Source: Ianthella basta (taxonomy: Eukaryota > Porifera > Demospongiae > Verongiida > Ianthellidae). From it: DNA of 64,000 nt. The translations under genes were made by a program, and so were the position numbers. Each line of letters opens with the position of its first letter. The first letter of the stretch is position 1. Below, piece after piece: positions 1 to 64,000 of this stretch. The stretch spans positions 2,845,908 to 2,909,907 of the forward strand of contig OZ025870.1 in NCBI GenBank assembly GCA_964019415.1, read 5' to 3'. The notes beneath the pieces were generated by a model, which was given only the letters and a program-made list of their open reading frames with translations, did no database searches and was not told where the DNA came from.

Positions 1-59
1 CACTCCATGTGCATGTATGCACTATATGGATATTGTTAGTAGCTAGCTTTATTATGTAG

Positions 60-400
60 CTACAACTAACAGGGAATGTTCAGCATGAGAGTACTGTTGA
101 TTAACATGAAATGGACATTAATTTTGATTCTGACTGCCTACATGGCGGATATGTAGACAGCAGGACACCTGACTCAAACAGTATAGCCTGTTGTGAGTTG
201 ACCCTGGATCTAAACCAGACAGGAACAAATTTTTCATTTCAGGGCACACCTCAGTCTATATATGGGTTCATCCTACTGGATCAGGACAATGTAGCCTTTG
301 ACACAACAGATTTGGCTGCAGGACCAACCCCCTTGCAATTGCCCCCAACCATTCATAGACACATCTACTGGCATGCAGGTTGTATATATCACAAAAAAGC
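60..400 (+). CDS. possible exon of an unidentified gene entering from the left edge
   Basis: The + strand is open here (111-437). It reads as plausible coding sequence with a Cys-Cys pair, N-glycosylation-type NQT and NFS sites, and a hydrophobic stretch around 'IYGFILLDQDNVAFD'. A usable donor (CAG|GTTGTA) follows near 379. An upstream ATG at 110 starts a short hydrophobic run (MKWTLILILTAYMA) in another frame that looks like a signal peptide. The flanking sequence from 1 to about 130 is repeated at 60.50-60.61 kb, so this is part of a duplicated region. I do not recognise the family. A thioester (A2M/complement-like) extracellular protein is only a weak guess from the 'D-x-V-x-F' style motif. 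Confidence 0.25.
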
Positions 401-591
401 CAAGGCTATACCTGTTGCACGTAGTGGATACAGTTGACCATTATTCCATTGCAAACAATTGAGGGTGCTTGGGACACCGTGGTCAATAATTGAAGATGCA
501 AAACATAGGACTAAGCCTTAAAGACACTTCCAAATTAAAAACGTACGTATATATATAAGCCTTTCATGATCTAAGTGTTCTGTCACATGAC

Positions 592-831
592 ATGTGTAAG
601 AGCTGTTGGACCACAATTAGCTGCCAGCTACCAATTATGAGTGCTTCAGCTGTGAATGAATTCGAAGAAGAGTGGTGGTTTGGGTTGCCAGTTCGATGTT
701 GTGATGAAAAAGGGCATGACACATCCCGCTACCATATTGTTATTCAATATATATCTGGCTTGGGCTTAAGCGGCAATGATTTGGAAATTGATAGTGTATT
801 AATTGGTAAACTATATCATGACTATGTATAA
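592..831 (+). CDS. possible downstream exon, unidentified protein
   Basis: This is an open + strand stretch. Its second half, from about 640, reads like real protein: an acidic-aromatic run (NEFEEEWWFGLPV) followed by a Cys-Cys pair and a regular hydrophobic pattern to the stop at 829-831. An AG acceptor lies before TGCTTCAGC near 641. It may belong with the open region at 60-400, but splice phase cannot be checked because the shared donor is uncertain. No family is recognised. It could be chance. Confidence 0.2.
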   Translation: MCKSCWTTISCQLPIMSASAVNEFEEEWWFGLPVRCCDEKGHDTSRYHIVIQYISGLGLSGNDLEIDSVLIGKLYHDYV

Positions 832-1395
832 TCATTCTATTTTAGAGGAAGAAACTGCATGCATTCAATTATAGTTATTGCTCGTCCAGATATCAATATC
901 TATTGATGTATATATTTTACGCAATTTATTGAACACCATGCATGCATGTGCAAGCCTTGCAAGAACAACAACTATAGCTAAGCATGGCCATGGGGTATAT
1001 AACATAACATAACAAAACATAATATAACATAATTCTGGCATTATACATTTGCTATATACTTATATGTTTGGTACCTTGATTATATAATTATGAGAAATCA
1101 CGTGCTATTATTATTTATATTATTTTTATTTATATGTTTATTTTTATAAGATCATCATGCTTTTGACTAGTGCTAGTGCTGTTATCATGATGCAATTTAG
1201 TCTATCGAGCTAGACCCACTTCACGTTCAGGTGCTTAATCTGGAAAGGCAAAGAGGGTCTAGGAATTAAAGCTTGCTAATTGATTTGCCTGACACTGACC
1301 AATGGACTTTTCTCTACCAAAATCCGGTCGCCAATATTCATTGTTACAAAAATGAAGCCCCACATCAAAGTAAGCTGCATTGTGTTAAGTATTAG

Positions 1396-1502
1396 TTATA
1401 ACACCTCCAGGAGGGATATGGCTGATCACGACCCACGAGGGCACCAAGTGCCTGAAGGGGAGTGCTTATCAATCAGCCATATCTCGACTGGAGGTGTTAT
1501 AA
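1396..1502. mobile_element. foldback/MITE-like hairpin element
   Basis: Two arms of about 31 bp are inverted copies: 1396-1426 (TTATAACACCTCCAG... onward) and 1472-1502. The ~45-bp loop contains an internal GGGCACCAAGTGCC palindrome. The outer ends are TTATAACACC/GGTGTTATAA. No coding capacity. It is probably a non-autonomous TIR element, and the TTA/TAA ends may include its target site. Confidence 0.6.
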
Positions 1503-2790
1503 TTGATTTATTTACCGTTTCGAGGTTTAGCTTTGGAAGGAGAGCAGTGCGCAGATTGTTTCAGTCTGAGCCTGGAGCGTCCTATACTACAGTGTTTCCC
1601 CTTTGTTTTTAGCAAGCTGCAAGAGCGGTTCATCCCAACCTGTGTTTGGAGGTAGATGGCACATATACAGGTGGATCCAAAACGACCTGACCTTTGGCAA
1701 CTGAGACAGTGAGCTTGCAAATACTTAATGATGACAAATTGATAATCAACTACCAATGGTTATATCTGGATGTTAGTGTTGGTAGCTGATTGTTATCAAC
1801 TACCAACACTTATGATGTGGTTTAGCACATTTATGAGTGCACAATAAGCATAGCAACTACCTAGCAACAGGAAATAACTTTGATAACGCCACTGTGCTTT
1901 CACACCTCATAACACACTGCATCGAATGGGGCTCTTATTTGCTTACCCAATCACTGTCTAGCCTTAAACAAGTATTTTGTCTATTTTTTAGGAAAATGTC
2001 TTTGATATTCATCACCTTGTGAACTTTCTCATGACACATTGGCTCTGGAATGATGAGTGCTTAGGAAGTGGGCTGGGTATGAGACTAGGGATATTAATCA
2101 GCCAGCCCCTACGACCATGTTATAGCTAAGTATATGTTATAGCCCAGGGAGGAGAACAGTAGCTAGAATAAAATAGAAGGCCGAGGCGGAGTAATTATAT
2201 ATATATTCTGGCGGAAGCCCGAGTCCATGGGCTATAACTTATTTATACTCCATTGCCATGGCGATAGGGCGGGAACTCAACCTAGCCTGCCAAACATGGA
2301 GAGAATGGCAATGACACACACATCAGCTCTGCTCCTGATTCAGATCAAGGGGAGACCAATTGGAATTTCCTGTCTGTGACCACGGAAACATTTCAAATGA
2401 AGTAGCTAGCTACACACTCTTCCTGTCACAGCATATATTGCCAACAGCTGCAGTGTAGCTACCTGTTGATTGGTTCACATATGCATGCTCACTGTATGTG
2501 CATTACATAGTTTGCTTCTTAAACCAGAATGGCATTATTCTGCTTTCATGAATTGCAGAGCAGTGTAAAAGGAGTCAAATTGATTCTCATCCTGCATGAT
2601 CAACTCTCTATATATAGCTACTTGGGGTATATTCGTGAACTAATTAGAATTTGTTGCATATATATATATCCAGAATATACCCTAACATTACTCAGCCCAT
2701 TGCCACAGCAATGGGGTATAAAATTAATTATATATAATTATTACATCTAATTTTTAGTTCAGAATCTTTACTTACTCTGGACCGGATATA
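1503..2790. other. no gene recognised
   Basis: This is AT-rich intergenic sequence with short (TA)n runs, for example around 2200 and 2660. Short open stretches exist, but none has splice-site or composition support. Near 1770-1810 the phrase 'taccaa(t/c)...tgttagtgttggtagctgattgttatcaactaccaacac' forms a small imperfect inverted repeat. Confidence 0.4.
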
Positions 2791-2970
2791 TAGGGTAGCT
2801 TCATTCCTAATTTCTATTATAGAGAAAGGAAGTATGTAATATTAAGTAACAGTTTACTACAATGTCTTGTGGTAATGAGTGCATGAGCCTACATACAAAA
2901 TTTAATAATGGCTATGTGTGATATGGTGCACTGCATGATGTGAGTCAAAACTTTGACTTCATCTTCGTGA

Positions 2971-5900
2971 CTATTCAAGAAGAGGGGCCTTCTCAGGTGG
3001 AAACTCTTTGAGCTGCAGGGAAGGACAGAGTGTTACTTACACATGTACACATACGCACCAAGAAAATGTACCTAGCCCGTTCCAGTAACATTCACCAGTG
3101 AATTCATGATAGCTAAACACAACTACATGCACACTCACACACTGGCCATTGGATTGCTGTTATAATGGAGAAGAGGTAACATCATGTATAGCTACAAGGG
3201 CATAGGTTCACTTTCTCATTGCGTGGTGAAGCAGAATAGTCTGGTTCTTAGTGCATGATGTATGTTTGTAACAGTATGACAACTACAAGATCTAGCTGGT
3301 GTTTAAGACTATATATTTGCTCCAGGCCATCAGGTTTATGACAAATAGTTGAGAAACACCTCTAATGTGCAAACTAGGTGAAAGGTTATTATTTTATTAG
3401 TTCTTTCCTTTCACTTACTACATCATCAAAGCTAGTTGCGGTTGACAATATCTAAGTACCTGCGATGATCCAGGGTTGGAAGCACTGCCTGTGCTCCCAT
3501 TCTTTTTGTTGTCTACTCTGGTGGGCTCTGTGTAACAATGTAAGAAACTGGGATTATAATATATATATACGTAATATTTAAGCTGTGAATGGAAAGCTTT
3601 TGTAGTGCACACTGGAAGCCTATAGCTAGGAAACAGGACAAGCTCATGCATTATTGTGCTGTTGCTACTCTGGTGAATCTCTCTTATCCCATCATTCATA
3701 ATGGCATTAAATAACAGGCCTTCGTGTTCTTTGTCTGTGGAGATTATCAAGCCATAATAGGAGGGTTAAGACACAGTTAATAATCAAAAAGTCTCGACAA
3801 TCAATGTATTATGTATACCAATACGCACTGCATGTCAACCTTAGTGGCACAATCATGCTGTCTACAGCTACAGTATTGCTTGCTGGATTCAGAAACCATC
3901 GTGATGGGTGTACATGGCATATATTGTTTGGCAAGGTGAATGGGAATAAATAGAGCAATGAAAGACAACAGTTTGTGGGATAATGCTGTATGCTGCTCCT
4001 TCCTTGAGTTATATCACCCCAAGTTCCTTGGAAGAAGTAAGCACAATATCAAACAGATTATTTAATAACTAATTCAAAATAGAAACCTGTAGCTTTTCTT
4101 TAGTTCCTCAGGTTTTCTTTTGATCCCTACATAACATATACAATTATTTAACGTTTTTGGTGGATTCCTTGATGTAGGAAACATTACTACAGCAAACAGT
4201 TAGAAAGTTATATAGGGTTCCTTAGCTCTGATTCACCTGAGTCTGTAGAATCTGAAGATAAATTGGATTTTTAACAATTTAATATTCTTTCTTACTGAAG
4301 GAAATATCAAATACTTCAGTAACATAAATGGCCACACGCAAGTCCCCATGCATTGTTCCATACCCTACATACTTTGAGTTGGGTTCTCATCAGACGTCAA
4401 GACATCCAGAGCAAATTGATGGAGGAACACTTTGGGTTGAGCACGGTGCTCCTGTGAAGTGAGGAAGAGAATGGAAGGAGAGGGGCTAAGAGAATAATAC
4501 TGCATCTTTAAACCTCTTGCAAACACATGCATCATACTGATACATAATACAGTAGCATACACCAATTACAGGCAAGAGCAATGTACTCACAGCGAGTGTC
4601 TCATAGGTGACAGTGACGAGTCCAATGAAAACGCTGAGCACCACGTAGATGAAGAGGGCAATGAAGAGGTAGAGGTAAAACTTGCTGAAGATCTGAAGAC
4701 CATAAGGCATCCTTTTCATGTCCCTGTATGTTGCATACATATCATCTCCATTGATAAGGGAGAAGAGGCACTCTGAGGTAGTGCTGAGGTCAGCAAACTG
4801 CATGGGAAGGAGTCAGAGGTTAAAGCACGTATTAACCTAGGTTTGTAGTGCTTGAAGAGGCCAAAACAGCTGACAGAGAGTAATGTGCCACCCCTCACTT
4901 GCATAGTCAAATATGTTTACATACTTGCACAGACACACACTCATAAAGACCCACACATCGACATGTGCACACCAGACACTCATGCATACAACACACACAC
5001 CTTTCTGTGGTACGGTCCAAGTACAAGCCATCCAAGGAACAAGAAAGCTGCGTAGAGGATGATAGAGCACACAGCTAATCGGACAACACCTGGGAAGGCT
5101 TTTCTGAGGGTTAGCAAGAGAATCTGGGGGTAAGAGGGACATTATTGCAAGGGAGTAAAAGTTAATACATGCTGCATTTTGCAATCCACAACAATCTCTA
5201 TCTTACCAGAGAGTGTAGCAACACTCTCAATAATATGTAGGGATGGTACAGGTTAACTCTTTCATGGTCCCCAGTATAGATTGGTATGGGAGCAATATCC
5301 CAAAAGACCAGAAATCTTCCAATCAAAGCTTGACAGAGTTAAAGACTGACCATGTTTACTCAAACCAACAATAGCACAAACAAACATACTGGTGGTTAAC
5401 AAGCAAGCATCGAAAACACCTGTTGTATCTTCATTCTTCAGTCGTCTTCAATGCCCAAACAGATTTTAGAATGAAATTTCTAATATGAACTACAATTCAA
5501 CCTGAAAGTTGAAACTATTACAGAATACTGTGCTGTATATTTGCTTTCGTGCAACGGCAAGACAGCAAAAGCATTACCTTTGCTCCCATGAGTTCACCAT
5601 ATTAAATATGTTGATAGCTACTTTGGAAAATATGGTGAACATCTCAGATTCAGCTTGCATGTACTGAGACCATGTTCCTCAGTGTAACTCAGGCAAGAAC
5701 TGTACAAACCTTCTTTGTGAACCCCACCCGACAGCCCTGCAAAGGCTATAAATATACTCGTGCAGGACACAGGATCTCGGGATGACTGCATGAGTCAGCT
5801 AGCAAGAATTAAGGCAAACATGGCGGACCTCTTCCAGGCCTACCTGGCCATGGGTTCATTGTGGTGGCACATTACTGGAAGGGATAACCAGGTTTGTATT

Positions 5901-6932
5901 ATATAAATCTAGTGTGCATAGAGCAAGACGAGATTGCACCAAAAAGCACAGAAAGGGCAGCACTTACACAATGCACCATTTAACAAAGGTCCCTGCATTC
6001 AAAGGTGTGGAAACACAAGGTGCAATGCTGTTGCATGCAGGGATCATGTGTAATGCTTCGGCAATACCTGCTTCTTCACAAACTGAGTAGAAACTTTGTA
6101 TTGTACTGTTTCTGATTACATTCTGTGACATTATCTGCTTCTACTTCATGTCACAACTTCTACCCACTCTTGCCATGCACCACATGTCTGCCTCATTCCA
6201 CTCCCCTCCTTTCCACTATCCCTCTTCTCCTCATCTCTCAGCATCCTTTTTGCATGTCCCCACCTTCTTCTACATCCCACTTCCTCCTCTCCCCTAGCTT
6301 CACGCCACTCTGCCTCTAGCCCTCCTACTCCCCTCCCTTAGCTCCCATTTCTCACCATCCATCCATGCACTTACATTGAAAGACTCGAAGTAGCTGAAGA
6401 AGCATAGTAGACCAAACCATTGACAAAATACTCCGAGTCCCAAGATGGGGGCCATCCAATTCTCCACCTCAAGAGACTACACATTCTGTAAAGGCTTGAT
6501 TCTTCTTTGGACAATCGAGCACACAATGAACACTTGTCAAATTCAATGCAACGTTTCGCCCATCACTCGTCAGGCATACAAAACATGTATGCCAAAGAAG
6601 AATCAAGCTATTACCTACCCAGCATGCCTAATAACTTCCACAAAAACATTCTGTAAAGCCATTAAAGGATAGGGAGGACCAGAAGAACAATGATGTTTGA
6701 AGTTCTGCTGTTGGTTAATTTGCATGTAAATGATAAGCATGAGTATCAGTGCAACAGGCAATTGAGTCTGCATGTGACCAACCGAATCAAGGGCAAGAGC
6801 CATCGTTAGTATTGTTCCTAGAATGACCAGGATGTTGCCAACAAACATTCCACAGAGCCAGAAGTCCTGCAGTGACATGATGTGTCTGCAGTTCAGCAAT
6901 AAATCACGACTTCTGAAGTACTTGAAGGTTCT
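2971..6932 (-). pseudogene. mucolipin-like (TRPML) cation channel, copy A, 5'-truncated and disrupted
   Basis: Minus-strand exons with consensus splice sites run as follows: 6783-6932 (TM3), 6375-6485 (TM4), 5001-5123 (TM5, ending GPYHRK), 4591-4797 (pore plus TM6, with the mucolipin filter segment LFSLINGDDM), 4373-4451, 3669-3734, 3460-3527 and 2971-3012 (last, with stop). Phases are consistent throughout. Two breaks are visible. Upstream exons for the N-terminus, TM1, luminal loop and TM2 are missing because the duplication ends at 7258. The TM4 exon has an in-frame TAG (6477-6479) beside a 152-bp insertion that duplicated its splice acceptor. The tail keeps acidic dileucine motifs, EHEGLL and EKAPLL, of the [DE]xxxL[LI] lysosomal-sorting type. 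The family is TRP mucolipin, an endolysosomal Ca2+/cation channel. Copy A cannot make a full channel. Confidence 0.8.
6494..6645. mobile_element. 152-bp insertion in the copy A TM4 exon, with inverted repeats and a hammerhead-like core
   Basis: Copy B lacks this block. It is bracketed by a 13-bp direct repeat (acattctgtaaag at 6481-6493 and 6646-6658), which looks like a target duplication and includes the exon's splice acceptor. Inside, 17-bp perfect inverted repeats (gcttgattcttctttgg at 6494-6510 and its complement at 6592-6608) bound a 115-bp core. On the minus strand, 6552-6574 reads CTGACGA...GGGCGAAACG, which resembles the CUGANGA...GAAA core of hammerhead ribozymes from Penelope-like elements and retrozymes. 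The long target duplication fits target-primed reverse transcription better than a cut-and-paste transposon. Confidence 0.65.
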
Positions 6933-7998
6933 CTAGATCAGGGAGAGAAAATCGGGGTGAATTTAACACTGCAGTGAGATGAGGGAAGATGATTGGGGTT
7001 AAGAGGAGGTGAAACCAAAGATCAAGCAAGGAGGCGGGGGTTTAAGGGTGAGGTCATAGATAATCTATGGTGTGGTGAGGTAAGAGAATGTGCAGTGAGA
7101 GTATACAGAGGTGGAATCTTAAGTCAATAGAGCGTGAAACTAGGGTAGTGGGAAATGAAAGAGAAATGAAGATATTGATGCAGCCCATGCCAAGCTAGCT
7201 GGGCAGGGATTGGGCAGTGATGGCGAGTGATATATAGCTAGGGCATATAGGCTATGCAGACCTACAAACTGAGTCAGCAGTTCTGCGCATGCTCTATAAT
7301 ATATAACTGATCATAAAGGAGGATCCCCTGCTATATATAATACAGTTTTTAGTATTACTTCACTGAAACAATTAATGTGCAATTCCATGCATATATACCA
7401 TGTGTACCTGTCTGTAGAATGCTCCAACCCATCAAACCTTATAGCTTGCAATAATGTTAATTGTGCGTGCATTGCAGCAGACAATCAAAATTATAATTTC
7501 ATATGCATGATTGTGATAGCTTATGTAAAGGTAAAATAATTTCATGCATGGAATTCAGTTTAATTGAAGCCATGCACAGTACATTACACCTGCCATGCCC
7601 TACATGTAGTGTATAATTATATAATAATAGCTTCGAATTCATACAAGCTTCATTATGGCTATATATTATGTCCAATGTTATTAGTTACACTGGATATAGG
7701 GAGGAAACAGCTCCATAGACTGGCTTCCTTAAAGCTTCCACACTGCAATCATGGCTTCACTGTGGGAGCCAACTGTACTTTCAGTGTCAGTGTGGTCATG
7801 CTCGGTTAATGGTTGGTAGCTTCATGCTTGACTGTCTAATCACAGAGAAAGAATGTATGTAATAATATTATTAAAAATACTAACAGTATTCTATATAATG
7901 TCCATATAATGTGTGCATTAGAATATACTTACAAATATGCGGTTACTATGTATGATGTGGTGCACTGCATGATGTGAGTCAAAACTTTGAATTAATCT

Positions 7999-10900
7999 TC
8001 ATGACTGGCTTGTAAGGAGGCGCTGCTTTGCAGAAGCAGAAAAATCATGGAGCTGCAGGAAAGGATAGATGGTCACTTGCAAATGCACACATGGATTAAC
8101 TTATCAATGAGAGCTTATAATGTATAATTATTATATATTTTGCAAATTAACACCAACAAAATGCACTTAACCTGATCCTATAACATTCACAAGTGAATAC
8201 ATGCAAACTAAGGCATGCAGCCACACACTCACACACACTGGCCATTGTTTAGATGCTACGTATAGTGGAGAGGAGGGAACATCATGTAGGTTCGCTTTCT
8301 CATTGCATGGTGAAAAGGAATGGTCTGGTACTTAGTATGTGGTGTATTATGTGTTTGTACGGTAAAATAGCAACCACAGGATGTAGCCAGTGTTTGAGAC
8401 TATCCTCGCTTCAGGCCATCAGATTTCAGACCAATAGTCAAGAGACACCTCTAATGTGTAAATTAGGTAAATGTATTGGAAGATACATCTATAATTATAA
8501 TTATATGCTATTATTATTTTTTCCTTTCACTTGCTGCCTAATCAATGCTAGCTATGGTTGACAATAACTATGTATACGTACCTGCGATGGTCTATGGCTG
8601 GAAGCACTGCCATCTTCTCCGGTGTACCCTAGGGCCATCAGGCCATTTGGAGATGGGAAGGACAAGCAAAATTAAAAAAATGCAAGAAATTGGGCTTGAG
8701 TGCCTGTAGGACAGTATACAGCCTAACGCAATTGATTGGTTAGTGCAGGCAGCCAGCTTCTGAAAGCCTGAATAGCATTATTGTATGGCACATGCAAGAA
8801 GACACATTGCAGTTTATCTGTGCGATTTAGCCACCCCATATAAAAAGTACTGTGCTGAGTTGTCCTATAGGGATGTTTTACTGTCATGGAAAATTAAGGC
8901 AGTGAACGGGAAGATGCCTGTAATGCCTATATATACACATCGGAAGCCTATAGCTATAGGAAGCAGAACAAACTCATACATGCATCAGCTTAAGAGTGCT
9001 GTTAATTGCTACCAGTCTGATGAATGCCGGTATAATATATGGCCTATCATAATCTTCCATAATTATCTCATCATTCATAAAGGCATTTGTTAACAGACCT
9101 TCAGAGTCAGGATCATTGTCCCCATTCTCTTCATCTTCTTCATCTGCAAAGATGATCATCAGGCCATAAGGATAGAAGGGAAGGTCAAGACACAGTTAAT
9201 AATCACAACAGTCTAAACACTCAATTATGCGTACACCAAAGTGCAGTGTCAACCTCACTGGCACAATCATGCATGCTGCCTGTTACAGTATTACTTGCTG
9301 GATTCAGAAACTTTCATGATGGATGAACATGGTATATATTGTTCAGCAAGGTGAATGGGCATTAAATGAGCAATGAAAACTGCCAGTTTGTGCGATAATG
9401 GCATACACTGCTCCTTCTCAGAATTATGTCATTGCAAATCCATGGAACAAGAAGTAAGGACAGTGTCAAACAGATTTTTAATAGCTTATCCAAAATAGAA
9501 AAATGCAGAATGATTTTCTTTAGTTTCTTGGGTCTATAACATATACACACAATTATTGATTGTGTCTGTGATTGGACACAATACCCATCATAGGTCTATG
9601 GAGCATTGAGGAGCCCCTGTCATCGGACTCCTCCCCTGCTGTGATTATGCTCGTAATAGTTCATGGTCATCAAGTGCACACAGCAATACCTGCACTAATT
9701 ATCACACAATCACTTAGAGCAAGTACATAAGAGGAAGAGAGAAAGCTGGTTGTCCGTGGGTGTTGTAGCTCAGTGACAGAGCGCTGGCAGCTAAAGCCAG
9801 AGGAGAGTGGGTTCAATTCCCAGCGGCACCGCTTTCTTTCTCTCCCCATGCTGTTTCACAATGTTTATGACAGTAATGGCGCTGATTGTGTATGGACCAG
9901 TGAAGAGTCCTGGTCATCAGACTCCTCCCATGCTGTAATTGTGATCATAATCATTCATGATTATCATCTGCACACAGCAATTACCTGGACTAAATATCAT
10001 ACAATTATTACTTTGATGGTTTCATTCATTCAAGGCAATATTTCTTGATGTACATAGCAAACATTATTACAGCAGGCATTTAGAGGGTTATAGAGGGTTC
10101 CCTTAGTTCTGATCCACATGAGTCGTAGAATCTGGTGACATATTCAATTTCGAACAATTGATTCTTTCTTACTAAAGGAAAATCAAATATTTCAAAAACA
10201 TACAATCGGCCACATGCAAGTCTCATTGTTTACTTAAAGTCCCCATGCATTGTTCCATACCCTACATACTTTGAGTTGGGTTCTCATCAGATTTCAAGAC
10301 ATCCAGAGCAAATTGATGGAGGTACACTTTGGGTTGAGCACGGTGCTCCTGTGAAGTGAGGAAGAGAATGGAAGGAGAGGGGCTAAGAGAATAATACTGC
10401 ATCTTTAAACCTCTTGCAAACACACTTACCATACTGATACATAATACAGTAGCATACACCAATTACAGGCAAGAGCAATGTACTCACAGCGAGTGTCTCA
10501 TAGGTGACAGTGACGAGTCCAATGAAAACGCTGAGCACCACGTAGATGAAGAGGGCAATGAAGAGGTAGAGGTAAAACTTGCTGAAGATCTGAAGACCCT
10601 CAGGCATCCTTTTCATGTCCCTGTATGTTGCATACATATCATCTCCATTGATAAGGGAGAAGAGGCACTCTGAGGTAGTGGCGAGGTCAGCAAACTGCAT
10701 GGGAAAGAGTCAGAGGGGGAAGCATGTATTAACCTAGGTTTGTAGTGCTTGAAGAGGCCAAAACAGCTGACAGAGAGTAATGTGCCACCCCTCACTTGCA
10801 TAGTCAAATGTGTTTACATACTTGCACAGACACACACTCATAAAGACCCACACATCGACATGTGCACACCAGACACTCATGCATACAACACACACACCTT

Positions 10901-13900
10901 TCTGTGGTACGGTCCAAGTACAAGCCATCCAAGGAACAAGAAAGCTGCGTAGAGGATGATAGAGCACACAGCTAATCGGACAACACCTGGGAAGGCTTTT
11001 CTGAGGGTTAGCAAGAGAATCTGGGGGAAAGAGGGACATTATTGCAAGGGAGTAAAAGTTAATACATGCTGCATTTTGCAATCCACAACAATCTCTATCT
11101 TACCAGAGAGTGTAGCAACACTCTCAATAATATGTAGGGATGGTACAGGTTCACTGTTTCATGTTCCCAGTATAGATTGGTATTTGAGCAATGTCCCAAA
11201 AGACCAGAAATCTTCCAATCAAAGCTTGACAGAGTTAAAGACTGACCACGTTCACTCAAACCAACAATAGCACAAACAAACATTCTGGTGGTTAACAAGC
11301 AAGCATCGAAAACACCTGTTGTATCTTCATTCTTCAGTCGTCTTCAATGCCCAAACAGATGTTAGAATGAAATTTCTAATATGAAACTACTACAGAATAC
11401 TGAGCTGTTTTTATGCTTTCATGCAACGGCAAGACAGCAAAAGCATTACCTTTGCTCCCATGAGTTCACCATATTAAATATGTTGATAGCTACTTTGGAA
11501 ATATGGTGAATATCTCAGATTCAGCTTGCATGTACTGAAACCATGTTCCTCAACGTAACTCAGGCAAGAACTGTACAAACCTTCTTTGTGAACCCCACCC
11601 GACAGCCCTGCAAAGGCTATGAATATACTCGTGCAGGACACAGGATCTCGGGATGACTGAGTCAGCTAGCAGGAATTAAGGCAAACATGGTGGACCTTTT
11701 CCAGGCCTACCTGGCCATGGGTTCATTGTGGTGGCACATTACTGGAAGGGATAACCAGGTTTGTATTATATAAATCTAGTGTGCATAGAGCAAGACAAGA
11801 TTGCACCAAAAAGCACAGAAAGAGCAGCACTTACACAATGCACCATTTAATAAAGGTCCCTGCATTCAAAGGTGTGGAAACACAAGGTGCAATGCTGTTG
11901 CATGCAGGGATCATGTGTAATGCTTCGGCAATACCTGCATCTTCACAAACTGAGTAGAAACTTTGTATTGTACTGTTTCTGATTACATTCTGTGACATTA
12001 TCTGCTTCTACTTCATGTCACAACTTCTACCCACTCTTGCCATGCACCACATGTCTGCCTCATTCCACTCCCCTCCTTTCCACTATCCCTCTTCTCCTCA
12101 TCTCTCAGCGTCCTTTTTGCATGTCCCCACCTTCTTCTACATCCCACTTCCTCCTCTCCCCTTCATGCCACTCTGCCTCTATAGCCCTCCTACTCCCCTC
12201 CCTTAGCTCCCATTTCTCACCATCCATCCATGCACTTACATTGAAAGACTCGAAGTAGCTGAAGAAGCGTAGTAGACCAAACCATTGACAAAATACTCCG
12301 AGTCCCAAGATGGGGGCCATCCAATTCTCCAACTCAAGAGACAATGCATCCTGTAAAGCCATTAAAGGATAGGGAGGACCAGAGCAACAATGATGTTTGA
12401 AGTTCTGCTGTTGGTTAATTTGCATGATTGTAAATGATAAGCATGAGTATCAGTGCAACAGGCAATTGAGTCTGCATGTGACCAACTGAATCAAGGGCAA
12501 GAGCCATCTTTAGTATTGTTCCTAGAATGACCAGGATGTTGCCAACAAACATTCCAAAGAGCCAGAAGTCCTGCAGTGACATGATGTGTCTGCAGTTCAG
12601 CAATTTATCACGACTTCTGAAGTACTTGAAGGTTCTCTAGATCAGGGAGAGAAAATCAGGGTGAATTTAACGCTGCAGTGAGATGAGGGAAGATGATTGG
12701 GGTTAAGAGGAGGTGAAACCAAAGATCAAGGCGGTGGTTTAAGGGTGTGGTGAGGTAAGAGAAGGTGCAGTGAGAGTATACAGAGGTGAAATCTTAAGTC
12801 AATGGAGCGTGAAACTAGGGTAGTGGGAAATGAAAGAGAAATGAAGATATTGATGCAGCCCACGCCAAGTTAGCTGGGCAGGGAGTGGGCAGTGATGGTG
12901 AGTGATAGCTAGGGCATAGGCTATGTGGTGCCTAGTTGCCTCACCCTGGTCAGCCATATGTTGTAACCGATTGAGCATATGATCAGGAAGCAGTAGACAA
13001 GCATTGTTGACAGAACAAAGATGTCCAGGGCCACAGATTGTTCAAGCACATCAGCAACTGAGTGAATTAGTTGGAGGACGGGATGAGAGAAGGGCTGACT
13101 TGTGTTAGTCACTTCATGAACTTCATGCAGAGCATATTGCATACATCATTCAATGAGTATCATTTGCACAGACACAGACACAGACACAAACACACAACCC
13201 TATTCCTTCCCAAATTTACAGAACTGATTGCTCTTCTGGTTGGCATGGCAATCAAAAATTTCTGGCTTAATTGTAACGTCCACTGGGATGGCACCACTTG
13301 CTGCAGTATTGTCAAACAAAATCTGAAAGGGACAATGGAGTGCAGAAAAAGGATCAGGACTAGGAAAAGACATGCCAAGACACTGAACATACACAACACA
13401 CTTAAAAGGCCTACTTCTCCTCACTGCATACTAACAAAAATGATACTCACATTGACATCGAAGATAACACAGGAAATGTATGAGACCTCTAAATGTTGGT
13501 CAATGAAGAAACTTGTCAATTTGAAGTGAACGGCTAAACTAACAATGCTGAAATTAGGCAGTGGAAGAAGGAGAGGGAGAAGGAGAGAGGAGGGAGGAGA
13601 GGTGGAGAGAGAAAGAAAGGGAGAAGGATGAGAGGTGGAGGTAGAAGGAAAGGGAGAAGGAAGAGAGGTAGTGGGAGAAGAAGGGGGAGAGGGAGGAGAG
13701 ACAGAGGGAGAAGGAGAGGGAAAGGAGTAAGGAGAGGGGGACAGGTGGGAAGGAGAATCACAGCACAGTTGACTCTATTCTTCCTATTTGGTCACTGAAT
13801 AATGAAATGGTTTTTATTTCAGTCAAACACCCATCCACAAGTACATCCTGTGCTGTATATGCACAATACTCCTACTTATCTTCCCTATAACATACCTTCC

Positions 13901-14491
13901 GATGGAGGAGGCATTAACATAGGGTGCAAGCTGTGACAGGACTGTGCAGCCATCGGGATTGAAGCAGGTCTCGTTCTTTGACTTGTACAAAGGTATGCCA
14001 ACTAGAGGAGAGAACGTGGGAGGGAGTGAGAGGTAAGAATATAGTTATGGATGAGAATGGGGAAGGAGCCTGAGAGAGGATAGAGTATGAGGAGGGGAGG
14101 TAGGAGGAGAGATTGAGAGAAGGTAACAGGGAGGGAATGGAGAATGACTGTTTAGAATGGATGAAGAAGTGGAATGGAGGAAGGGACAAAGGGTTAGAGC
14201 ATGAGGGAGATGGAATGATGGAGGTTACATACAGCACTTTGCTTATCCATATCCCCTCTAAATGACCCCTTCTCCATTCATCTAGAAAATATTCCTAACC
14301 TACAGTGCTTACATTCTTTCCCACAACTCACAAGTACAGGTGCCATTTGAAAGTTGGATGAATTTAGAGGAAGCTTCAAACCTCCAACTCCTATACTGCA
14401 CCACAGTCAAATTCAGCAGTGGTGGACCGGTGGCATTGCTGTCTACAAAATAGTTGTATGGGGCCAATCCAATGTTCTGAATATTGTAGTG
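7999..14491 (-). CDS. mucolipin-like (TRPML) cation channel, copy B, N-terminal exons not found
   Basis: Thirteen minus-strand exons are readable. Luminal: 14332-14491, 13896-14001, 13451-13538 and 13220-13322 (FDNTAASGAI, matching the mucolipin FDNxxxSG segment). Membrane: 12945-13057 (TM2), 12487-12636 (TM3), 12240-12350 (TM4), 10898-11020 (TM5), 10488-10694 (pore with NGDDM, plus TM6). Tail: 10270-10348, 9013-9143 (acidic, with DSEGLL), 8582-8628 and 7999-8052 with the stop. All boundaries are GT-AG and phases join, except at the 9013 donor, where the phase does not fit the next exon, so that border is uncertain. No TM1 exon is seen; repeats begin at about 14.76 kb. The coding is otherwise open, so this could be a functional gene whose first exons lie farther upstream, or a truncated duplicate. 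Confidence 0.8.
9605..10010. repeat. imperfect direct repeat flanking a tRNA-like sequence (absent from copy A)
   Basis: Blocks of about 107 bp at 9605-9712 and 9902-10010 are diverged direct copies, for example cagactcctccc(c/a)tgctgt and gcacacagcaa. They enclose the tRNA-like sequence at 9759-9830. Copy A has no counterpart of this ~500-bp region, so it was inserted into copy B, or lost from A, after the duplication. Confidence 0.6.
9759..9830 (+). tRNA. tRNA-Ala-like sequence, probably a tRNA pseudogene or SINE head
   Basis: The 72 nt fold as a cloverleaf: 7-bp acceptor GGTGTTG/CGGCACC (two G-T pairs), D arm GCTC-AGTGACA-GAGC, 5-bp anticodon stem CTGGC/GCCAG, and T arm with loop TTCAATT. 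Both polymerase III boxes are good: TAGCTCAGTG and GGTTCAATTCC. The body resembles metazoan tRNA-Ala(AGC). The anticodon loop is AGCTAAA, which would put CTA at positions 34-36 and G instead of the nearly invariant T at 33. No T-run terminator follows directly. A decoding tRNA is therefore unlikely; a decayed gene or tRNA-derived SINE is more likely. Confidence 0.55.
13557..13757. repeat. GA-rich polypurine tract in a copy B intron
   Basis: About 200 bp of almost pure A/G on the + strand (C/T-rich in the gene's sense direction), in irregular GGAGA/GGGAGAAGG units. It lies in the intron between exons 13451-13538 and 13896-14001. Similar but weaker purine tracts recur in other introns of the array (14.02-14.2 kb, 24.16-24.28 kb). 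Confidence 0.8.
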
Positions 14492-14761
14492 CTGAGCAGA
14501 CAAGTATGTATGCAGGGTGCGATAGGATGAGAAATGTGGTCAGCACAACAGGCAATCAGAATGTCCACAAAAATGCTGTGCAATGTTTCAAGACATAAAA
14601 ATCTTGTGAAGAACCAATTGAAAAGGACAAAGAGAATTCATGGACTAGTATGTATACATTGATCCAATTGGTTCTTGAAGTGAGGGCTTCTCAGCTGGCT
14701 CAGGCATCAGAAAGGGTTGGTTCTCTAATACCAGCTTCACAACAGGGTTGAAAACCTTGCC

Positions 14762-14826
14762 GACGTTTCGACCAGATGCTCTGGTCTTCTTCGCCCTGAA
14801 GAAGACCAGATTATCTGGTCGAAACA
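14762..14826. ncRNA. pair of inverted hammerhead-like ribozyme cores (degenerate)
   Basis: On the + strand 14796-14826 reads CTGAAGA, then the stem GACCAG-ATTAT-CTGGTC, then GAAAC. This is the CUGAUGA-stem II-GAAA layout of a hammerhead core with one changed core base. The opposite strand, 14762-14792, carries a second copy with the same stem II (GACCAG...CTGGTC) and GAAACGTC but a more damaged first core block. Such cores mark Penelope-like elements and retrozymes in invertebrates. I cannot confirm stem III or the cleavage site, so activity is doubtful. Confidence 0.5.
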
Positions 14827-14830
14827 TCGG

Positions 14831-15412
14831 CCCACCAGCATCCCCAAACCCCACCCAATTACTTGGTGGTGGAAACGACTACCAGCGCAAGTTACAGAAG
14901 GTCAGGACAAGCACGAGCACCATTGGAGTGCCCGATGCAGCAAGCAATTGTTACGTGCACAAGGGCAGCAGCAGGGATGCTGGTGGGCTAGAGTGCAAGG
15001 TACAAGGTTCAAGGTTCAAGAGCCAGAGATTATGGGATGTCAATGGATCGCACCCAGGCCATGGCGGCAGGATTTTCAGTGACTGGACCCCCTAACAACA
15101 AACATTGCCTAACTGAACACAAATTTAAACTGACTCACTCTGACTGACCAAATTGCTTGTGTATAAGTCTGTGTGTATTGTGAGCTGCTTGCTAAAGGGA
15201 TTCCCCTAATGCATGTTAATAACATTACTGATTCCAATTCTGATTACCATTTGTTTACTTTGAGGACACATGTGGTCCTGACCCTCTGTTACTTGTGCTG
15301 GTGGTCTTTTCTGCCACTAACTAGTGCATTTATTCTACTGGCACATGTGGTTCTGCACTCTGTTACTTGCATTGGTGGTCGTTTTCTACCTCCAACTACT
15401 GCATTTACTCTC
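14831..15412. repeat. partial copy of the 57-58 kb palindromic repeat
   Basis: 14831-14974 matches the inner left arm and 14977-15412 the right arm of the palindrome at 57018-58305. The inner part of the right arm is deleted, so only a short hairpin (cccaccagcat/atgctggtggg) remains. It contains the same ~70-bp subrepeats (tgttacttg(c/t)...ggtggtcttttctgcc). It ends in a (TA)n run at 15413-15444. It lies where the missing 5' exons of mucolipin copy B might be expected. Confidence 0.75.
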
Positions 15413-15443
<31 letters not shown>

Positions 15444-15469
15444 TTGATGATGAATCTGCAGAGTGACCC

Positions 15470-16760
15470 AGTAACTGGCACTGAACATTGTAGTATTCAC
15501 ATATCTATACTTACAGTGTATACATGTACAATGCTATAATTTACATCAATTGCTAAGAAGATTTGTATGTGACAATCTGCATGCTTTAAACATATAGTTT
15601 CTGTTGTATTCCAAGTATCTTTCGGATTTGCTGTTCTTTCTATGCTATATATATGATTACATATGTATATACTATGGCATTCCATCAAGTGAGCAGTGAC
15701 TGGAGTATTGGGCAGTCCTGGGAGCATTGACTCTGTAGTTATTATCATGATGCGCAGTGTCAGGAGTCCTAAAATTGGGCAGTTATGGATCAGTGAGTGA
15801 GTGTGTACATACATGGTGTGCAGAGGTTGTAGTGAATGCCTGTCTCCATAGCAACATTACCTTATTCATGGTTTGAGCATTGCAAACTTATGTTTATCAC
15901 ACTCCTCGAGCTAGCTATAGGCGGTGTGTATAAGTTACATTATTCATTACGAGTTAATGTTTTCAACCTAATTATGCACAGCCATTGTGGTGCTAATGCC
16001 CATTCCAAGAAATGGAGCATTCTATTCCAAATATGGCATTGCTCCACCCACTGCACATGTGAGTAACTTTGATGTATAGACACTTGTACAGATACTGCTA
16101 TGACAAACAGCACAGTTGAAGCCACAAGCTTCATTTAGGTAGGGCGAGCTAGTGCAAGGACCAGATTCAACCAGTAATTGCTGTCATGTTGTAGCCTTCC
16201 AAACTAATCGGTGTCCCTACTGCAGTGCATACCCACAAAAGTCAAAATATATAATAGTTGCATTAGCTCATGTACAAAAATAAGCAGTACCTAATTTTAT
16301 TATACTATCATACAGAGCTTCTACGGTGCACGGTCGTACAGCTGTTTCATGAAAATCTACAAAAGTTACTTACACACTACATGCACAATTCCTAGGTAAT
16401 CAGCACACAGCAGCTACGCATATATTATAGCTAAAGTGCATGCATGTGATGTAAGACACGATGCATATATGTGTCACACTGGTAGACTGAGCTAGATTTT
16501 TATTCTGGCTTGATTGAGCAGGGGCGTCGTCAGACTCTACCGGAGAGTGAAAGAAAATTCAGTTACAAAGGATAGCATTACTAGATAATGTAATATTCAT
16601 GAATAGTCTTGTGACAGAAAACATGCTTTTTATTACAACCTATCACATACCCAAAAAGTGTAAATCTATAAGCAATAGTTTTAATTAATTGTGTGCGCAA
16701 AGATATGTAGCCTAGTATAAGAAAGATGTTTCAGGCTATAGCATCATAGGAACAAGAGGG
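15470..16760. other. no gene recognised
   Basis: AT-rich sequence with short open stretches on both strands that lack convincing splice signals or family resemblance. It separates copy B from copy C of the mucolipin array. Confidence 0.4.
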
Positions 16761-17144
16761 AGTACCGTAATCAGTGAAATTTTCGTGGGGCAAAAATTTG
16801 TGGCCTGGGCTGCCCAAAACATTTAAGCCCGAAATGCAACTGTGTACATTGTTAAACACAGCAGAATACAGAGAACTCCACTTTACAAAGTGAAGATCTT
16901 CTATATCTTTCCTCATTCTCTAACATAGGCCTTCCTGACCGAACACACTGTAGTCTCGTTGACCCAATGATTCAGCTCCCTGGAAATGAAGAAGTGCGTT
17001 GCTGCAACCATATCTTGATGCAAGCAGAGGTCTTGCCTATTTGCGGTCCAAACCGCTAGCGGCAGCGCTGTAGTGCTGGTAAGGGCAGTGCTTCCCTTTG
17101 CACTCTGTGCAGCACGGACCTCCATGTTCGCTTTTGCGATGGCT

Positions 17145-17529
17145 GCGAAGGTAGTATAGCAGACATTAGTGATCTACAGGAATCTGGAAGTCCTTAACTT
17201 CTTTCCACTGTAGGCACCTCAGAAGAGCCTTCCCTCACAGCTCCTACCAACACAAGTGCCGTGCGAGTTGAGATGTAGACCTTTGTATTGTCTTAATATG
17301 CTAGGCGTATTATATTAGTTACTACTGTATTTTTACTGTATTTTTTGTACATAAATTTTTGTGGGCCTATTTCATGAATGGAGGCAACCATGAACAAGTC
17401 TACACAACCAAATTTTCAACGATTTTGGTAATTAACTCTATGTAGATTCACCTTCCAATTAAAGCCATGCTGCACGGTGAAATGAATACTATTGTATGTA
17501 ATAATATTATTATATGACCTTATTTGCCT
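17145..17529. repeat. ~385-bp dispersed repeat, copy 1
   Basis: The sequence from cgaaggtag to atttgcctc is repeated almost exactly at 19237-19609; copy 2 lacks about 11 bp of a tttttactgtat duplication. No coding capacity. The flanks are different here, so this is a mobile or dispersed unit, not a local duplication. Confidence 0.8.
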
Positions 17530-18654
17530 CACTGATTTAGTTGGTTTACATGGCTTGTATGTTCTTTATGCTTCCGGATTAAGTTGTCATGATCAAGCAC
17601 ACATACTATGACAACGCTGTTACAGTAGCTGGAAGATTCATATATTCTACATATGTAAATTATATACAACTCCCTATAATCAACTGTACATGTGTTTCTA
17701 ACCCCTTGCTAACAGTGACATATGCATGCAGGTGCATGTATATACAACATTAACAATGACATGCATGAAGCAGGCTAAATATATAGCAGCCTTGAAGTTT
17801 TACTAACTGATTGAAGCGCCGTGGTCCACTTACTGATGTTATCACACACACACACAAATGATACCATTAATAATGGTTTTCTAAATGCTAGCCTCAGCAA
17901 CTACTAATGCCGATTTATATGTTGTGTTTAAAATTCTAGGTATATAAGTAAGTGTTGGTACGTACACAATTCTGACACAGACTTCTTAATCCTGACCATT
18001 CCTGGTCAAGGGTTGACTATGCATCAACACGTACACTCAGAGAAACTCCGTAGATCCTCTAAGTTTTCATCAGAGCAAGACTTTGAAAAACAACATTGAT
18101 CATTTAGGAGTAAACTGAGCAGTTTGCGGAACCTGGTGATTGAATAGAAGAAGACGGCAATCGAATAGAAATTGCAGGGGGCAATTATTTTCAAAGAAAC
18201 GCAAATGGTTGGCATTACTTTGCGAGTTGTTGCTGATGTTAGAGGGTACCGTATAATTAATCAGAATCCACAAGTGCAGATCCCTCAGAAGTGCCATTGA
18301 AATGGATAAGTTACAGATCATCACCATTGCCACCATCACTACCATTGCCAGGTGGAGGTTCCAGAATGACGCCAGAGGGTTAACCATACCAGGCAGACAA
18401 AGTGAATCCAAAGTATACCAACGCAATTGCTTAATAATGCCATTATTGTCACAAAGAACAATGTGATGTAATTCTAGAATACTACTACATTGGTGGCAAA
18501 TTGCTAGAAAAAAAATTAACTGTATAGAAGACGTCCAATTGTGTCAGGGAATTAGAAGGAAACAGCACGGTTTATCTAGAGGACTAATATACAGTAAGGA
18601 CCAATATTTAGAATACGTAGTTACAGTACATACAGGTAAGTACTCGACACTTAC

Positions 18655-20804
18655 ATCCTTCTCTTCTGGCAGAGATGTACGTTGTGATTGACTGTAATCA
18701 TTTCCACTGGTGGGGGAAGAATTGTGCCCTGCAGCTGTGAGGATGAAGTAGAGATAGGCAGTAGAAGATAAGGCAGAGGAGGGAAGAGGAGGGAGAGAAG
18801 TTAGACAAGGAGAGTGCATGGGAGGGAGAGCACTTGTGCTAAAATTGCACACTTAGGTGGTGGAGGAAAGGGTACTGTCACTGGGATGGTGGATATAGTA
18901 TTATTGTTCACTGCATCTTAGATGATTGGTGATGGGGGATTTGTCTCTGTCGCTGCTATGGTAATGTTACCTCCACTGCTATTTTCCCTGCTCCCTCTCT
19001 CCTCTCCATCTTCACTGTTGCCTCCATCATTATCTGCAGAGGTTTAAAACACACAGTGCAATACAATTGGTCAACGTTAAGGTTTCTACTGCATACACAC
19101 AAGTGCAGCTAGAGCAGTGTGCACCTACAGTACAGTAATCTTGATTGTCTCTTTGTTTAAGCAGCAACCTCCATACAATGGCCAACTTACGTTTCGGCCA
19201 CGTAGGCCTTCATCAGCTGTACATAAACTGTTTATGCGAAGGTAGAATAGCAGACATTAGTGATCTACAGGAATCTGGAAGTCCTTAACTTCTTTCCACT
19301 GTAGGCACCTCAGAAGAGCCTTCCCTCACAGCTCCTACCAACACAAGTGCCGTGCGAGTTGAGATGTAGACCTTTGTATTGTCTTAATATGCTAGGCGTA
19401 TTATATTAGTTACTACTGTATTTTTGTACATAAATTTTTGTGGGCCTATTTCATGAATGGAGGCAACCATGAACAAGTCTACACAACCAAATTTTCAACG
19501 ATTTTGGTAATTAACTCTATGTAGATTCACCTTCCAATTAAAGCCATGCTGCACGGTGAAATGAATACTATTGTATGTAATAATATTATTATATGACCTT
19601 ATTTGCCTCCATCAGCTGTACATAAACTGTTTATGTACAGCTGACGAAGGTGTGCGTGGCCGAAACGTCCTGTCTCAATTGTCTATCACCTATCTGCTAT
19701 GTCTGATGCTCACAAGTAACTTCTCTGAATCGACCTAATGTAGCAATGAGCCTCCACAACTTGATTGTTAGCTATGGCTCATACTGATCATGACCATGTA
19801 ATTATACATTTACAATGCCTATTGGGCTGTCCTCAGTATAGGTCAAGAGTATAGGTCAAGTGATATTAAGTGTTGGTAAAAGAATAACCTGGCTCTCCTC
19901 CAAAAATCGTAAATTGCTGAATTGATTCTATAGTGACAAGGTGATTCAGGTCTAAATATTTCTCATTGTAGCATGATTTGTAGGGAAGTTGTACTTGATA
20001 GTTTTCACTGTAATAATCAGAATACATAAGGTAAATGGCTTCATTTTCATCGGCGTCTTGAGCCTATGCCCATAGATTGACATGATTGATATAATTTCAA
20101 GTACCATGTAGTCCAGCGTATATGCCACCCCTTCAGATCCAGTGCCGTTCCTCACCTTCCCCGCTACATCTCTCCGTATCATCTGATTCATTGCGCACCA
20201 CTGGAACCAAAATGTTTTTGAAGTTTTTCGTGCCATTCTGAGCAAACTCAAGGAGAAAACCGTTGGGCATCGACTTCTTCTGTTTCTGTGAGTAGAGGGG
20301 ATCAGGAAGATACAGGACATAGAGATGGGGGGAAGGGCAGTAGGGAGAAGGAAGAAGAGGACTAGGTCTGAGAAAATAATCTCACTTGAGGAACCCTTGA
20401 AGCTGTTGTTAGTACACCATACTGAGGCATGCAGAAATAATCAGCTGGTAAGTGCATGGCCAGTACTTTAACTCACAACTGTCTCATAAGCATCATTGTA
20501 GATTCCACCAAATAAGCCGAGCACCACACAGACAAAGATGCCAATGTAGAGGTATAGGTATATCTTGCTGAAAATCAAAAGAGAAAGGGAGGTCTTGGAC
20601 ATGTCTTGGAAAGTCTTGTACATGTCATCTCCGTTAAGCAGGGTAAAGAGGCACTCTGAGGTAATGCTGGGATCACCAAACTGGAGAAGGAGAAGCAACA
20701 CAACTTAGGCAAGCTATAGTGTGCAAAAATGTATGAGACATTCAGCTGAAGAAGGGGTAAGTAATATCGCTATTATATACAGTATGTACACACACAAGCG
20801 CACG

Positions 20805-20890
<86 letters not shown>

Positions 20891-23800
20891 CATGCACTAC
20901 ACCTTAGGGTGGTATGGTCCCAGTACAAGCCATCCCAGGAGAGTGAAAGCAACATACAGGATACCAGTGCATAAAAACAATCGGATGGCAAAAGGGAAGG
21001 CAACTCGGAGTGTTAGTAGGAGGATCTGGTTAAAAGGGAGAGGTAGAAGGTGTTAGTGTGCTGGTGAGATCTAGAGAAAGGTGGGATGTGGTAATGCAGT
21101 ATCATGGAATCTAAGTGTTGCATTATGCAGTGAACTTCTACGCCCGGTATATACATTCCTTTGACGCATTAACGTACTCTCTCTTCCAATGCACCTGCAT
21201 GGCACTTCTGCATCTTTTCTTCTCTCCACGCCTTCCCACCATTTACAGTGTCCATCCACTCAACCCTGCTTTCCTCTATCCCCATCCCATCCGTTCCTTT
21301 CATCGCACCCTGCATGCACTAGTCTAGTGCGCTAGCCCCACTTTGCCCCCGGGCACAGGCGCTTTGTCTCACCGGGGTAAGCGCCCAGAGGCAGAGTGGG
21401 GCTAGCTCGCTAGACTACTCTTGCACCCATTCTCTTCTCACATCCATCTACTGTAGCCCCTACCTTAGCTCTATCACACCCTTTCCTGCACTACAAAGAA
21501 ATCCACTTACATTGAACTTGTCAAAAAAGCTTAGAAAGTATAGTAACCCACACCACAGATGGAACACTCCCAGTCCCAGGATGAGGGCTGTCGAGTCCAC
21601 CATGTCAACAGACAGCACACTCTACAGAAGCAAAAAGGTAAGATGAAGAATAAGAATAAGAAGAAATGAAGTTTCTGAGTTATATAGGTTTGCATAAACA
21701 TGCCAGTCTAAAGTATATGTAGTAGCCAACAAGTACTTTTGGCAACATACCATTTTGCATAAAATTAGAATATGTAGTATTGTTCCAGCCCCAATCAGTA
21801 GGTTACACAATACCACACTAGCAAGCCAGAAGTTCTGTAGTGACATCACATGACTACAAGTCAGCCATTTGTTGTAGTGTTGTTTGAAGAACGAATAAGT
21901 GTTCTAGAGTGAAAAAGGTTGGAGAGTGCAGTTAAGGGTGAAAATGTTGAGAGGAGCTGCAGGAGTTGCATAGAGAATATGAATGAGTGGTAAGTGTGCT
22001 GAGGGGTGGGTGCATGGATGGATAAAGATGTAGGAGGTGAATAATTTAATTTGAGATGAAGTAAGGTGTTTAAAGAAATGAATGTAGCAAGAGAAGTGAG
22101 GTAGCTGTGAAAAGTAAGTTTACTGAACGGTGAGGGAGCTGATGGAATTGTGCATGTTGGACAGGCAGGAATAAGTGATGCGAAGTGGTTTGGAAGTGGT
22201 GGTGACTGATGGGCTAATAGCTGGATGATCCCAAACTGCCTCACACAAGCCAGCCAGATGTCATTACAAAATGAGAAAAAGCTCATGCCGAAGCTTAGTA
22301 GGACTGCGATAAGAACAAATGCATCCAAGAGGATGTAGTGCCAAAACACTGTATCACCTGGGTGGGGAATAGGGAAGGACAGAGATGAAGGAAGAGATTA
22401 TAAAGTTGCATGAAGCATTCAGGAGCTTCGGGGCAGATTACAGACACTGCATTCGCTGGCTACCTTTTAAAACTAGCACACAGCAGACACACACAGCCCT
22501 GCAAATGAAAGTCCCAAATTACTGATCAGACTGCTCTTCTGACTGGCATTGCAATCTTGAATGCTTGGCTGAGTCGTCGATGTCACCAGAATGGCACCAC
22601 TCATTGGAGCATTGTTGAATAAAATCTGGAATAATGGCGGAACACAAAAAGGAATGTTCCAATAAAATGATCGAGGTATATATAATTATATAATATACAT
22701 TATTATTATATAAAATACATACATGATTATCCTATTCGAGAGCTGGATAATGAGATATGACTAGATAAAAAGGTATGGTTTGAGACCAGATGCTAATGAA
22801 TATACTCTTCTGTCCATCATTTACATGGTCAGCCTTAAGCTTTTGGTCACCTGCCTTCTGCTACGTTATTGTCATACACAATATCTGTTATGGTCTTCCA
22901 TCATCCATATTTCAGTCATACGTACCATGCCCACAATTGTTTTCACAGCCATCCTTGTCTCACATTCTCACAAGCTATGAAAAATTTTATCTCCTGGACC
23001 ACTGTTTACAATTGAGATGGACATGAACTAAACATCTTGATCTCTAGCTTGAGCCCAGGGTTTGTTCAAATGCACAAACATGAGCACTATATGAATGAAT
23101 TATAGACTTTTATTGTTGGTGGCAAACCTTCTAAGAGACTTTTACTGCATGCTCTTAACTACTTTCATCCTACTTGCACTTTCTATTTTGTACTCCAGTC
23201 CAACATCCCTTACCTTATCAACACCGTCATAATTATGCCTGAACATACTTTATTGGCTTGATGATTTGCTTACATTTATTATCCCATTATGATCTGGTTA
23301 GCTGGCACCACATGCTTCATTAAATTGGGCTAAAGCGCTGCTTCGGGGCTGCGGCTTCAGAAGAAGCCAGACAAAGAGAAAGAAGAGCTACGATGCAGAC
23401 AGCAAAAGGTGCTGCTTATGCGATGAATCAGAAATAGAGACGTAATGCATTGTATTCATTACTGCTTCCTAGTACAAGCCTTTCTCTTGATCTACTGGTA
23501 TGCTTGCTGCAGATTTACTAGACACGATTAGCTCTGCGAAAAGTAGCATGCACGGTGGCAATAGCAACTGCCTTCCATGCATCGACCACGAAACATGTCT
23601 ATGCTTCTCAAATGCACATTTCTTCGCCTTCTTCCTCGTGTTCTCAGGCACACTCTACATTCTCCAGCTGCCCAGTGAGGCTGCTTGCATTCTGAATGTA
23701 TGCCCTATTATAGTATTTACCTATGTATCTGCAAAACAAATGATTACCTTAATGTCAAAGATGACACATGACATGTATTTGTCCAGCTGTGGGTCAATGA

Positions 23801-25327
23801 AGAAGTTTGTCAACTGAAAATGAAGAGACACAGTCTTAACACTGTGGTAGGAAGAGGTACAGGAAAAGATTCAATGTACTCAACTTTATACTGCACTTTG
23901 TATATATATATATATAGATAGATAGATATAATTATTATAGTACTCTTCCACATTTTACACACCTTCCAATGGAAGAGGCATTCAGTTTTGGCTGAAGTTG
24001 TGAATGGACAGTACAGTTGTCAGGATGGTTGCAGGACCCATTCTTGCCACTGTACAGGGGTATGTCAACTAAACGACAAGGATATAGAGAGAGCATGTGA
24101 ATGAAGACACTGGGGTATATGTATACAGGCAGTATGTGAGGAACATGGGAGTTGAGGCAATACGGAAGGAAAGTAGAGAATGGAGGGAGGAAAGAAGGTG
24201 GGATCGAGGGTTGGATGAAGGAGTGAGAAAGAAAGGCAAAAGTGTATAGATAGAGGTATAGGGATGGAGAGAGAGGGGGAGCCCATAGGAGGAAGGCTTA
24301 TAGAGAAAGAAAGCTTCAGCCAGTGCCATTAGTGCCCATGCATGCAGTCTCAAGCCATGTGATTATATAGTCAGGAGTAAACTGCCATATAAAAGCAAAT
24401 CTTAACTGTGGGCCTGTACTATATGAAAAGATAATGTTTTCTTACCATGTAACCAATCTAGCAGCTAATAATGCAAGTATATTGTGTTCAAAGTAATAAT
24501 TTATTACAATCAACACGATCATTACTTTTTCAGTCACTGTGACATGGGATCACAGCCTCTCCATATATAAAATTGAACTAGAAATAATAAAACTTTTCGA
24601 CAAGAAACCCAAGGATGTAGGGATGGCACAATAAGTACAGAAACAAGTAAAGGCTGTTACGCAGTGGAGCATTAACCATGGTCCCTACATGCAAGAATGT
24701 CTCACCTTATGGTCCTTGAATATAGGGACAATGGTTAATGCTCCACTGTGTAACAGCCTTTACTTGTTTCTGTACTATTTGTGCCATCTCTACATCCTTG
24801 CTATTTTTGTAGAAAAGTTTTATTATTTTTAGTTTCTGTACTTTTATTGATGTGCAAGCTGCACATGCTAAGTGCCACTAGAGGACATCCATGCAGGTTA
24901 CAGTATAGGACCTCATTTCTGTAATCCTGGAGCTCGAGGTGTCAGCTATCTTCTAGCTTCCACCACCAACCCACCTAAGGGCTTAGAAACCGTGACCGGA
25001 AGTTATACTAATTAAAAATGGCGAGATACACATGTCCACAGTTGACCTTTTGAAACGATGTGCAAGTTAACTTCAGCCTAAGCCCTTGTCTTGTATACAC
25101 CTCAAACAGCCTACTGATGGTGTTGGCTGGCTTTTGGACAGAAATGTAAGGAACAGTAGGCGAAAGACTGCTGTTCCTAAATGACATCATATAATACAGT
25201 TTGGTTACTTTACAGTAGTTTCGTCTTTGAATTAGTTTGATAGCTAATTCTGTTCATCAGTTACAGCTGGCAAAGAAGAATATGAAGAAGAAGAGGAAGA
25301 AGAAGAAAGAAGAAGAAGAAAGAAGAA

Positions 25328-25359
<32 letters not shown>

Positions 25360-28300
25360 GGAGGAGGAGGAGGAAGAGGAGGAGGAAGAAAATGAATTTT
25401 TCGAGTGTCATTTTCTCGCTGACAGACCATGTTCGCTTGCCTTCCAGGTCAGTTTAGTGTATGAATATTTCGTATTTAGCCCTATGAAGCCTAGTTTTGG
25501 CAGTTTCGACGCTTTTCGCGATTTCTTCCCTATGCCAATGTATTGTGAATTTGAAACACCCTGTACCATCCCTACATAGAGAGTAGTATCATACTCTCTG
25601 ATAATTCTGTTCAAGACACTTTTGACATTATTGCTGGGAATAGTGGAGCTAGTGTCAATGCCATAGTGGTAGCATCAGTGTTATCTATCAATGGAGAGGA
25701 TCTTCCACAGTCATATAATTCTACTTCAAAGATCACTTTATTCAGTACACTCTATTCCTTCCTCCATCCCCACACAGCTTTATTTCCTCCCTTTCTCTAT
25801 TTATACAACTCACTTGTATGAAGGCCCAGTGATAGGTGGACATCATGAGTGGAAGCATCAAATCCCCATTCATCATTCTGCTCCACCATCACATGAAGTA
25901 GTGGAGGGTCTGCTTTGTTGGAAGCTATGTTATTCTCAGCATAACCATATGGGGCCACTGCCATGGTCTGAATGCCATAATACTGAGCAGACAAGTGTGG
26001 GGATAGGATGAAGAGTGAAAATGCAGCTGCAGGCTTGCACGTGCATATAAGCACTATGCATGCAACGACATGGCATGCATGAAACCAGTACACCTGGACT
26101 CGGTAAGTTACCTATACTTTATCCAGGAGCTATTAAATTTTGTACTAGATACTTGCTGCCAAACAGTCAGGTATAATGCATGGTGCACTATGGACAGCAC
26201 AGCTAGGGGTCAGCTAGGTGGCCAGTCTTTGCTATGCCTACCATTAACAATTGTACTGAGTGGAAATCTAAGTCCTTAGGCAGAAAATTCATATTCCACA
26301 TTCATTACATCTACAGTATTTTGGTTCATTCCTTCCTTCCTATAGCTACTATAAAATATTGAATTTTCATACTTTCTATATCTTCTATATCTAGTAAACA
26401 TAACACATGTCAATATATTTTGGGGAACAGCTCTAGCCAATCACAAGGAGCGACTGATGTTAAAGTCAATCAAAAGTTTTGACCCCAATCCAGGGGTCTT
26501 TATCAGCGATGAATGAAACATAAACAAAGCAGGACAGCTTGAATGTGACAGGGCTAAAGGCGCCGGTGGGATTAAAGGGAGGGGCGGAAAATGAGACAAT
26601 GTGTGGGCGGTCAGTTAACAACATTTAGGGTGATAAATGTAATTATTAAATGCGGCCCAAGAGGTGTCTGCAAGATTTAGAGCATGAGGCTCGAGAGCAC
26701 AAAGCGCCTGAGTGCTGAGTGGTCTAAATCTTTGCAGACACCGATTGGGTAGCATTTAAGTAATATAGATCCAAAACTGTTCTCTAATCCAATCAAAATC
26801 GTTTCCCCTATCTTCTCTTGACGATGCCCGCGTCATTGGCAACCGACGACAATGCGGGCGCCCAGTAGAAGAGCTCACCTGCACCTGTAGACCTTCTCGT
26901 TACACTCCTTCGTCATCTGTCCACAATACTAGTTTGTAGGGAGGCCATTCGACAAGAAATGAAGGAATAGTTCCCAGCGACAAGGGCGTATTACAGCAGA
27001 TGCAAAATGGCTGTGATGATGTCATAAAAAGTTCACACACACTCTGCCCGCGGCATACATGTATAAGATATATTATCATGTGCACTTTGCCTGCCAAGTA
27101 CATTTACGAGATTTAGAATTATACGCGTGAAGCAATGGGAATGCTTCTCAGATATTTAGAATCATCATTTAGACACCCATTACCATTTCAATGGGATCTA
27201 TTAATTCTATTATTATAAACGTAATGCACATTTTGGTTGTCAGGGATATGCTCCTTCAATTCTGGATGAAACATCACGAAAGGTGATAGGATTTTGAAAA
27301 GGCATAGCGAGAGTAACCTTGTCGAGCCAAAATTTGGTTTAACGTCGTTCCGTCCAAGATCTAGCCACTTTTACGGTCGCCGCCTTATCTAAGAGATAGG
27401 GGAAAGACTGTGTTTCGTTGTTCACAAACTCCTGCTTCAATTTTCACCAATCTTCGCCAAACCCAAACGTCAAAGAGTATATCATGGCAATACGGGGGGG
27501 GGTGACCTAAGGAGGTTAGCGCCTTTGCCATTGGACTCCTTTAGACAAAATGGAATAACAAAATAAATTCTTTACGTACTTACAGGGTTTTATGAAGCGA
27601 GTATGCAGAATGCTCCCAATTAAATGGACGCTTCTGATTTGGATAAACAAATTTCAAATGATATGCCGGGAACCCACCCAAAGGGTGGGCATTCAGTTAG
27701 TAATAAAAATAGAAGCAAGACTTGTGGAATGGGGACAGTGGGGGAGATTGGAGGGAGGGGAACCTGTCCAAAAGTGAGTCAGTCTGCTGATTGGGGACAA
27801 AAAATAGTGGATTGTACATTAATCCCTCCCTGCCTTTAGCTCTGTTACATTTAAGCCACCCTGCCTGACCACTGAATATACAGTTCATCTCCCACGTATT
27901 GTGTCCAAATCCTTTGGAGAATTGATTTTCTCGGATATACAGATGTCAGTTGATCATGAACAGTGTGTTATATAGTTGCATATTGTACAAAGTGACTGCT
28001 TAACTAATGAAAAGTATAATTATATGAGAGGGCATTTGTAGTAATAGCATGCTCAATAGCATGACACTGTGTGCACTTCAGTTTTGGGCAGGGTTAAAAC
28101 ATCGAATGTAATTGGAGTCCTCGATCAGTTGTAAGTTGTTGAATATCATGCTGACCCTATGCCTACAACATGATTAGGGTTTATTCAGCATGATAATGGC
28201 TCGGGAATGGGCATTCACCCCCGGCTATAATTATCAAATCTCTTCCGAATTTGTCAAGAACAATGTATTATAATTATTGATACATTTGGAACCTCAGCTT

Positions 28301-29207
28301 GTTCTAAATTGAAATGTTTCTGATACAGCGCTGCTTCATGTTCTCATCCAGCCTTTTCTTTTCTAACCATGTTGTTGTAATGGAAACTTGCACCGTTGAA
28401 AAGCATATTTTACCCAACAAATGCCCCCCATTCTTGCTTGTTAAGGAATAGTGACATTTTGCAGAATAAGTGTTCCTCAATGACCGTGAAACATTGAGTG
28501 TATAGTATCTTGCATCATAAGTGCCCAGCATAGAGAAAATTACGAGCCATTTGTCAAGGCACAGTAGTGCAAAATACAAAATTGCTGAAAAGGGGACATG
28601 CATGCATTCCGCACTGTACCCTCGACTCTTAAATTCTCTCTCTCCTTTCACTTCACTCCCTACTCTCCTCCTCACAGTATCAGCAATCCTTTGTATCAGA
28701 TGATAGAGATCGTCCATGGAATAAACCATCATAGTGTCCTTGCTATCAAAGTCCAGAAAGAGCGAGTTGATTGCAACTTTGTTACTCTCAAAAAACCTGA
28801 CCATTGCAGCTCTACTTGTTCCGTAGTACCACACCTAGAATGTGTAATTCAGAATTTCCATGCATGCACAGTAATTCACAAATTAGGCATTTATTCATGA
28901 GTAAACATTCAATTCACAGAAATACATTCACTTTAGCTGTATGTACTATGCATATGATAAAGCACGTATTTGAAGACACAGACCTGTAAGTAATTCTCAC
29001 ATTGTCTTGCTGCATGGGCACACACTATATACACACACATATGTATGCACACGCATACCTGAGTTGTGACCAGGCAGACTGCCATGATTTGAAAGGACAG
29101 GGTGAAGGGATAGCGGGTTAAGCACTTTCCTTTATTTTTGAATCTCCACTTCTGAAAAGGACTCATAAAATGGAACTTAAGGTTGCGACGAACTTTGATC
29201 TCCCGAT
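18655..29207 (-). CDS. mucolipin-like (TRPML) cation channel, copy C, nearly complete
   Basis: Minus-strand exons: 29059-29207 (basic N-terminal segment leading into TM1, with FMSPFQKW resembling the mucolipin FMSPCDKF), 28676-28834, 25814-25982, 23963-24068, 23748-23841 and 22523-22625 (luminal), 22245-22357 (TM2), 21751-21903 (TM3), 21511-21621 (TM4), 20903-21025 (TM5, GPYHPK), 20477-20680 (pore LFTLLNGDDM plus TM6), 20156-20285, 18971-19033 (acidic) and 18655-18728 (Ser/Thr-rich). All are GT-AG, phases join at every border, and several exon lengths equal those of copies A/B (123, 111, 113, 103, 106 bp). The start-codon exon (ending in phase 1) and the last exon with the stop were not found. 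Expected role: endolysosomal non-selective cation channel regulated by phosphoinositides. The sequence is clearly diverged from A/B, so this is an older paralogue. Confidence 0.85.
19189..19216 (-). ncRNA. hammerhead-like ribozyme core
   Basis: Read on the minus strand this is CTGATGA, then AGGCC-TACGT-GGCC, then GAAACGT: an intact CUGAUGA and GAAA core joined by a perfect GGCC/GGCC stem II. It is preceded by GTACAG. A second, inverted copy lies at 19638-19668. The layout is typical of hammerheads in Penelope-like retroelements. Stem III and the cleavage triplet cannot be assigned with confidence, and it overlaps intron sequence of mucolipin copy C. Confidence 0.5.
19237..19609. mobile_element. 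~373-bp dispersed repeat, copy 2, inserted in a hammerhead hairpin
   Basis: This is a near-identical copy of 17145-17529. It is flanked by a perfect 26-bp direct repeat (19211-19236 and 19610-19635) made from the palindromic CAGCTGTACATAAAC stretch between two hammerhead cores. If the 26 bp is a target duplication, the element inserted into the older hairpin. Such a long duplication suggests LINE-type mobilisation of a short element, but it has no obvious polymerase III boxes or poly-A tail. Confidence 0.65.
19638..19668 (+). ncRNA. hammerhead-like ribozyme core, inverted partner
   Basis: + strand: GTACAG, CTGACGA, AGGTGTGCGTGGCC, GAAACGTCC. The core differs from CUGAUGA by one base, and stem II is partly mismatched. 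It pairs with the minus-strand core at 19189-19216, so the pair originally formed one inverted structure with the tacataaactgtttatgta palindrome at its centre. Confidence 0.4.
20807..20888. repeat. (CA)n microsatellite
   Basis: About 80 bp of uninterrupted CA dinucleotides, beginning after CGCACGCA. It lies in the intron between the TM5 and pore exons of mucolipin copy C. Copies A and B have only a short degenerate CA stretch at the same intron position, so this is a locus-specific expansion. Confidence 0.95.
21320..21417. mobile_element. 98-bp MITE with TAGTCT ends (relative of the RecQ-carrying elements)
   Basis: The ends are TAGTCTAG...CTAGACTA. Just inside them is a perfect 12-bp stem, GCTAGCCCCACT / AGTGGGGCTAGC. 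This is the same two-layer architecture as each terminal repeat of the elements at 39533, 47252 and 63028, so it looks like a solo terminal unit. Flanking 9-mers (tgcatgcac / ctcttgcac) match at only 6 of 9 positions, consistent with an older insertion. It sits in a mucolipin copy C intron. Confidence 0.65.
24578..24837. mobile_element. foldback element with ~110-bp arms
   Basis: The left arm (24578 to about 24690) and right arm (about 24720-24837) are inverted copies with small indels, for example ttactgtttc-type cores and ctgttac(g/a)cagtggagc. The outer ends carry aataataaaacttttc. No coding capacity. It is in an intron of mucolipin copy C. Confidence 0.75.
25275..25394. repeat. GAA/GAG polypurine microsatellite
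   Basis: About 120 bp of GAAGAA units grading into GAGGAG units on the + strand, continuing to ggaagaaaat. It is a simple-sequence tract in a mucolipin copy C intron. Confidence 0.9.
26476..26507 (-). ncRNA. decayed hammerhead-like core
   Basis: Minus strand: CTGATAA, then a perfect stem II GACCCC-TGGAT-TGGGGTC, then AAAAC. The stem is conserved, but both core blocks have a G-to-A change relative to CUGAUGA and GAAA, which would inactivate it. It is probably the remnant of a Penelope-like or retrozyme insertion; a foldback element follows at 26646. Confidence 0.4.
26646..26759. mobile_element. foldback/MITE hairpin
   Basis: Inverted arms of about 35 bp (26646-26680 and 26724-26759, tips TTAAATGC/GCATTTAA) surround a 43-bp loop. 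The arms contain GGTGTCTGCAA(A)GATTTAG. Non-coding, in a copy C intron. Confidence 0.7.
26760..28670. other. copy C intron, no feature recognised
   Basis: This long intron lies between mucolipin exons 28676-28834 and 25814-25982. I see no exon supported by splice sites and no large repeat, apart from a short G-run near 27495. Some GC-richer stretches (26.56-26.9 kb, 27.3-27.5 kb) may be further repeat debris. Confidence 0.4.
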
Positions 29208-29253
29208 CTGTAAGTCTGAAATGTTATACAAGACACAGAAACACACAATGAAC

Positions 29254-29410
29254 TAGGGCAGATCAAGAAACTGTTATGACTGGTTTCCAACACATAAAGG
29301 TATAGCTATAAGGAAGCATAGACATTATAAGACTGATACATGCAAATACTAGCCAGAGGTGATCTGACCAGTTTCTGGAAACCTTGGAAACACCCCTGGA
29401 TCCACCCTTG
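29254..29410. mobile_element. AGGGCAGATC MITE, copy 1
   Basis: About 157 bp, closely matching 40287-40443, with short inverted ends of the type (C)TAGGGCAGATC.../...GATCTGCCCTT; here the right end is mutated to ggatccaccctt. The interior includes ggtttccaac and cagtttctggaaacc. Non-coding. Confidence 0.75.
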
Positions 29411-29714
29411 ATGAATTATTAGAGTACTGTAATAGTTCTTTCTGAAGTAAAGATAGAACATCTGGCTCAGATCAAATTTTGAATTGCAGTACAGAGAAAA
29501 ATGACAACAGAGGTAACCCATTGCAACAGATTGGTGAAGCAAAAGTATGCAGAAGCTGTGACAGTAGGAGGAGCTGCTGCATGCCTAATTATTGCCAAGC
29601 GGCAAGCATAAGTGAGCGAAGCAAGGCCATTGATTGCTGTCAATTTGAGCTTCGGTGGTATATAATATATCTGATGTATGTATTGCACAACACATGACTG
29701 CGCATATGACTCCG

Positions 29715-30400
29715 TCACATGACAGCTCGTCTTTCAAGGGGTTCTGCGCCTTCGGACCGCTCGATTTTGCCAACATGCTCCCGCAAAAGAGGGGCACATA
29801 AGAAGAGCAGATGGAAATGGTAATGTTGCATCTGCATCCAGCACACCGATGGGCCACGCTGGAAGATATGGTGCATGCAATATGGTATGGACACTGAGAT
29901 TGCAGGGCAAAGACACACACATAGACTTGAAGCAAATGAGGCAGAGTGGAGCAAGGCTACTGGCTTCGATCGGTGACGGACGAGCAGGGGCGGGCCAGGC
30001 TTGATCTTATAGGCAGTACCAAACACTTGGCTACAAAGACAGCAGAATAGCGCTTAGTCAGGCTTGCACAGCTGGCAAGAAGCTGGGCACTGCACAATGC
30101 TAGGGAACCAGACTCTCTCAGTCAGGCCAAGCGACGGGCATCTGAAATAGTGGAGATACACCTGGCAAGACTGGAGCACCTGCGCAGTGACCAGGCTCTG
30201 TGCCTTTATTCTGAGACAGAGGAGCAGGGTAATGAAAGGCTGGAACACCTCAATAGCAATCAAGTTTGCACCTTGCCTCTGCACATTAACTTATGTATTA
30301 TAGAGCATGCATCAGAAACACACTTTATTGATTACACGCAAAACCATGAAATCCCTCCATTGATTGTTGTCAGTATTATCTTCATCAGGATGGGATGGGC
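29715..30400 (+). pseudogene. decayed mobile-element coding remnant with basic R-A-S-E-type repeats
   Basis: The + strand frame around 30054-30290 reads as a basic/acidic repeat-like protein ('SQAKRRASEIVEIHLARLEH' style), interrupted upstream by several stops. The style recalls the N-terminal repeats in some invertebrate Helitron or other mobile-element ORFs, but that resemblance is weak. It lies directly upstream of the LINE and may be an older element into which the LINE inserted. Confidence 0.3.
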
Positions 30401-30459
30401 TTGATTCTTGAACGATGTTCGTGTACATCCTCCAGAACCTTGTTCATGGCTGCGCAACC

Positions 30460-30501
30460 CTCCTACTGCGTTGTGGTGATGTTGAAAGGAATCCAGGACC
30501 A
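30460..30501 (+). other. 2A-like translational recoding (ribosome-skipping) motif at the LINE N-terminus
   Basis: The frame from 30415 reads LLLRCGDVERNPGP at residues 16-29, which contains the whole D-(V/I)-E-x-N-P-G-P signature with the upstream Gly. 2A peptides make the ribosome skip the final Gly-Pro bond. They are known from several APE-type non-LTR retrotransposons of animals and trypanosomes, where they sit at the N-terminus ahead of the endonuclease, as here. Skipping would release a ~28-residue leader and start the endonuclease-RT polyprotein with Pro. Confidence 0.85.
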
Positions 30502-30540
30502 GCTGCTCCAGGCGAAAAATGTGAGAAAAAGAACAAGATG

Positions 30541-31238
30541 CTACAAATAGTGCACCTGAACGCCCGGAGACTCATTTGTCATTTTGACGACATCGCCTGT
30601 TTAGTGTCCTCTGTCCACCCTGACATTCTGGCTGTTTCAGAAACCTGGCTCGACTTATCTGTTGGTGATGGTGAAGTGCATATTCCTGGCTACTGTTTGC
30701 TTCGTTGTGATTATTCTTGTTGTGGTGGTGGTGTAGCTATAAACTTTGCTGTGCACCTGAGTTGCTGTATTCTCTCTCATGGCCCTTCTTCTTCTGGTGT
30801 TGAGTACTTATGGGTTTCTATAGATTCCAGGCTCTTCTCCTCCTCTCTTGTCCTTGGTACTGTAGCTTCTATTGTCCTCCAAGCTTACCTACCCAGTCAG
30901 TGCAGGATGTGTGTGATAGTATCAAAAGAATGATGACTACCAAGAGAAATGTCATTGCTTGTGGAGACTTTAATGTTGACATGACTGCTTTGCACAAACC
31001 TCATTCCAAGCTTCTGTTCAACTTTCTAACATCACACTCCCTCCAACAACCAATAAACTCGCCAACACACTTCTCTGCTACTTCTCACTCCATCTTGAAT
31101 CTCTTCATTGTCACTTCTGATGTCCCAATATCAAAATCTGCGGTTCTTGACTTGGCTATCTCTGACCATCTTCCTATCCAGCTAGACATTAACTGCAACA
31201 TTCCCAAGCCCCCTTCTCACGTAGTCACCCGTATATAG
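30541..31238 (+). pseudogene. LINE endonuclease domain (APE-like), frameshifted
   Basis: The first half lies in the frame of 30415-30933 (VHLNARRL; SETWLDL; GGGVAI), the second in the frame of 30810-31238 (ACGDFNVDM; DLAISDHLPI). These are the characteristic blocks of exonuclease-endonuclease-phosphatase domains in LINEs, with the catalytic Asp-x-Asn and the terminal Ser-Asp-His. The change of frame near 30862 fits a single-base deletion. Confidence 0.8.
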
Positions 31239-31442
31239 GTCTTTCAAGAACTTCTCCAAAGAAAGCTTTGAGGAGGATCTCTCTGTAGTGCCGTGGTGTA
31301 TACTAGATATATTTGATCACCCAAATGACAAGGTTGAAGTATTCAATACACTATTGCTAGATGTCTTGAACCAGCATGTACCATTGAAGACTGTCCGTAT
31401 AAAGATGAAGCCTGCTGGATCACCACAAGTATTAGAAAGGAG

Positions 31443-32783
31443 ATGGATGTGCGCAACAAATTATTCAAAGTTTTCAAGAAAAATAGGCTAACGGAGTCAT
31501 GGGAGGCATTCAAGATTCAGAGGAATAGGGTAACATTGCTTCAACGTAAGGTCAAGAAACAGTATTTCCATCATTTACTCAAGAATAACGTTCATCCTTC
31601 GACCTTATGGAACACTTTGAAAGCTGCCGGTGCTACTCCTCCTTCGCAAGAATACTGGTCCTCCTTCAACATGAGCTTACCTTCTATAGCTGACTCTTTG
31701 AACACCCACTTTGTATCTGTGTCTTCTGTAAGTCCGCCCTCTCTGCCTCCCTCTCCTGCCTCTGACCCTGTACCTCCTCCGCAACCTGCTCTCTCCCTCA
31801 CCTCCACTACTCCTGCTTGGTGTGAAGAAGCTCTTGGTTTCCTAAAAGTTAGATGTTCTTCAGGTCTTGACGGCATTCCTTCTATTGCCCTAATAGCTGG
31901 AGGATCTGTCATTTGTTATCCCCTCTCTTCCATCCTCAACTCTTCAATCTCTTCTTCTGTCTTCCCGGAATCTTGGAAATGTGCTTGGGTAAAACCCCTA
32001 CACAAAGGTGGTGACCATGCATCGCCCTCCAACTACCGGCCTATCTCGTTTCCTGTCTCCAGTAAACTCCTTGAGAAGTGTATTCAGCAACAGATATCTT
32101 CCCAGCTTGTCCAGAATGATCTTCTTTGCCCTATTCAATCCGGCTTCCGACCTTGTCACTCAACACAGATACTTCTGCTTCACTGCTTGGACACTTGGTA
32201 CAAGGCCCTAGATAGGAGACAGTTTGCTGGCATAGTCTTTCTGGATTTATCCAAAGCTTTTGATACAGTTAATCACAAGCTTCTCTTGGACAAGCTCTTC
32301 AAACTTGGCCTCTCTCCATCTGCCTTCTCTTGGTTCAAGTCCTACCTTTCTGATTGTTGTCAGGTCACCCGTGTTAGTGACTCCTTCTCATCTCTCGGTT
32401 TTCCTTTGTCTGGTGTTCCACAAGGCTCTGTGCGTGGTCCTTCTCTTTTCTCTGCTTTTATCAATGATCTTTCTTCCGTCTTACCAGCTGATTCTGTTGT
32501 CCTCTTTTCTGACGACACTGCTATCTATATCATTAGTAGCAATCTTGCTTCCCTGAACACTTCTCTCCAACAATGTGTGGATGCAGCCAACTTGTGGATG
32601 ACCAGAAATGGGTTCTGTCTGAATGCTAGCAAAACAAAATCAATGCTGATTCACTCCAGGAGACGAAAGCTGGAGACTGGTCTGAACATTCATGTAGATG
32701 GTGTGGCTGTCGAGCAGGTGCAGGTGCACAAGTACTTTGGTGTTGTCCTTAGCGATTCTCTTAAACTTGGAGTGATCATGTAG
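31443..32783 (+). pseudogene. LINE reverse transcriptase domain
   Basis: A single 446-codon frame carries the RT core: WVKPLHKGG and NYRPIS, LDLSKAFDTVNH (motif A), SGVPQGSV (motif B), LFSDDTAIY (motif C) and KTKSMLIHS. It ends early at HKYFGVVLSDS, and the thumb/C-terminal part continues in another frame (32786-33331). RT would copy the element RNA by target-primed reverse transcription. Confidence 0.85.
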
Positions 32784-33873
32784 ATATGGTCCGTGGAAAG
32801 GCGAAACGAAGCCTTAATCTTCTTCATAGACTCTCTTGGTTTCTCCCTCCCTCTCTCCTTCTCATCTATCTCAAATCTTATGTCCTTCCCCACTTCGATT
32901 ACTATGATGTTGTGTGGTCGAGCTGCACTCAAGAAAAATCACGTCCGCTGAAATCTCTTCTCAACTTTGGGTGTAAGACTGTTCTTCATAGGAAACATGA
33001 CTCTTCCTCCACTGCTGCTCTCAAAGAACTTGGACTGACAACTCTCACTTTGAGAAGAAAACTCCACACTGCTCAACTTGTGTTTCGACGCTTATCTTCC
33101 AAGGCTCCATCCTACTTATCACGTCTCTTCTCCTCACCTTCTACCTACCACAACACTTGCTCATCTACAACCCACCAACTCAATCTTCCAGCACTAAAGA
33201 CTTCATTAGGACAGAGGGCATTCAGTTTTGCTGGTGCCTCACTGTGGCGTAGTTTGCTCCCAAGTGTACGTTGCTCTGGTGACTACAGTCAGTTTTGTGA
33301 AGCATGCTTTGCTCTGTTTTCCAATACATGAATGAACACACACCTTATTATGCATGGTAATGTGAGCATGAAACGTACTCTAAACTATTTTTCTAATTAC
33401 AATATTTATTTATTCATTATTCTATTTTTGCATATAAACACGTTTTTCTTTTTGTATACATGTTTGTCTTGCTGGGTGCCTTTACAGTAGCCTCTGGCTA
33501 TTGGCTTTCCCAGATTAAATAAGATTTCTGATTCTGATCAGATTTCTGATTGTGTACTTGCATGGGTAATTAATGGTATCCAACTTCACGGCTCAAAAGG
33601 AAAGGTGGTAAGAGGTAGAAAATAAGCCACAACTTAAACTGGAAGACTGGACCAGCTACATTCTTACACTAATTTAGCGTTCAGCTATGTACTTAAGCTA
33701 TTTATCCCAACCACATTATTACTCACCTCCTATCATCTATAACAACGGCAGGCAAGCTGCATTGCTGCGGCTACCTTAAATTCAGGCTGAAGGTAGTAGA
33801 AGAGCAAGGTCAGTTTGCAACAAGACCAGTTTATGGCAATGTCAGGCGGCATGGTGGTGTCCATGCGGGTGAC

Positions 33874-34618
33874 CTGATGCAGGAAAAATGTGTAGGTTGG
33901 GGTCCAGAGTCATGAAGCAGTGACTGAATTCAAAACTTCCTTTGTACCTAAAAGACATGTGCATTACCAACAGCTAGTGCTCAAGGTTTGAGAAGATGTT
34001 AACCTTGTGCTATTTCTATCATTACGAATGATGGGGTTATTGATTATCAATGGTCCCAAATTTTGGAGGACTGCCATAGCAAAAAGCAGGCTTTTATTCC
34101 CAAGACCGTCTTTAGGGAGGTGTGCAGAGACAGAGCAAAATGGTGGTTTGGCAATGTGAGACTAAAATACCTAGTCTTGCACATGGTCGAAAGTTTATAA
34201 TGGCTCGATGAAAGAATTCTCAAATAAGCCGTAGACCTTTATTCCAGCCAATTATATTATTAGAAAGTAAGCATTAGTTCATCCACTCCCTTCCCTCCTT
34301 ATCCTTGACATACTTTCCTTCCTCCTCTTCTTTTTCCTCTTCCTCTTCCTTCAGTTTGCGAAAGCACTTTCGCTTATTCACACAAGGGCAACAAGGAATG
34401 GAGCCTGGATAATGTGAAGGCATGGGTAGGGGTAGAGAAGGCTAGATAAGAACACATGGAGGGGACATACATCTACAAACACTGGCACAAATAAGTTGAC
34501 TGGCTCATCACTTACCCACAGTGCTAATGTACGCATTCCAGAAAAATCTCTTACAACCAGACGAACAACAAGACTGGTTCTCAACAACATCATTGGGTAA
34601 ATCCATATGAAGGTAAAC
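33874..34618 (-). CDS. unidentified multi-exon gene segment (three phase-compatible exons)
   Basis: Minus strand exons: 34516-34618 (103 nt, Cys-rich 'SCCSSGCKRFFWNAYISTV', donor GTAAGT), 34314-34404 (91 nt, 'CCPCVNKRKCFRKLKEEEEE', donor GTATGT) and 33874-33947 ('YKGSFEFSHCFMTLDPNLH'). The phase left by each exon is what the next one needs, which is hard to get by chance. The middle exon gives a basic Cys cluster followed by a long Glu/Lys run. Just beyond, near 33786-33890, another frame also reads like protein ('IAINWSCCKLTLLFYYLQP'), so there may be a frameshift or a further exon. I do not recognise the family. It shares the mucolipin strand but not its known domains. Confidence 0.45.
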
Positions 34619-35714
34619 CTATATGTAGTAGCGAATGGGTATAATTATACACAAAATGAAAAAGCTTACTTGCAACAAATGTACATTGAAGTCATAAAAT
34701 GGCTACTATGTGTATATACGTCCACAATTGCATAATGAATGAATAATATCACATAATAATTATTGAAGCATTTAACCATACGGGAGTGTCTATACCAGCT
34801 GGTTTATTTCAATTCAGTACTAAGGATGCAGCTTTGTTGCAGTGATACAGCACAGCACCAAACAACCTTTTAAATATATAGGTACCAGAATCTCTTATAC
34901 ACAAACTTAAGATGTACAAAGGCATGGCATCTTTTCTAGCATGAATTTCCACTACACTCTTCCCGGGCATAGGGAATTGCTGTCCATCTACCACCTATAA
35001 CCATTTCCATGTGGTGCCTCGTAATAGTCTAATGTTTTGTTAATTCATGTTGCATGATATTAAAGCTCCTCGGCCTTTGGCTGCAGGAAGAGTTTACTTG
35101 TCTTGAGCTCATCAGCTGAGCTGAGCAAACACAGCACTTACTTTCATTATACTTGAGAAAAGAAGCATAGACTGATTTCCTTGTGACACAACGTTAAAGC
35201 AACTAGCTAAGCTAAATGGTCTCCATCACTACCAGAACTAGATCTTCAGTCATGTGCAAAGTTGTTTCTCCCTTATTTATAAGTTTCTAGTACTAAAATG
35301 ACACTTATAGCTATGTACATAAGTATGGTAAGAACTAGACAAAGCACATCTTTGTGAGTAACCCAAACGGACGTACGAATACAAACAGACAAGGTCGCCG
35401 TTGACCTCCTAACAGCAGTGCATGGGGCTTGCATTGCTCAGACCCGCATCAATTATGCACTTCATAAGCATTGTGGTCACGCTATCATACTTTTTGGCTG
35501 TACAAACATGCAATTGTGCTATCGATCGTGCCTACACAAATGCAATTCAACAGATGGCACTCTGGTCACGCCATGGATTCCACCTATAAGAGGAATGCCT
35601 ACAGCAGAGACAAGAGCGGGAGAGAGCCCAACGTGCCACCAAAACACCAGAAAGTAGAGGTTTGAAAAGAGAAAAATGGTTGAGAGTGCCAGTGCCAGTG
35701 CTGCCACTAGCTAC

Positions 35715-35870
35715 CTTCTCTTTCGTTGGACCACAAGGCAGGAGCAATGCCGGATGGCTTCTCAGGCTCACCCCGCAATGCCTTGCATTTGTCTAGTATA
35801 GATCGCAGTTTGGAATTATGGTCCGTAGCTATATGCGTGTGGCAATCACATGCAGTCAGGTTGTGGAGAG
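35715..35870 (-). CDS. single candidate exon, unidentified
   Basis: The minus-strand frame reads coding-like sequence ('SKLRSILDKCKALRGEPEKP', then SGIAPALWSNERE) ending at a GTAGCT donor, with an AG acceptor at 35871-35872. A Cys-x-Cys-His cluster lies near its start. Part of the same DNA (gtccgtagctat.cgtgtg.g) recurs in the tandem repeat at about 37.8 and 40.6 kb, so this could be repeat-derived coding sequence. Its phase does not join directly to exon 34516-34618; a missing exon would be needed if they belong together. Confidence 0.35.
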
Positions 35871-36186
35871 CTCATCAGGTAAATGCCTCGACATGACTGC
35901 CACTTCGAAAAAACCAAGAACCATGTGATTAACCACAAAATCCTTGTTAAAGTATTGCACCACTCACTATATATGTATATCAGCTATTGTAATGCCTCTG
36001 ATACTGTATTGTCCCTAATTTTTCAGCTCCCTAATTGTTCAGCACCCGTCTAAATGGGTCTGATCATACTCAAATTTTTGCCGAAAAATGGCTGCCCCTT
36101 ATTGTTCGGCTCGGACTCTAGTAAGTCGTCGTCTGCTGCGGAGTCTAATGAATCATTAGCTGCCGTGATCATGATAACGATCGCCA

Positions 36187-36345
36187 CGGATAGAGACTAC
36201 TTCGAACGTGAATTTGGTGAGCGCAACTTCAATGAAAAGCCTAAGAGCCCAGCTGCATTGGTGTCGATCGTTTAATAGTTATTTTGCTTACATAGGCCTT
36301 TTGTTCAAGTCACGCTCACCTAATTCACATTCGAAGTAGAGTGTT
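36187..36345. mobile_element. foldback hairpin, ~50-bp arms
   Basis: 36187-36240 and 36287-36345 are inverted copies (ctacttcgaa.gtgaatt.ggtgagcg.). The loop is short. Non-coding apart from a chance open frame. It is just upstream of the tandem repeat block. Confidence 0.6.
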
Positions 36346-36559
36346 GTATCAGCTGCAGCCTCCCACTGCTCCATGTAAGCATGATACCCATGCACGAACA
36401 GCTGCCTCGACCGTAAGTGAGAATTCGAGAATTCCTATCATTCCATCGCGTACTCTAATTCTAATTAGTCCTCATAATTTCCTAATGCTTTGTTGCACTT
36501 CCAGTTGCAAACCATATACTCCTAAGTGCCGATTTGGATCTGTGTTTTATTCTGCCGAA

Positions 36560-36984
36560 AAGTTAGGGCCAATATGGTATGCAGTCACATGCATTGCAGT
36601 TCTCACCGCAGTCTCTGGGTTTGGTGGTTGCACCTGGGTGTCTTTTATTGCTGTAACCTGTAAGTGTCAGAGGTGATGCATATCATGTAATGTATCAGTA
36701 AGCCACACTGATGAACCCTTATCCCTGTGAAACAGCAGCATGTGGGTTTCCATTTTGCAGGATAACTAGCGGAGAATGTAATCACTGGTTACCCTTGATA
36801 GAGCTCCAGCCCTACTGGCTCTTGAGAAACTATGGCGTAGGAGGCTGGTTGCATGGCATCAATCTGGTGATTACCTCATGTAATGTACAGGTCTGGATGT
36901 TTTACATTGTGTAGATAGATACAAGCGAGCACAGCATTCAATTGCCCCTGCAAATGGCAACAGGGGCATACTCTGTCAGTGTCT
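36560..36984. repeat. tandem repeat block, partial unit 1
   Basis: This matches parts of the units at 36985-38452 and 38969-41224: atgcagtcacatgcattgcagttctcaccgca, then ggataactagc(a/g).gaatgt, then caattgcccct.cA. It lacks the rest of the unit. Confidence 0.6.
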
Positions 36985-38452
36985 AATGCATAACTACGAT
37001 AACACAAGTAGATGTACATGCATCAGACTGTTGGCATGGATAATGGCTCTCGACCTTGCCTGATCCTTTATTGCATGTGCAGGTATAGACTCAGCTGCTT
37101 CTTTGATTTTCTAGGGCTGGTGCTTGTCAGGAGATTGAGTAAAGTTTATACTGGGTTTTGTACCACACAATAGAAAAATTTTACTTAATTTTACAGATTT
37201 GCACCACTCACTACCATATCAGCTATTGAGCATGCATGGGCCAATGATATGAAGTCACATGCATTGCAGTTCTCACCTCACTGTCTAGTTTCGGTGGCGG
37301 CTCCTGGCCATTGATGTCTGGTATGTCTGTTACCTATAAGTGCATGTCAGAGGTGAAGAATATCATGTAATGAATCAGTAAGCCACACTGATGAGTCTCT
37401 ATCACGAAACAACTGTCTGCAGCTGTCCATATTTGTAGGATAACTAGCATGGAATGTGATCAATGGTTACCATCAATAGGGCTATATACAGCCTCTCCTA
37501 AGACGCTGTGGTGTAGAAGACTAATTGGCGTAAGTCCAGCCTAGTGATTGCCTCCACTTGTCATGTAGCTAATGTACAGTTCGGATGTTTTACTTTGTGT
37601 AGATATATATGCGTACATATATCACTTACAAACACATCATCACTCAATTGCCCCTATACAATTAGCTACAGGAGCATACACTGTCAGTTGCACATCTACT
37701 TACGCAAATGTCACACTCCATCATTTTTATGTTTTCTGTTGATTTTAGCAGGCAAAGGCAGCATTGCACTGCTCCGAAAACTTCCAGTTAGCCCGGGCCA
37801 TCCCCTGATGGTATTAATCGCAGTTGGTCCGTAGCTATACGTGTGCGCGTGCGGCGATTGCAGTCAGATTATCTTTACACACGATGCAGCCATTGTATAC
37901 ATATTTTAACTGGAAACACGATGGAAGAGTGTTAGTATTGTAAGGCAGTGGCTGGTACGTTAGCTGTAATTGGCGTCATCGCGAATGGTCAGCGAAATTC
38001 GTACCCTAACCCTAACCCTGGGATCCGTTAGATAGCCAATGACAGCGGTAGATTGGGCTGCAGCCTGTAGCTATGTAGCTAGCTAACTTTTGTTCGCAAC
38101 TGTATAAACATACTAGCTAGTTGGTAACTGGATCAATGTTTAAGACCTCAAAACTTTGTGCATGAACGTACGTGTACTTCAGCATCTTCTCCTGGTGTGT
38201 CCATAATTGCACGGTAAGTCAATCAAATCCACTGCAGTGCCATCTGTCAGTCCCACCCTTGGATTCCGAGTTTCACGTGACTGGGAACGCCTAGTTACTT
38301 AAATGTATTCATTAATCTTCCTCGCACAGCTATCGAAGTGGAATAATATAGGATGATGTTAAAGTTGAGGGGTGGAACAGCCGCTTTCCAGATTGAAATG
38401 GGAAGGTGGCATGGGATGAAGAGAGAGGAGAGGGTATGCAAGGAATGTGACA
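36985..38452. repeat. ~1.5-kb tandem repeat, unit 2
   Basis: This is collinear with 38969-41224 once the two insertions in the latter (39533-40150 and 40287-40443) are removed. It contains a three-copy telomere-like run CCCTAACCCTAACCCTgg at about 38004-38020 and ends inside the LINE-type zinc-finger fragment at 38353. Confidence 0.8.
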
Positions 38453-38640
38453 TTGGAGAGGTGGAGGATGTATGCCATTGGCTTTTACAGTGCTCTGCAT
38501 GGGACCATCTCAGGCAACCTCTTCTGGAAGCCATGGAGGGATCAAGGGAGGCCTTTCCAGTAAAGAGCATTGGAGAGAGAGAGCAACCCTTGTACTGTCA
38601 CTGGCCTGTAAGAACTATCGTATACTGTCTATTATTAATG
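38353..38640 (+). pseudogene. C-terminal fragment of a LINE ORF (RT zinc-finger-like region)
   Basis: The + strand frame reads 'FQIEMGRWHGMKREERVCKE' followed by C, then VEDVCHWLLQC: the Cys-x2-Cys...His-x3-Cys region that follows the RT in many invertebrate LINEs ('ER.C..C....VED..H.LL.C'). No RT core is nearby. A second, earlier-truncated and frameshifted copy is at about 41123-41222 in the other tandem unit. It is a dead fragment. Confidence 0.65.
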
Positions 38641-39532
38641 TGGTCAGCTAGGTTCTATAAATTAATGCCTATATTATGCATGCTATATCAAGCAATCAGT
38701 CACGCCCTATATTAACATTGACCCCAGTTTTTTCTTTACGTGGTACTCATCAGTCTGTATCTCCACATCTTCCATAGTGCATGATGTGTGCAGTGCTACA
38801 TTGGACCATGATGTGTCCTAGTACATATTGGCACGGTGCACTCAAATACTGAACTGATTGATTGATTGATTGATATATAATCCCCTTCAGCCACCTCCTG
38901 TTGCATGTATGCCTCTCTCCTCTTTATTAATTCGAGTTCACTATTAATATAATTGAGATCTGATTCACTAATGCATAGCTGCAATACCACAAGTAGACAT
39001 GCATCAGACCGATTGGCATGGATAATGGCTCTCGACCTTGCCTGATCCTTTACTGCATGTGCAGGTATAGACTCAGCTGCTTCTTTGATTTTCTAGGACT
39101 GGTGCTTGTCAGGAGATTGAGTAAAGTTTATACTGAGTTTTGTACCACACAATAGAAAAATTTTACTTAATTTTACAGATTTGCACCACTCACTACCATA
39201 TCAGCTATTGAGCATGCATGGGCCAATGATATGCAGTCACATGCATTGCAGTTCTCACCGCACTCTCTAGTTTCCGTGGCTGCTCCTGGCCATTGTTGTC
39301 TGGTATGGCTGTTACCTATAAGTGCATGTCAGAGGTGAAGCATATCATGTAATGAATCAGTAAGCCACACTGATGAGTCTCTATCACTGTGAAACAACTG
39401 TCTGCAGCTGTCCATATTTGCAGGATAACTAGCATGGAATGTGATCAATGGTTACCATCAATAGGGCTATATACAGCCTCTCCTAAGACGCTGTGGTGTA
39501 GAAGGCTGATTGGCGTAAGTCCAGCCTAGTGA

Positions 39533-40150
39533 TAGTCTGACGTAGCCCAGACCCACTTCCAGCCATTTTATATTGTGCAAAGGGCAGGTAGTGGGTCTGG
39601 TAGATTTCATATGCGAGGCTGGTTCCTCCCACGCAGTACGGTAGGTGTGAAAATCATAACTTCACACCCACAAGTTTTGATAGCGGGAGGCCAGTGGGCT
39701 TACAACTATAGCCCCCGACGTTGGCATCGGGTACCCTCGTACGCGATCGTATACGGCTGGCAAAAGTACGTAAATAAGAGACTTACCAAAGTCATTCGGT
39801 AGTGACACGAAGACATCTTTCCCTGATATGAACTCGTCAATCGCTAGCAATTGCTCCTCCTTCAGCTTCTCGTAGCCGTGCTCCTTCGCAACTTCGGCGA
39901 TCAGCACTCGTTTACCACTGTGAAATCTGACGCTCTCTCGTTCGCCACCTCTGACGCTCGCTTCGGCCATCTTTGTTTACACCAAACTAACCCACAGCAA
40001 GCGTCGGCGAATATCAAAGCATCATTAACATTTCACGCCCACCGATTCGGGGGGGGGGGGCATTGAACACCTGGCAAATCTACCAGGCCCACTTCCTGCC
40101 CTTTGCGCAATATAAAATGGCTGGAAGTGGGTCTGGGCTACGTCAGGCTA
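39533..40150. mobile_element. TAGTCT TIR element 1 (618 bp), non-autonomous, carrying a RecQ-like fragment
   Basis: Terminal inverted repeats of about 70 bp start TAGTCTGACGTAGCCCAGAC and end ...CTGGGCTACGTCAGGCTA. Each terminal repeat holds an inner hairpin (CCAGACCCACTTCC paired with GGTAGTGGGTCTGG on the left). The target duplication is GCCTAGTGA at 39524-39532 and 40151-40159, and the empty site exists in the paralogous unit at about 37541-37549. A 9-bp duplication with long TIRs is typical of Mutator-like (MULE) elements, but no transposase is present. Confidence 0.85.
39662..39970 (-). CDS. RecQ-like helicase N-terminal fragment inside TIR element 1
   Basis: A 102-codon minus-strand frame reads from ATG through 'LKEEQLLAIDEFISGKDVFV' and SLPNDFGKSLIYVLLPAVYD. 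This matches the start of RecQ helicases: the Q-motif-like 'L...Q..AI..F..GKD.FVSLP', then Walker A, normally TGxGKS. Here Walker A reads NDFGKS, so the first Gly is lost and ATP binding is doubtful. A good donor (G|GTAAGT) lies inside the Walker A codons, so the ATG block may be a captured first exon. Motifs Ia to VI, RQC and HRDC are absent. Confidence 0.65.
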   Translation of the reverse strand: MAEASVRGGERESVRFHSGKRVLIAEVAKEHGYEKLKEEQLLAIDEFISGKDVFVSLPNDFGKSLIYVLLPAVYDRVRGYPMPTSGAIVVSPLASRYQNLWV

Positions 40151-40286
40151 GCCTAGTGATTGCTTCCACTTTTCATGTGCCTAATGTACAGTTCGGATAT
40201 TTTACGTTATGTAGGCATATATCACTTACAAACACATGCATCACTCAATTGCCCCAATACAATTAGCTACAGGAGCATACACTGTC

Positions 40287-40443
40287 CTAGGGCAGATCGA
40301 GAAACTTTTTGACCGGTTTCCAACGCATAAAGGTATAGCTATAAGGAAGTATACACATCATAAGACTGATACATGCAAATACTAGCCAGAGGTGATCTGA
40401 CCAGTTTCTGGAAACCTTGGAAACACCCCTGGATCTGCCCTTG
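40287..40443. mobile_element. AGGGCAGATC MITE, copy 2
   Basis: 157 bp with ends CTAGGGCAGATC and GATCTGCCCTTG, flanked by CTGTC at 40282-40286 and 40444-40448. The empty site is visible in tandem unit 2 (gcatacactgtcagttgc, about 37676). It is near-identical to 29254-29410. Confidence 0.8.
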
Positions 40444-41229
40444 CTGTCAGTTACATATCTACTTACGCAAATGTCACACTCCATCATTTTTATCTTTTTT
40501 GTGTATTATAGCAGGCAAAGGCAGCATTCCACTGCTCCAAAAGATTCCAGTTAGCCTGGGCCATCCCCTGATTGTATTAATCTCAGTTGGTCGTGTAGCT
40601 ATACGTGTGCGCGTGCGGCGATATCGCAGTCAGATTATCTTTACACACGATGCAGCCATTGTATACATATTTTTAACTGGAAACACGATGGAAGAGTGTT
40701 AGTATTGTAAGGCAGTGGCTGGTACGTTAGCTGTAATTGGCGTCATCGCGGATCGCCAGCGAAATTCGTACCCTAACCCTAACCCTGGAATCTATTAGAT
40801 TGCCAATGACAGCGGTAGCTGGATTGGGCTGTAGCCTGTAGCTATGTAGCTTGCTAAGTTTAGTTAGCAACTGTATAAAAAATACTAGCTAGTTGGTAAC
40901 TGGATCAATGTTTAAGACCTCGAAACCTTGTACATGAACGCACACGTACTCCAGCGCCTCCTGGTGTGGCCATAATTGCACGGTAAGTCAATCAAATCCA
41001 CTGTAGTGCCGTCTCTCTGTCCCACCCTTGGATTCCGAGTTTCACGTGACTGGGAACGCCTAGTTACTTAAATATATTCATTAATCTTCCTCGCACAGCT
41101 ATCGAAGTGGAATAATATAGGATGATGTTAAAGTTGAGGGGCGGAACAGCCGCTTTCCAGATTGAAATGGGAAGGTGGCATGGGATGAAGAGAGAGGAGA
41201 GGTATGCAAGGAATGTGACATTGTATTGG

Positions 41230-41550
41230 ATGTGATATTGTATTGAATGGAGATAGCATTGCTTACTTGGCTATATAGTGAGCCAGGTACTTATATACAC
41301 ACAGGGAATGGGAGATTTAGATAGCTAGCATGTGCAGGTAGGAATATACACTTTACCTATGGCTAGAAGTTTTCATAACACGTTGTGGCTAGCTGTATAT
41401 AAAAGCAGATAATTATGCATAGCAATAATATTAATACTTCAACCATATAGAAGCATTATGTTCTTAGTTTGGCTGTGCTTCATGTGGACAGCAAAGCCAC
41501 TACACTGTTGCACTTCAGCCTCAAATGTAAGCATATATAAAGTAAGGAAG
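41230..41550. repeat. duplicated region shared with 59.87-60.17 kb
   Basis: Diverged copies share landmarks: tattgtat.ggtgatagcattgct, tatagtgagc.ag.tacttat, and acttcaaccatatagaagcat(t/a)atg. The copy here keeps an open signal-peptide-like first exon (41458-41526); the 60-kb copy has a stop in it. Confidence 0.65.
41458..41526 (+). CDS. possible first exon encoding a signal peptide
   Basis: ATG at 41458 opens MFLVWLCFMWTAKPLHCC..., a short hydrophobic leader followed by TSASN, ending at a GTAAGC donor in phase 0 (69 nt). In the diverged paralogue at about 60.10 kb the same exon contains an early TAG. No second exon was identified. A secreted or membrane protein start is plausible but unproven. 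Confidence 0.35.
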
Positions 41551-41733
41551 TTCTGATTGCTACTGCCGCAAGATTGAACTATACATGTTCTTCATTGTCG
41601 TGGACAGTGGCTAATGCAGCGCTATACGTATACCTGGTTAAGCTATAATTTGCAGGCAGACTCAACATCTTTGAGCTATAATGTACATGGCTTTGCCCTT
41701 CAAGCTGCATTAAGACACATGCACGCATGCGCG

Positions 41734-41800
<67 letters not shown>

Positions 41801-42274
41801 TGTGACTCACTCACTACTGCAGCTGGACACAAGCATGCACACACATCAACTATAGCTGAGATCCTGTTTACAAACTGCACCCATGCACACTCACACATGC
41901 ATCAAGTTGATGATGAAATAAAGAAGTGACTGGGTTCATGATATTATGGATATAGCCAAACCTGCATGCATGGTAGGCAGAACGTTGGAGCGCATAGTTT
42001 TTCTACAATTTACATCAAAATCACTATTACTGCTTTATTTTTGGCCAAAGTCTTTCAACCAAAAACAATGTAATGAAGCTAATTGTGGCCATGGGCAAAT
42101 GATAAATCTATGAACACTTCTGGCATATTGCATGTATATGTTATATAGCTATATAGTGCTGCAAGTTCCAAATAAATGTAAGAAGGAGATAGCACAATGA
42201 TGGAAGATTGTCTTCAGTACACATTCCATGCATAAGCTCTATAATAATGATAACTGACCTTGTGTTCTCTGCAT
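41551..42274. other. no gene recognised; includes a (CA)n microsatellite
   Basis: A pure CA tract runs from about 41736 to 41798, preceded by gcacgcatgcgcgcacg. The rest is AT-rich intergenic DNA with nothing I can support. Confidence 0.6.
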
Positions 42275-42554
42275 GAATGGGGGCGGAAAATAATCATGTA
42301 AACCTTTAGATTGGGCTTTCAAACCATCAGATGGTATGTGGTTTTCACTGCCTGAATAATCTTCTTTGCATTAATGCATCACTTAATTTTAAAAGCATTA
42401 GTACATGCCTCAATGAATGGGGGTGAAACATAAACTGTAATCCTTTAAATTGGGCATTCAAATCATAAGATTGTACATGGATTTCACTGCCTTGATTACT
42501 ATTCTTTGCATTAGTGCATCACTTAATTAAAAAGTGTTAGTACATGCCTCAATG
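42275..42554. repeat. two tandem ~140-bp units
   Basis: The unit begins aatgggggcgg/tgaaa and ends gtacatgcctcaatg. The second copy begins at 42415. The copies differ by scattered substitutions. Non-coding. Confidence 0.8.
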
Positions 42555-43306
42555 CTTCACTGGACCATCGGTAAACTCTCTGGCTGCTGATCTCTCAGTG
42601 CATGAATATGATGTGCGTCTGGAGACAAGACAGTCTGGGACTTTCAAGTCTTAGGTCCACGTGACTAAGTGCTTATGTAGCTGGCTAGCTGTATGGTTAC
42701 ATAGTTAGCTATGTACCATCTTCCCATGCAAGCTCCCCATCCCTTCCTCATTCCACATCTCTTCCTCCCCCTCTCCTCCTCCTTTCAAGATCGTACTCCC
42801 CGTATATGCATGTACTGTAGTTAATGTTAGCATCTGCAGGCCATGCTGGTTTCCAGACAATATAGGGATATTGCTGGTTGAATATCAAACACTAAGCTCT
42901 AGCTCCTTTCCTCGCCCAGCAGTGCCTATATGTATAAGGGAACGATGTGACGCGAGAATGGCTAATGAAGATGAAAGTAGCCAGTAGGCCAAACTGGACT
43001 GCGGTTTAAGGTCAGGTGAAGAAATGCCAGCCGTGGGACCTTCAGTAGTTCTTCAAGATCACCGGAGCCATTTTCATGCTAAACAACTTTGAGATGGTGC
43101 GTGGCACTACAAAAAGTGCCCTGTTTTACCCAATGGCAGCTACCTTCAGCAACTTGCAGTGGCGGTGTTTTTCCTTCCATCAACTAGCACAAACACTCTA
43201 CTTGCACTCGGGGTGGTTACTCTCCGCAACTTGCACTGGTGGCCTTGTTTTATATATATATATAGCATACATTATTTCATATAATAGCTTGCATAGCACG
43301 CTAGTG
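42555..43306. other. no gene recognised; contains an extra CACTACAAAAAGTG end
   Basis: At 43105 the sequence cactacaaaaagtgccctgttttac appears once, about 200 bp before the same sequence at 43307. This is either a second element terminus or a partial duplication of the end. The remainder is unremarkable. Confidence 0.4.
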
Positions 43307-44171
43307 CACTACAAAAAGTGCCCTGTTTTACACAGTGGCAGTCATGTGTAAACTAGTGGTAAAACTTCAGTTCGCTGTAGTTTACCAAATGGCAAACTAG
43401 TGCTTGCCCACACTGGTATAACATGGAAAACCAACGTTTGCGTTTACTGTGCAAGGTAAAACAACAATGAATATCTAATAACCCACAGGAAATGAATAGT
43501 CATTGCATAATGAATCTCATTATTCTGGTACTGCAGGCTTCCTTATATACTAAGCTATGTGTAGCTTCAATATAAAAGTACTAATAATACACTGGATACA
43601 GGGTATTGTTGCAAATATAAAAGTAATAATTACAATTGCATATAAACAACATGTCTAACTTAACTGTGATTCACAAAACAACGTATTGCAGTTACAAAAG
43701 TACGGAGATCAGTAACAGGAACAATGTTGCGAAGATAAAGGCAGATGTGTTTACACCTTAGTTACAGTGTCATGATGATTGCAGAATGAGTACATACATT
43801 GCTCCTCTTCCAGGTTCTTTACTGAATTCTCTTCATTAAATGCACATTGGCTCTACATAGCAGTTAGGGGAAGAAAGGGAAATGGTGTAAGAGTTTTAGT
43901 ACAGCCATCCACCGAAACCACTGGGGCAACTTGCTTACCCAGCTCATAAGTGAAGAAATGCCTTCATCACAACTCAGCGCACATCAAGCAATGACAGTTT
44001 CACTGAGGAAACAAGTGCAATAAACCTTGTTAAAAGACATGCACTCAAAACAACATTAAAACTAAGCTCACATGGGGGATTCCCACAACTGAGCACAGGA
44101 CTATTACAGAAACACACCTGCACCTGCATACGTGCAGTAGAGATTGGTATGCTTACACAGCGCTGCTGTGC

Positions 44172-44500
44172 CTAATCAGACTTGGATTTGGTCTGTTGCT
44201 GCAGGCAAAGAGAGTAAGCCATTCAACCAGTCATTGTAGCTATATATCAGCTTGTCAGTTCATTATTATTAAGTTGCAAATCATACAGCAATGACAGCTC
44301 TGGCTCTCGTACCTTCAAGGAAGCTAAGAAATTCTTGGTTTCCGTGCTAGACGTCCGTGGAGGTGGAGCGCCCTGCAGGTATCACAGACCACAGCTAAAA
44401 GACAAGCCATGATTAAAGAACACCAAAAACAAGACGTAAATCAACTCACAGTGCGAAGTGCCTTTCTATGAAGTGTCACTAACTTGATTCTTCGTGCCAT
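44172..44500 (-). CDS. candidate three-exon micro-gene, 45 residues, no family recognised
   Basis: Minus strand: exon 1 44450-44500 (51 nt, MARRIKLVTLHRKALRT, donor GTGAGT), exon 2 44313-44372 (60 nt, GAPPPRTSSTETKNFLASLK, acceptor CCTGCAG, donor GTACGA), exon 3 44172-44198 (QQTKSKSD then TAG, acceptor TTGCCTGCAG). All three exons are multiples of three and join in phase 0. The product would be a 45-residue, very basic peptide without a membrane segment. The introns are short (77 and 114 bp). An ATG-rich, GC-elevated stretch upstream (44.5-44.65 kb) could be its promoter. It may be a host gene caught between transposon ends, or a chance arrangement. Confidence 0.4.
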
Positions 44501-45547
44501 AGTTCAGAAGATACTGCCTTGAACGTCTCTACTTAGGGGCGTAACCATCGCGCGCATTCTGTGCATCAAATAATGACGTCGCAAAACGTCATCAGTATTA
44601 AAATGGCTCCCATTACGCAATCGAAGAGAAACTCGGAGCCATTGCTCTGTCCACCCGCCGTTTGAGTTGTACTTTGGAATTCAAAAGCTTGGATACAAAT
44701 AATACCACAATATTAAGATTGTTTCAGTACTTTTGCAGCGTTTCATGTGCAGATAGTAGCTTTAATCGTTTTGATGGGATTGCGAAATATGGATTTGAGT
44801 GATTATCTATGCAGAGGGAAATCCATGGCAACTTAGAATGGCTGTGTAAAGGTGAAGGAATTATCTGTGGGACGTATTGTCCAGAAGAAAGCGTCCAGAA
44901 GAATATCTGATGTGTACAAAGCAGTAGGGTTGTAGGAATGTAGCTAAGTAGCTAGCTAGCTAGCAATTTAGCTAAATACTGTAGAAAGTAAGTTCTTGGT
45001 CATGCCTACAGTTAGCTAGCTATATTTTTCTGTCTCTGACTGCACTGATTAGCCTGTGTTACAGTATAATTATGCAGTGAACGCATAGCTGCATTGTCTA
45101 GCTATGTAAAGTGAGTGTGCTCTTGGCCACCTCTCCCTGCATAGGTAGCTATTATGTGTATGACTGGTTGGCCTAGACATCACTGAGGCTAACTGCCTAC
45201 GACTGCTATTATGAAGTGTTCAACACAGTTTGTAGATATGTGCTTTGAGAAAACTGTGCCATTGTACATGCTGTTATGTATTGTGATGTATTCTTGCCAT
45301 TTCAGTAGACAAGTGCTCTTACACTATATGATATTTTTTACTGAGCTAGGCTGAATAGAAGGTTGAGTAGTTCCATAGGTAGTAAATCTTCAGCATTAAT
45401 TGGTCTGTGAATGATTGAGTCGCGGTTGTTGTGAAGTGGGTGTAGGAAAGACACTTGTTGGCTATCTATAAGATGCTATTATAGCTAAATAGCATATCTG
45501 CTACTATTTTATTGTGAGTCTAGCTAGCTATAATCATCCTGTTTACT

Positions 45548-46584
45548 TATGTGTGCGGGGCTGATCGGGCACTGTTTATTATATGATTGGTGCTACGGGT
45601 CGCCTGGCACTTTATGTGTACGGGGCTGATCGGGTACTGTTTATCATGTGATTAGTGCTACGGGTCGCCTGGCACTTTATGTGTACGGGGCTGATCGGGT
45701 ACTGTTTATCATATGATTAGTGCTACGGGTCGCCTGGCACTTTATGTGTACGGGGCTGATCGGGCACTGTTTATCATGTGATTAGTGCTACGGGTCGCCT
45801 GGCACTTTATGTGTACGGGGCTGATTGGGCACTGTTTATTATATGATTGGTGCTACGGGTCGACGTCGCCTGGCACTTTATGTGTACGGGGCTGATCGGG
45901 CACTGTTTATTATATGATTGGTGCTACGGGTCGCCTGGCACTTTATGTGTACGGGGCTGATCGGGCACTGTTTATCATATGATTAGTGCTACGGGTCGCC
46001 TGGCACTTTATGTGTACGGGGCTGATCGGGCACTGTTTATCATGTGATTAGTGCTACGGGTCGCCTGGCACTTTATGTGTACGGGGCTGATCGGGTACTG
46101 TTTATCATATGATTAGTGCTACGGGTCGCCTGGCACTTTATGTGTACGGGGCTGATCGGGCACTTTTTATCATATGATTAGTGCTACGGGTCGCCTGGCA
46201 CTTTATGTGTGCGGGGCTGATCGGGCACTGTTTATCATGTGATTGGTGCTACGGGTCGCCTGGCACTTTATGTGTACGGGGCTGATCGGGCACTGTTTAT
46301 CATATGATTGGTGCTACGGGTCGCCTGGCACTTTATGTGTACGGGGCTGATCGGGTACTGTTTATCATATGATTAGTGCTACGGGTCGCCTGGCACTTTA
46401 TGTGTACGGGGCTTATTGGGCACTGTTTATCATATGATTAGTGCTACGGGTCGCCTGGCACTTTATGTGTGCGGGGCTGATTGGGCACTGTTTATCATAT
46501 GATTAGTGCTACGGGTCGCCTGGCACTTTATGTGTACGGGGCTGATTGGGTACTGTTTATCATATGATTGGTGCTATGGGTTGC
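45548..46584. repeat. 65-bp minisatellite, about 16 copies
   Basis: The unit starts TATGTGT(A/G)CGGGGCTGAT and includes TGTTTAT, gtgctacgggtcgcctggcac. Period is 65 bp (45548, 45613, ...), with one unit lengthened by a 6-bp CGACGT insertion near 45860. Variation between units is limited to a few positions, such as gatcggg(c/t)actg and cat(a/g)tgatt(a/g)gtg, so homogenisation is recent. Confidence 0.95.
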
Positions 46585-47100
46585 TTCCTATCACAGATTT
46601 AGCTTTCAGTGATTGGATTCTATTATTCCTTGTGTGATATTCTGTGGCATTGCTATACTGAGATGGTGGCAAGATTATTGTGTTCAAGTAACATACGCTT
46701 GGCATGCATAGCTAAATAATTACGGTTTTATTATTTTGCTATTTTCACCTTGTGCATGAGGTGGGGAAGGGAGGATCTTGCCTGATCATTTGTGTATGCT
46801 TCATCCTGCAGCCCTCAGTTCTAGCTACATGATGAGGAAAGACTGCCTCTCGATGTGCACCACCCGATTAATTTAGCTAGTACAGCTATAGTAGCATTAG
46901 ATTATCTGCAAATAAGCATTATTTTATCCATAGTTAGTTTGGTGTCTTTTGATCGAGTGTAGGATATTACAGAAGATCAAGCCAGCCACACAAGATAGAT
47001 GGCAGCCATATTTGCTCCTCTTACATGTCCAAAATGGCCGGGTGATGATCATGAATATTATTATTGTGGTGACAAAACGGTGTGAATACTATTAATATAA
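46585..47100. other. no gene recognised
   Basis: AT-rich sequence between the minisatellite and the right end of the CACTA-like interval, with nothing supported. Confidence 0.4.
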
Positions 47101-47251
47101 TGATATTCATGCTCCTACTGGAATGCGCAGAGGAAACTGCTGTTTTACCTTGGGTAAAACATGCTCAAGGTAAACTATAAGTAAACTAGTGATGACACCT
47201 TGCAGTAAAACATGGGAAAACAGGCCACTTTTTGTAGTGTATGCTGCTAGA

Positions 47252-47999
47252 TAGTCTGGCTTGCTAGACCGTCCCGTAAGCGCCCGGTAGGCGTGGAAGG
47301 GAAGGGACGGTCTAGCGGCAGTGTGGATTAAATAACACCTCTGCATTATCGTGCCAATTATTACGTCGCACCTGTCTACCGGCTGATCATTGAGGAGTCG
47401 TTTGAAGGGACCGTATCATTCGCTTTGAGTGCACTGCGCAAGTCAATGTTGGTCCTAACGAGACGTCAGAAGGAAGCTTTGAAGAGCGTCATCAGCGGTA
47501 AGGATACGTTCGTAAGCCTGGTGCCGAGTCACTGGACATGGGAAGTCCATCATATTCGAGTGCTTGCCGCATTGTTGCGACTGCTATGGAGGAATGTTCG
47601 GCACTACCTTCTGTGTTGGTAGTGTACTCTTTAGTCGCATTACCGCGTTGTAACAATCCTTGCGGAAGCACGGAGCTTCATTGTCTCTGCTTTCGGCGCT
47701 GCAGTTGAATGCTACGAGCTGCGAGAGAGCCTCACCAGCTGCTGTTAGCGTGCCTCACTTAACCAAGTAGTACGGTTGTTCTACGAAGCCACACAAAGAC
47801 AGCAGCAACGATCCGCCTCCGAAGTAATCGCACATACTTGCCCGGTCTTCTTCAATCGTCAATGAATACTATTACCCGGGATTCCGGGGAAACGGATCTG
47901 ATTGGTCGAAAAGGTGTTATTTAATCTATACTGCCGCTAGACCGTCCTTCCCTTCCACGCCTATCGGGCGCTTACGGGACGGTCTAGCGGGCCAGACTA
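47252..47999. mobile_element. TAGTCT TIR element 2 (748 bp), carrying a RecQ-like fragment
   Basis: Terminal inverted repeats of about 88 bp start TAGTCTGGCTTGCTAGACCG and end with the complement (...GCCAGACTA); they extend to attaaataacacct. Each contains an inner hairpin GCTAGACCGTCCC/GGGACGGTCTAGC. The 9-bp target duplication is GCTGCTAGA at 47243-47251 and 48000-48008. It inserted 12 bp from the right end of the CACTA-like interval. It has the same architecture as elements 1 and 3. Confidence 0.85.
47425..47640 (+). pseudogene. RecQ-like helicase fragment inside TIR element 2, frameshifted
   Basis: The + strand frame at 47425 reads 'LTRRQKEALKSVISGKDTFV' and SL, the RecQ Q-motif-like block. 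Walker A (TGHGKS) follows immediately, but in a second frame, and a motif Ia-like segment (PSVLVVYSLVAL) sits in a third. So the fragment covers more of the helicase than in element 1 and has at least two frameshifts. Confidence 0.6.
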
Positions 48000-48022
48000 G
48001 CTGCTAGAATGCAGCACGTCAT

Positions 48023-48550
48023 AGTTGCTTATGACGTCATCACTTATGGCAGTTTAATACATTGAAAAGATAGGCAAAAAGGTGTTGCACCGGCAGCCTC
48101 GAGCGCTTCGTGCCGAATGCTCCCATTTAGTTGGCTCGGCTGAATGGTTCGCACGAATACGCAATAATACCTGACGGCCGTTGATTGAGGTTGATACGGC
48201 CTACGGTCGCCGAGATCGAGACTCATGAAAGGGGACGCGCCGACTAAAATGTGGCGAACGAGGCTTCTCGACAGGATTTTTTTGACACTCCTGGACACGG
48301 AATAGCTTCTAGTTGAGCTACCACCAGGCGACCTACAAAATTTCAAGGTTAGCTACAGGTAGCGATGGTAACGCAAGGGTGCGAGTCATAGCCTTATTAG
48401 CCGTATATAACTCTCCGGTTAGTCCAACTCCAGACGTCTCCATCTCGGTGCCTGCTGTGGTGTTTTCGCCGAAATCGTGTCAAGAAGTCTGCAACACCTT
48501 TTCCCTTATCTTTTCAACTGCCACCAGTGATTACGTCATATGCTATTATC
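48023..48550. mobile_element. TIR/foldback element with ~60-bp arms
   Basis: 48027-48094 and about 48490-48545 are inverted, imperfect copies sharing tatgacgt(c/a)atcac, ttgaaaagata and aaaaggtgttgca. The ~400-bp interior is GC-richer and has open frames on both strands that I do not recognise. It directly abuts element 2. Confidence 0.55.
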
Positions 48551-48702
48551 GCCTTAACCACAACATTCCTGAGTTACGCGCAACTGGTCTATTCTCGAAC
48601 TCGTTAATGTATTGTCGGAAGCGTGATTGCTGACGGACATTGGGAAGGCAACCAAGCTCAATGTACCAGACAGTACTGATACTGAGTTTGGTTACCAAGG
48701 TA

Positions 48703-48900
48703 CAGTGGTTTCACGATTTCTAGTCCGGATTTACGTTCGCGCATTGCACTCGATCACGTGAGTAAAGTATTGGATAGATAGGCTCACACGGGAGAAGCAC
48801 GTGCTTCGATATATGTGGAGCCTATCGTTCCATTACTTTACTCACGTGATCGAGTGCAATGCGCAAATGTCAATCCGGACTAGAAATCGTGAAACCACTG
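48703..48900. mobile_element. Tc1/mariner-type MITE (198 bp)
   Basis: The ends are CAGTGGTTTCACGATTTCTA / complement, with arms of about 65 bp, flanked by TA on both sides (48701-48702 and 48901-48902). CAGTG termini plus a TA target site point to the Tc1/mariner group. No transposase. Confidence 0.8.
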
Positions 48901-49414
48901 TATGGGATCATAACAAGACATCAAGAATCAGGCTCAATGTCCCTGTCTAACAGGACAAACACGCAAGCTGCGATAAAACACGCGAAAATGGCGGTACAAC
49001 TCGATACAATAGCACTAGGCTGTCGATCCATGAAACAACTCCTGCTTTGCTCTGCAGCATCGTGCGCACAATATGCAACCATGTTTACGAAGGACAGACC
49101 CTCTGGGGATGCCTTGCGCCGATCCGAGAATACATCCGTCCGAGGACTGATTACTCTCTCTATACTAATGGTTAGTTATTTGCACATCTAGAAACCCTGT
49201 GAACGTACTTCAGCTTCTGATCTTGGTGCGGCCATAATAGGATGTTAAGTCTAACAATTCCACTGTAGTGCCGTCTCTCAGTCCTACCCTTGGATTCCGA
49301 GTTCACGTGACTACGAACGCTTAGTTATTATGGATTAATTATATTCATTCATCTTGCTCATTATACCTATTGAAGTATAATATACTGTACACTACATGGA
49401 TTGGCGCCGAAAAT

Positions 49415-49495
49415 ATGGCACTAGTTGCCCTAATTGCCCTAGTAACATGTTGGCAGGATGATTCGTATAGTGTTTTGTTAAGAGAATATCAAAAG
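49415..49495 (+). CDS. possible first exon with signal peptide
   Basis: ATG at 49415 gives MALVALIALVTCWQDDSYSV then LLREYQK, a hydrophobic leader followed by a polar start, 27 codons in phase 0 to a GTGAGA donor. Upstream DNA (49.20-49.38 kb) repeats the sequence at 40.93-41.10 kb. Two short downstream stretches could be later exons: tgtacag|TGGGAAGACTTCCTC near 49679 (which runs straight into the insertion at 49699) and cacag|AG...GATGCTGTGGACAAGTAC near 50490. The family is unknown. Confidence 0.4.
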
Positions 49496-49698
49496 GTGAG
49501 AGGTTTAGCTAATAACATTATACGTAGCTACTTATTACATGCATAAAATGCATGGTCAAATTTCATAACAGATATATATTATATTAACGTACACTACTTT
49601 GAGGGTACAATAATATACATATACATGTACGTAGCTACTGTCAGAGACAGTTAAGCCTGATGGTATGTTGTGTACAGTGGGAAGACTTCCTCAAACTA

Positions 49699-50331
49699 CC
49701 GTATATGTCCGTATATAGAGTCCGGGCTCAAATAGAGGCCGGGGCTCGAATAGTAGCCGCCCGGGGTCAGAGCAGCTATTCTTTAATAGAGGCCGGGTCT
49801 CGAATAGAGGCCGGGTCGAATAGAGGCCGGGTCTCGAATAGAGGCCGCGTCCGAATAGTGGCGGGGCCTGGAATCGACGCACTGGGTCTGTCTTCGACAT
49901 CTTAAGTATACATGCTGGAGGTTCGAGCCGATCGCAGCGTGATCCGTGGCGACTGATTGGAGTTCCGCTGCACTCGCGACAGCGATATCCACGAAGAAAT
50001 CGTACTATTTCCCCCAGCTGAGGGCTGTGGAGTGCGGGCAGAAGAGCAAAGAAGCCGCTGCGAGGAAGATGGGCGTCGCTGGGTCCAGACCGAATTGTAA
50101 GCGTGGGGACTTCCTACAACTCGTGCCTTCTAGAAGGAGCTCAGCGGGTCGGCGACCACTTGTTTGTTGTGACACTGACATGCAGATTTTATATAGGTAG
50201 TATGGCTAGGTATCAGTCCATTTTAGACTAGTTTTTTAATAGAAACCGGGCTCGAATAGAAGCCGGGCTCAAATAGAGACCGGGGTCAAAATATAATATA
50301 GAGGCCCGGGCCTCTATTCGGACATATACGG
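49699..50331. mobile_element. CCGTATATGTCCG TIR element (633 bp), TA target site
   Basis: The ends are CCGTATATGTCCG and CGGACATATACGG, flanked by TA at 49697-49698 and 50332-50333. Near both ends are tandem aatagaggccgggtc-type 15-20-bp repeats. The GC-rich interior (49.92-50.2 kb) has an open frame on each strand with no recognised domain. It is probably a non-autonomous element of a TA-targeting superfamily. It interrupts, or sits next to, the candidate exon that follows 49415-49495. Confidence 0.7.
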
Positions 50332-50859
50332 TAAGTATACTAAATGTGCAATTTAGTGTAGCCATGCTACTTTGTGTCACCCACAAGCAATCCCACTATG
50401 CATGCAGGTGATATGCTGTATACAGTGCAAGTAACAATATACACCACTAATCTAAATAATATAATATAATTAAATAATATAATTCACAGAGGCTACAGAG
50501 GATGCTGTGGACAAGTACTCAGTATGCATACAAACTATGAAGAATTTAATGGATTTTAAATTGAATAGATTTTTCAATTAGGCTTTCGGCCTTGTGCAAA
50601 TTGCAGTCAAACAGCAAATATAAATTCACCTAGAATAATACATAATGTATAGCGTATTTATACAGATACATAGTGTAGTATTAGTTGAAATATAAATATA
50701 AGCAGATTATCACGAAACTTGGTAGACATGGCCAGGTGGTCCACCAGTCTATGCCATTAGCAGCATTCCTTAATTAGTGCCAGAATGCCAAATATACAGG
50801 GCAAAAATCAAATATTGACACCCAATTAGCAGGAATGTGTCACCTTTGCATTAGCCAAG

Positions 50860-50935
50860 GCCCACACAGTCTAGTGTGGTTGCATAACAATCCAAAGTTC
50901 TAGGTTCAAATCCTACTACAGCCACTTTTTAACTT
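50860..50935 (+). other. tRNA-like B box with T-run, possible SINE
   Basis: A good polymerase III B box, ggttcaaatcc (50910-50920), is followed by actacagccacttttt, a possible terminator. An A-box-like tagtgtggttg lies about 38 bp upstream. I cannot fold a complete cloverleaf, so this may be a tRNA-derived SINE fragment or chance. Confidence 0.25.
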
Positions 50936-51054
50936 TTCTTTTATCTTAGCTGTTTGCTTGCCTACCAGTCTTTAGCATTGTCACATGCTTTTTCTGCACC
51001 AATAGCATGACACAGTGGTGGATGCATGTAATCCAGCAACCCATCCATTACTAT

Positions 51055-51328
51055 TGTAGAACGCTGTACAACTCGTTGGGGCTGGAAAACGGACGGGCAT
51101 GCAACGAACACTTCGCGGGCACAAGTCAACAATCAATGAAGCAACAAGGTGAACCAAACCTGTGAGCACTACAGGGTCTCTGATCGTGACTGACTAAGGT
51201 ACAACAACAACCGGATGATCACAGAGTTCTAATCAGGTGTGGATACATAACTTTTTAAATTACAGATACACATGTACACAACACAATCATCCACACACAG
51301 TTAACACAAGGGTCCACACAGTGTCACA
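51055..51328 (-). repeat. 3' LTR
   Basis: 274 bp, TG...CA, matching the right-hand LTR base for base by eye. The pol tail frame stops 34 bp before it (51362). Confidence 0.95.
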
Positions 51329-51361
51329 CAGCTCCCGTCGTGGGAAGAATCCGTCCCGGAT

Positions 51362-52105
51362 TCAGTACAATACAAAACCACCATACCGATCTGGTGGACG
51401 GTGTGTTCTGGTAGGGTAACGGCTTGGACATCGAGTGGCCATGTCTGGAACATCACGTTGACCAATTGAAGGACGTGCCCTGGCAGGGCAAAGACTTGGA
51501 GATTGGTGGGAGGCTGTGTCGTCAGCCTCAACAGTTTGAAGCTGCTTGCCAAACACTGGAGGTTCTGTGATTATCCCGGTAGGGGAAGTAGTGAGGGCAG
51601 GAGGTGACGGTTTCTCATCATCAGTGAATCGGGTCCCCTCTACGCATGGTTTCAATCGGTCAAAGTGAACAACCAAACGCTGTTTCCTTCCACGGGTATG
51701 TTGAATCCGGTAAGTGACATCAGACAACTGCTTCACAATGCGATAGGGCCCAGTCCAGGGATGATGCAGCTTACGAGATTGCCCTTTTGGGACAACCACT
51801 GAGTGCAGCCAAACTAAACTGTCCCGCTCATAGGGCTCTCCGTGGATCTTGCGGTCATAGAAATCCTTCTGTCTGGATAACTTCAACTTGAAGTTCTTCC
51901 GCACCCTCTCATAAGCAGAACCAAGCATCCTCTGCAGTGCAGCAGCATTTTCACTTGCCGGCTGGGGAGTGATGTCCGACGTACCATATGTGAGTTCAAT
52001 TGGGAGGCGTGCCTGTCTTCCAAACATGAGGAAAAAAGGCGAGTATCCAGTTGTTGGCTGCAGGCTGGTGTTGTAGGCCATGCATACTGCTCGTACATGT
52101 TCTTC
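51362..52105 (-). pseudogene. integrase C-terminal part of gypsy pol, downstream of an in-frame stop
   Basis: This frame is the same as that of pol and directly follows its TAA. It contains 'MAYNTSLQPTTGYSPFFLMF', a GPY/F-type module (HPWTGPYRIVKQL) and a Pro/Thr/Ser-rich tail ending DRYGGFVLY. There is no chromodomain. In an intact gypsy element this would be the end of integrase; here it needs readthrough to be made. Confidence 0.85.
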
Positions 52106-55100
52106 TTATGTATCATGATGGGTGCCAACCATGGTAGACAGCATGCTCAGGAGGGTACGGTTGAACCGCTCTACGAGTCCATCACTTTGAGGGTGATAGG
52201 GGGTTGTTCTTGTCTTCTTGATGTTCAGCAACCGACATACTTCAGCAAGAACTTGTGCTTCAAACTGGCGACCCTGGTCGGAATGGAGCTGCTCTGGTGG
52301 GGAAAATCGCAGGAACAACTCATTGGTCAAAGTCTTGGCCACGGTGGAAGCTTCTTGGTTTGGGATGGGATAGGCTTCCATCCAACGTGTGAAGTAGTCA
52401 CGTGCTACCAACAGGTATGAGTTCCCCTTAGGCGACTCGGGAAGTGGACCAAGGATGTCCACTGCCACCAATTGCATCGGGTACCCCACAGTGACGGGTT
52501 GCAATGGAGCCTTCCTCTTAGGGTGGGCAGACTTCCGGGTAGTGCACTGCGAGCAAGTCCGACACCACTTCTGCACATCGTTGAAGTGCCCAGGCCAATA
52601 GTACCTCTCCTTGAGTTTAGCCAGCGTCTTGTCTTCACCAAGATGACCCGACATGGTACCTCCATGGACATCATGTAGGACTTCCTCCCTCAAGGCAGTG
52701 GGGGTTACCAACTGTAAATGAGAAGTGTTCCCATCATTGGACTCAAACACTCTCCACAGTATGCCGTCCTGGACAATGAGTTGTCTCCATATCTGATGTA
52801 GCCGCCGATAACTGGGGCCATTGGCCAAGGACTCCGAAAGTGGTGGTTTCTGACCACTGTCTTTCCCTCTGAGAATGGGTCCCACATCTGGATCAGCAAG
52901 CTGTAAGTCCCTTAGTGAAACCTCAGATTGACCTCTGCATGAGACAGTAAGCACCAAGGAAGCAGCCTCTTCTGCGAACGGCGTCTGCAAGTGGGTCTCT
53001 CGGCCACATTGATGACAAGGCAACCTGGATAGAGCATCAGCATTAGAATGTTTCTTACCGGGTCTGTGGAGAACAGTAAAATCATACTCCTGCAACCTCT
53101 CCAGCCATCGGGCAAGTTGTCCTTCGGGTTCCTTGAACTTCCAGAGCCAGGTGAGGGAGCTGTGGTCCGTTCTCAATGTGAAGTGCGAACCCAACAGGTA
53201 CGGGCGGAAGTGCTGCACAAACGTGACTACAGCCAACAATTCTCGTCTGGTGACACAATAGCGTCTCTCCTGTTTGGACAAGACCTGGCTAGCATAGGCG
53301 ATGACCTGCTCCTGACCATTCTGGACTTGTGAGAGCACAGCTCCCATTCCCACATCACTGGCATCTGTGTCCAAGATGAATGGTTGGTTGAAGTCAGGGA
53401 AGGCCAAGATCGGTGCAGATACTAACCTCTGGCGGAGCTCCTGGAAGGCTGATGCACATTCAGCACTCCAACGAAATGAGCATGACTTCTCGGTTAGCCG
53501 GTGTAGCGGTTTGGCAATCTGTGCAAAATCCTGCACAAACCGCCGGTAGTAACTAGCCAATCCAAGAAACTGCTGTACTTCCCGGACTGACTGAGGTTCT
53601 GGCCAATTACTCACCTTCTCGGTTAGGGCTGGATTGGTTGCCACGCCTTGATCTGACACAATGTGTCCTAAGAATGCGACCTCCTTGCAAGCAAATGCGC
53701 ATTTTGTAGGTTTCAGCTTAAGGTTGGCACTACGCAGACGGTCAAAAACCTCAGCTAGATTTCTCAAATGGTCCTCAAAGGTCTTACCCATCACAATGAT
53801 GTCGTCCAGGTACACGAGGCAACTGCTCCACTGCAGTCCTGCCAAGACCGAGTCCATCAACCTTTGGAAGGTCGCTGGGGCATTGCATAAGCCGAAGGGC
53901 ATGACATTAAACTCAAAGAGACCCTCTGGCGTACAAAAGACAGTTTTGGGCTTGTCTGCCTTGTCCATCTCAACTTGCCAATAACCACTTAGCAGGTCTA
54001 GGGTGCTAAACCACTTAGCGCCAGCGAGAGTGTCAAGCGTATCATCTATCCTTGGAAGAGGGTATGCGTCTTTTCTGGTCACTGAGTTAAGCTCACGGTA
54101 GTCTACACAAAACCTGATACTGCCATCCTTTTTCTGCACTAGCACAATCGGGGAAGCCCAGGGACTCGTTGATGGCTGAATGATCCCCTTGCAGCGCATG
54201 TCCTGTAGCAATTGACTGACTTCTTGTCTACGGGCTGGGGGAATTCTCCTGATCCGTTGTCGGATAGGGCGGGCATCACCCGTGTTGATCTGGTGTTGCA
54301 CCTGGGCGTTTCTGCCGAAATCATCAGGACTGCTAGCGAAAATGTCAGCATAACTCTCTAGAAATGCATACAGTACCTCACGCTGCTCTGCTGTCAGTTG
54401 TTCCCCCACACGTTCCACTGTGTGCCACAAGTCCCCCTCCAGTTCTCGTGAAACGCTGAGCACTCCGCGACATTCCTGGTCTGAACACTCCACAACCTGG
54501 GAGGCCTCCACGGAGCTGGCTACAGCCACTCGACTGCCACTGTACAGAGTTACCTCTCCTTTTCCAGGGTTAAGGATGTGGACAGGGATCCCCTGCTGTG
54601 CTTGAGCAGTTACCACGGCTCGAGCTACTAGTACTGGAGACGAGACTGTCTCTCTTCCCTCCACTAACCAGATCCCACCCAGAACTGGGCCCTCAGGGGT
54701 GGCAAGTACTTCCATCTCACTCATGGCTGGGACCTTGGTCGTCACTGCAACACGCAATACTTTAGTAGGGCCGGGCGTACACCCGCCTCCTGCCTTGTTT
54801 AACGGCACCTTACCCCCTGAAAAGCGGAGTTCACCAGCCCCAACAGCTAGTGTGCAATCATGGGCTTCCAAGAAATCTAACCCGAGCAACGCTTCAGTGG
54901 TGATGTTGCTCAAAACAAAAATGCGGTGATCAAAATGTGTACCCCCAATGTTTATGCGCAACTCACAGGAACCATGTGAATCCAGGTTGTCTCCGTTCAC
55001 ACCAACAAAGGTCTGGGTACTGGCTTCAAGGGGAGGTCCATTTGGGCAAATCCGCTCCCACGTGTCTTTCCTTAGGATAGTAAAAGCTGATCCGGTGTCA

Positions 55101-55309
55101 ATCAGGAAGGAGACTCTTCCATTGTTGATAGTGGTGGCAACAAAATATGATGAATCGGAGACTGTAGAATATACAGTTGTCAGCGGAGGGCACTGCTTGG
55201 GCATTTCCACTTCTCCCTCGAACGTAGGCCCCACTACGCCGAGGGTCGGCCGTTTCCCGGCAACTTCTTTGCTGCACATCCTCGAGCATAGTGCCCTTCT
55301 TTGCCACAC
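52106..55309 (-). CDS. pol: gypsy pol polyprotein: protease, reverse transcriptase, RNase H, integrase (prematurely ended)
   Basis: A 1067-codon frame. Aspartic protease with DTGSA at residues 71-75. Reverse transcriptase with LPRIDD and catalytic YLDD at 500-503. RNase H with DTDAS at about 647. Integrase with an HHCC zinc region and catalytic Asp951, Asp1011 and Glu1047, a perfect D-x35-E spacing between the last two. The frame is -1 relative to gag and overlaps it by 76 nt, so its own ATG is probably not used; entry is by frameshift at 55252-55258. It ends at a TAA (52106-52108) after GTHHDT, 24 residues past the catalytic Glu, while the same frame stays open beyond it. All enzymatic motifs are intact, but the GPY/F module is cut off. 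Confidence 0.93.
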   Translation of the reverse strand: MWQRRALCSRMCSKEVAGKRPTLGVVGPTFEGEVEMPKQCPPLTTVYSTVSDSSYFVATTINNGRVSFLIDTGSAFTILRKDTWERICPNGPPLEASTQTFVGVNGDNLDSHGSCELRINIGGTHFDHRIFVLSNITTEALLGLDFLEAHDCTLAVGAGELRFSGGKVPLNKAGGGCTPGPTKVLRVAVTTKVPAMSEMEVLATPEGPVLGGIWLVEGRETVSSPVLVARAVVTAQAQQGIPVHILNPGKGEVTLYSGSRVAVASSVEASQVVECSDQECRGVLSVSRELEGDLWHTVERVGEQLTAEQREVLYAFLESYADIFASSPDDFGRNAQVQHQINTGDARPIRQRIRRIPPARRQEVSQLLQDMRCKGIIQPSTSPWASPIVLVQKKDGSIRFCVDYRELNSVTRKDAYPLPRIDDTLDTLAGAKWFSTLDLLSGYWQVEMDKADKPKTVFCTPEGLFEFNVMPFGLCNAPATFQRLMDSVLAGLQWSSCLVYLDDIIVMGKTFEDHLRNLAEVFDRLRSANLKLKPTKCAFACKEVAFLGHIVSDQGVATNPALTEKVSNWPEPQSVREVQQFLGLASYYRRFVQDFAQIAKPLHRLTEKSCSFRWSAECASAFQELRQRLVSAPILAFPDFNQPFILDTDASDVGMGAVLSQVQNGQEQVIAYASQVLSKQERRYCVTRRELLAVVTFVQHFRPYLLGSHFTLRTDHSSLTWLWKFKEPEGQLARWLERLQEYDFTVLHRPGKKHSNADALSRLPCHQCGRETHLQTPFAEEAASLVLTVSCRGQSEVSLRDLQLADPDVGPILRGKDSGQKPPLSESLANGPSYRRLHQIWRQLIVQDGILWRVFESNDGNTSHLQLVTPTALREEVLHDVHGGTMSGHLGEDKTLAKLKERYYWPGHFNDVQKWCRTCSQCTTRKSAHPKRKAPLQPVTVGYPMQLVAVDILGPLPESPKGNSYLLVARDYFTRWMEAYPIPNQEASTVAKTLTNELFLRFSPPEQLHSDQGRQFEAQVLAEVCRLLNIKKTRTTPYHPQSDGLVERFNRTLLSMLSTMVGTHHDT

Positions 55310-56001
55310 TTGTGGCAGACGACAGGGGCTGATGGATCTCTGGATTGGGGTTGACGGTCTCTTCGGGTTGCAGATGACTGAGTTTCCAGACGCTCGAGGC
55401 GTTCAAGGATGGTTGACATGGTCTCCAGCAAGGCATCTGGTCTTCCCCCAACTCGATCTACAGACGCTTCTTCCACCCGTGCTACACGCTGCTTTGGAAG
55501 CAGGTACGACTCTAGCTCAAGGGTAACACTCACCGCGGCCTCTACTGTGGTAGGGTGTCGCTGTTTCACGGCAAAAGCAATCTGGGGATTGTCAATCTGA
55601 CCCAGATACTGCTGTAGGGCCAGCAGCTGTCGAGCGTCTGTGCTCAAGGTGGGGAATGCCCGATCAGCTAACACTCTGAGTTCCTCGCCAAAATCGGCCC
55701 ATCCCTCAGACTTGCTCTTCGCGCGCGTGTGAAACTCCGCCACGTACAAGGCACGCTTGCTCTCTGGTTCAAAGCGTTCGCGCAGCGCCTTGACAGCCTC
55801 CTCGTAGTCTCCCTGCGCTGCCTCGGACAGCTGCTTAAATGCCCGTTGGGCCCGTCCTGTCAGGCGGACCTTCAGCCACAGTAGCTTCTGTTCAGGGGTC
55901 CACTTGTTCACCGCCGCGACGTTACCGAAGTGGTCGAGCCACTCATCCCAGTTCCCATCGCCTGCATACGCGTCAGGAAGGACAACTGGTTTCCCCGCCA
56001 T
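55234..56001 (-). CDS. gag: gypsy gag (capsid and nucleocapsid)
   Basis: 255 residues from the ATG at 56001 (MAGKPVVLPDAYAGDGNWDE...), the first ATG after the primer-binding site; the frame is also open upstream into the LTR. The N-terminal ~200 residues have the retrotransposon-gag helical pattern (W..W...F...A...W, then GRAQRAF, and LRERFEP). The C-terminus has one CCHC zinc knuckle, CHKCGKEGHYARGC. It ends at TAG 55234-55236, inside the frameshift stem-loop region. It packages element RNA. Confidence 0.9.
   Translation of the reverse strand: MAGKPVVLPDAYAGDGNWDEWLDHFGNVAAVNKWTPEQKLLWLKVRLTGRAQRAFKQLSEAAQGDYEEAVKALRERFEPESKRALYVAEFHTRAKSKSEGWADFGEELRVLADRAFPTLSTDARQLLALQQYLGQIDNPQIAFAVKQRHPTTVEAAVSVTLELESYLLPKQRVARVEEASVDRVGGRPDALLETMSTILERLERLETQSSATRRDRQPQSRDPSAPVVCHKCGKEGHYARGCAAKKLPGNGRPSA
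55235..55258 (-). promoter_or_regulatory. -1 programmed frameshift signal between gag and pol
   Basis: On the minus strand the heptamer G GGA AAC occupies 55258-55252 in exactly the gag phase (X XXY YYZ), and slipping by -1 enters the pol frame. One base later GCCGA-CCC-TCGGC can form a hairpin, and a second hairpin CGTAG-TGGGGC-CTACG contains the gag stop. This is the classic layout for gag-pol recoding, though the spacer to the first stem is shorter than usual. Confidence 0.8.
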
Positions 56002-56010
56002 TCCTCCAAA

Positions 56011-56029
56011 AATCCTGCCGACTACGCCA
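56011..56029 (-). promoter_or_regulatory. primer-binding site complementary to tRNA-Ser
   Basis: On the + strand AATCCTGCCGACTACGCCA equals the 3' end of an animal tRNA-Ser with its CCA, so on the element strand the site is TGGCGTAGTCGGCAGGATT. It lies 2 nt inside the 5' LTR. Primer use by tRNA-Ser is inferred from this complementarity over 19 nt. Confidence 0.85.
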
Positions 56030-56031
56030 AT

Positions 56032-56305
56032 TGTAGAACGCTGTACAACTCGTTGGGGCTGGAAAACGGACGGGCATGCAACGAACACTTCGCGGGCACA
56101 AGTCAACAATCAATGAAGCAACAAGGTGAACCAAACCTGTGAGCACTACAGGGTCTCTGATCGTGACTGACTAAGGTACAACAACAACCGGATGATCACA
56201 GAGTTCTAATCAGGTGTGGATACATAACTTTTTAAATTACAGATACACATGTACACAACACAATCATCCACACACAGTTAACACAAGGGTCCACACAGTG
56301 TCACA
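56032..56305 (-). repeat. 5' LTR
   Basis: 274 bp, TG...CA, identical to 51055-51328 by eye. It should contain the element promoter; no TATA box was obvious to me (an AT-rich ctttttaaattac lies near 56228). Confidence 0.95.
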
Positions 56306-56375
56306 CTATGTAAAGCTAAACTGGCTAGACTTGCTGTAGCAGTTAAACCCACTGAAGGGAGCACTCATGCACGCA

Positions 56376-56394
56376 CACACACACACACACACAT

Positions 56395-56444
<50 letters not shown>

Positions 56445-56510
56445 ACACACACACACACACACCACATATGCTCCGGTTACAAAGGCCCCAAGACACACAG
56501 ACACACAACA

Positions 56511-56602
<92 letters not shown>
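56376..56602. repeat. compound (CA)n microsatellite
   Basis: Two long CA tracts (about 56376-56461 and 56514-56602) are separated by a 50-bp unique stretch containing atatgctccggttac. Long CA frames read as false Thr-His/Val-Cys ORFs on both strands. Confidence 0.95.
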
Positions 56603-56606
<4 letters not shown>

Positions 56607-56659
56607 GACAGACAGCTAGACCACTACCATATAGGGTCACTATATCACATCCGTCCACC

Positions 56660-56860
56660 ACCTCCACACCCAAACTTCACAGTGCAAGTAACAATGGGAC
56701 TACCACATGTGATAGTAGAGTAAATGTGGTAGTTGGAGGTAGAAAAAGACTACCAGTGCAAGTAACAGAGGGTCAGAACCACATATGCCAGTAGAGTAAC
56801 TAGCTGGTGGCAGAATTGACCAACAGCACAAGTAGCAGAGGGTTAGGACCACATGTAACT
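56660..56860. repeat. fragment of the palindromic repeat family
   Basis: Units such as agtgcaagtaaca(a/g)....accacatgtg..agtagagtaaatgtggtagttgga(g/t) match the ~70-bp subrepeats at 57.04-57.24 kb. It lies just outside the palindrome, suggesting local duplication of its end. Confidence 0.7.
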
Positions 56861-57017
56861 AGCTATATTATATCTCTATAGTGTGCAATTGTATGTAGTT
56901 TAGTTCTCAGTGACTGTAGAACTTCTGGTATATACGTGTGTAGCTATACGTTGTATGTTGTACTTCGAAGAATTGATCATTTTTCTGAGATTAGAAAAAA
57001 TGTATAATACCACCGCC

Positions 57018-58305
57018 ACATACAATCACCACCACCACCACCACCACACAGTGCAAGTAACAATGGGACCACCACATGTGGCAGTAGAGTAAATGTGGTA
57101 GTTGGAGATAGAAAAAGACCACCAGTGCAAGTAACAGAGTGCAGAACCACGTGTGCCAGTAGAGTGAATGCACTAGTTGGTGGCAGAAAAGACCACCAGC
57201 ACAAGTAACAGAGGGTCAGGACCACATGTGCCCTCAGAGTAAACAAATGGGAATCGGAATTGGAATCAGTAATGTTATTAACATGCATTAGGGGAATCCC
57301 TTTAGCGAGCAGCCCACAATACACACAGACTTATACACAAGCAATTTGGTCAGTCAGAGTGAATTAGTTTAAATTTGTGTTCAGTGGGCAATGTTTGTTG
57401 TTAGGGGGTGCAGTCACTGAAAATCCTGCCGCCATGGCCTGGGTGCGATCCATTGACATCCCATAATCTCTGGCTCTTGAACCTTGAACCTTGTACCTTG
57501 CACTCTAGCCCACCAGCATCCCCAAACCCTACCCAATTACTTGGTGGTGGAAAAGACTACCAGCGCAAGTTACAGAAGGTCAGGACAAGCACGAGCACCA
57601 TTGGAGTGCCCGATGCAGCAAGCAATTGTTACTTGCACAAGGGCAGCAGCATTTGGTACTTCTTGTATTATAGACATTAAATGGGCTGCCCTTGTGCAAG
57701 TAACAATTGCTTGCTGCATCGGGCACTCCAATGGTGCTCGTGCTTGTCCTGACCTTCTGTAACTTGCGCTGGTAGTCTTTTCCACCACCAAGTAATTGGG
57801 TAGGGTTTGGGGATGCTGGTGGGCTAGAGTGCAAGGTACAAGGTTCAAGGTTCAAGAGCCAGAGATTATGGGATGTCAATGGATCGCACCCAGGCCATGG
57901 CGGCAGGATTTTCAGTGACTGCACCCCCTAACAACAAACATTGCCCACTGAACACAAATTTAAACTGATTCACTCTGACTGACCAAATTGCTTGTGTATA
58001 AGTCTGTGTGTATTGTGGGCTGCTCGCTAAAGGGATTCCCCTAATGCATGTTAATAACATTACTGATTCCAATTCCGATTCCCATTTGTTTACTCTGAGG
58101 GCACATGTGGTCCTGACCCTCTGTTACTTGTGCTGGTGGTCTTTTCTGCCACCAACTAGTGCATTCACTCTACTGGCACACGTGGTTCTGCACTCTGTTA
58201 CTTGCACTGGTGGTCTTTTTCTATCTCCAACTACCACATTTACTCTACTGCCACATGTGGTGGTCCCATTGTTACTTGCACTGTGTGGTGGTGGTGGTTG
58301 TATGT
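57018..58305. repeat. 1.29-kb near-perfect palindrome (arms ~625 bp, spacer 37 bp)
   Basis: The left arm 57018-57647 and right arm 57685-58305 are inverted copies, nearly identical throughout; the only clear length difference is in a (CCA)n run at the tips. The unique spacer is 57648-57684. The arms contain three ~70-bp subrepeats. A collapsed copy is at 14831-15412. It is either a foldback transposon or an inverted duplication of a dispersed repeat. High arm identity implies recent formation or ongoing gene conversion. Confidence 0.95.
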
Positions 58306-58735
58306 AATACGCATAATTACAATGGTATGCAAATCTTCAAAGCAGTGTATACTATATCTGCAGTGATATGTGCTGTGAAGTGCCAGGCTCTAATCTCTTA
58401 CAAATTGTTCTCATAATGATATGTTGCATACTGCATGGTTGGAGTGATCATCACAGATATAATGGGTGTGCTCACTGTGGCAACTAATTCATGCCTATAT
58501 TGGGTGTGAACATCAGTCTATTTTTTAACAGTGTTGGACTGGGAATAAAGCACGAGACTTATAATTTTTGGCCTGAACAGAGGCCCAGGCCTCTATTTTT
58601 GAGGCATATTGACCATTGTCAAGTGATGATTGGGCTTGAATTTCAACATATCCACACTCTAACACGTTATGTGTGTGATTAGTGGAACCCTTTCCCTGTT
58701 CCTCACGCTTACTTGCACTCCATTCTCTTTTTCAG

Positions 58736-59081
58736 ATTGTGTTTGACAATACTGCAGTGAGCGGTGCTATCCAAGTGGCAGTGATGGCTGAGCCAACTGT
58801 TTTTGATTGCAATGCCAACCAGAAGAATGATCAGTTTTGTTAGTTGGAGTGTGGGTGCAACTGTGTGCATGTGTTACCAGTGATGTCCATTGAACATGAA
58901 GTTTGTAATCTGCCATGAAGTATAACCTCCTTGTTCATCTCTCTCTTCTGCAACCCACCAATGCAGATGATGATGTGTTTAGGTGATACGTGGCCTTGGA
59001 CATAATTTATGTGTGCTTGTCACAGTCCTGGTGTACTCCTTCCTGATCATAATTGTGCTTAATCATTGACAGCTGCAGGCC
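58736..59081 (+). pseudogene. mucolipin fragment D (luminal exon plus damaged TM2 exon), opposite strand to the array
   Basis: 58736-58838 is a 103-bp exon, exactly the length of its counterparts in copies B and C, with FDNTAVSGAIQVAV and FDCNANQKNDQF, a TTTTTCAG acceptor and a GTTAGT donor. The next block, 58967-59081, aligns with the TM2 exon (VALDI, then VLVYSFLI) but has an in-frame TGA at its sixth codon and a frameshift. No other exon was found nearby. It is an inverted, dispersed and decayed copy, closer in sequence to B than to C at the luminal exon. Confidence 0.75.
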
Positions 59082-59247
59082 GTTAGGCAGCTATATGCAT
59101 ACAGTATACCTTACACCCAATCACTCACCACGTCATGCTTCCCTTGAGATGCAACACCCGCACCTCCATTTTCCTTTCCTTTCCATTCCCATATATTTCA
59201 ATGCCATCCAAACTGATGAGCCTCCACTGCTACAATTCTTTTACCTT

Positions 59248-59374
59248 ACTATACTATGCTATACTATGTTATGCTATGTTATGCTATGTTATGCTATGTT
59301 ATGCTATGCTATGCTATGCTATGCCATGCCATGCTATGCTATGCTATGCTATACTATACTTTATACTATACTAT
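59248..59374. repeat. (TATGC/TATGT)n five-base microsatellite
   Basis: About 125 bp of ctatg(c/t)tatg(c/t) pentamer repeats with graded variants (actat at both edges, catgc in the middle). Confidence 0.9.
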
Positions 59375-59869
59375 AGTACAAGCAAGCACTTTTCTGCCTG
59401 TTGTCACATGATAGCGTCCAGTCTTCACCAATGAATGTCTCAACTGAGACATTGATTGGCGAGATAATTATAATAATTATGTATTGCACTGACGTCCTGT
59501 TTAGTACTGTACATACATGTGTAAGCATAAATTTATTATTATAATAGTCAATTGTAACAATTATTGTTGAGTAGAGAAATATGTCCAGTCAAGGCTATGT
59601 ACTGCAGTGTATAGACAGCATTCATGGGCCTCCTTTGTCTCCATTTGCAATGCATTTGTTGTCAAAGTTACTATAGCCTAAACAAGCCATTCATATGGTA
59701 AAAACACCCTAAGTGGAAACCCTGTAGCAGCAACTACTGCAGTACATCATTTGCATCTAGCTATTTACGCTACCTTGTAATAAACATACATACTGTATAA
59801 ACCACAGCTATTTGTTTTGTGCATTTTGTACAAGAAAACGGTTGCAATGTGACCCAAAGTTTGAATACA

Positions 59870-60170
59870 ATAGTATTGTATGGTGATAGCATTGCTGGCT
59901 GCAGCTATTATATATATAGTGAGCTAGCTACTTATGCAAGGAATGGGAGAATTAGTTAGCAATATAGCATGTATATATAGGAATAAACACATGGCCTGTG
60001 GCTAGACATTCATATATTATATAATGTGGTGTAGCTAGCTATATAATACAAGGCAGATACACTTATCTATACTACTTCAACCATATAGAAGCATAATGAA
60101 TGTACTTTAGCTGTGCTATGTATAGCCAGCCAAGCCACTGCAATGTCACACTTCAGCCTCAAAAGACAGA
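59870..60170. repeat. duplicated region, diverged partner of 41.23-41.55 kb
   Basis: It aligns with 41230-41550 through the same landmarks. The signal-peptide exon is broken here (atg aat gta ctt tag). Further on, 60.50-60.61 kb resembles the left edge of the window (1-130), so several copies of one upstream region occur in this locus. Confidence 0.6.
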
Positions 60171-60905
60171 GTACCTTTTGGGGATTTTAGAGTTCCATGT
60201 GCCTACATGCGCCGTCACTATCAAAATATATTATATCATGCTAATTATATTCATTAACTTTGACTACATTATACATGTGCATAACATTATTGGATTTCTG
60301 CTGAAAAGGAATTGGTAGAACTTAGTGGATCTCTACAACTGATATCTTAAATCAGTGATTGTGGTTTCTTTACATGCAGTGCCATAATACTAATAGCTTG
60401 ATAACTGATACGTATATAAATATCACTCTCATTACCTATCGCATGCTGCATGCACCTATGCATGCACATTGTACATACCCTCTTCTCCTCTTTACGCCAT
60501 GTGCATGTTTAAGCACTAGGAGCTTTGGTTGTAGCTTGCTTTACAACAGGTTTTGGTACAACTAAACAAAGAATATTCAGCAAGAGTGTATAACATACTG
60601 TTGATAAACATATACATTGGACTGCTTAATGAACACAAAATGCCGTCCATTCTGTTCTCATGCCTGTAAATTGCTTGCATGCCTCAAGCTACACCATAGC
60701 AAGAACAGTACAGTGCACAATGTTATATACGTAGAACAACATACAACTTATATTATATATGTTATGTGCTGTGAGGTAGAATTATACCTCACAGTATATT
60801 CTCATTCTACTATTATATGCACTCAAAAATTGTCATACAGCAGTATAGTAGCTCAATTCATGAGCTTACGTGTAGTGACTGCTGCATTCTAGTTTTGCAT
60901 TCTAG

Positions 60906-61345
60906 TACTAATGAAAGGTAACATTCGGAACTACACATGGTAAGGAAAGAAGGGGGAAGGGGAAAATGGCAGTGAACCAGACCAGCACCGGTAACCTCCA
61001 GATGTTTCGCCGACTCTTTAGCAGCTGGGTCACTGGTCACCGCCAACAGCCACCAATCAATTCCCTCCTTATATACCGAATCTAGGAAATTAGCATTTCC
61101 GAGTGTCACTGATTAGTCAGTGCCCGGTGTGAGAGTTTCAAAGGAGGCTCTGGATAGAGCCCGCCCACATCGGTATATAAGGAGGGAATGGATCAGTGGC
61201 TGTTGGCGGTGAGCAGTGACAAGGCTGCTAAAGGGTCGGCTAAAGATCTGGAGGTTGCCGGTGCTGGTCCGGTTCACTGCCATTTTTCCCCTTCCCCCCT
61301 TCTTTCCTTACCATGTGTAGTTCCAAACGTTATCTTTCATTCGTG
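60906..61345. mobile_element. foldback element with ~175-bp arms
   Basis: Left arm 60906-61079 and right arm 61171-61345 are inverted copies with scattered mismatches, including ccgccaacagccac and tttccccttccccc. The loop is ~90 bp. The tips are actaatgaaaggtaac / gttatctttcattcgt. No transposase. Confidence 0.85.
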
Positions 61346-62542
61346 TCACCATGGTACATAGACCAATTGCACTGTACATGTGTGTTGTAACAATTAATGG
61401 TATAATTGCATAATCTGTGACATTGTGCATTAATCAGATGTTACGTTACCCCAACATCATGACTGATTGTGCATTTCATGCCAATGATCTAGCTGCTATT
61501 AGTATAGACACATATTAAGCTGCATTATAACATGCTTTGGGTGACTATTTATGTATGCCTACTGTTAGCATTAATTGGCACCGAAACACTTTTAAACCTT
61601 TGTATGTAGGAGCTCAAGATTAAGACTATTTTTGCTTACTATAGCTAGGCATGCAACACATGATTGCATATAATTATAACCCCTTCTATAATTATATAGC
61701 CTGGTATATGAAAAACGTTATGGCTCCCTGGTTCCAACACCTATAGCCATAATCATAGAGTACTTTGAAAGTTGCATTGATTATAATTATTATATAATTT
61801 TCAATTGACCCTTACTTTCTATTACATTATCTGCTAAATTAGTACATTGATGGCAATAAGAATGGTGGTTATTTTACATAATACACTGAGTGTTGCAATT
61901 GCTACCATGAATGCACTGTATGCATGGGCATGATCGTGATTGAAACATTGGAATTGGGAAAGCACACAAAATCTACTATAATCATACAAAGATATATGCA
62001 ATTGCAAGGAATATATAACAAATTTATTGTGTGCACAGTATAGGTTTCATACATCACAACATTATGTCATCATTATGCAACATCATAGTTATTTTCCCTT
62101 TAAGAATAATTATGCCATTGTATAATTAATATATTAGATACATCCACTTCGGCATAATGTGCGTGCACATGAATTGTACTGCTAGCTATACAGCTAAACC
62201 ACTATTATATAATAATAATTATAATAAGGTGAGTCACATAAGGAGATACTAGCTATAACTGACTATATCGTAGTATTATGATATCATGGTTGTGTGTCAA
62301 GAAAGAGGGGCACCATCTTCAGGGGGTGGATAGGGGGGATCAGCTATAGGGAGGGACAAAACATAGCTTACACATGTACACATACACGCCTTTAGATGTA
62401 ATTGAGCATACGTTCGTGTATGCTCATGTCACCCAATTCTTCCTCATGTGGATTACTGTGGATATCGACCTCAACATTATGACCTGTGTATTGAAAGGTT
62501 CAGGACCATATATACATGTATACATGCACGACAATGCTATAT
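61346..62542. other. no gene recognised
   Basis: AT-rich sequence with several short TA-rich palindromes (for example 62.20-62.23 kb). There is a modest 12-bp inverted pair, catacgttcg/cgtgtatg, near 62410. No supported exon. Confidence 0.4.
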
Positions 62543-62965
62543 GTGAGTGGATTTGATAAAAGGTCCCACTTGTCGCTATGTATAAAGTGTCGTTGTGGTC
62601 AAAAACATGCAGCCGAGTGATGTTTTCAGTAAATTTGGATTATTGCGTCTTTCTTACCTGTAGTATTGTCCCAACATCCTGGCCAACTTTGAAACCCCTA
62701 GTCCTTTCCAGCGCTTCAAACCAGGAAGAATAGTTACGCCGTCGCCATTTGTACGGATATAGTAATGGAAGGATTATGGGCCATTTTCTCATAATTGTAT
62801 CGGGCATATTTTCGTACTTTGAGCAAGTGTATCTCGGGAACAGGAGCAGCTATTGAAGAGCAACAAAGTGCAACAAACAGCTCATCTATACTGTGCTTCT
62901 ATGCAGTACCACTAAATCAAAATTGACAAATAGTGACACGTGGACCTTTTGTCAAATCCTCTCAC
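62543..62965. mobile_element. TIR element (~423 bp), non-autonomous
   Basis: Ends GTGAGTGGATTTGATAAAAGG and its inverted, slightly diverged copy (ccttttgtcaaatcctctcac); arms of about 40 bp. The interior is unique and non-coding. The target duplication is unclear because the flanks are TA-rich. Confidence 0.65.
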
Positions 62966-63027
62966 TTAATATATATGCACTAGATGGTTTGGTATGATCT
63001 AACTATAATAAATACCATCTGCAATAC

Positions 63028-63640
63028 TAGTCTCGTCCCCAGACCCTTCCCGCGGTGGAGGAAGGGTCTGGTGAAAGTGGGCAGGAAGTTTGGGCACAAT
63101 GGAATGTAATTATGGGCGATGACGTAATACTGTGTGTGATTAATTACGGTTTCTCTGACTCTTCGATCGCGAGTTACTATTCTGTGCGGAGCAGGGGACT
63201 CACAACGATGACAATTGAGGTAGGGCTGGTGTACATTGCTAGTGCTGGTGGTAGGGCTGTGCGGAGAACATCGTAAACGGCGGGCAGCGGAGCATAGCAG
63301 AGCGATTTCCGCCGCCTGTTGACAGACTTACGAAGACGTCTTTGCCGTAAACGAATTCCGACACTGCCTGGTACTGCTTGTCCTTCAACTGTCTACATCC
63401 AAGCTCTTTAGCTGCCCTGGAGGTGGCTGCGCTCACATCTTCAACTGCGAATCTGCTAACGTACGTACTCGTATTATAACTCATTCGCGAGGTGAGAAAT
63501 TGCGCAATATTTTGCTACTAGCAATCTGATTGGCGCTGCCCACATTTCGGCAGTGGTCACGAGAACCTGCCTATTTTCACCAGACCCTTCCTCCCCTCGC
63601 TCGCTCGCGCGCGCTTCGGAAGGGTCTGGGAACGAGACTA
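63028..63640. mobile_element. TAGTCT TIR element 3 (613 bp), carrying a RecQ-like fragment
   Basis: Ends TAGTCTCGTCCCCAGACCC and GGGTCTGGGAACGAGACTA. Each terminal repeat has an inner perfect 12-bp hairpin CCAGACCCTTCC/GGAAGGGTCTGG, with loops of different length. The 9-bp target duplication CTGCAATAC is perfect (63019-63027, 63641-63649). It has the same design as elements 1 and 2. Confidence 0.88.
63239..63484 (-). pseudogene. RecQ-like helicase N-terminal fragment inside TIR element 3
   Basis: The minus-strand frame from the ATG at 63484 reads RAAKELGCRQLKDKQYQAV then SEFVYGKDVFVSLSTGGG, the RecQ Q-motif-like and Walker A start. Directly after STGGG the frame breaks: the expected Lys-Ser and following residues continue in another frame (SLCY..LPAVYDVLR) after an apparent 1-nt loss. 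No later helicase motif is present. The N-terminal extension (SAATSRAAKELG) differs from that of elements 1 and 2. Confidence 0.65.
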
Positions 63641-63649
63641 CTGCAATAC

Positions 63650-64000
63650 ATGTTAGAATCATAGGCTTCATAGCTGTTCAAACTCAATTTGGGTACCTGT
63701 ACGTTTCTGTTACAGTGCATGCACATGAACATACAGATAATGTTTGTGCGAGACACAGCCGCAAATAACAAAAATGTGGACGCATTTGCTGAATTCTAAC
63801 AATTCATGGCTGATTGTGTTAAAAGTATTACATGCATTCCCACAACCTGGTGTCTGTGGCTGTGTACGCATGCCAGCTTGGGATCCATGCCCTAATGATC
63901 AATTGTGTGACAACATAATATTATATATGTGGACCAGAGACATTTCCAACAATAATATTATGCAGGTGGGTAGGAATGAGCAATCACTCATGGAAAGCAT
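63650..64000. other. no gene recognised
   Basis: Unique AT-rich sequence to the window edge, with nothing supported. Confidence 0.4.

What the first reader, a model, noticed from the sequence alone, without database searches (positions are those of the whole stretch)
39533..63640. Family of short transposons with a 9-bp target duplication, each carrying a fragment of a RecQ-like helicase
Elements at 39533-40150, 47252-47999 and 63028-63640 share termini TAGTCT/AGACTA (AGGCTA at one end) and perfect 9-bp target duplications (GCCTAGTGA, GCTGCTAGA, CTGCAATAC). Each holds an N-terminal RecQ-like segment (Q-motif-like block plus Walker A), but the three segments differ in sequence, orientation and mutations. 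Three independent occurrences in 24 kb argue against chance. Either an autonomous parent encodes a RecQ-type helicase, or this family repeatedly captures host RecQ first exons, as Pack-MULEs do.
Basis: partly seen in the sequence, partly recalled or inferred. Interest (0 to 1): 0.92.

Follow-up and report, generated by a model that had tools for sequence, protein, structure and literature searches.

The report
Deletion relics of helicase-encoding DNA transposons
The three short elements are most likely shrunken, non-autonomous copies of DNA transposons (AcademH type) that themselves encode a RecQ-type helicase beside a putative transposase, so the RecQ pieces are leftovers of the parent transposon's own gene and not captured host exons.

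Summary
In detail: three elements with perfect 9-bp target duplications, each with a RecQ N-terminal segment. They belong to three families, with 17, 34 and 30 listed copies that reach both ends (lower bounds).

Three complete 5.4-5.9 kb elements have TAGTCT/AGACTA ends, perfect 9-bp duplications, a RecQ-type helicase gene and a DUF6589-type putative transposase gene (L031, L063, C7:4974315-4979705); a fourth, in L032, is joined to a short element. Genome-wide, 26 of 40 transposase places lie within 6 kb of a helicase place (0.13 expected).

Element 47252-47999 is a decayed deletion derivative of the C7 kind of element. A sister family is a single 5.1-kb deletion of L063. Fragments group with transposon helicases, apart from canonical RecQs, and drift neutrally (omega 0.90-0.96).

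Nine-to-ten-bp duplications plus a helicase match the published AcademH lineage (PMC10045372 passage): a new member of a known kind. A paired inverted motif inside 13 of 19 ends tested may be worth following. Parents of elements 1 and 3 were not found, the search for canonical host RecQ genes did not complete, and the transposase fold could not be run.

The parts
39533..40150 (-). Non-autonomous element 1 (family F1, 618 bp, 75-bp terminal inverted repeats); strand given is that of the RecQ remnant
   Evidence: TSD and ends; 17 listed copies reach both ends within 10 bp, this one included, plus shorter ones; 75-bp TIR 95%
39524..39532 (.). Target duplication, left copy GCCTAGTGA
40151..40159 (.). 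Target duplication, right copy GCCTAGTGA
39692..39901 (-). RecQ N-terminal segment of element 1 (Q-motif-like block, Walker A reading LPNDFGKS here, motif Ia IVVSPL), inside an open frame 39662-39970
   Evidence: Pfam DEAD E 4e-4, below cut-off; majority of 21 family rows reads LPTGFGKS
47252..47999 (+). Non-autonomous element 2 (family F2, 748 bp); deletion derivative of an element like C7:4974315-4979705
   Evidence: 34 listed copies reach both ends and 6 more cover 625-713 bp
47243..47251 (.). Target duplication, left copy GCTGCTAGA
48000..48008 (.). Target duplication, right copy GCTGCTAGA
47455..47642 (+). Decayed RecQ N-terminal segment of element 2 in three frames (LTRRQKEALKSVISGKDTFVSL / GKSIIFECLPHCCDCYGG / SVLVVYSLVAL); broken also in the majority of 10 family rows
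   Evidence: DNA match 73% over 114 bp to the helicase region of the C7 element
63028..63640 (-). Non-autonomous element 3 (family F3, 613 bp); strand is that of the RecQ remnant
   Evidence: 30 listed copies reach both ends within 3 bp, this one included, and 6 more lack 42-59 bp at one end
63019..63027 (.). Target duplication, left copy CTGCAATAC
63641..63649 (.). Target duplication, right copy CTGCAATAC
63192..63421 (-). RecQ N-terminal segment of element 3, frameshifted in this copy
39547..39600 (.). Paired inverted motif in left end of element 1 (arms at 15-32 and 51-68 of the element)
   Evidence: 0 of 300 shuffles reach the score
47263..47316 (.). Paired inverted motif in left end of element 2 (arms 12-24 and 53-65)
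63036..63074 (.). Paired inverted motif in left end of element 3 (arms 9-23 and 33-47)

Best explanation
The three elements are MITE-like, non-autonomous members of three families of AcademH-type DNA transposons. Shown: a complete element is 5.4-5.9 kb, has inverted ends TAGTCT...AGACTA, duplicates 9 (rarely 10) bp on insertion, and carries two genes, convergent in the complete elements: a multi-exon putative transposase gene (DUF6589 core) reading in from one end and a RecQ-type helicase gene that starts a few hundred bases inside the other end. Shown for one sister family (F5) and, less exactly, for element 2: internal deletion removed the middle and left both ends plus the helicase's first coding stretch. 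Inferred for elements 1 and 3, whose parents I did not find. Inferred mechanism: insertion with a 9-bp stagger by a transposase supplied in trans by complete elements; the helicase probably opens or remodels the ends or the repair intermediate; the RecQ remnants in the short elements have no function of their own.
For: Complete elements with both ends and a perfect 9-bp duplication: L031 3599-9512 (5914 bp, with a 91-bp element inserted near its left end), L063 538-6477 (5940 bp), C7:4974315-4979705 (5391 bp); L032 3668-9482 is a fourth, discussed below. L031 helicase: DEAD 4.5e-25, Helicase_C 3.6e-14, best solved chain 1oyw 2.7e-47 (that 1oyw is E. coli RecQ is recalled). The L063 and C7 helicases were found by tblastn with it. 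Transposase exon: DUF6589 1.9e-32 in L032, 7e-31 in L063. 26 of 40 transposase places within 6 kb of a helicase place, 21 convergent, 5 same strand, 0 divergent, 0.13 expected (some pairs are near-copies of each other). F5 (782 bp) = bases 1-345 plus 5482-5940 of L063 at 93% and 90%, one junction. Element 2: ends 90% and 81% to the C7 element, helicase stretch 73%, same order and orientation. Tree: element 2 with C7's helicase (100/99), F5 with L063's (100/98), three canonical rows apart (94/94). Neutral drift: omega 0.90 (0.63-1.28) for family 1, 0.96 (0.70-1.32) for family 3. Breakpoints differ between families. Duplications with at most one mismatch at 19 of 20 fetched copies of families 2 and 3.
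Against: No 5-kb parent of elements 1 or 3 was seen among the listed matches (40 of 176 and 40 of 182 candidates scored). Elements 1 and 3 both lose homology at the same codon (IVVSPL), which I do not explain. A first codon test that counted every cell and included the divergent row L019 gave omega 0.60 for family 1 and 1.21 for family 3. The transposase fold was never accepted by the queue, and no solved chain matches its profile, so a DDD/E core is not shown here. In one search no duplication was found at 12 of 30 loci. L032 proper has no duplication of its own: GATGCCCGA lies at its left end and GTCCGACCC at its right. In L037, L038, L039 and L062 I found no ends with a duplication around the large element, and the J36 left end is incomplete.
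Confidence: 0.93

Rival explanations
1. Pack-MULE-like capture: the short elements repeatedly picked up first exons of host RecQ genes.
For: Several families each hold only an N-terminal piece of a RecQ-like protein. The genome's own BLM, WRN or RECQL orthologues were not compared, because that search did not complete.
Against: Complete elements of the same kind encode the whole helicase beside the putative transposase. Fragments of element 2 and F5 are sisters of those helicases, and the three canonical rows fall apart. By eye the fragments share the longer stretch between Walker A and motif Ia of the transposon helicases (rows printed). F5 is a single deletion of an L063-like element.
Confidence: 0.02
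2. The truncated RecQ frame was kept because it makes a short helicase peptide that regulates transposition (a repressor, as internally deleted P elements are recalled to make).
For: Majority sequences of families 1 and 3 read through an intact Walker A. All six families of 550-800 bp met here carry the stretch, though most loci were brought in by a RecQ query. The first codon count gave omega 0.60 for family 1.
Against: With the divergent row L019 dropped and shared changes counted once, omega is 0.90 and 0.96 with intervals that span 1. The majority of family 2 is already broken in frame. Family F7 (415 bp, four copies met) has no RecQ match.
Confidence: 0.04
3. These are KolobokH-like elements (a RecQ helicase downstream of a Kolobok transposase).
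For: KolobokH encodes a RecQ helicase (PMC9587614 passage). 5 of 26 pairs here lie on one strand.
Against: Kolobok duplicates the 4-bp sequence TTAA (same passage). Here 47 different 9-bp duplications were collected with no fixed sequence.
Confidence: 0.01

Closest known systems
AcademH lineage of the Academ superfamily (Kojima 2020, Mob DNA 11:15; paper not held, known here only through passages of PMC10045372 and PMC10799480)
   Same: 9 or 10-bp target duplications and an encoded helicase (PMC10045372 passage); DEAD and Helicase_C domains (PMC10799480 passage); animals and fungi (its title, in the reference lists of both)
   Different: I could not compare sequences with the published families, so whether RecQ type, convergent gene order and the paired inverted motif were described there is not known to me
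AcademX
   Same: Same superfamily; Academ elements curated in molluscs average 5565 bp (PMC10294476 passage, which does not separate the two lineages)
   Different: 3 or 4-bp duplications and a nuclease where AcademH has a helicase (PMC10045372 passage)
KolobokH
   Same: Transposase plus RecQ helicase (PMC9587614 passage)
   Different: TTAA duplications; found only in fungi according to that passage
MITEs and other internally deleted class II elements
   Same: Both ends kept, middle lost, many copies
   Different: Nothing unusual; they keep helicase coding sequence when the deletion starts beyond the first few hundred bases of that end

Membership tests
AcademH | Target duplication of 9 or 10 bp | tested here: met
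   9 bp at all three window elements and at three complete elements; at 19 of 20 fetched copies of families 2 and 3 with at most one mismatch, one of them 10 bp
AcademH | Encodes a superfamily 2 helicase (DEAD + Helicase_C) | tested here: met
   Pfam on the L031 helicase; RecQ-type chains best in the PDB; helicase beside 26 of 40 transposase places
AcademH | Academ-type DDD/E transposase | tested here: inconclusive
   The core matches Pfam DUF6589; that this is the Academ transposase is recalled, no Academ profile was on hand, and the fold job was never accepted
AcademH | No XPG-type nuclease gene (its absence separates it from AcademX; the name XPG is recalled) | tested here: inconclusive
   No nuclease among the Pfam matches of the exons scanned; not every open stretch was scanned
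KolobokH | TTAA target duplication | tested here: not met
   47 different 9-bp duplications
Pack-MULE | MULE transposase and captured host gene fragments | tested here: not met
   Pfam gives DUF6589 and no MULE domain for the exons scanned; for F5 and element 2 the fragment comes from the transposon's own helicase
Helitron | No terminal inverted repeats and no target duplication (recalled) | tested here: not met
   75-bp and 89-bp inverted repeats in elements 1 and 2 and 9-bp duplications

The most novel reading that the evidence does not exclude
In this AcademH-type lineage the encoded RecQ helicase and the paired inverted motif found inside most ends tested (arms near 11-24 and 52-65, different in sequence between families but self-complementary within an end) may form one working unit: the end is opened into, or recognised as, a hairpin-like structure that the helicase unwinds during excision or gap repair. 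That would give the helicase a cis target in transposition.
Probability: 0.1. Interest if true: 0.55.

Novelty: new member of a known kind. Interest (0 to 1): 0.3.

Why it matters
It shows, in one eukaryotic genome, complete transposase-plus-RecQ elements and the deletion derivatives they leave behind, so RecQ pieces scattered through such genomes need not be read as captured or duplicated host repair genes. Two copies that are 99.5% identical over 5.9 kb (L031 and L032) point to recent spread and offer a place to ask what a helicase does for a transposon of this kind.

Tried and rejected
Rejected: chance; host-exon capture; a kept coding function for the fragment (against this, one search gave 0.60 for family 1 before L019 was dropped and shared changes were counted once); an exon end as the common end of the fragments: in the L031, L036 and L037 helicases the alignment runs through that codon. 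In L038 there is an inserted stretch with GT...AG ends, a likely intron, a few codons before it, so an intron near that place exists in one family. Breakpoints differ between families.

Corrected on checking: I first took L032 3243-9482 as one element and the 415-bp family F7 as its transposase-side end. One search shows an F7 copy (3243-3658), a 9-bp spacer, and the element proper (3668-9482). The rows 'L032 left' are therefore the end of that F7 copy.

Led nowhere: parents of elements 1 and 3; a solved chain like the transposase (0 matches); papers that hold 'DUF6589'; Kojima 2020 (not held). No search for canonical host RecQ orthologues was answered; the row L064 in the tree is a RecQ-like protein of this genome and may not be an orthologue of BLM, WRN or RECQL. 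Tree rows: F1_L012 was dropped because its pattern did not match; q_L035 is in no group; element 2 fills 48% of the columns.
Full report
What is there. The window lies in a 209-Mb genome of 96 contigs whose name is not given. The nearest named relatives of the helicase are from the sponges Amphimedon queenslandica and Ephydatia muelleri, so a sponge is likely (inference). A scan of the whole window finds these three and no other, none in the reversed sequence, and almost none in 20 shuffles.

Three families, not one. As DNA queries, elements 1, 2 and 3 list 17, 34 and 30 copies that reach both ends within 10 bp (each query's own copy counted), at 85-92%, 88-99% and 80-88% identity, besides shorter ones; only 40 of 176, 40 of 534 and 40 of 182 candidates were scored, so these are lower bounds. 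Of 20 copies of families 2 and 3 fetched with flanks, 15 have a perfect 9- or 10-bp duplication, 4 one mismatch and 1 none. Element 2 and L041 share their duplication and so are copies by segmental duplication; L051 and L052 probably are too. Of the 30 loci brought in by the RecQ fragment, 18 show an element with a 9-bp duplication (element 1 itself among them; L011 and L017 share theirs) and 12 do not. Median divergence from the family majority is 3.6%, 3.1% and 5.7% for the 21, 10 and 14 rows of families 1, 2 and 3. Among 47 different duplications, some around nested or composite units, G leads in 45% and C ends 47%.

The complete elements. Among the RecQ-like places in the genome (150 scored of 583 candidates), long open frames and neighbouring transposase matches led to complete elements with TAGTCT/AGACTA ends and a perfect 9-bp duplication: L031 3599-9512 (5914 bp, including a 91-bp element inserted near its left end with its own duplication), L063 538-6477 (5940 bp) and C7:4974315-4979705 (5391 bp). 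L032 holds a fourth, 99.5% identical to L031 over 5.86 kb. It lies at 3668-9482 and is joined through a 9-bp spacer to a 415-bp F7 element at 3243-3658; the perfect duplication GTCCGACCC flanks the pair, not either part, so the two may have moved as one unit (inference). In L031 the helicase has DEAD, ResIII and Helicase_C domains, matches RecQ-type chains best in the PDB, and starts 351 bp from the right end on the minus strand. On the plus strand a multi-exon gene runs towards it. Its core matches DUF6589, as do all 33 listed homologues, and a 702-residue homologue carries the blocks VGDN, GGDQLT, GDWHA and EHLNR in one protein. That these are Academ transposase motifs is recalled.

Helicase and transposase belong together. 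Clustering the matches gives 40 transposase places and 58 helicase places; 26 of 40 transposase places have a helicase place within 6 kb, against 0.13 expected under even spacing; 21 pairs are convergent, 5 on one strand and none divergent, and 14 transposase places stand alone. Several pairs are near-copies of one another, so they are not 26 independent cases.

How the short elements arose. F5, a 782-bp family met beside the others, matches L063 at bases 1-345 (93%) and 5482-5940 (90%) with a single junction: one deletion of about 5.1 kb. It keeps the start of the helicase at one end and, by eye, the zinc-finger-like start of the transposase gene at the other. Element 2 matches the C7 element at its left end (90% over 89 bp), in the helicase 5' region (73% over 114 bp) and at the right end (81% over 91 bp); its right end also matches the C7 left end inverted (83% over 139 bp). 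F7 (415 bp, no RecQ match in four copies) combines about 305 bp of the helicase-side end with about 95 bp of the other end of the L031/L032 type (93% and 89-90%); the helicase starts 351 bp in, so this deletion falls before the gene and explains why F7 lacks RecQ. The RecQ remnants end at different places: IVVSPL in elements 1 and 3, beyond it (SALMLDQ) in one F4 copy, FATLP in F5, residue 137 in F6. The simplest reading is repeated internal deletion: RecQ is kept when the cut lies beyond the start of that gene.

Not host exons, not kept for function. In a 26-row tree of the N-terminal stretch, element 2 pairs with the C7 helicase (100/99), F5 with L063 (100/98), and families 1 and F4 go together (94/86); the three canonical rows (plant, bacterial, and a RecQ-like protein of this genome) are apart (94/94). 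The fragments need at least 3 label changes on starred branches and are one clade in 0 of 200 bootstrap trees. The alignment is short and 12 of 23 inner branches are weak. The genome's own BLM, WRN and RECQL genes are not in the tree (searches not answered). Codon tests: the first, counting all cells with the divergent row L019, gave 0.60 (family 1, 21 rows) and 1.21 (family 3, 14 rows). With L019 dropped and shared changes counted once, family 1 gave 0.90 (0.63-1.28; 20 rows) or 0.93 (0.65-1.37; 15 rows) and family 3 gave 0.96 (0.70-1.32; 14 rows). Family 2 is broken in frame already in the majority of 10 rows.

A regular feature of the ends. Many ends hold an inverted pair of short motifs, for instance CCAGACCC...GGGTCTGG, with arms near 11-24 and 52-65 from the terminus. 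In a free search of 110 bases, 10 of 21 ends score above the best of 60 single-base shuffles (scores 11-14), and six mid-element controls score 5-7. In a search confined to that position, 13 of 19 ends have p under 0.01 against 300 dinucleotide shuffles; the other 6 (both F5, both L063 and both 'L032' rows) have p 0.02-0.09, and in one of them the best pair lies elsewhere. The F7 right end has only a 4-base pair. The arm sequences differ between families but stay complementary within an end. Two inverted binding sites for the transposase explain this as well as a hairpin does; the data do not separate them.

Known or new. A passage in PMC10045372 states that AcademH makes 9 or 10-bp duplications and encodes a helicase; a passage in PMC10799480 links DEAD and Helicase_C domains to AcademH. 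The original paper was not held. Of seven papers that hold the word AcademH, I read passages of two. The titles and abstract starts listed by searches show no paper on RecQ-bearing short Academ elements, but the library lacks the key paper, so I claim no priority. I file the finding as a new member of a known kind, with the transposase class itself not proven here.

Noticed in passing
L031 3599 and L032 3243 (left flanks): L031 and the L032 pair (F7 plus complete element) sit one base apart in the same target (TGTCCGACC / GTCCGACCC) after a repeat whose two copies are about 95% alike, while the elements are 99.5% alike; this suggests a favoured target site or later exchange.
   Followed up: partly
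L032 3243-9482: A 415-bp F7 element, a 9-bp spacer and a complete element share one outer 9-bp duplication, as if the two had moved together as a composite.
   Followed up: partly
L063 475-7982; L031 3611-3701; L039 4497-5687: Elements of this kind are nested in one another, each with its own 9-bp duplication, including a 91-bp element inserted near the end of a complete copy.
   Followed up: partly
L037; C6:7518037-7520475; C6:7530990-7533428; C10:153491-160512; C3:4512262-4518634: In 5 of 26 pairs transposase and helicase lie on the same strand instead of convergent (two of them 3.8 kb apart), so more than one gene order may exist.
   Followed up: partly
L064, L065, L066: Three closely similar copies of a different RecQ-like gene; in L064 the helicase follows a region that by eye resembles a ubiquitin-like stretch and a B-box-like zinc region.
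   Followed up: no
L037 5541-7400: Open frame with an AIG1/MMR_HSR1-type GTPase domain downstream of a transposase-helicase pair.
   Followed up: no
window 51362-56109: Large reading frames on the minus strand that by eye are a Gypsy-like retroelement.
   Followed up: no
window 30415-33331: Frames that by eye look like a LINE-type endonuclease and reverse transcriptase, split into three pieces.
   Followed up: no
window 47252-47999 and C3:2679874-2680623: Element 2 has a 99% identical copy 213 kb away with the same target duplication, so that stretch was probably copied by segmental duplication and not by transposition.
   Followed up: partly
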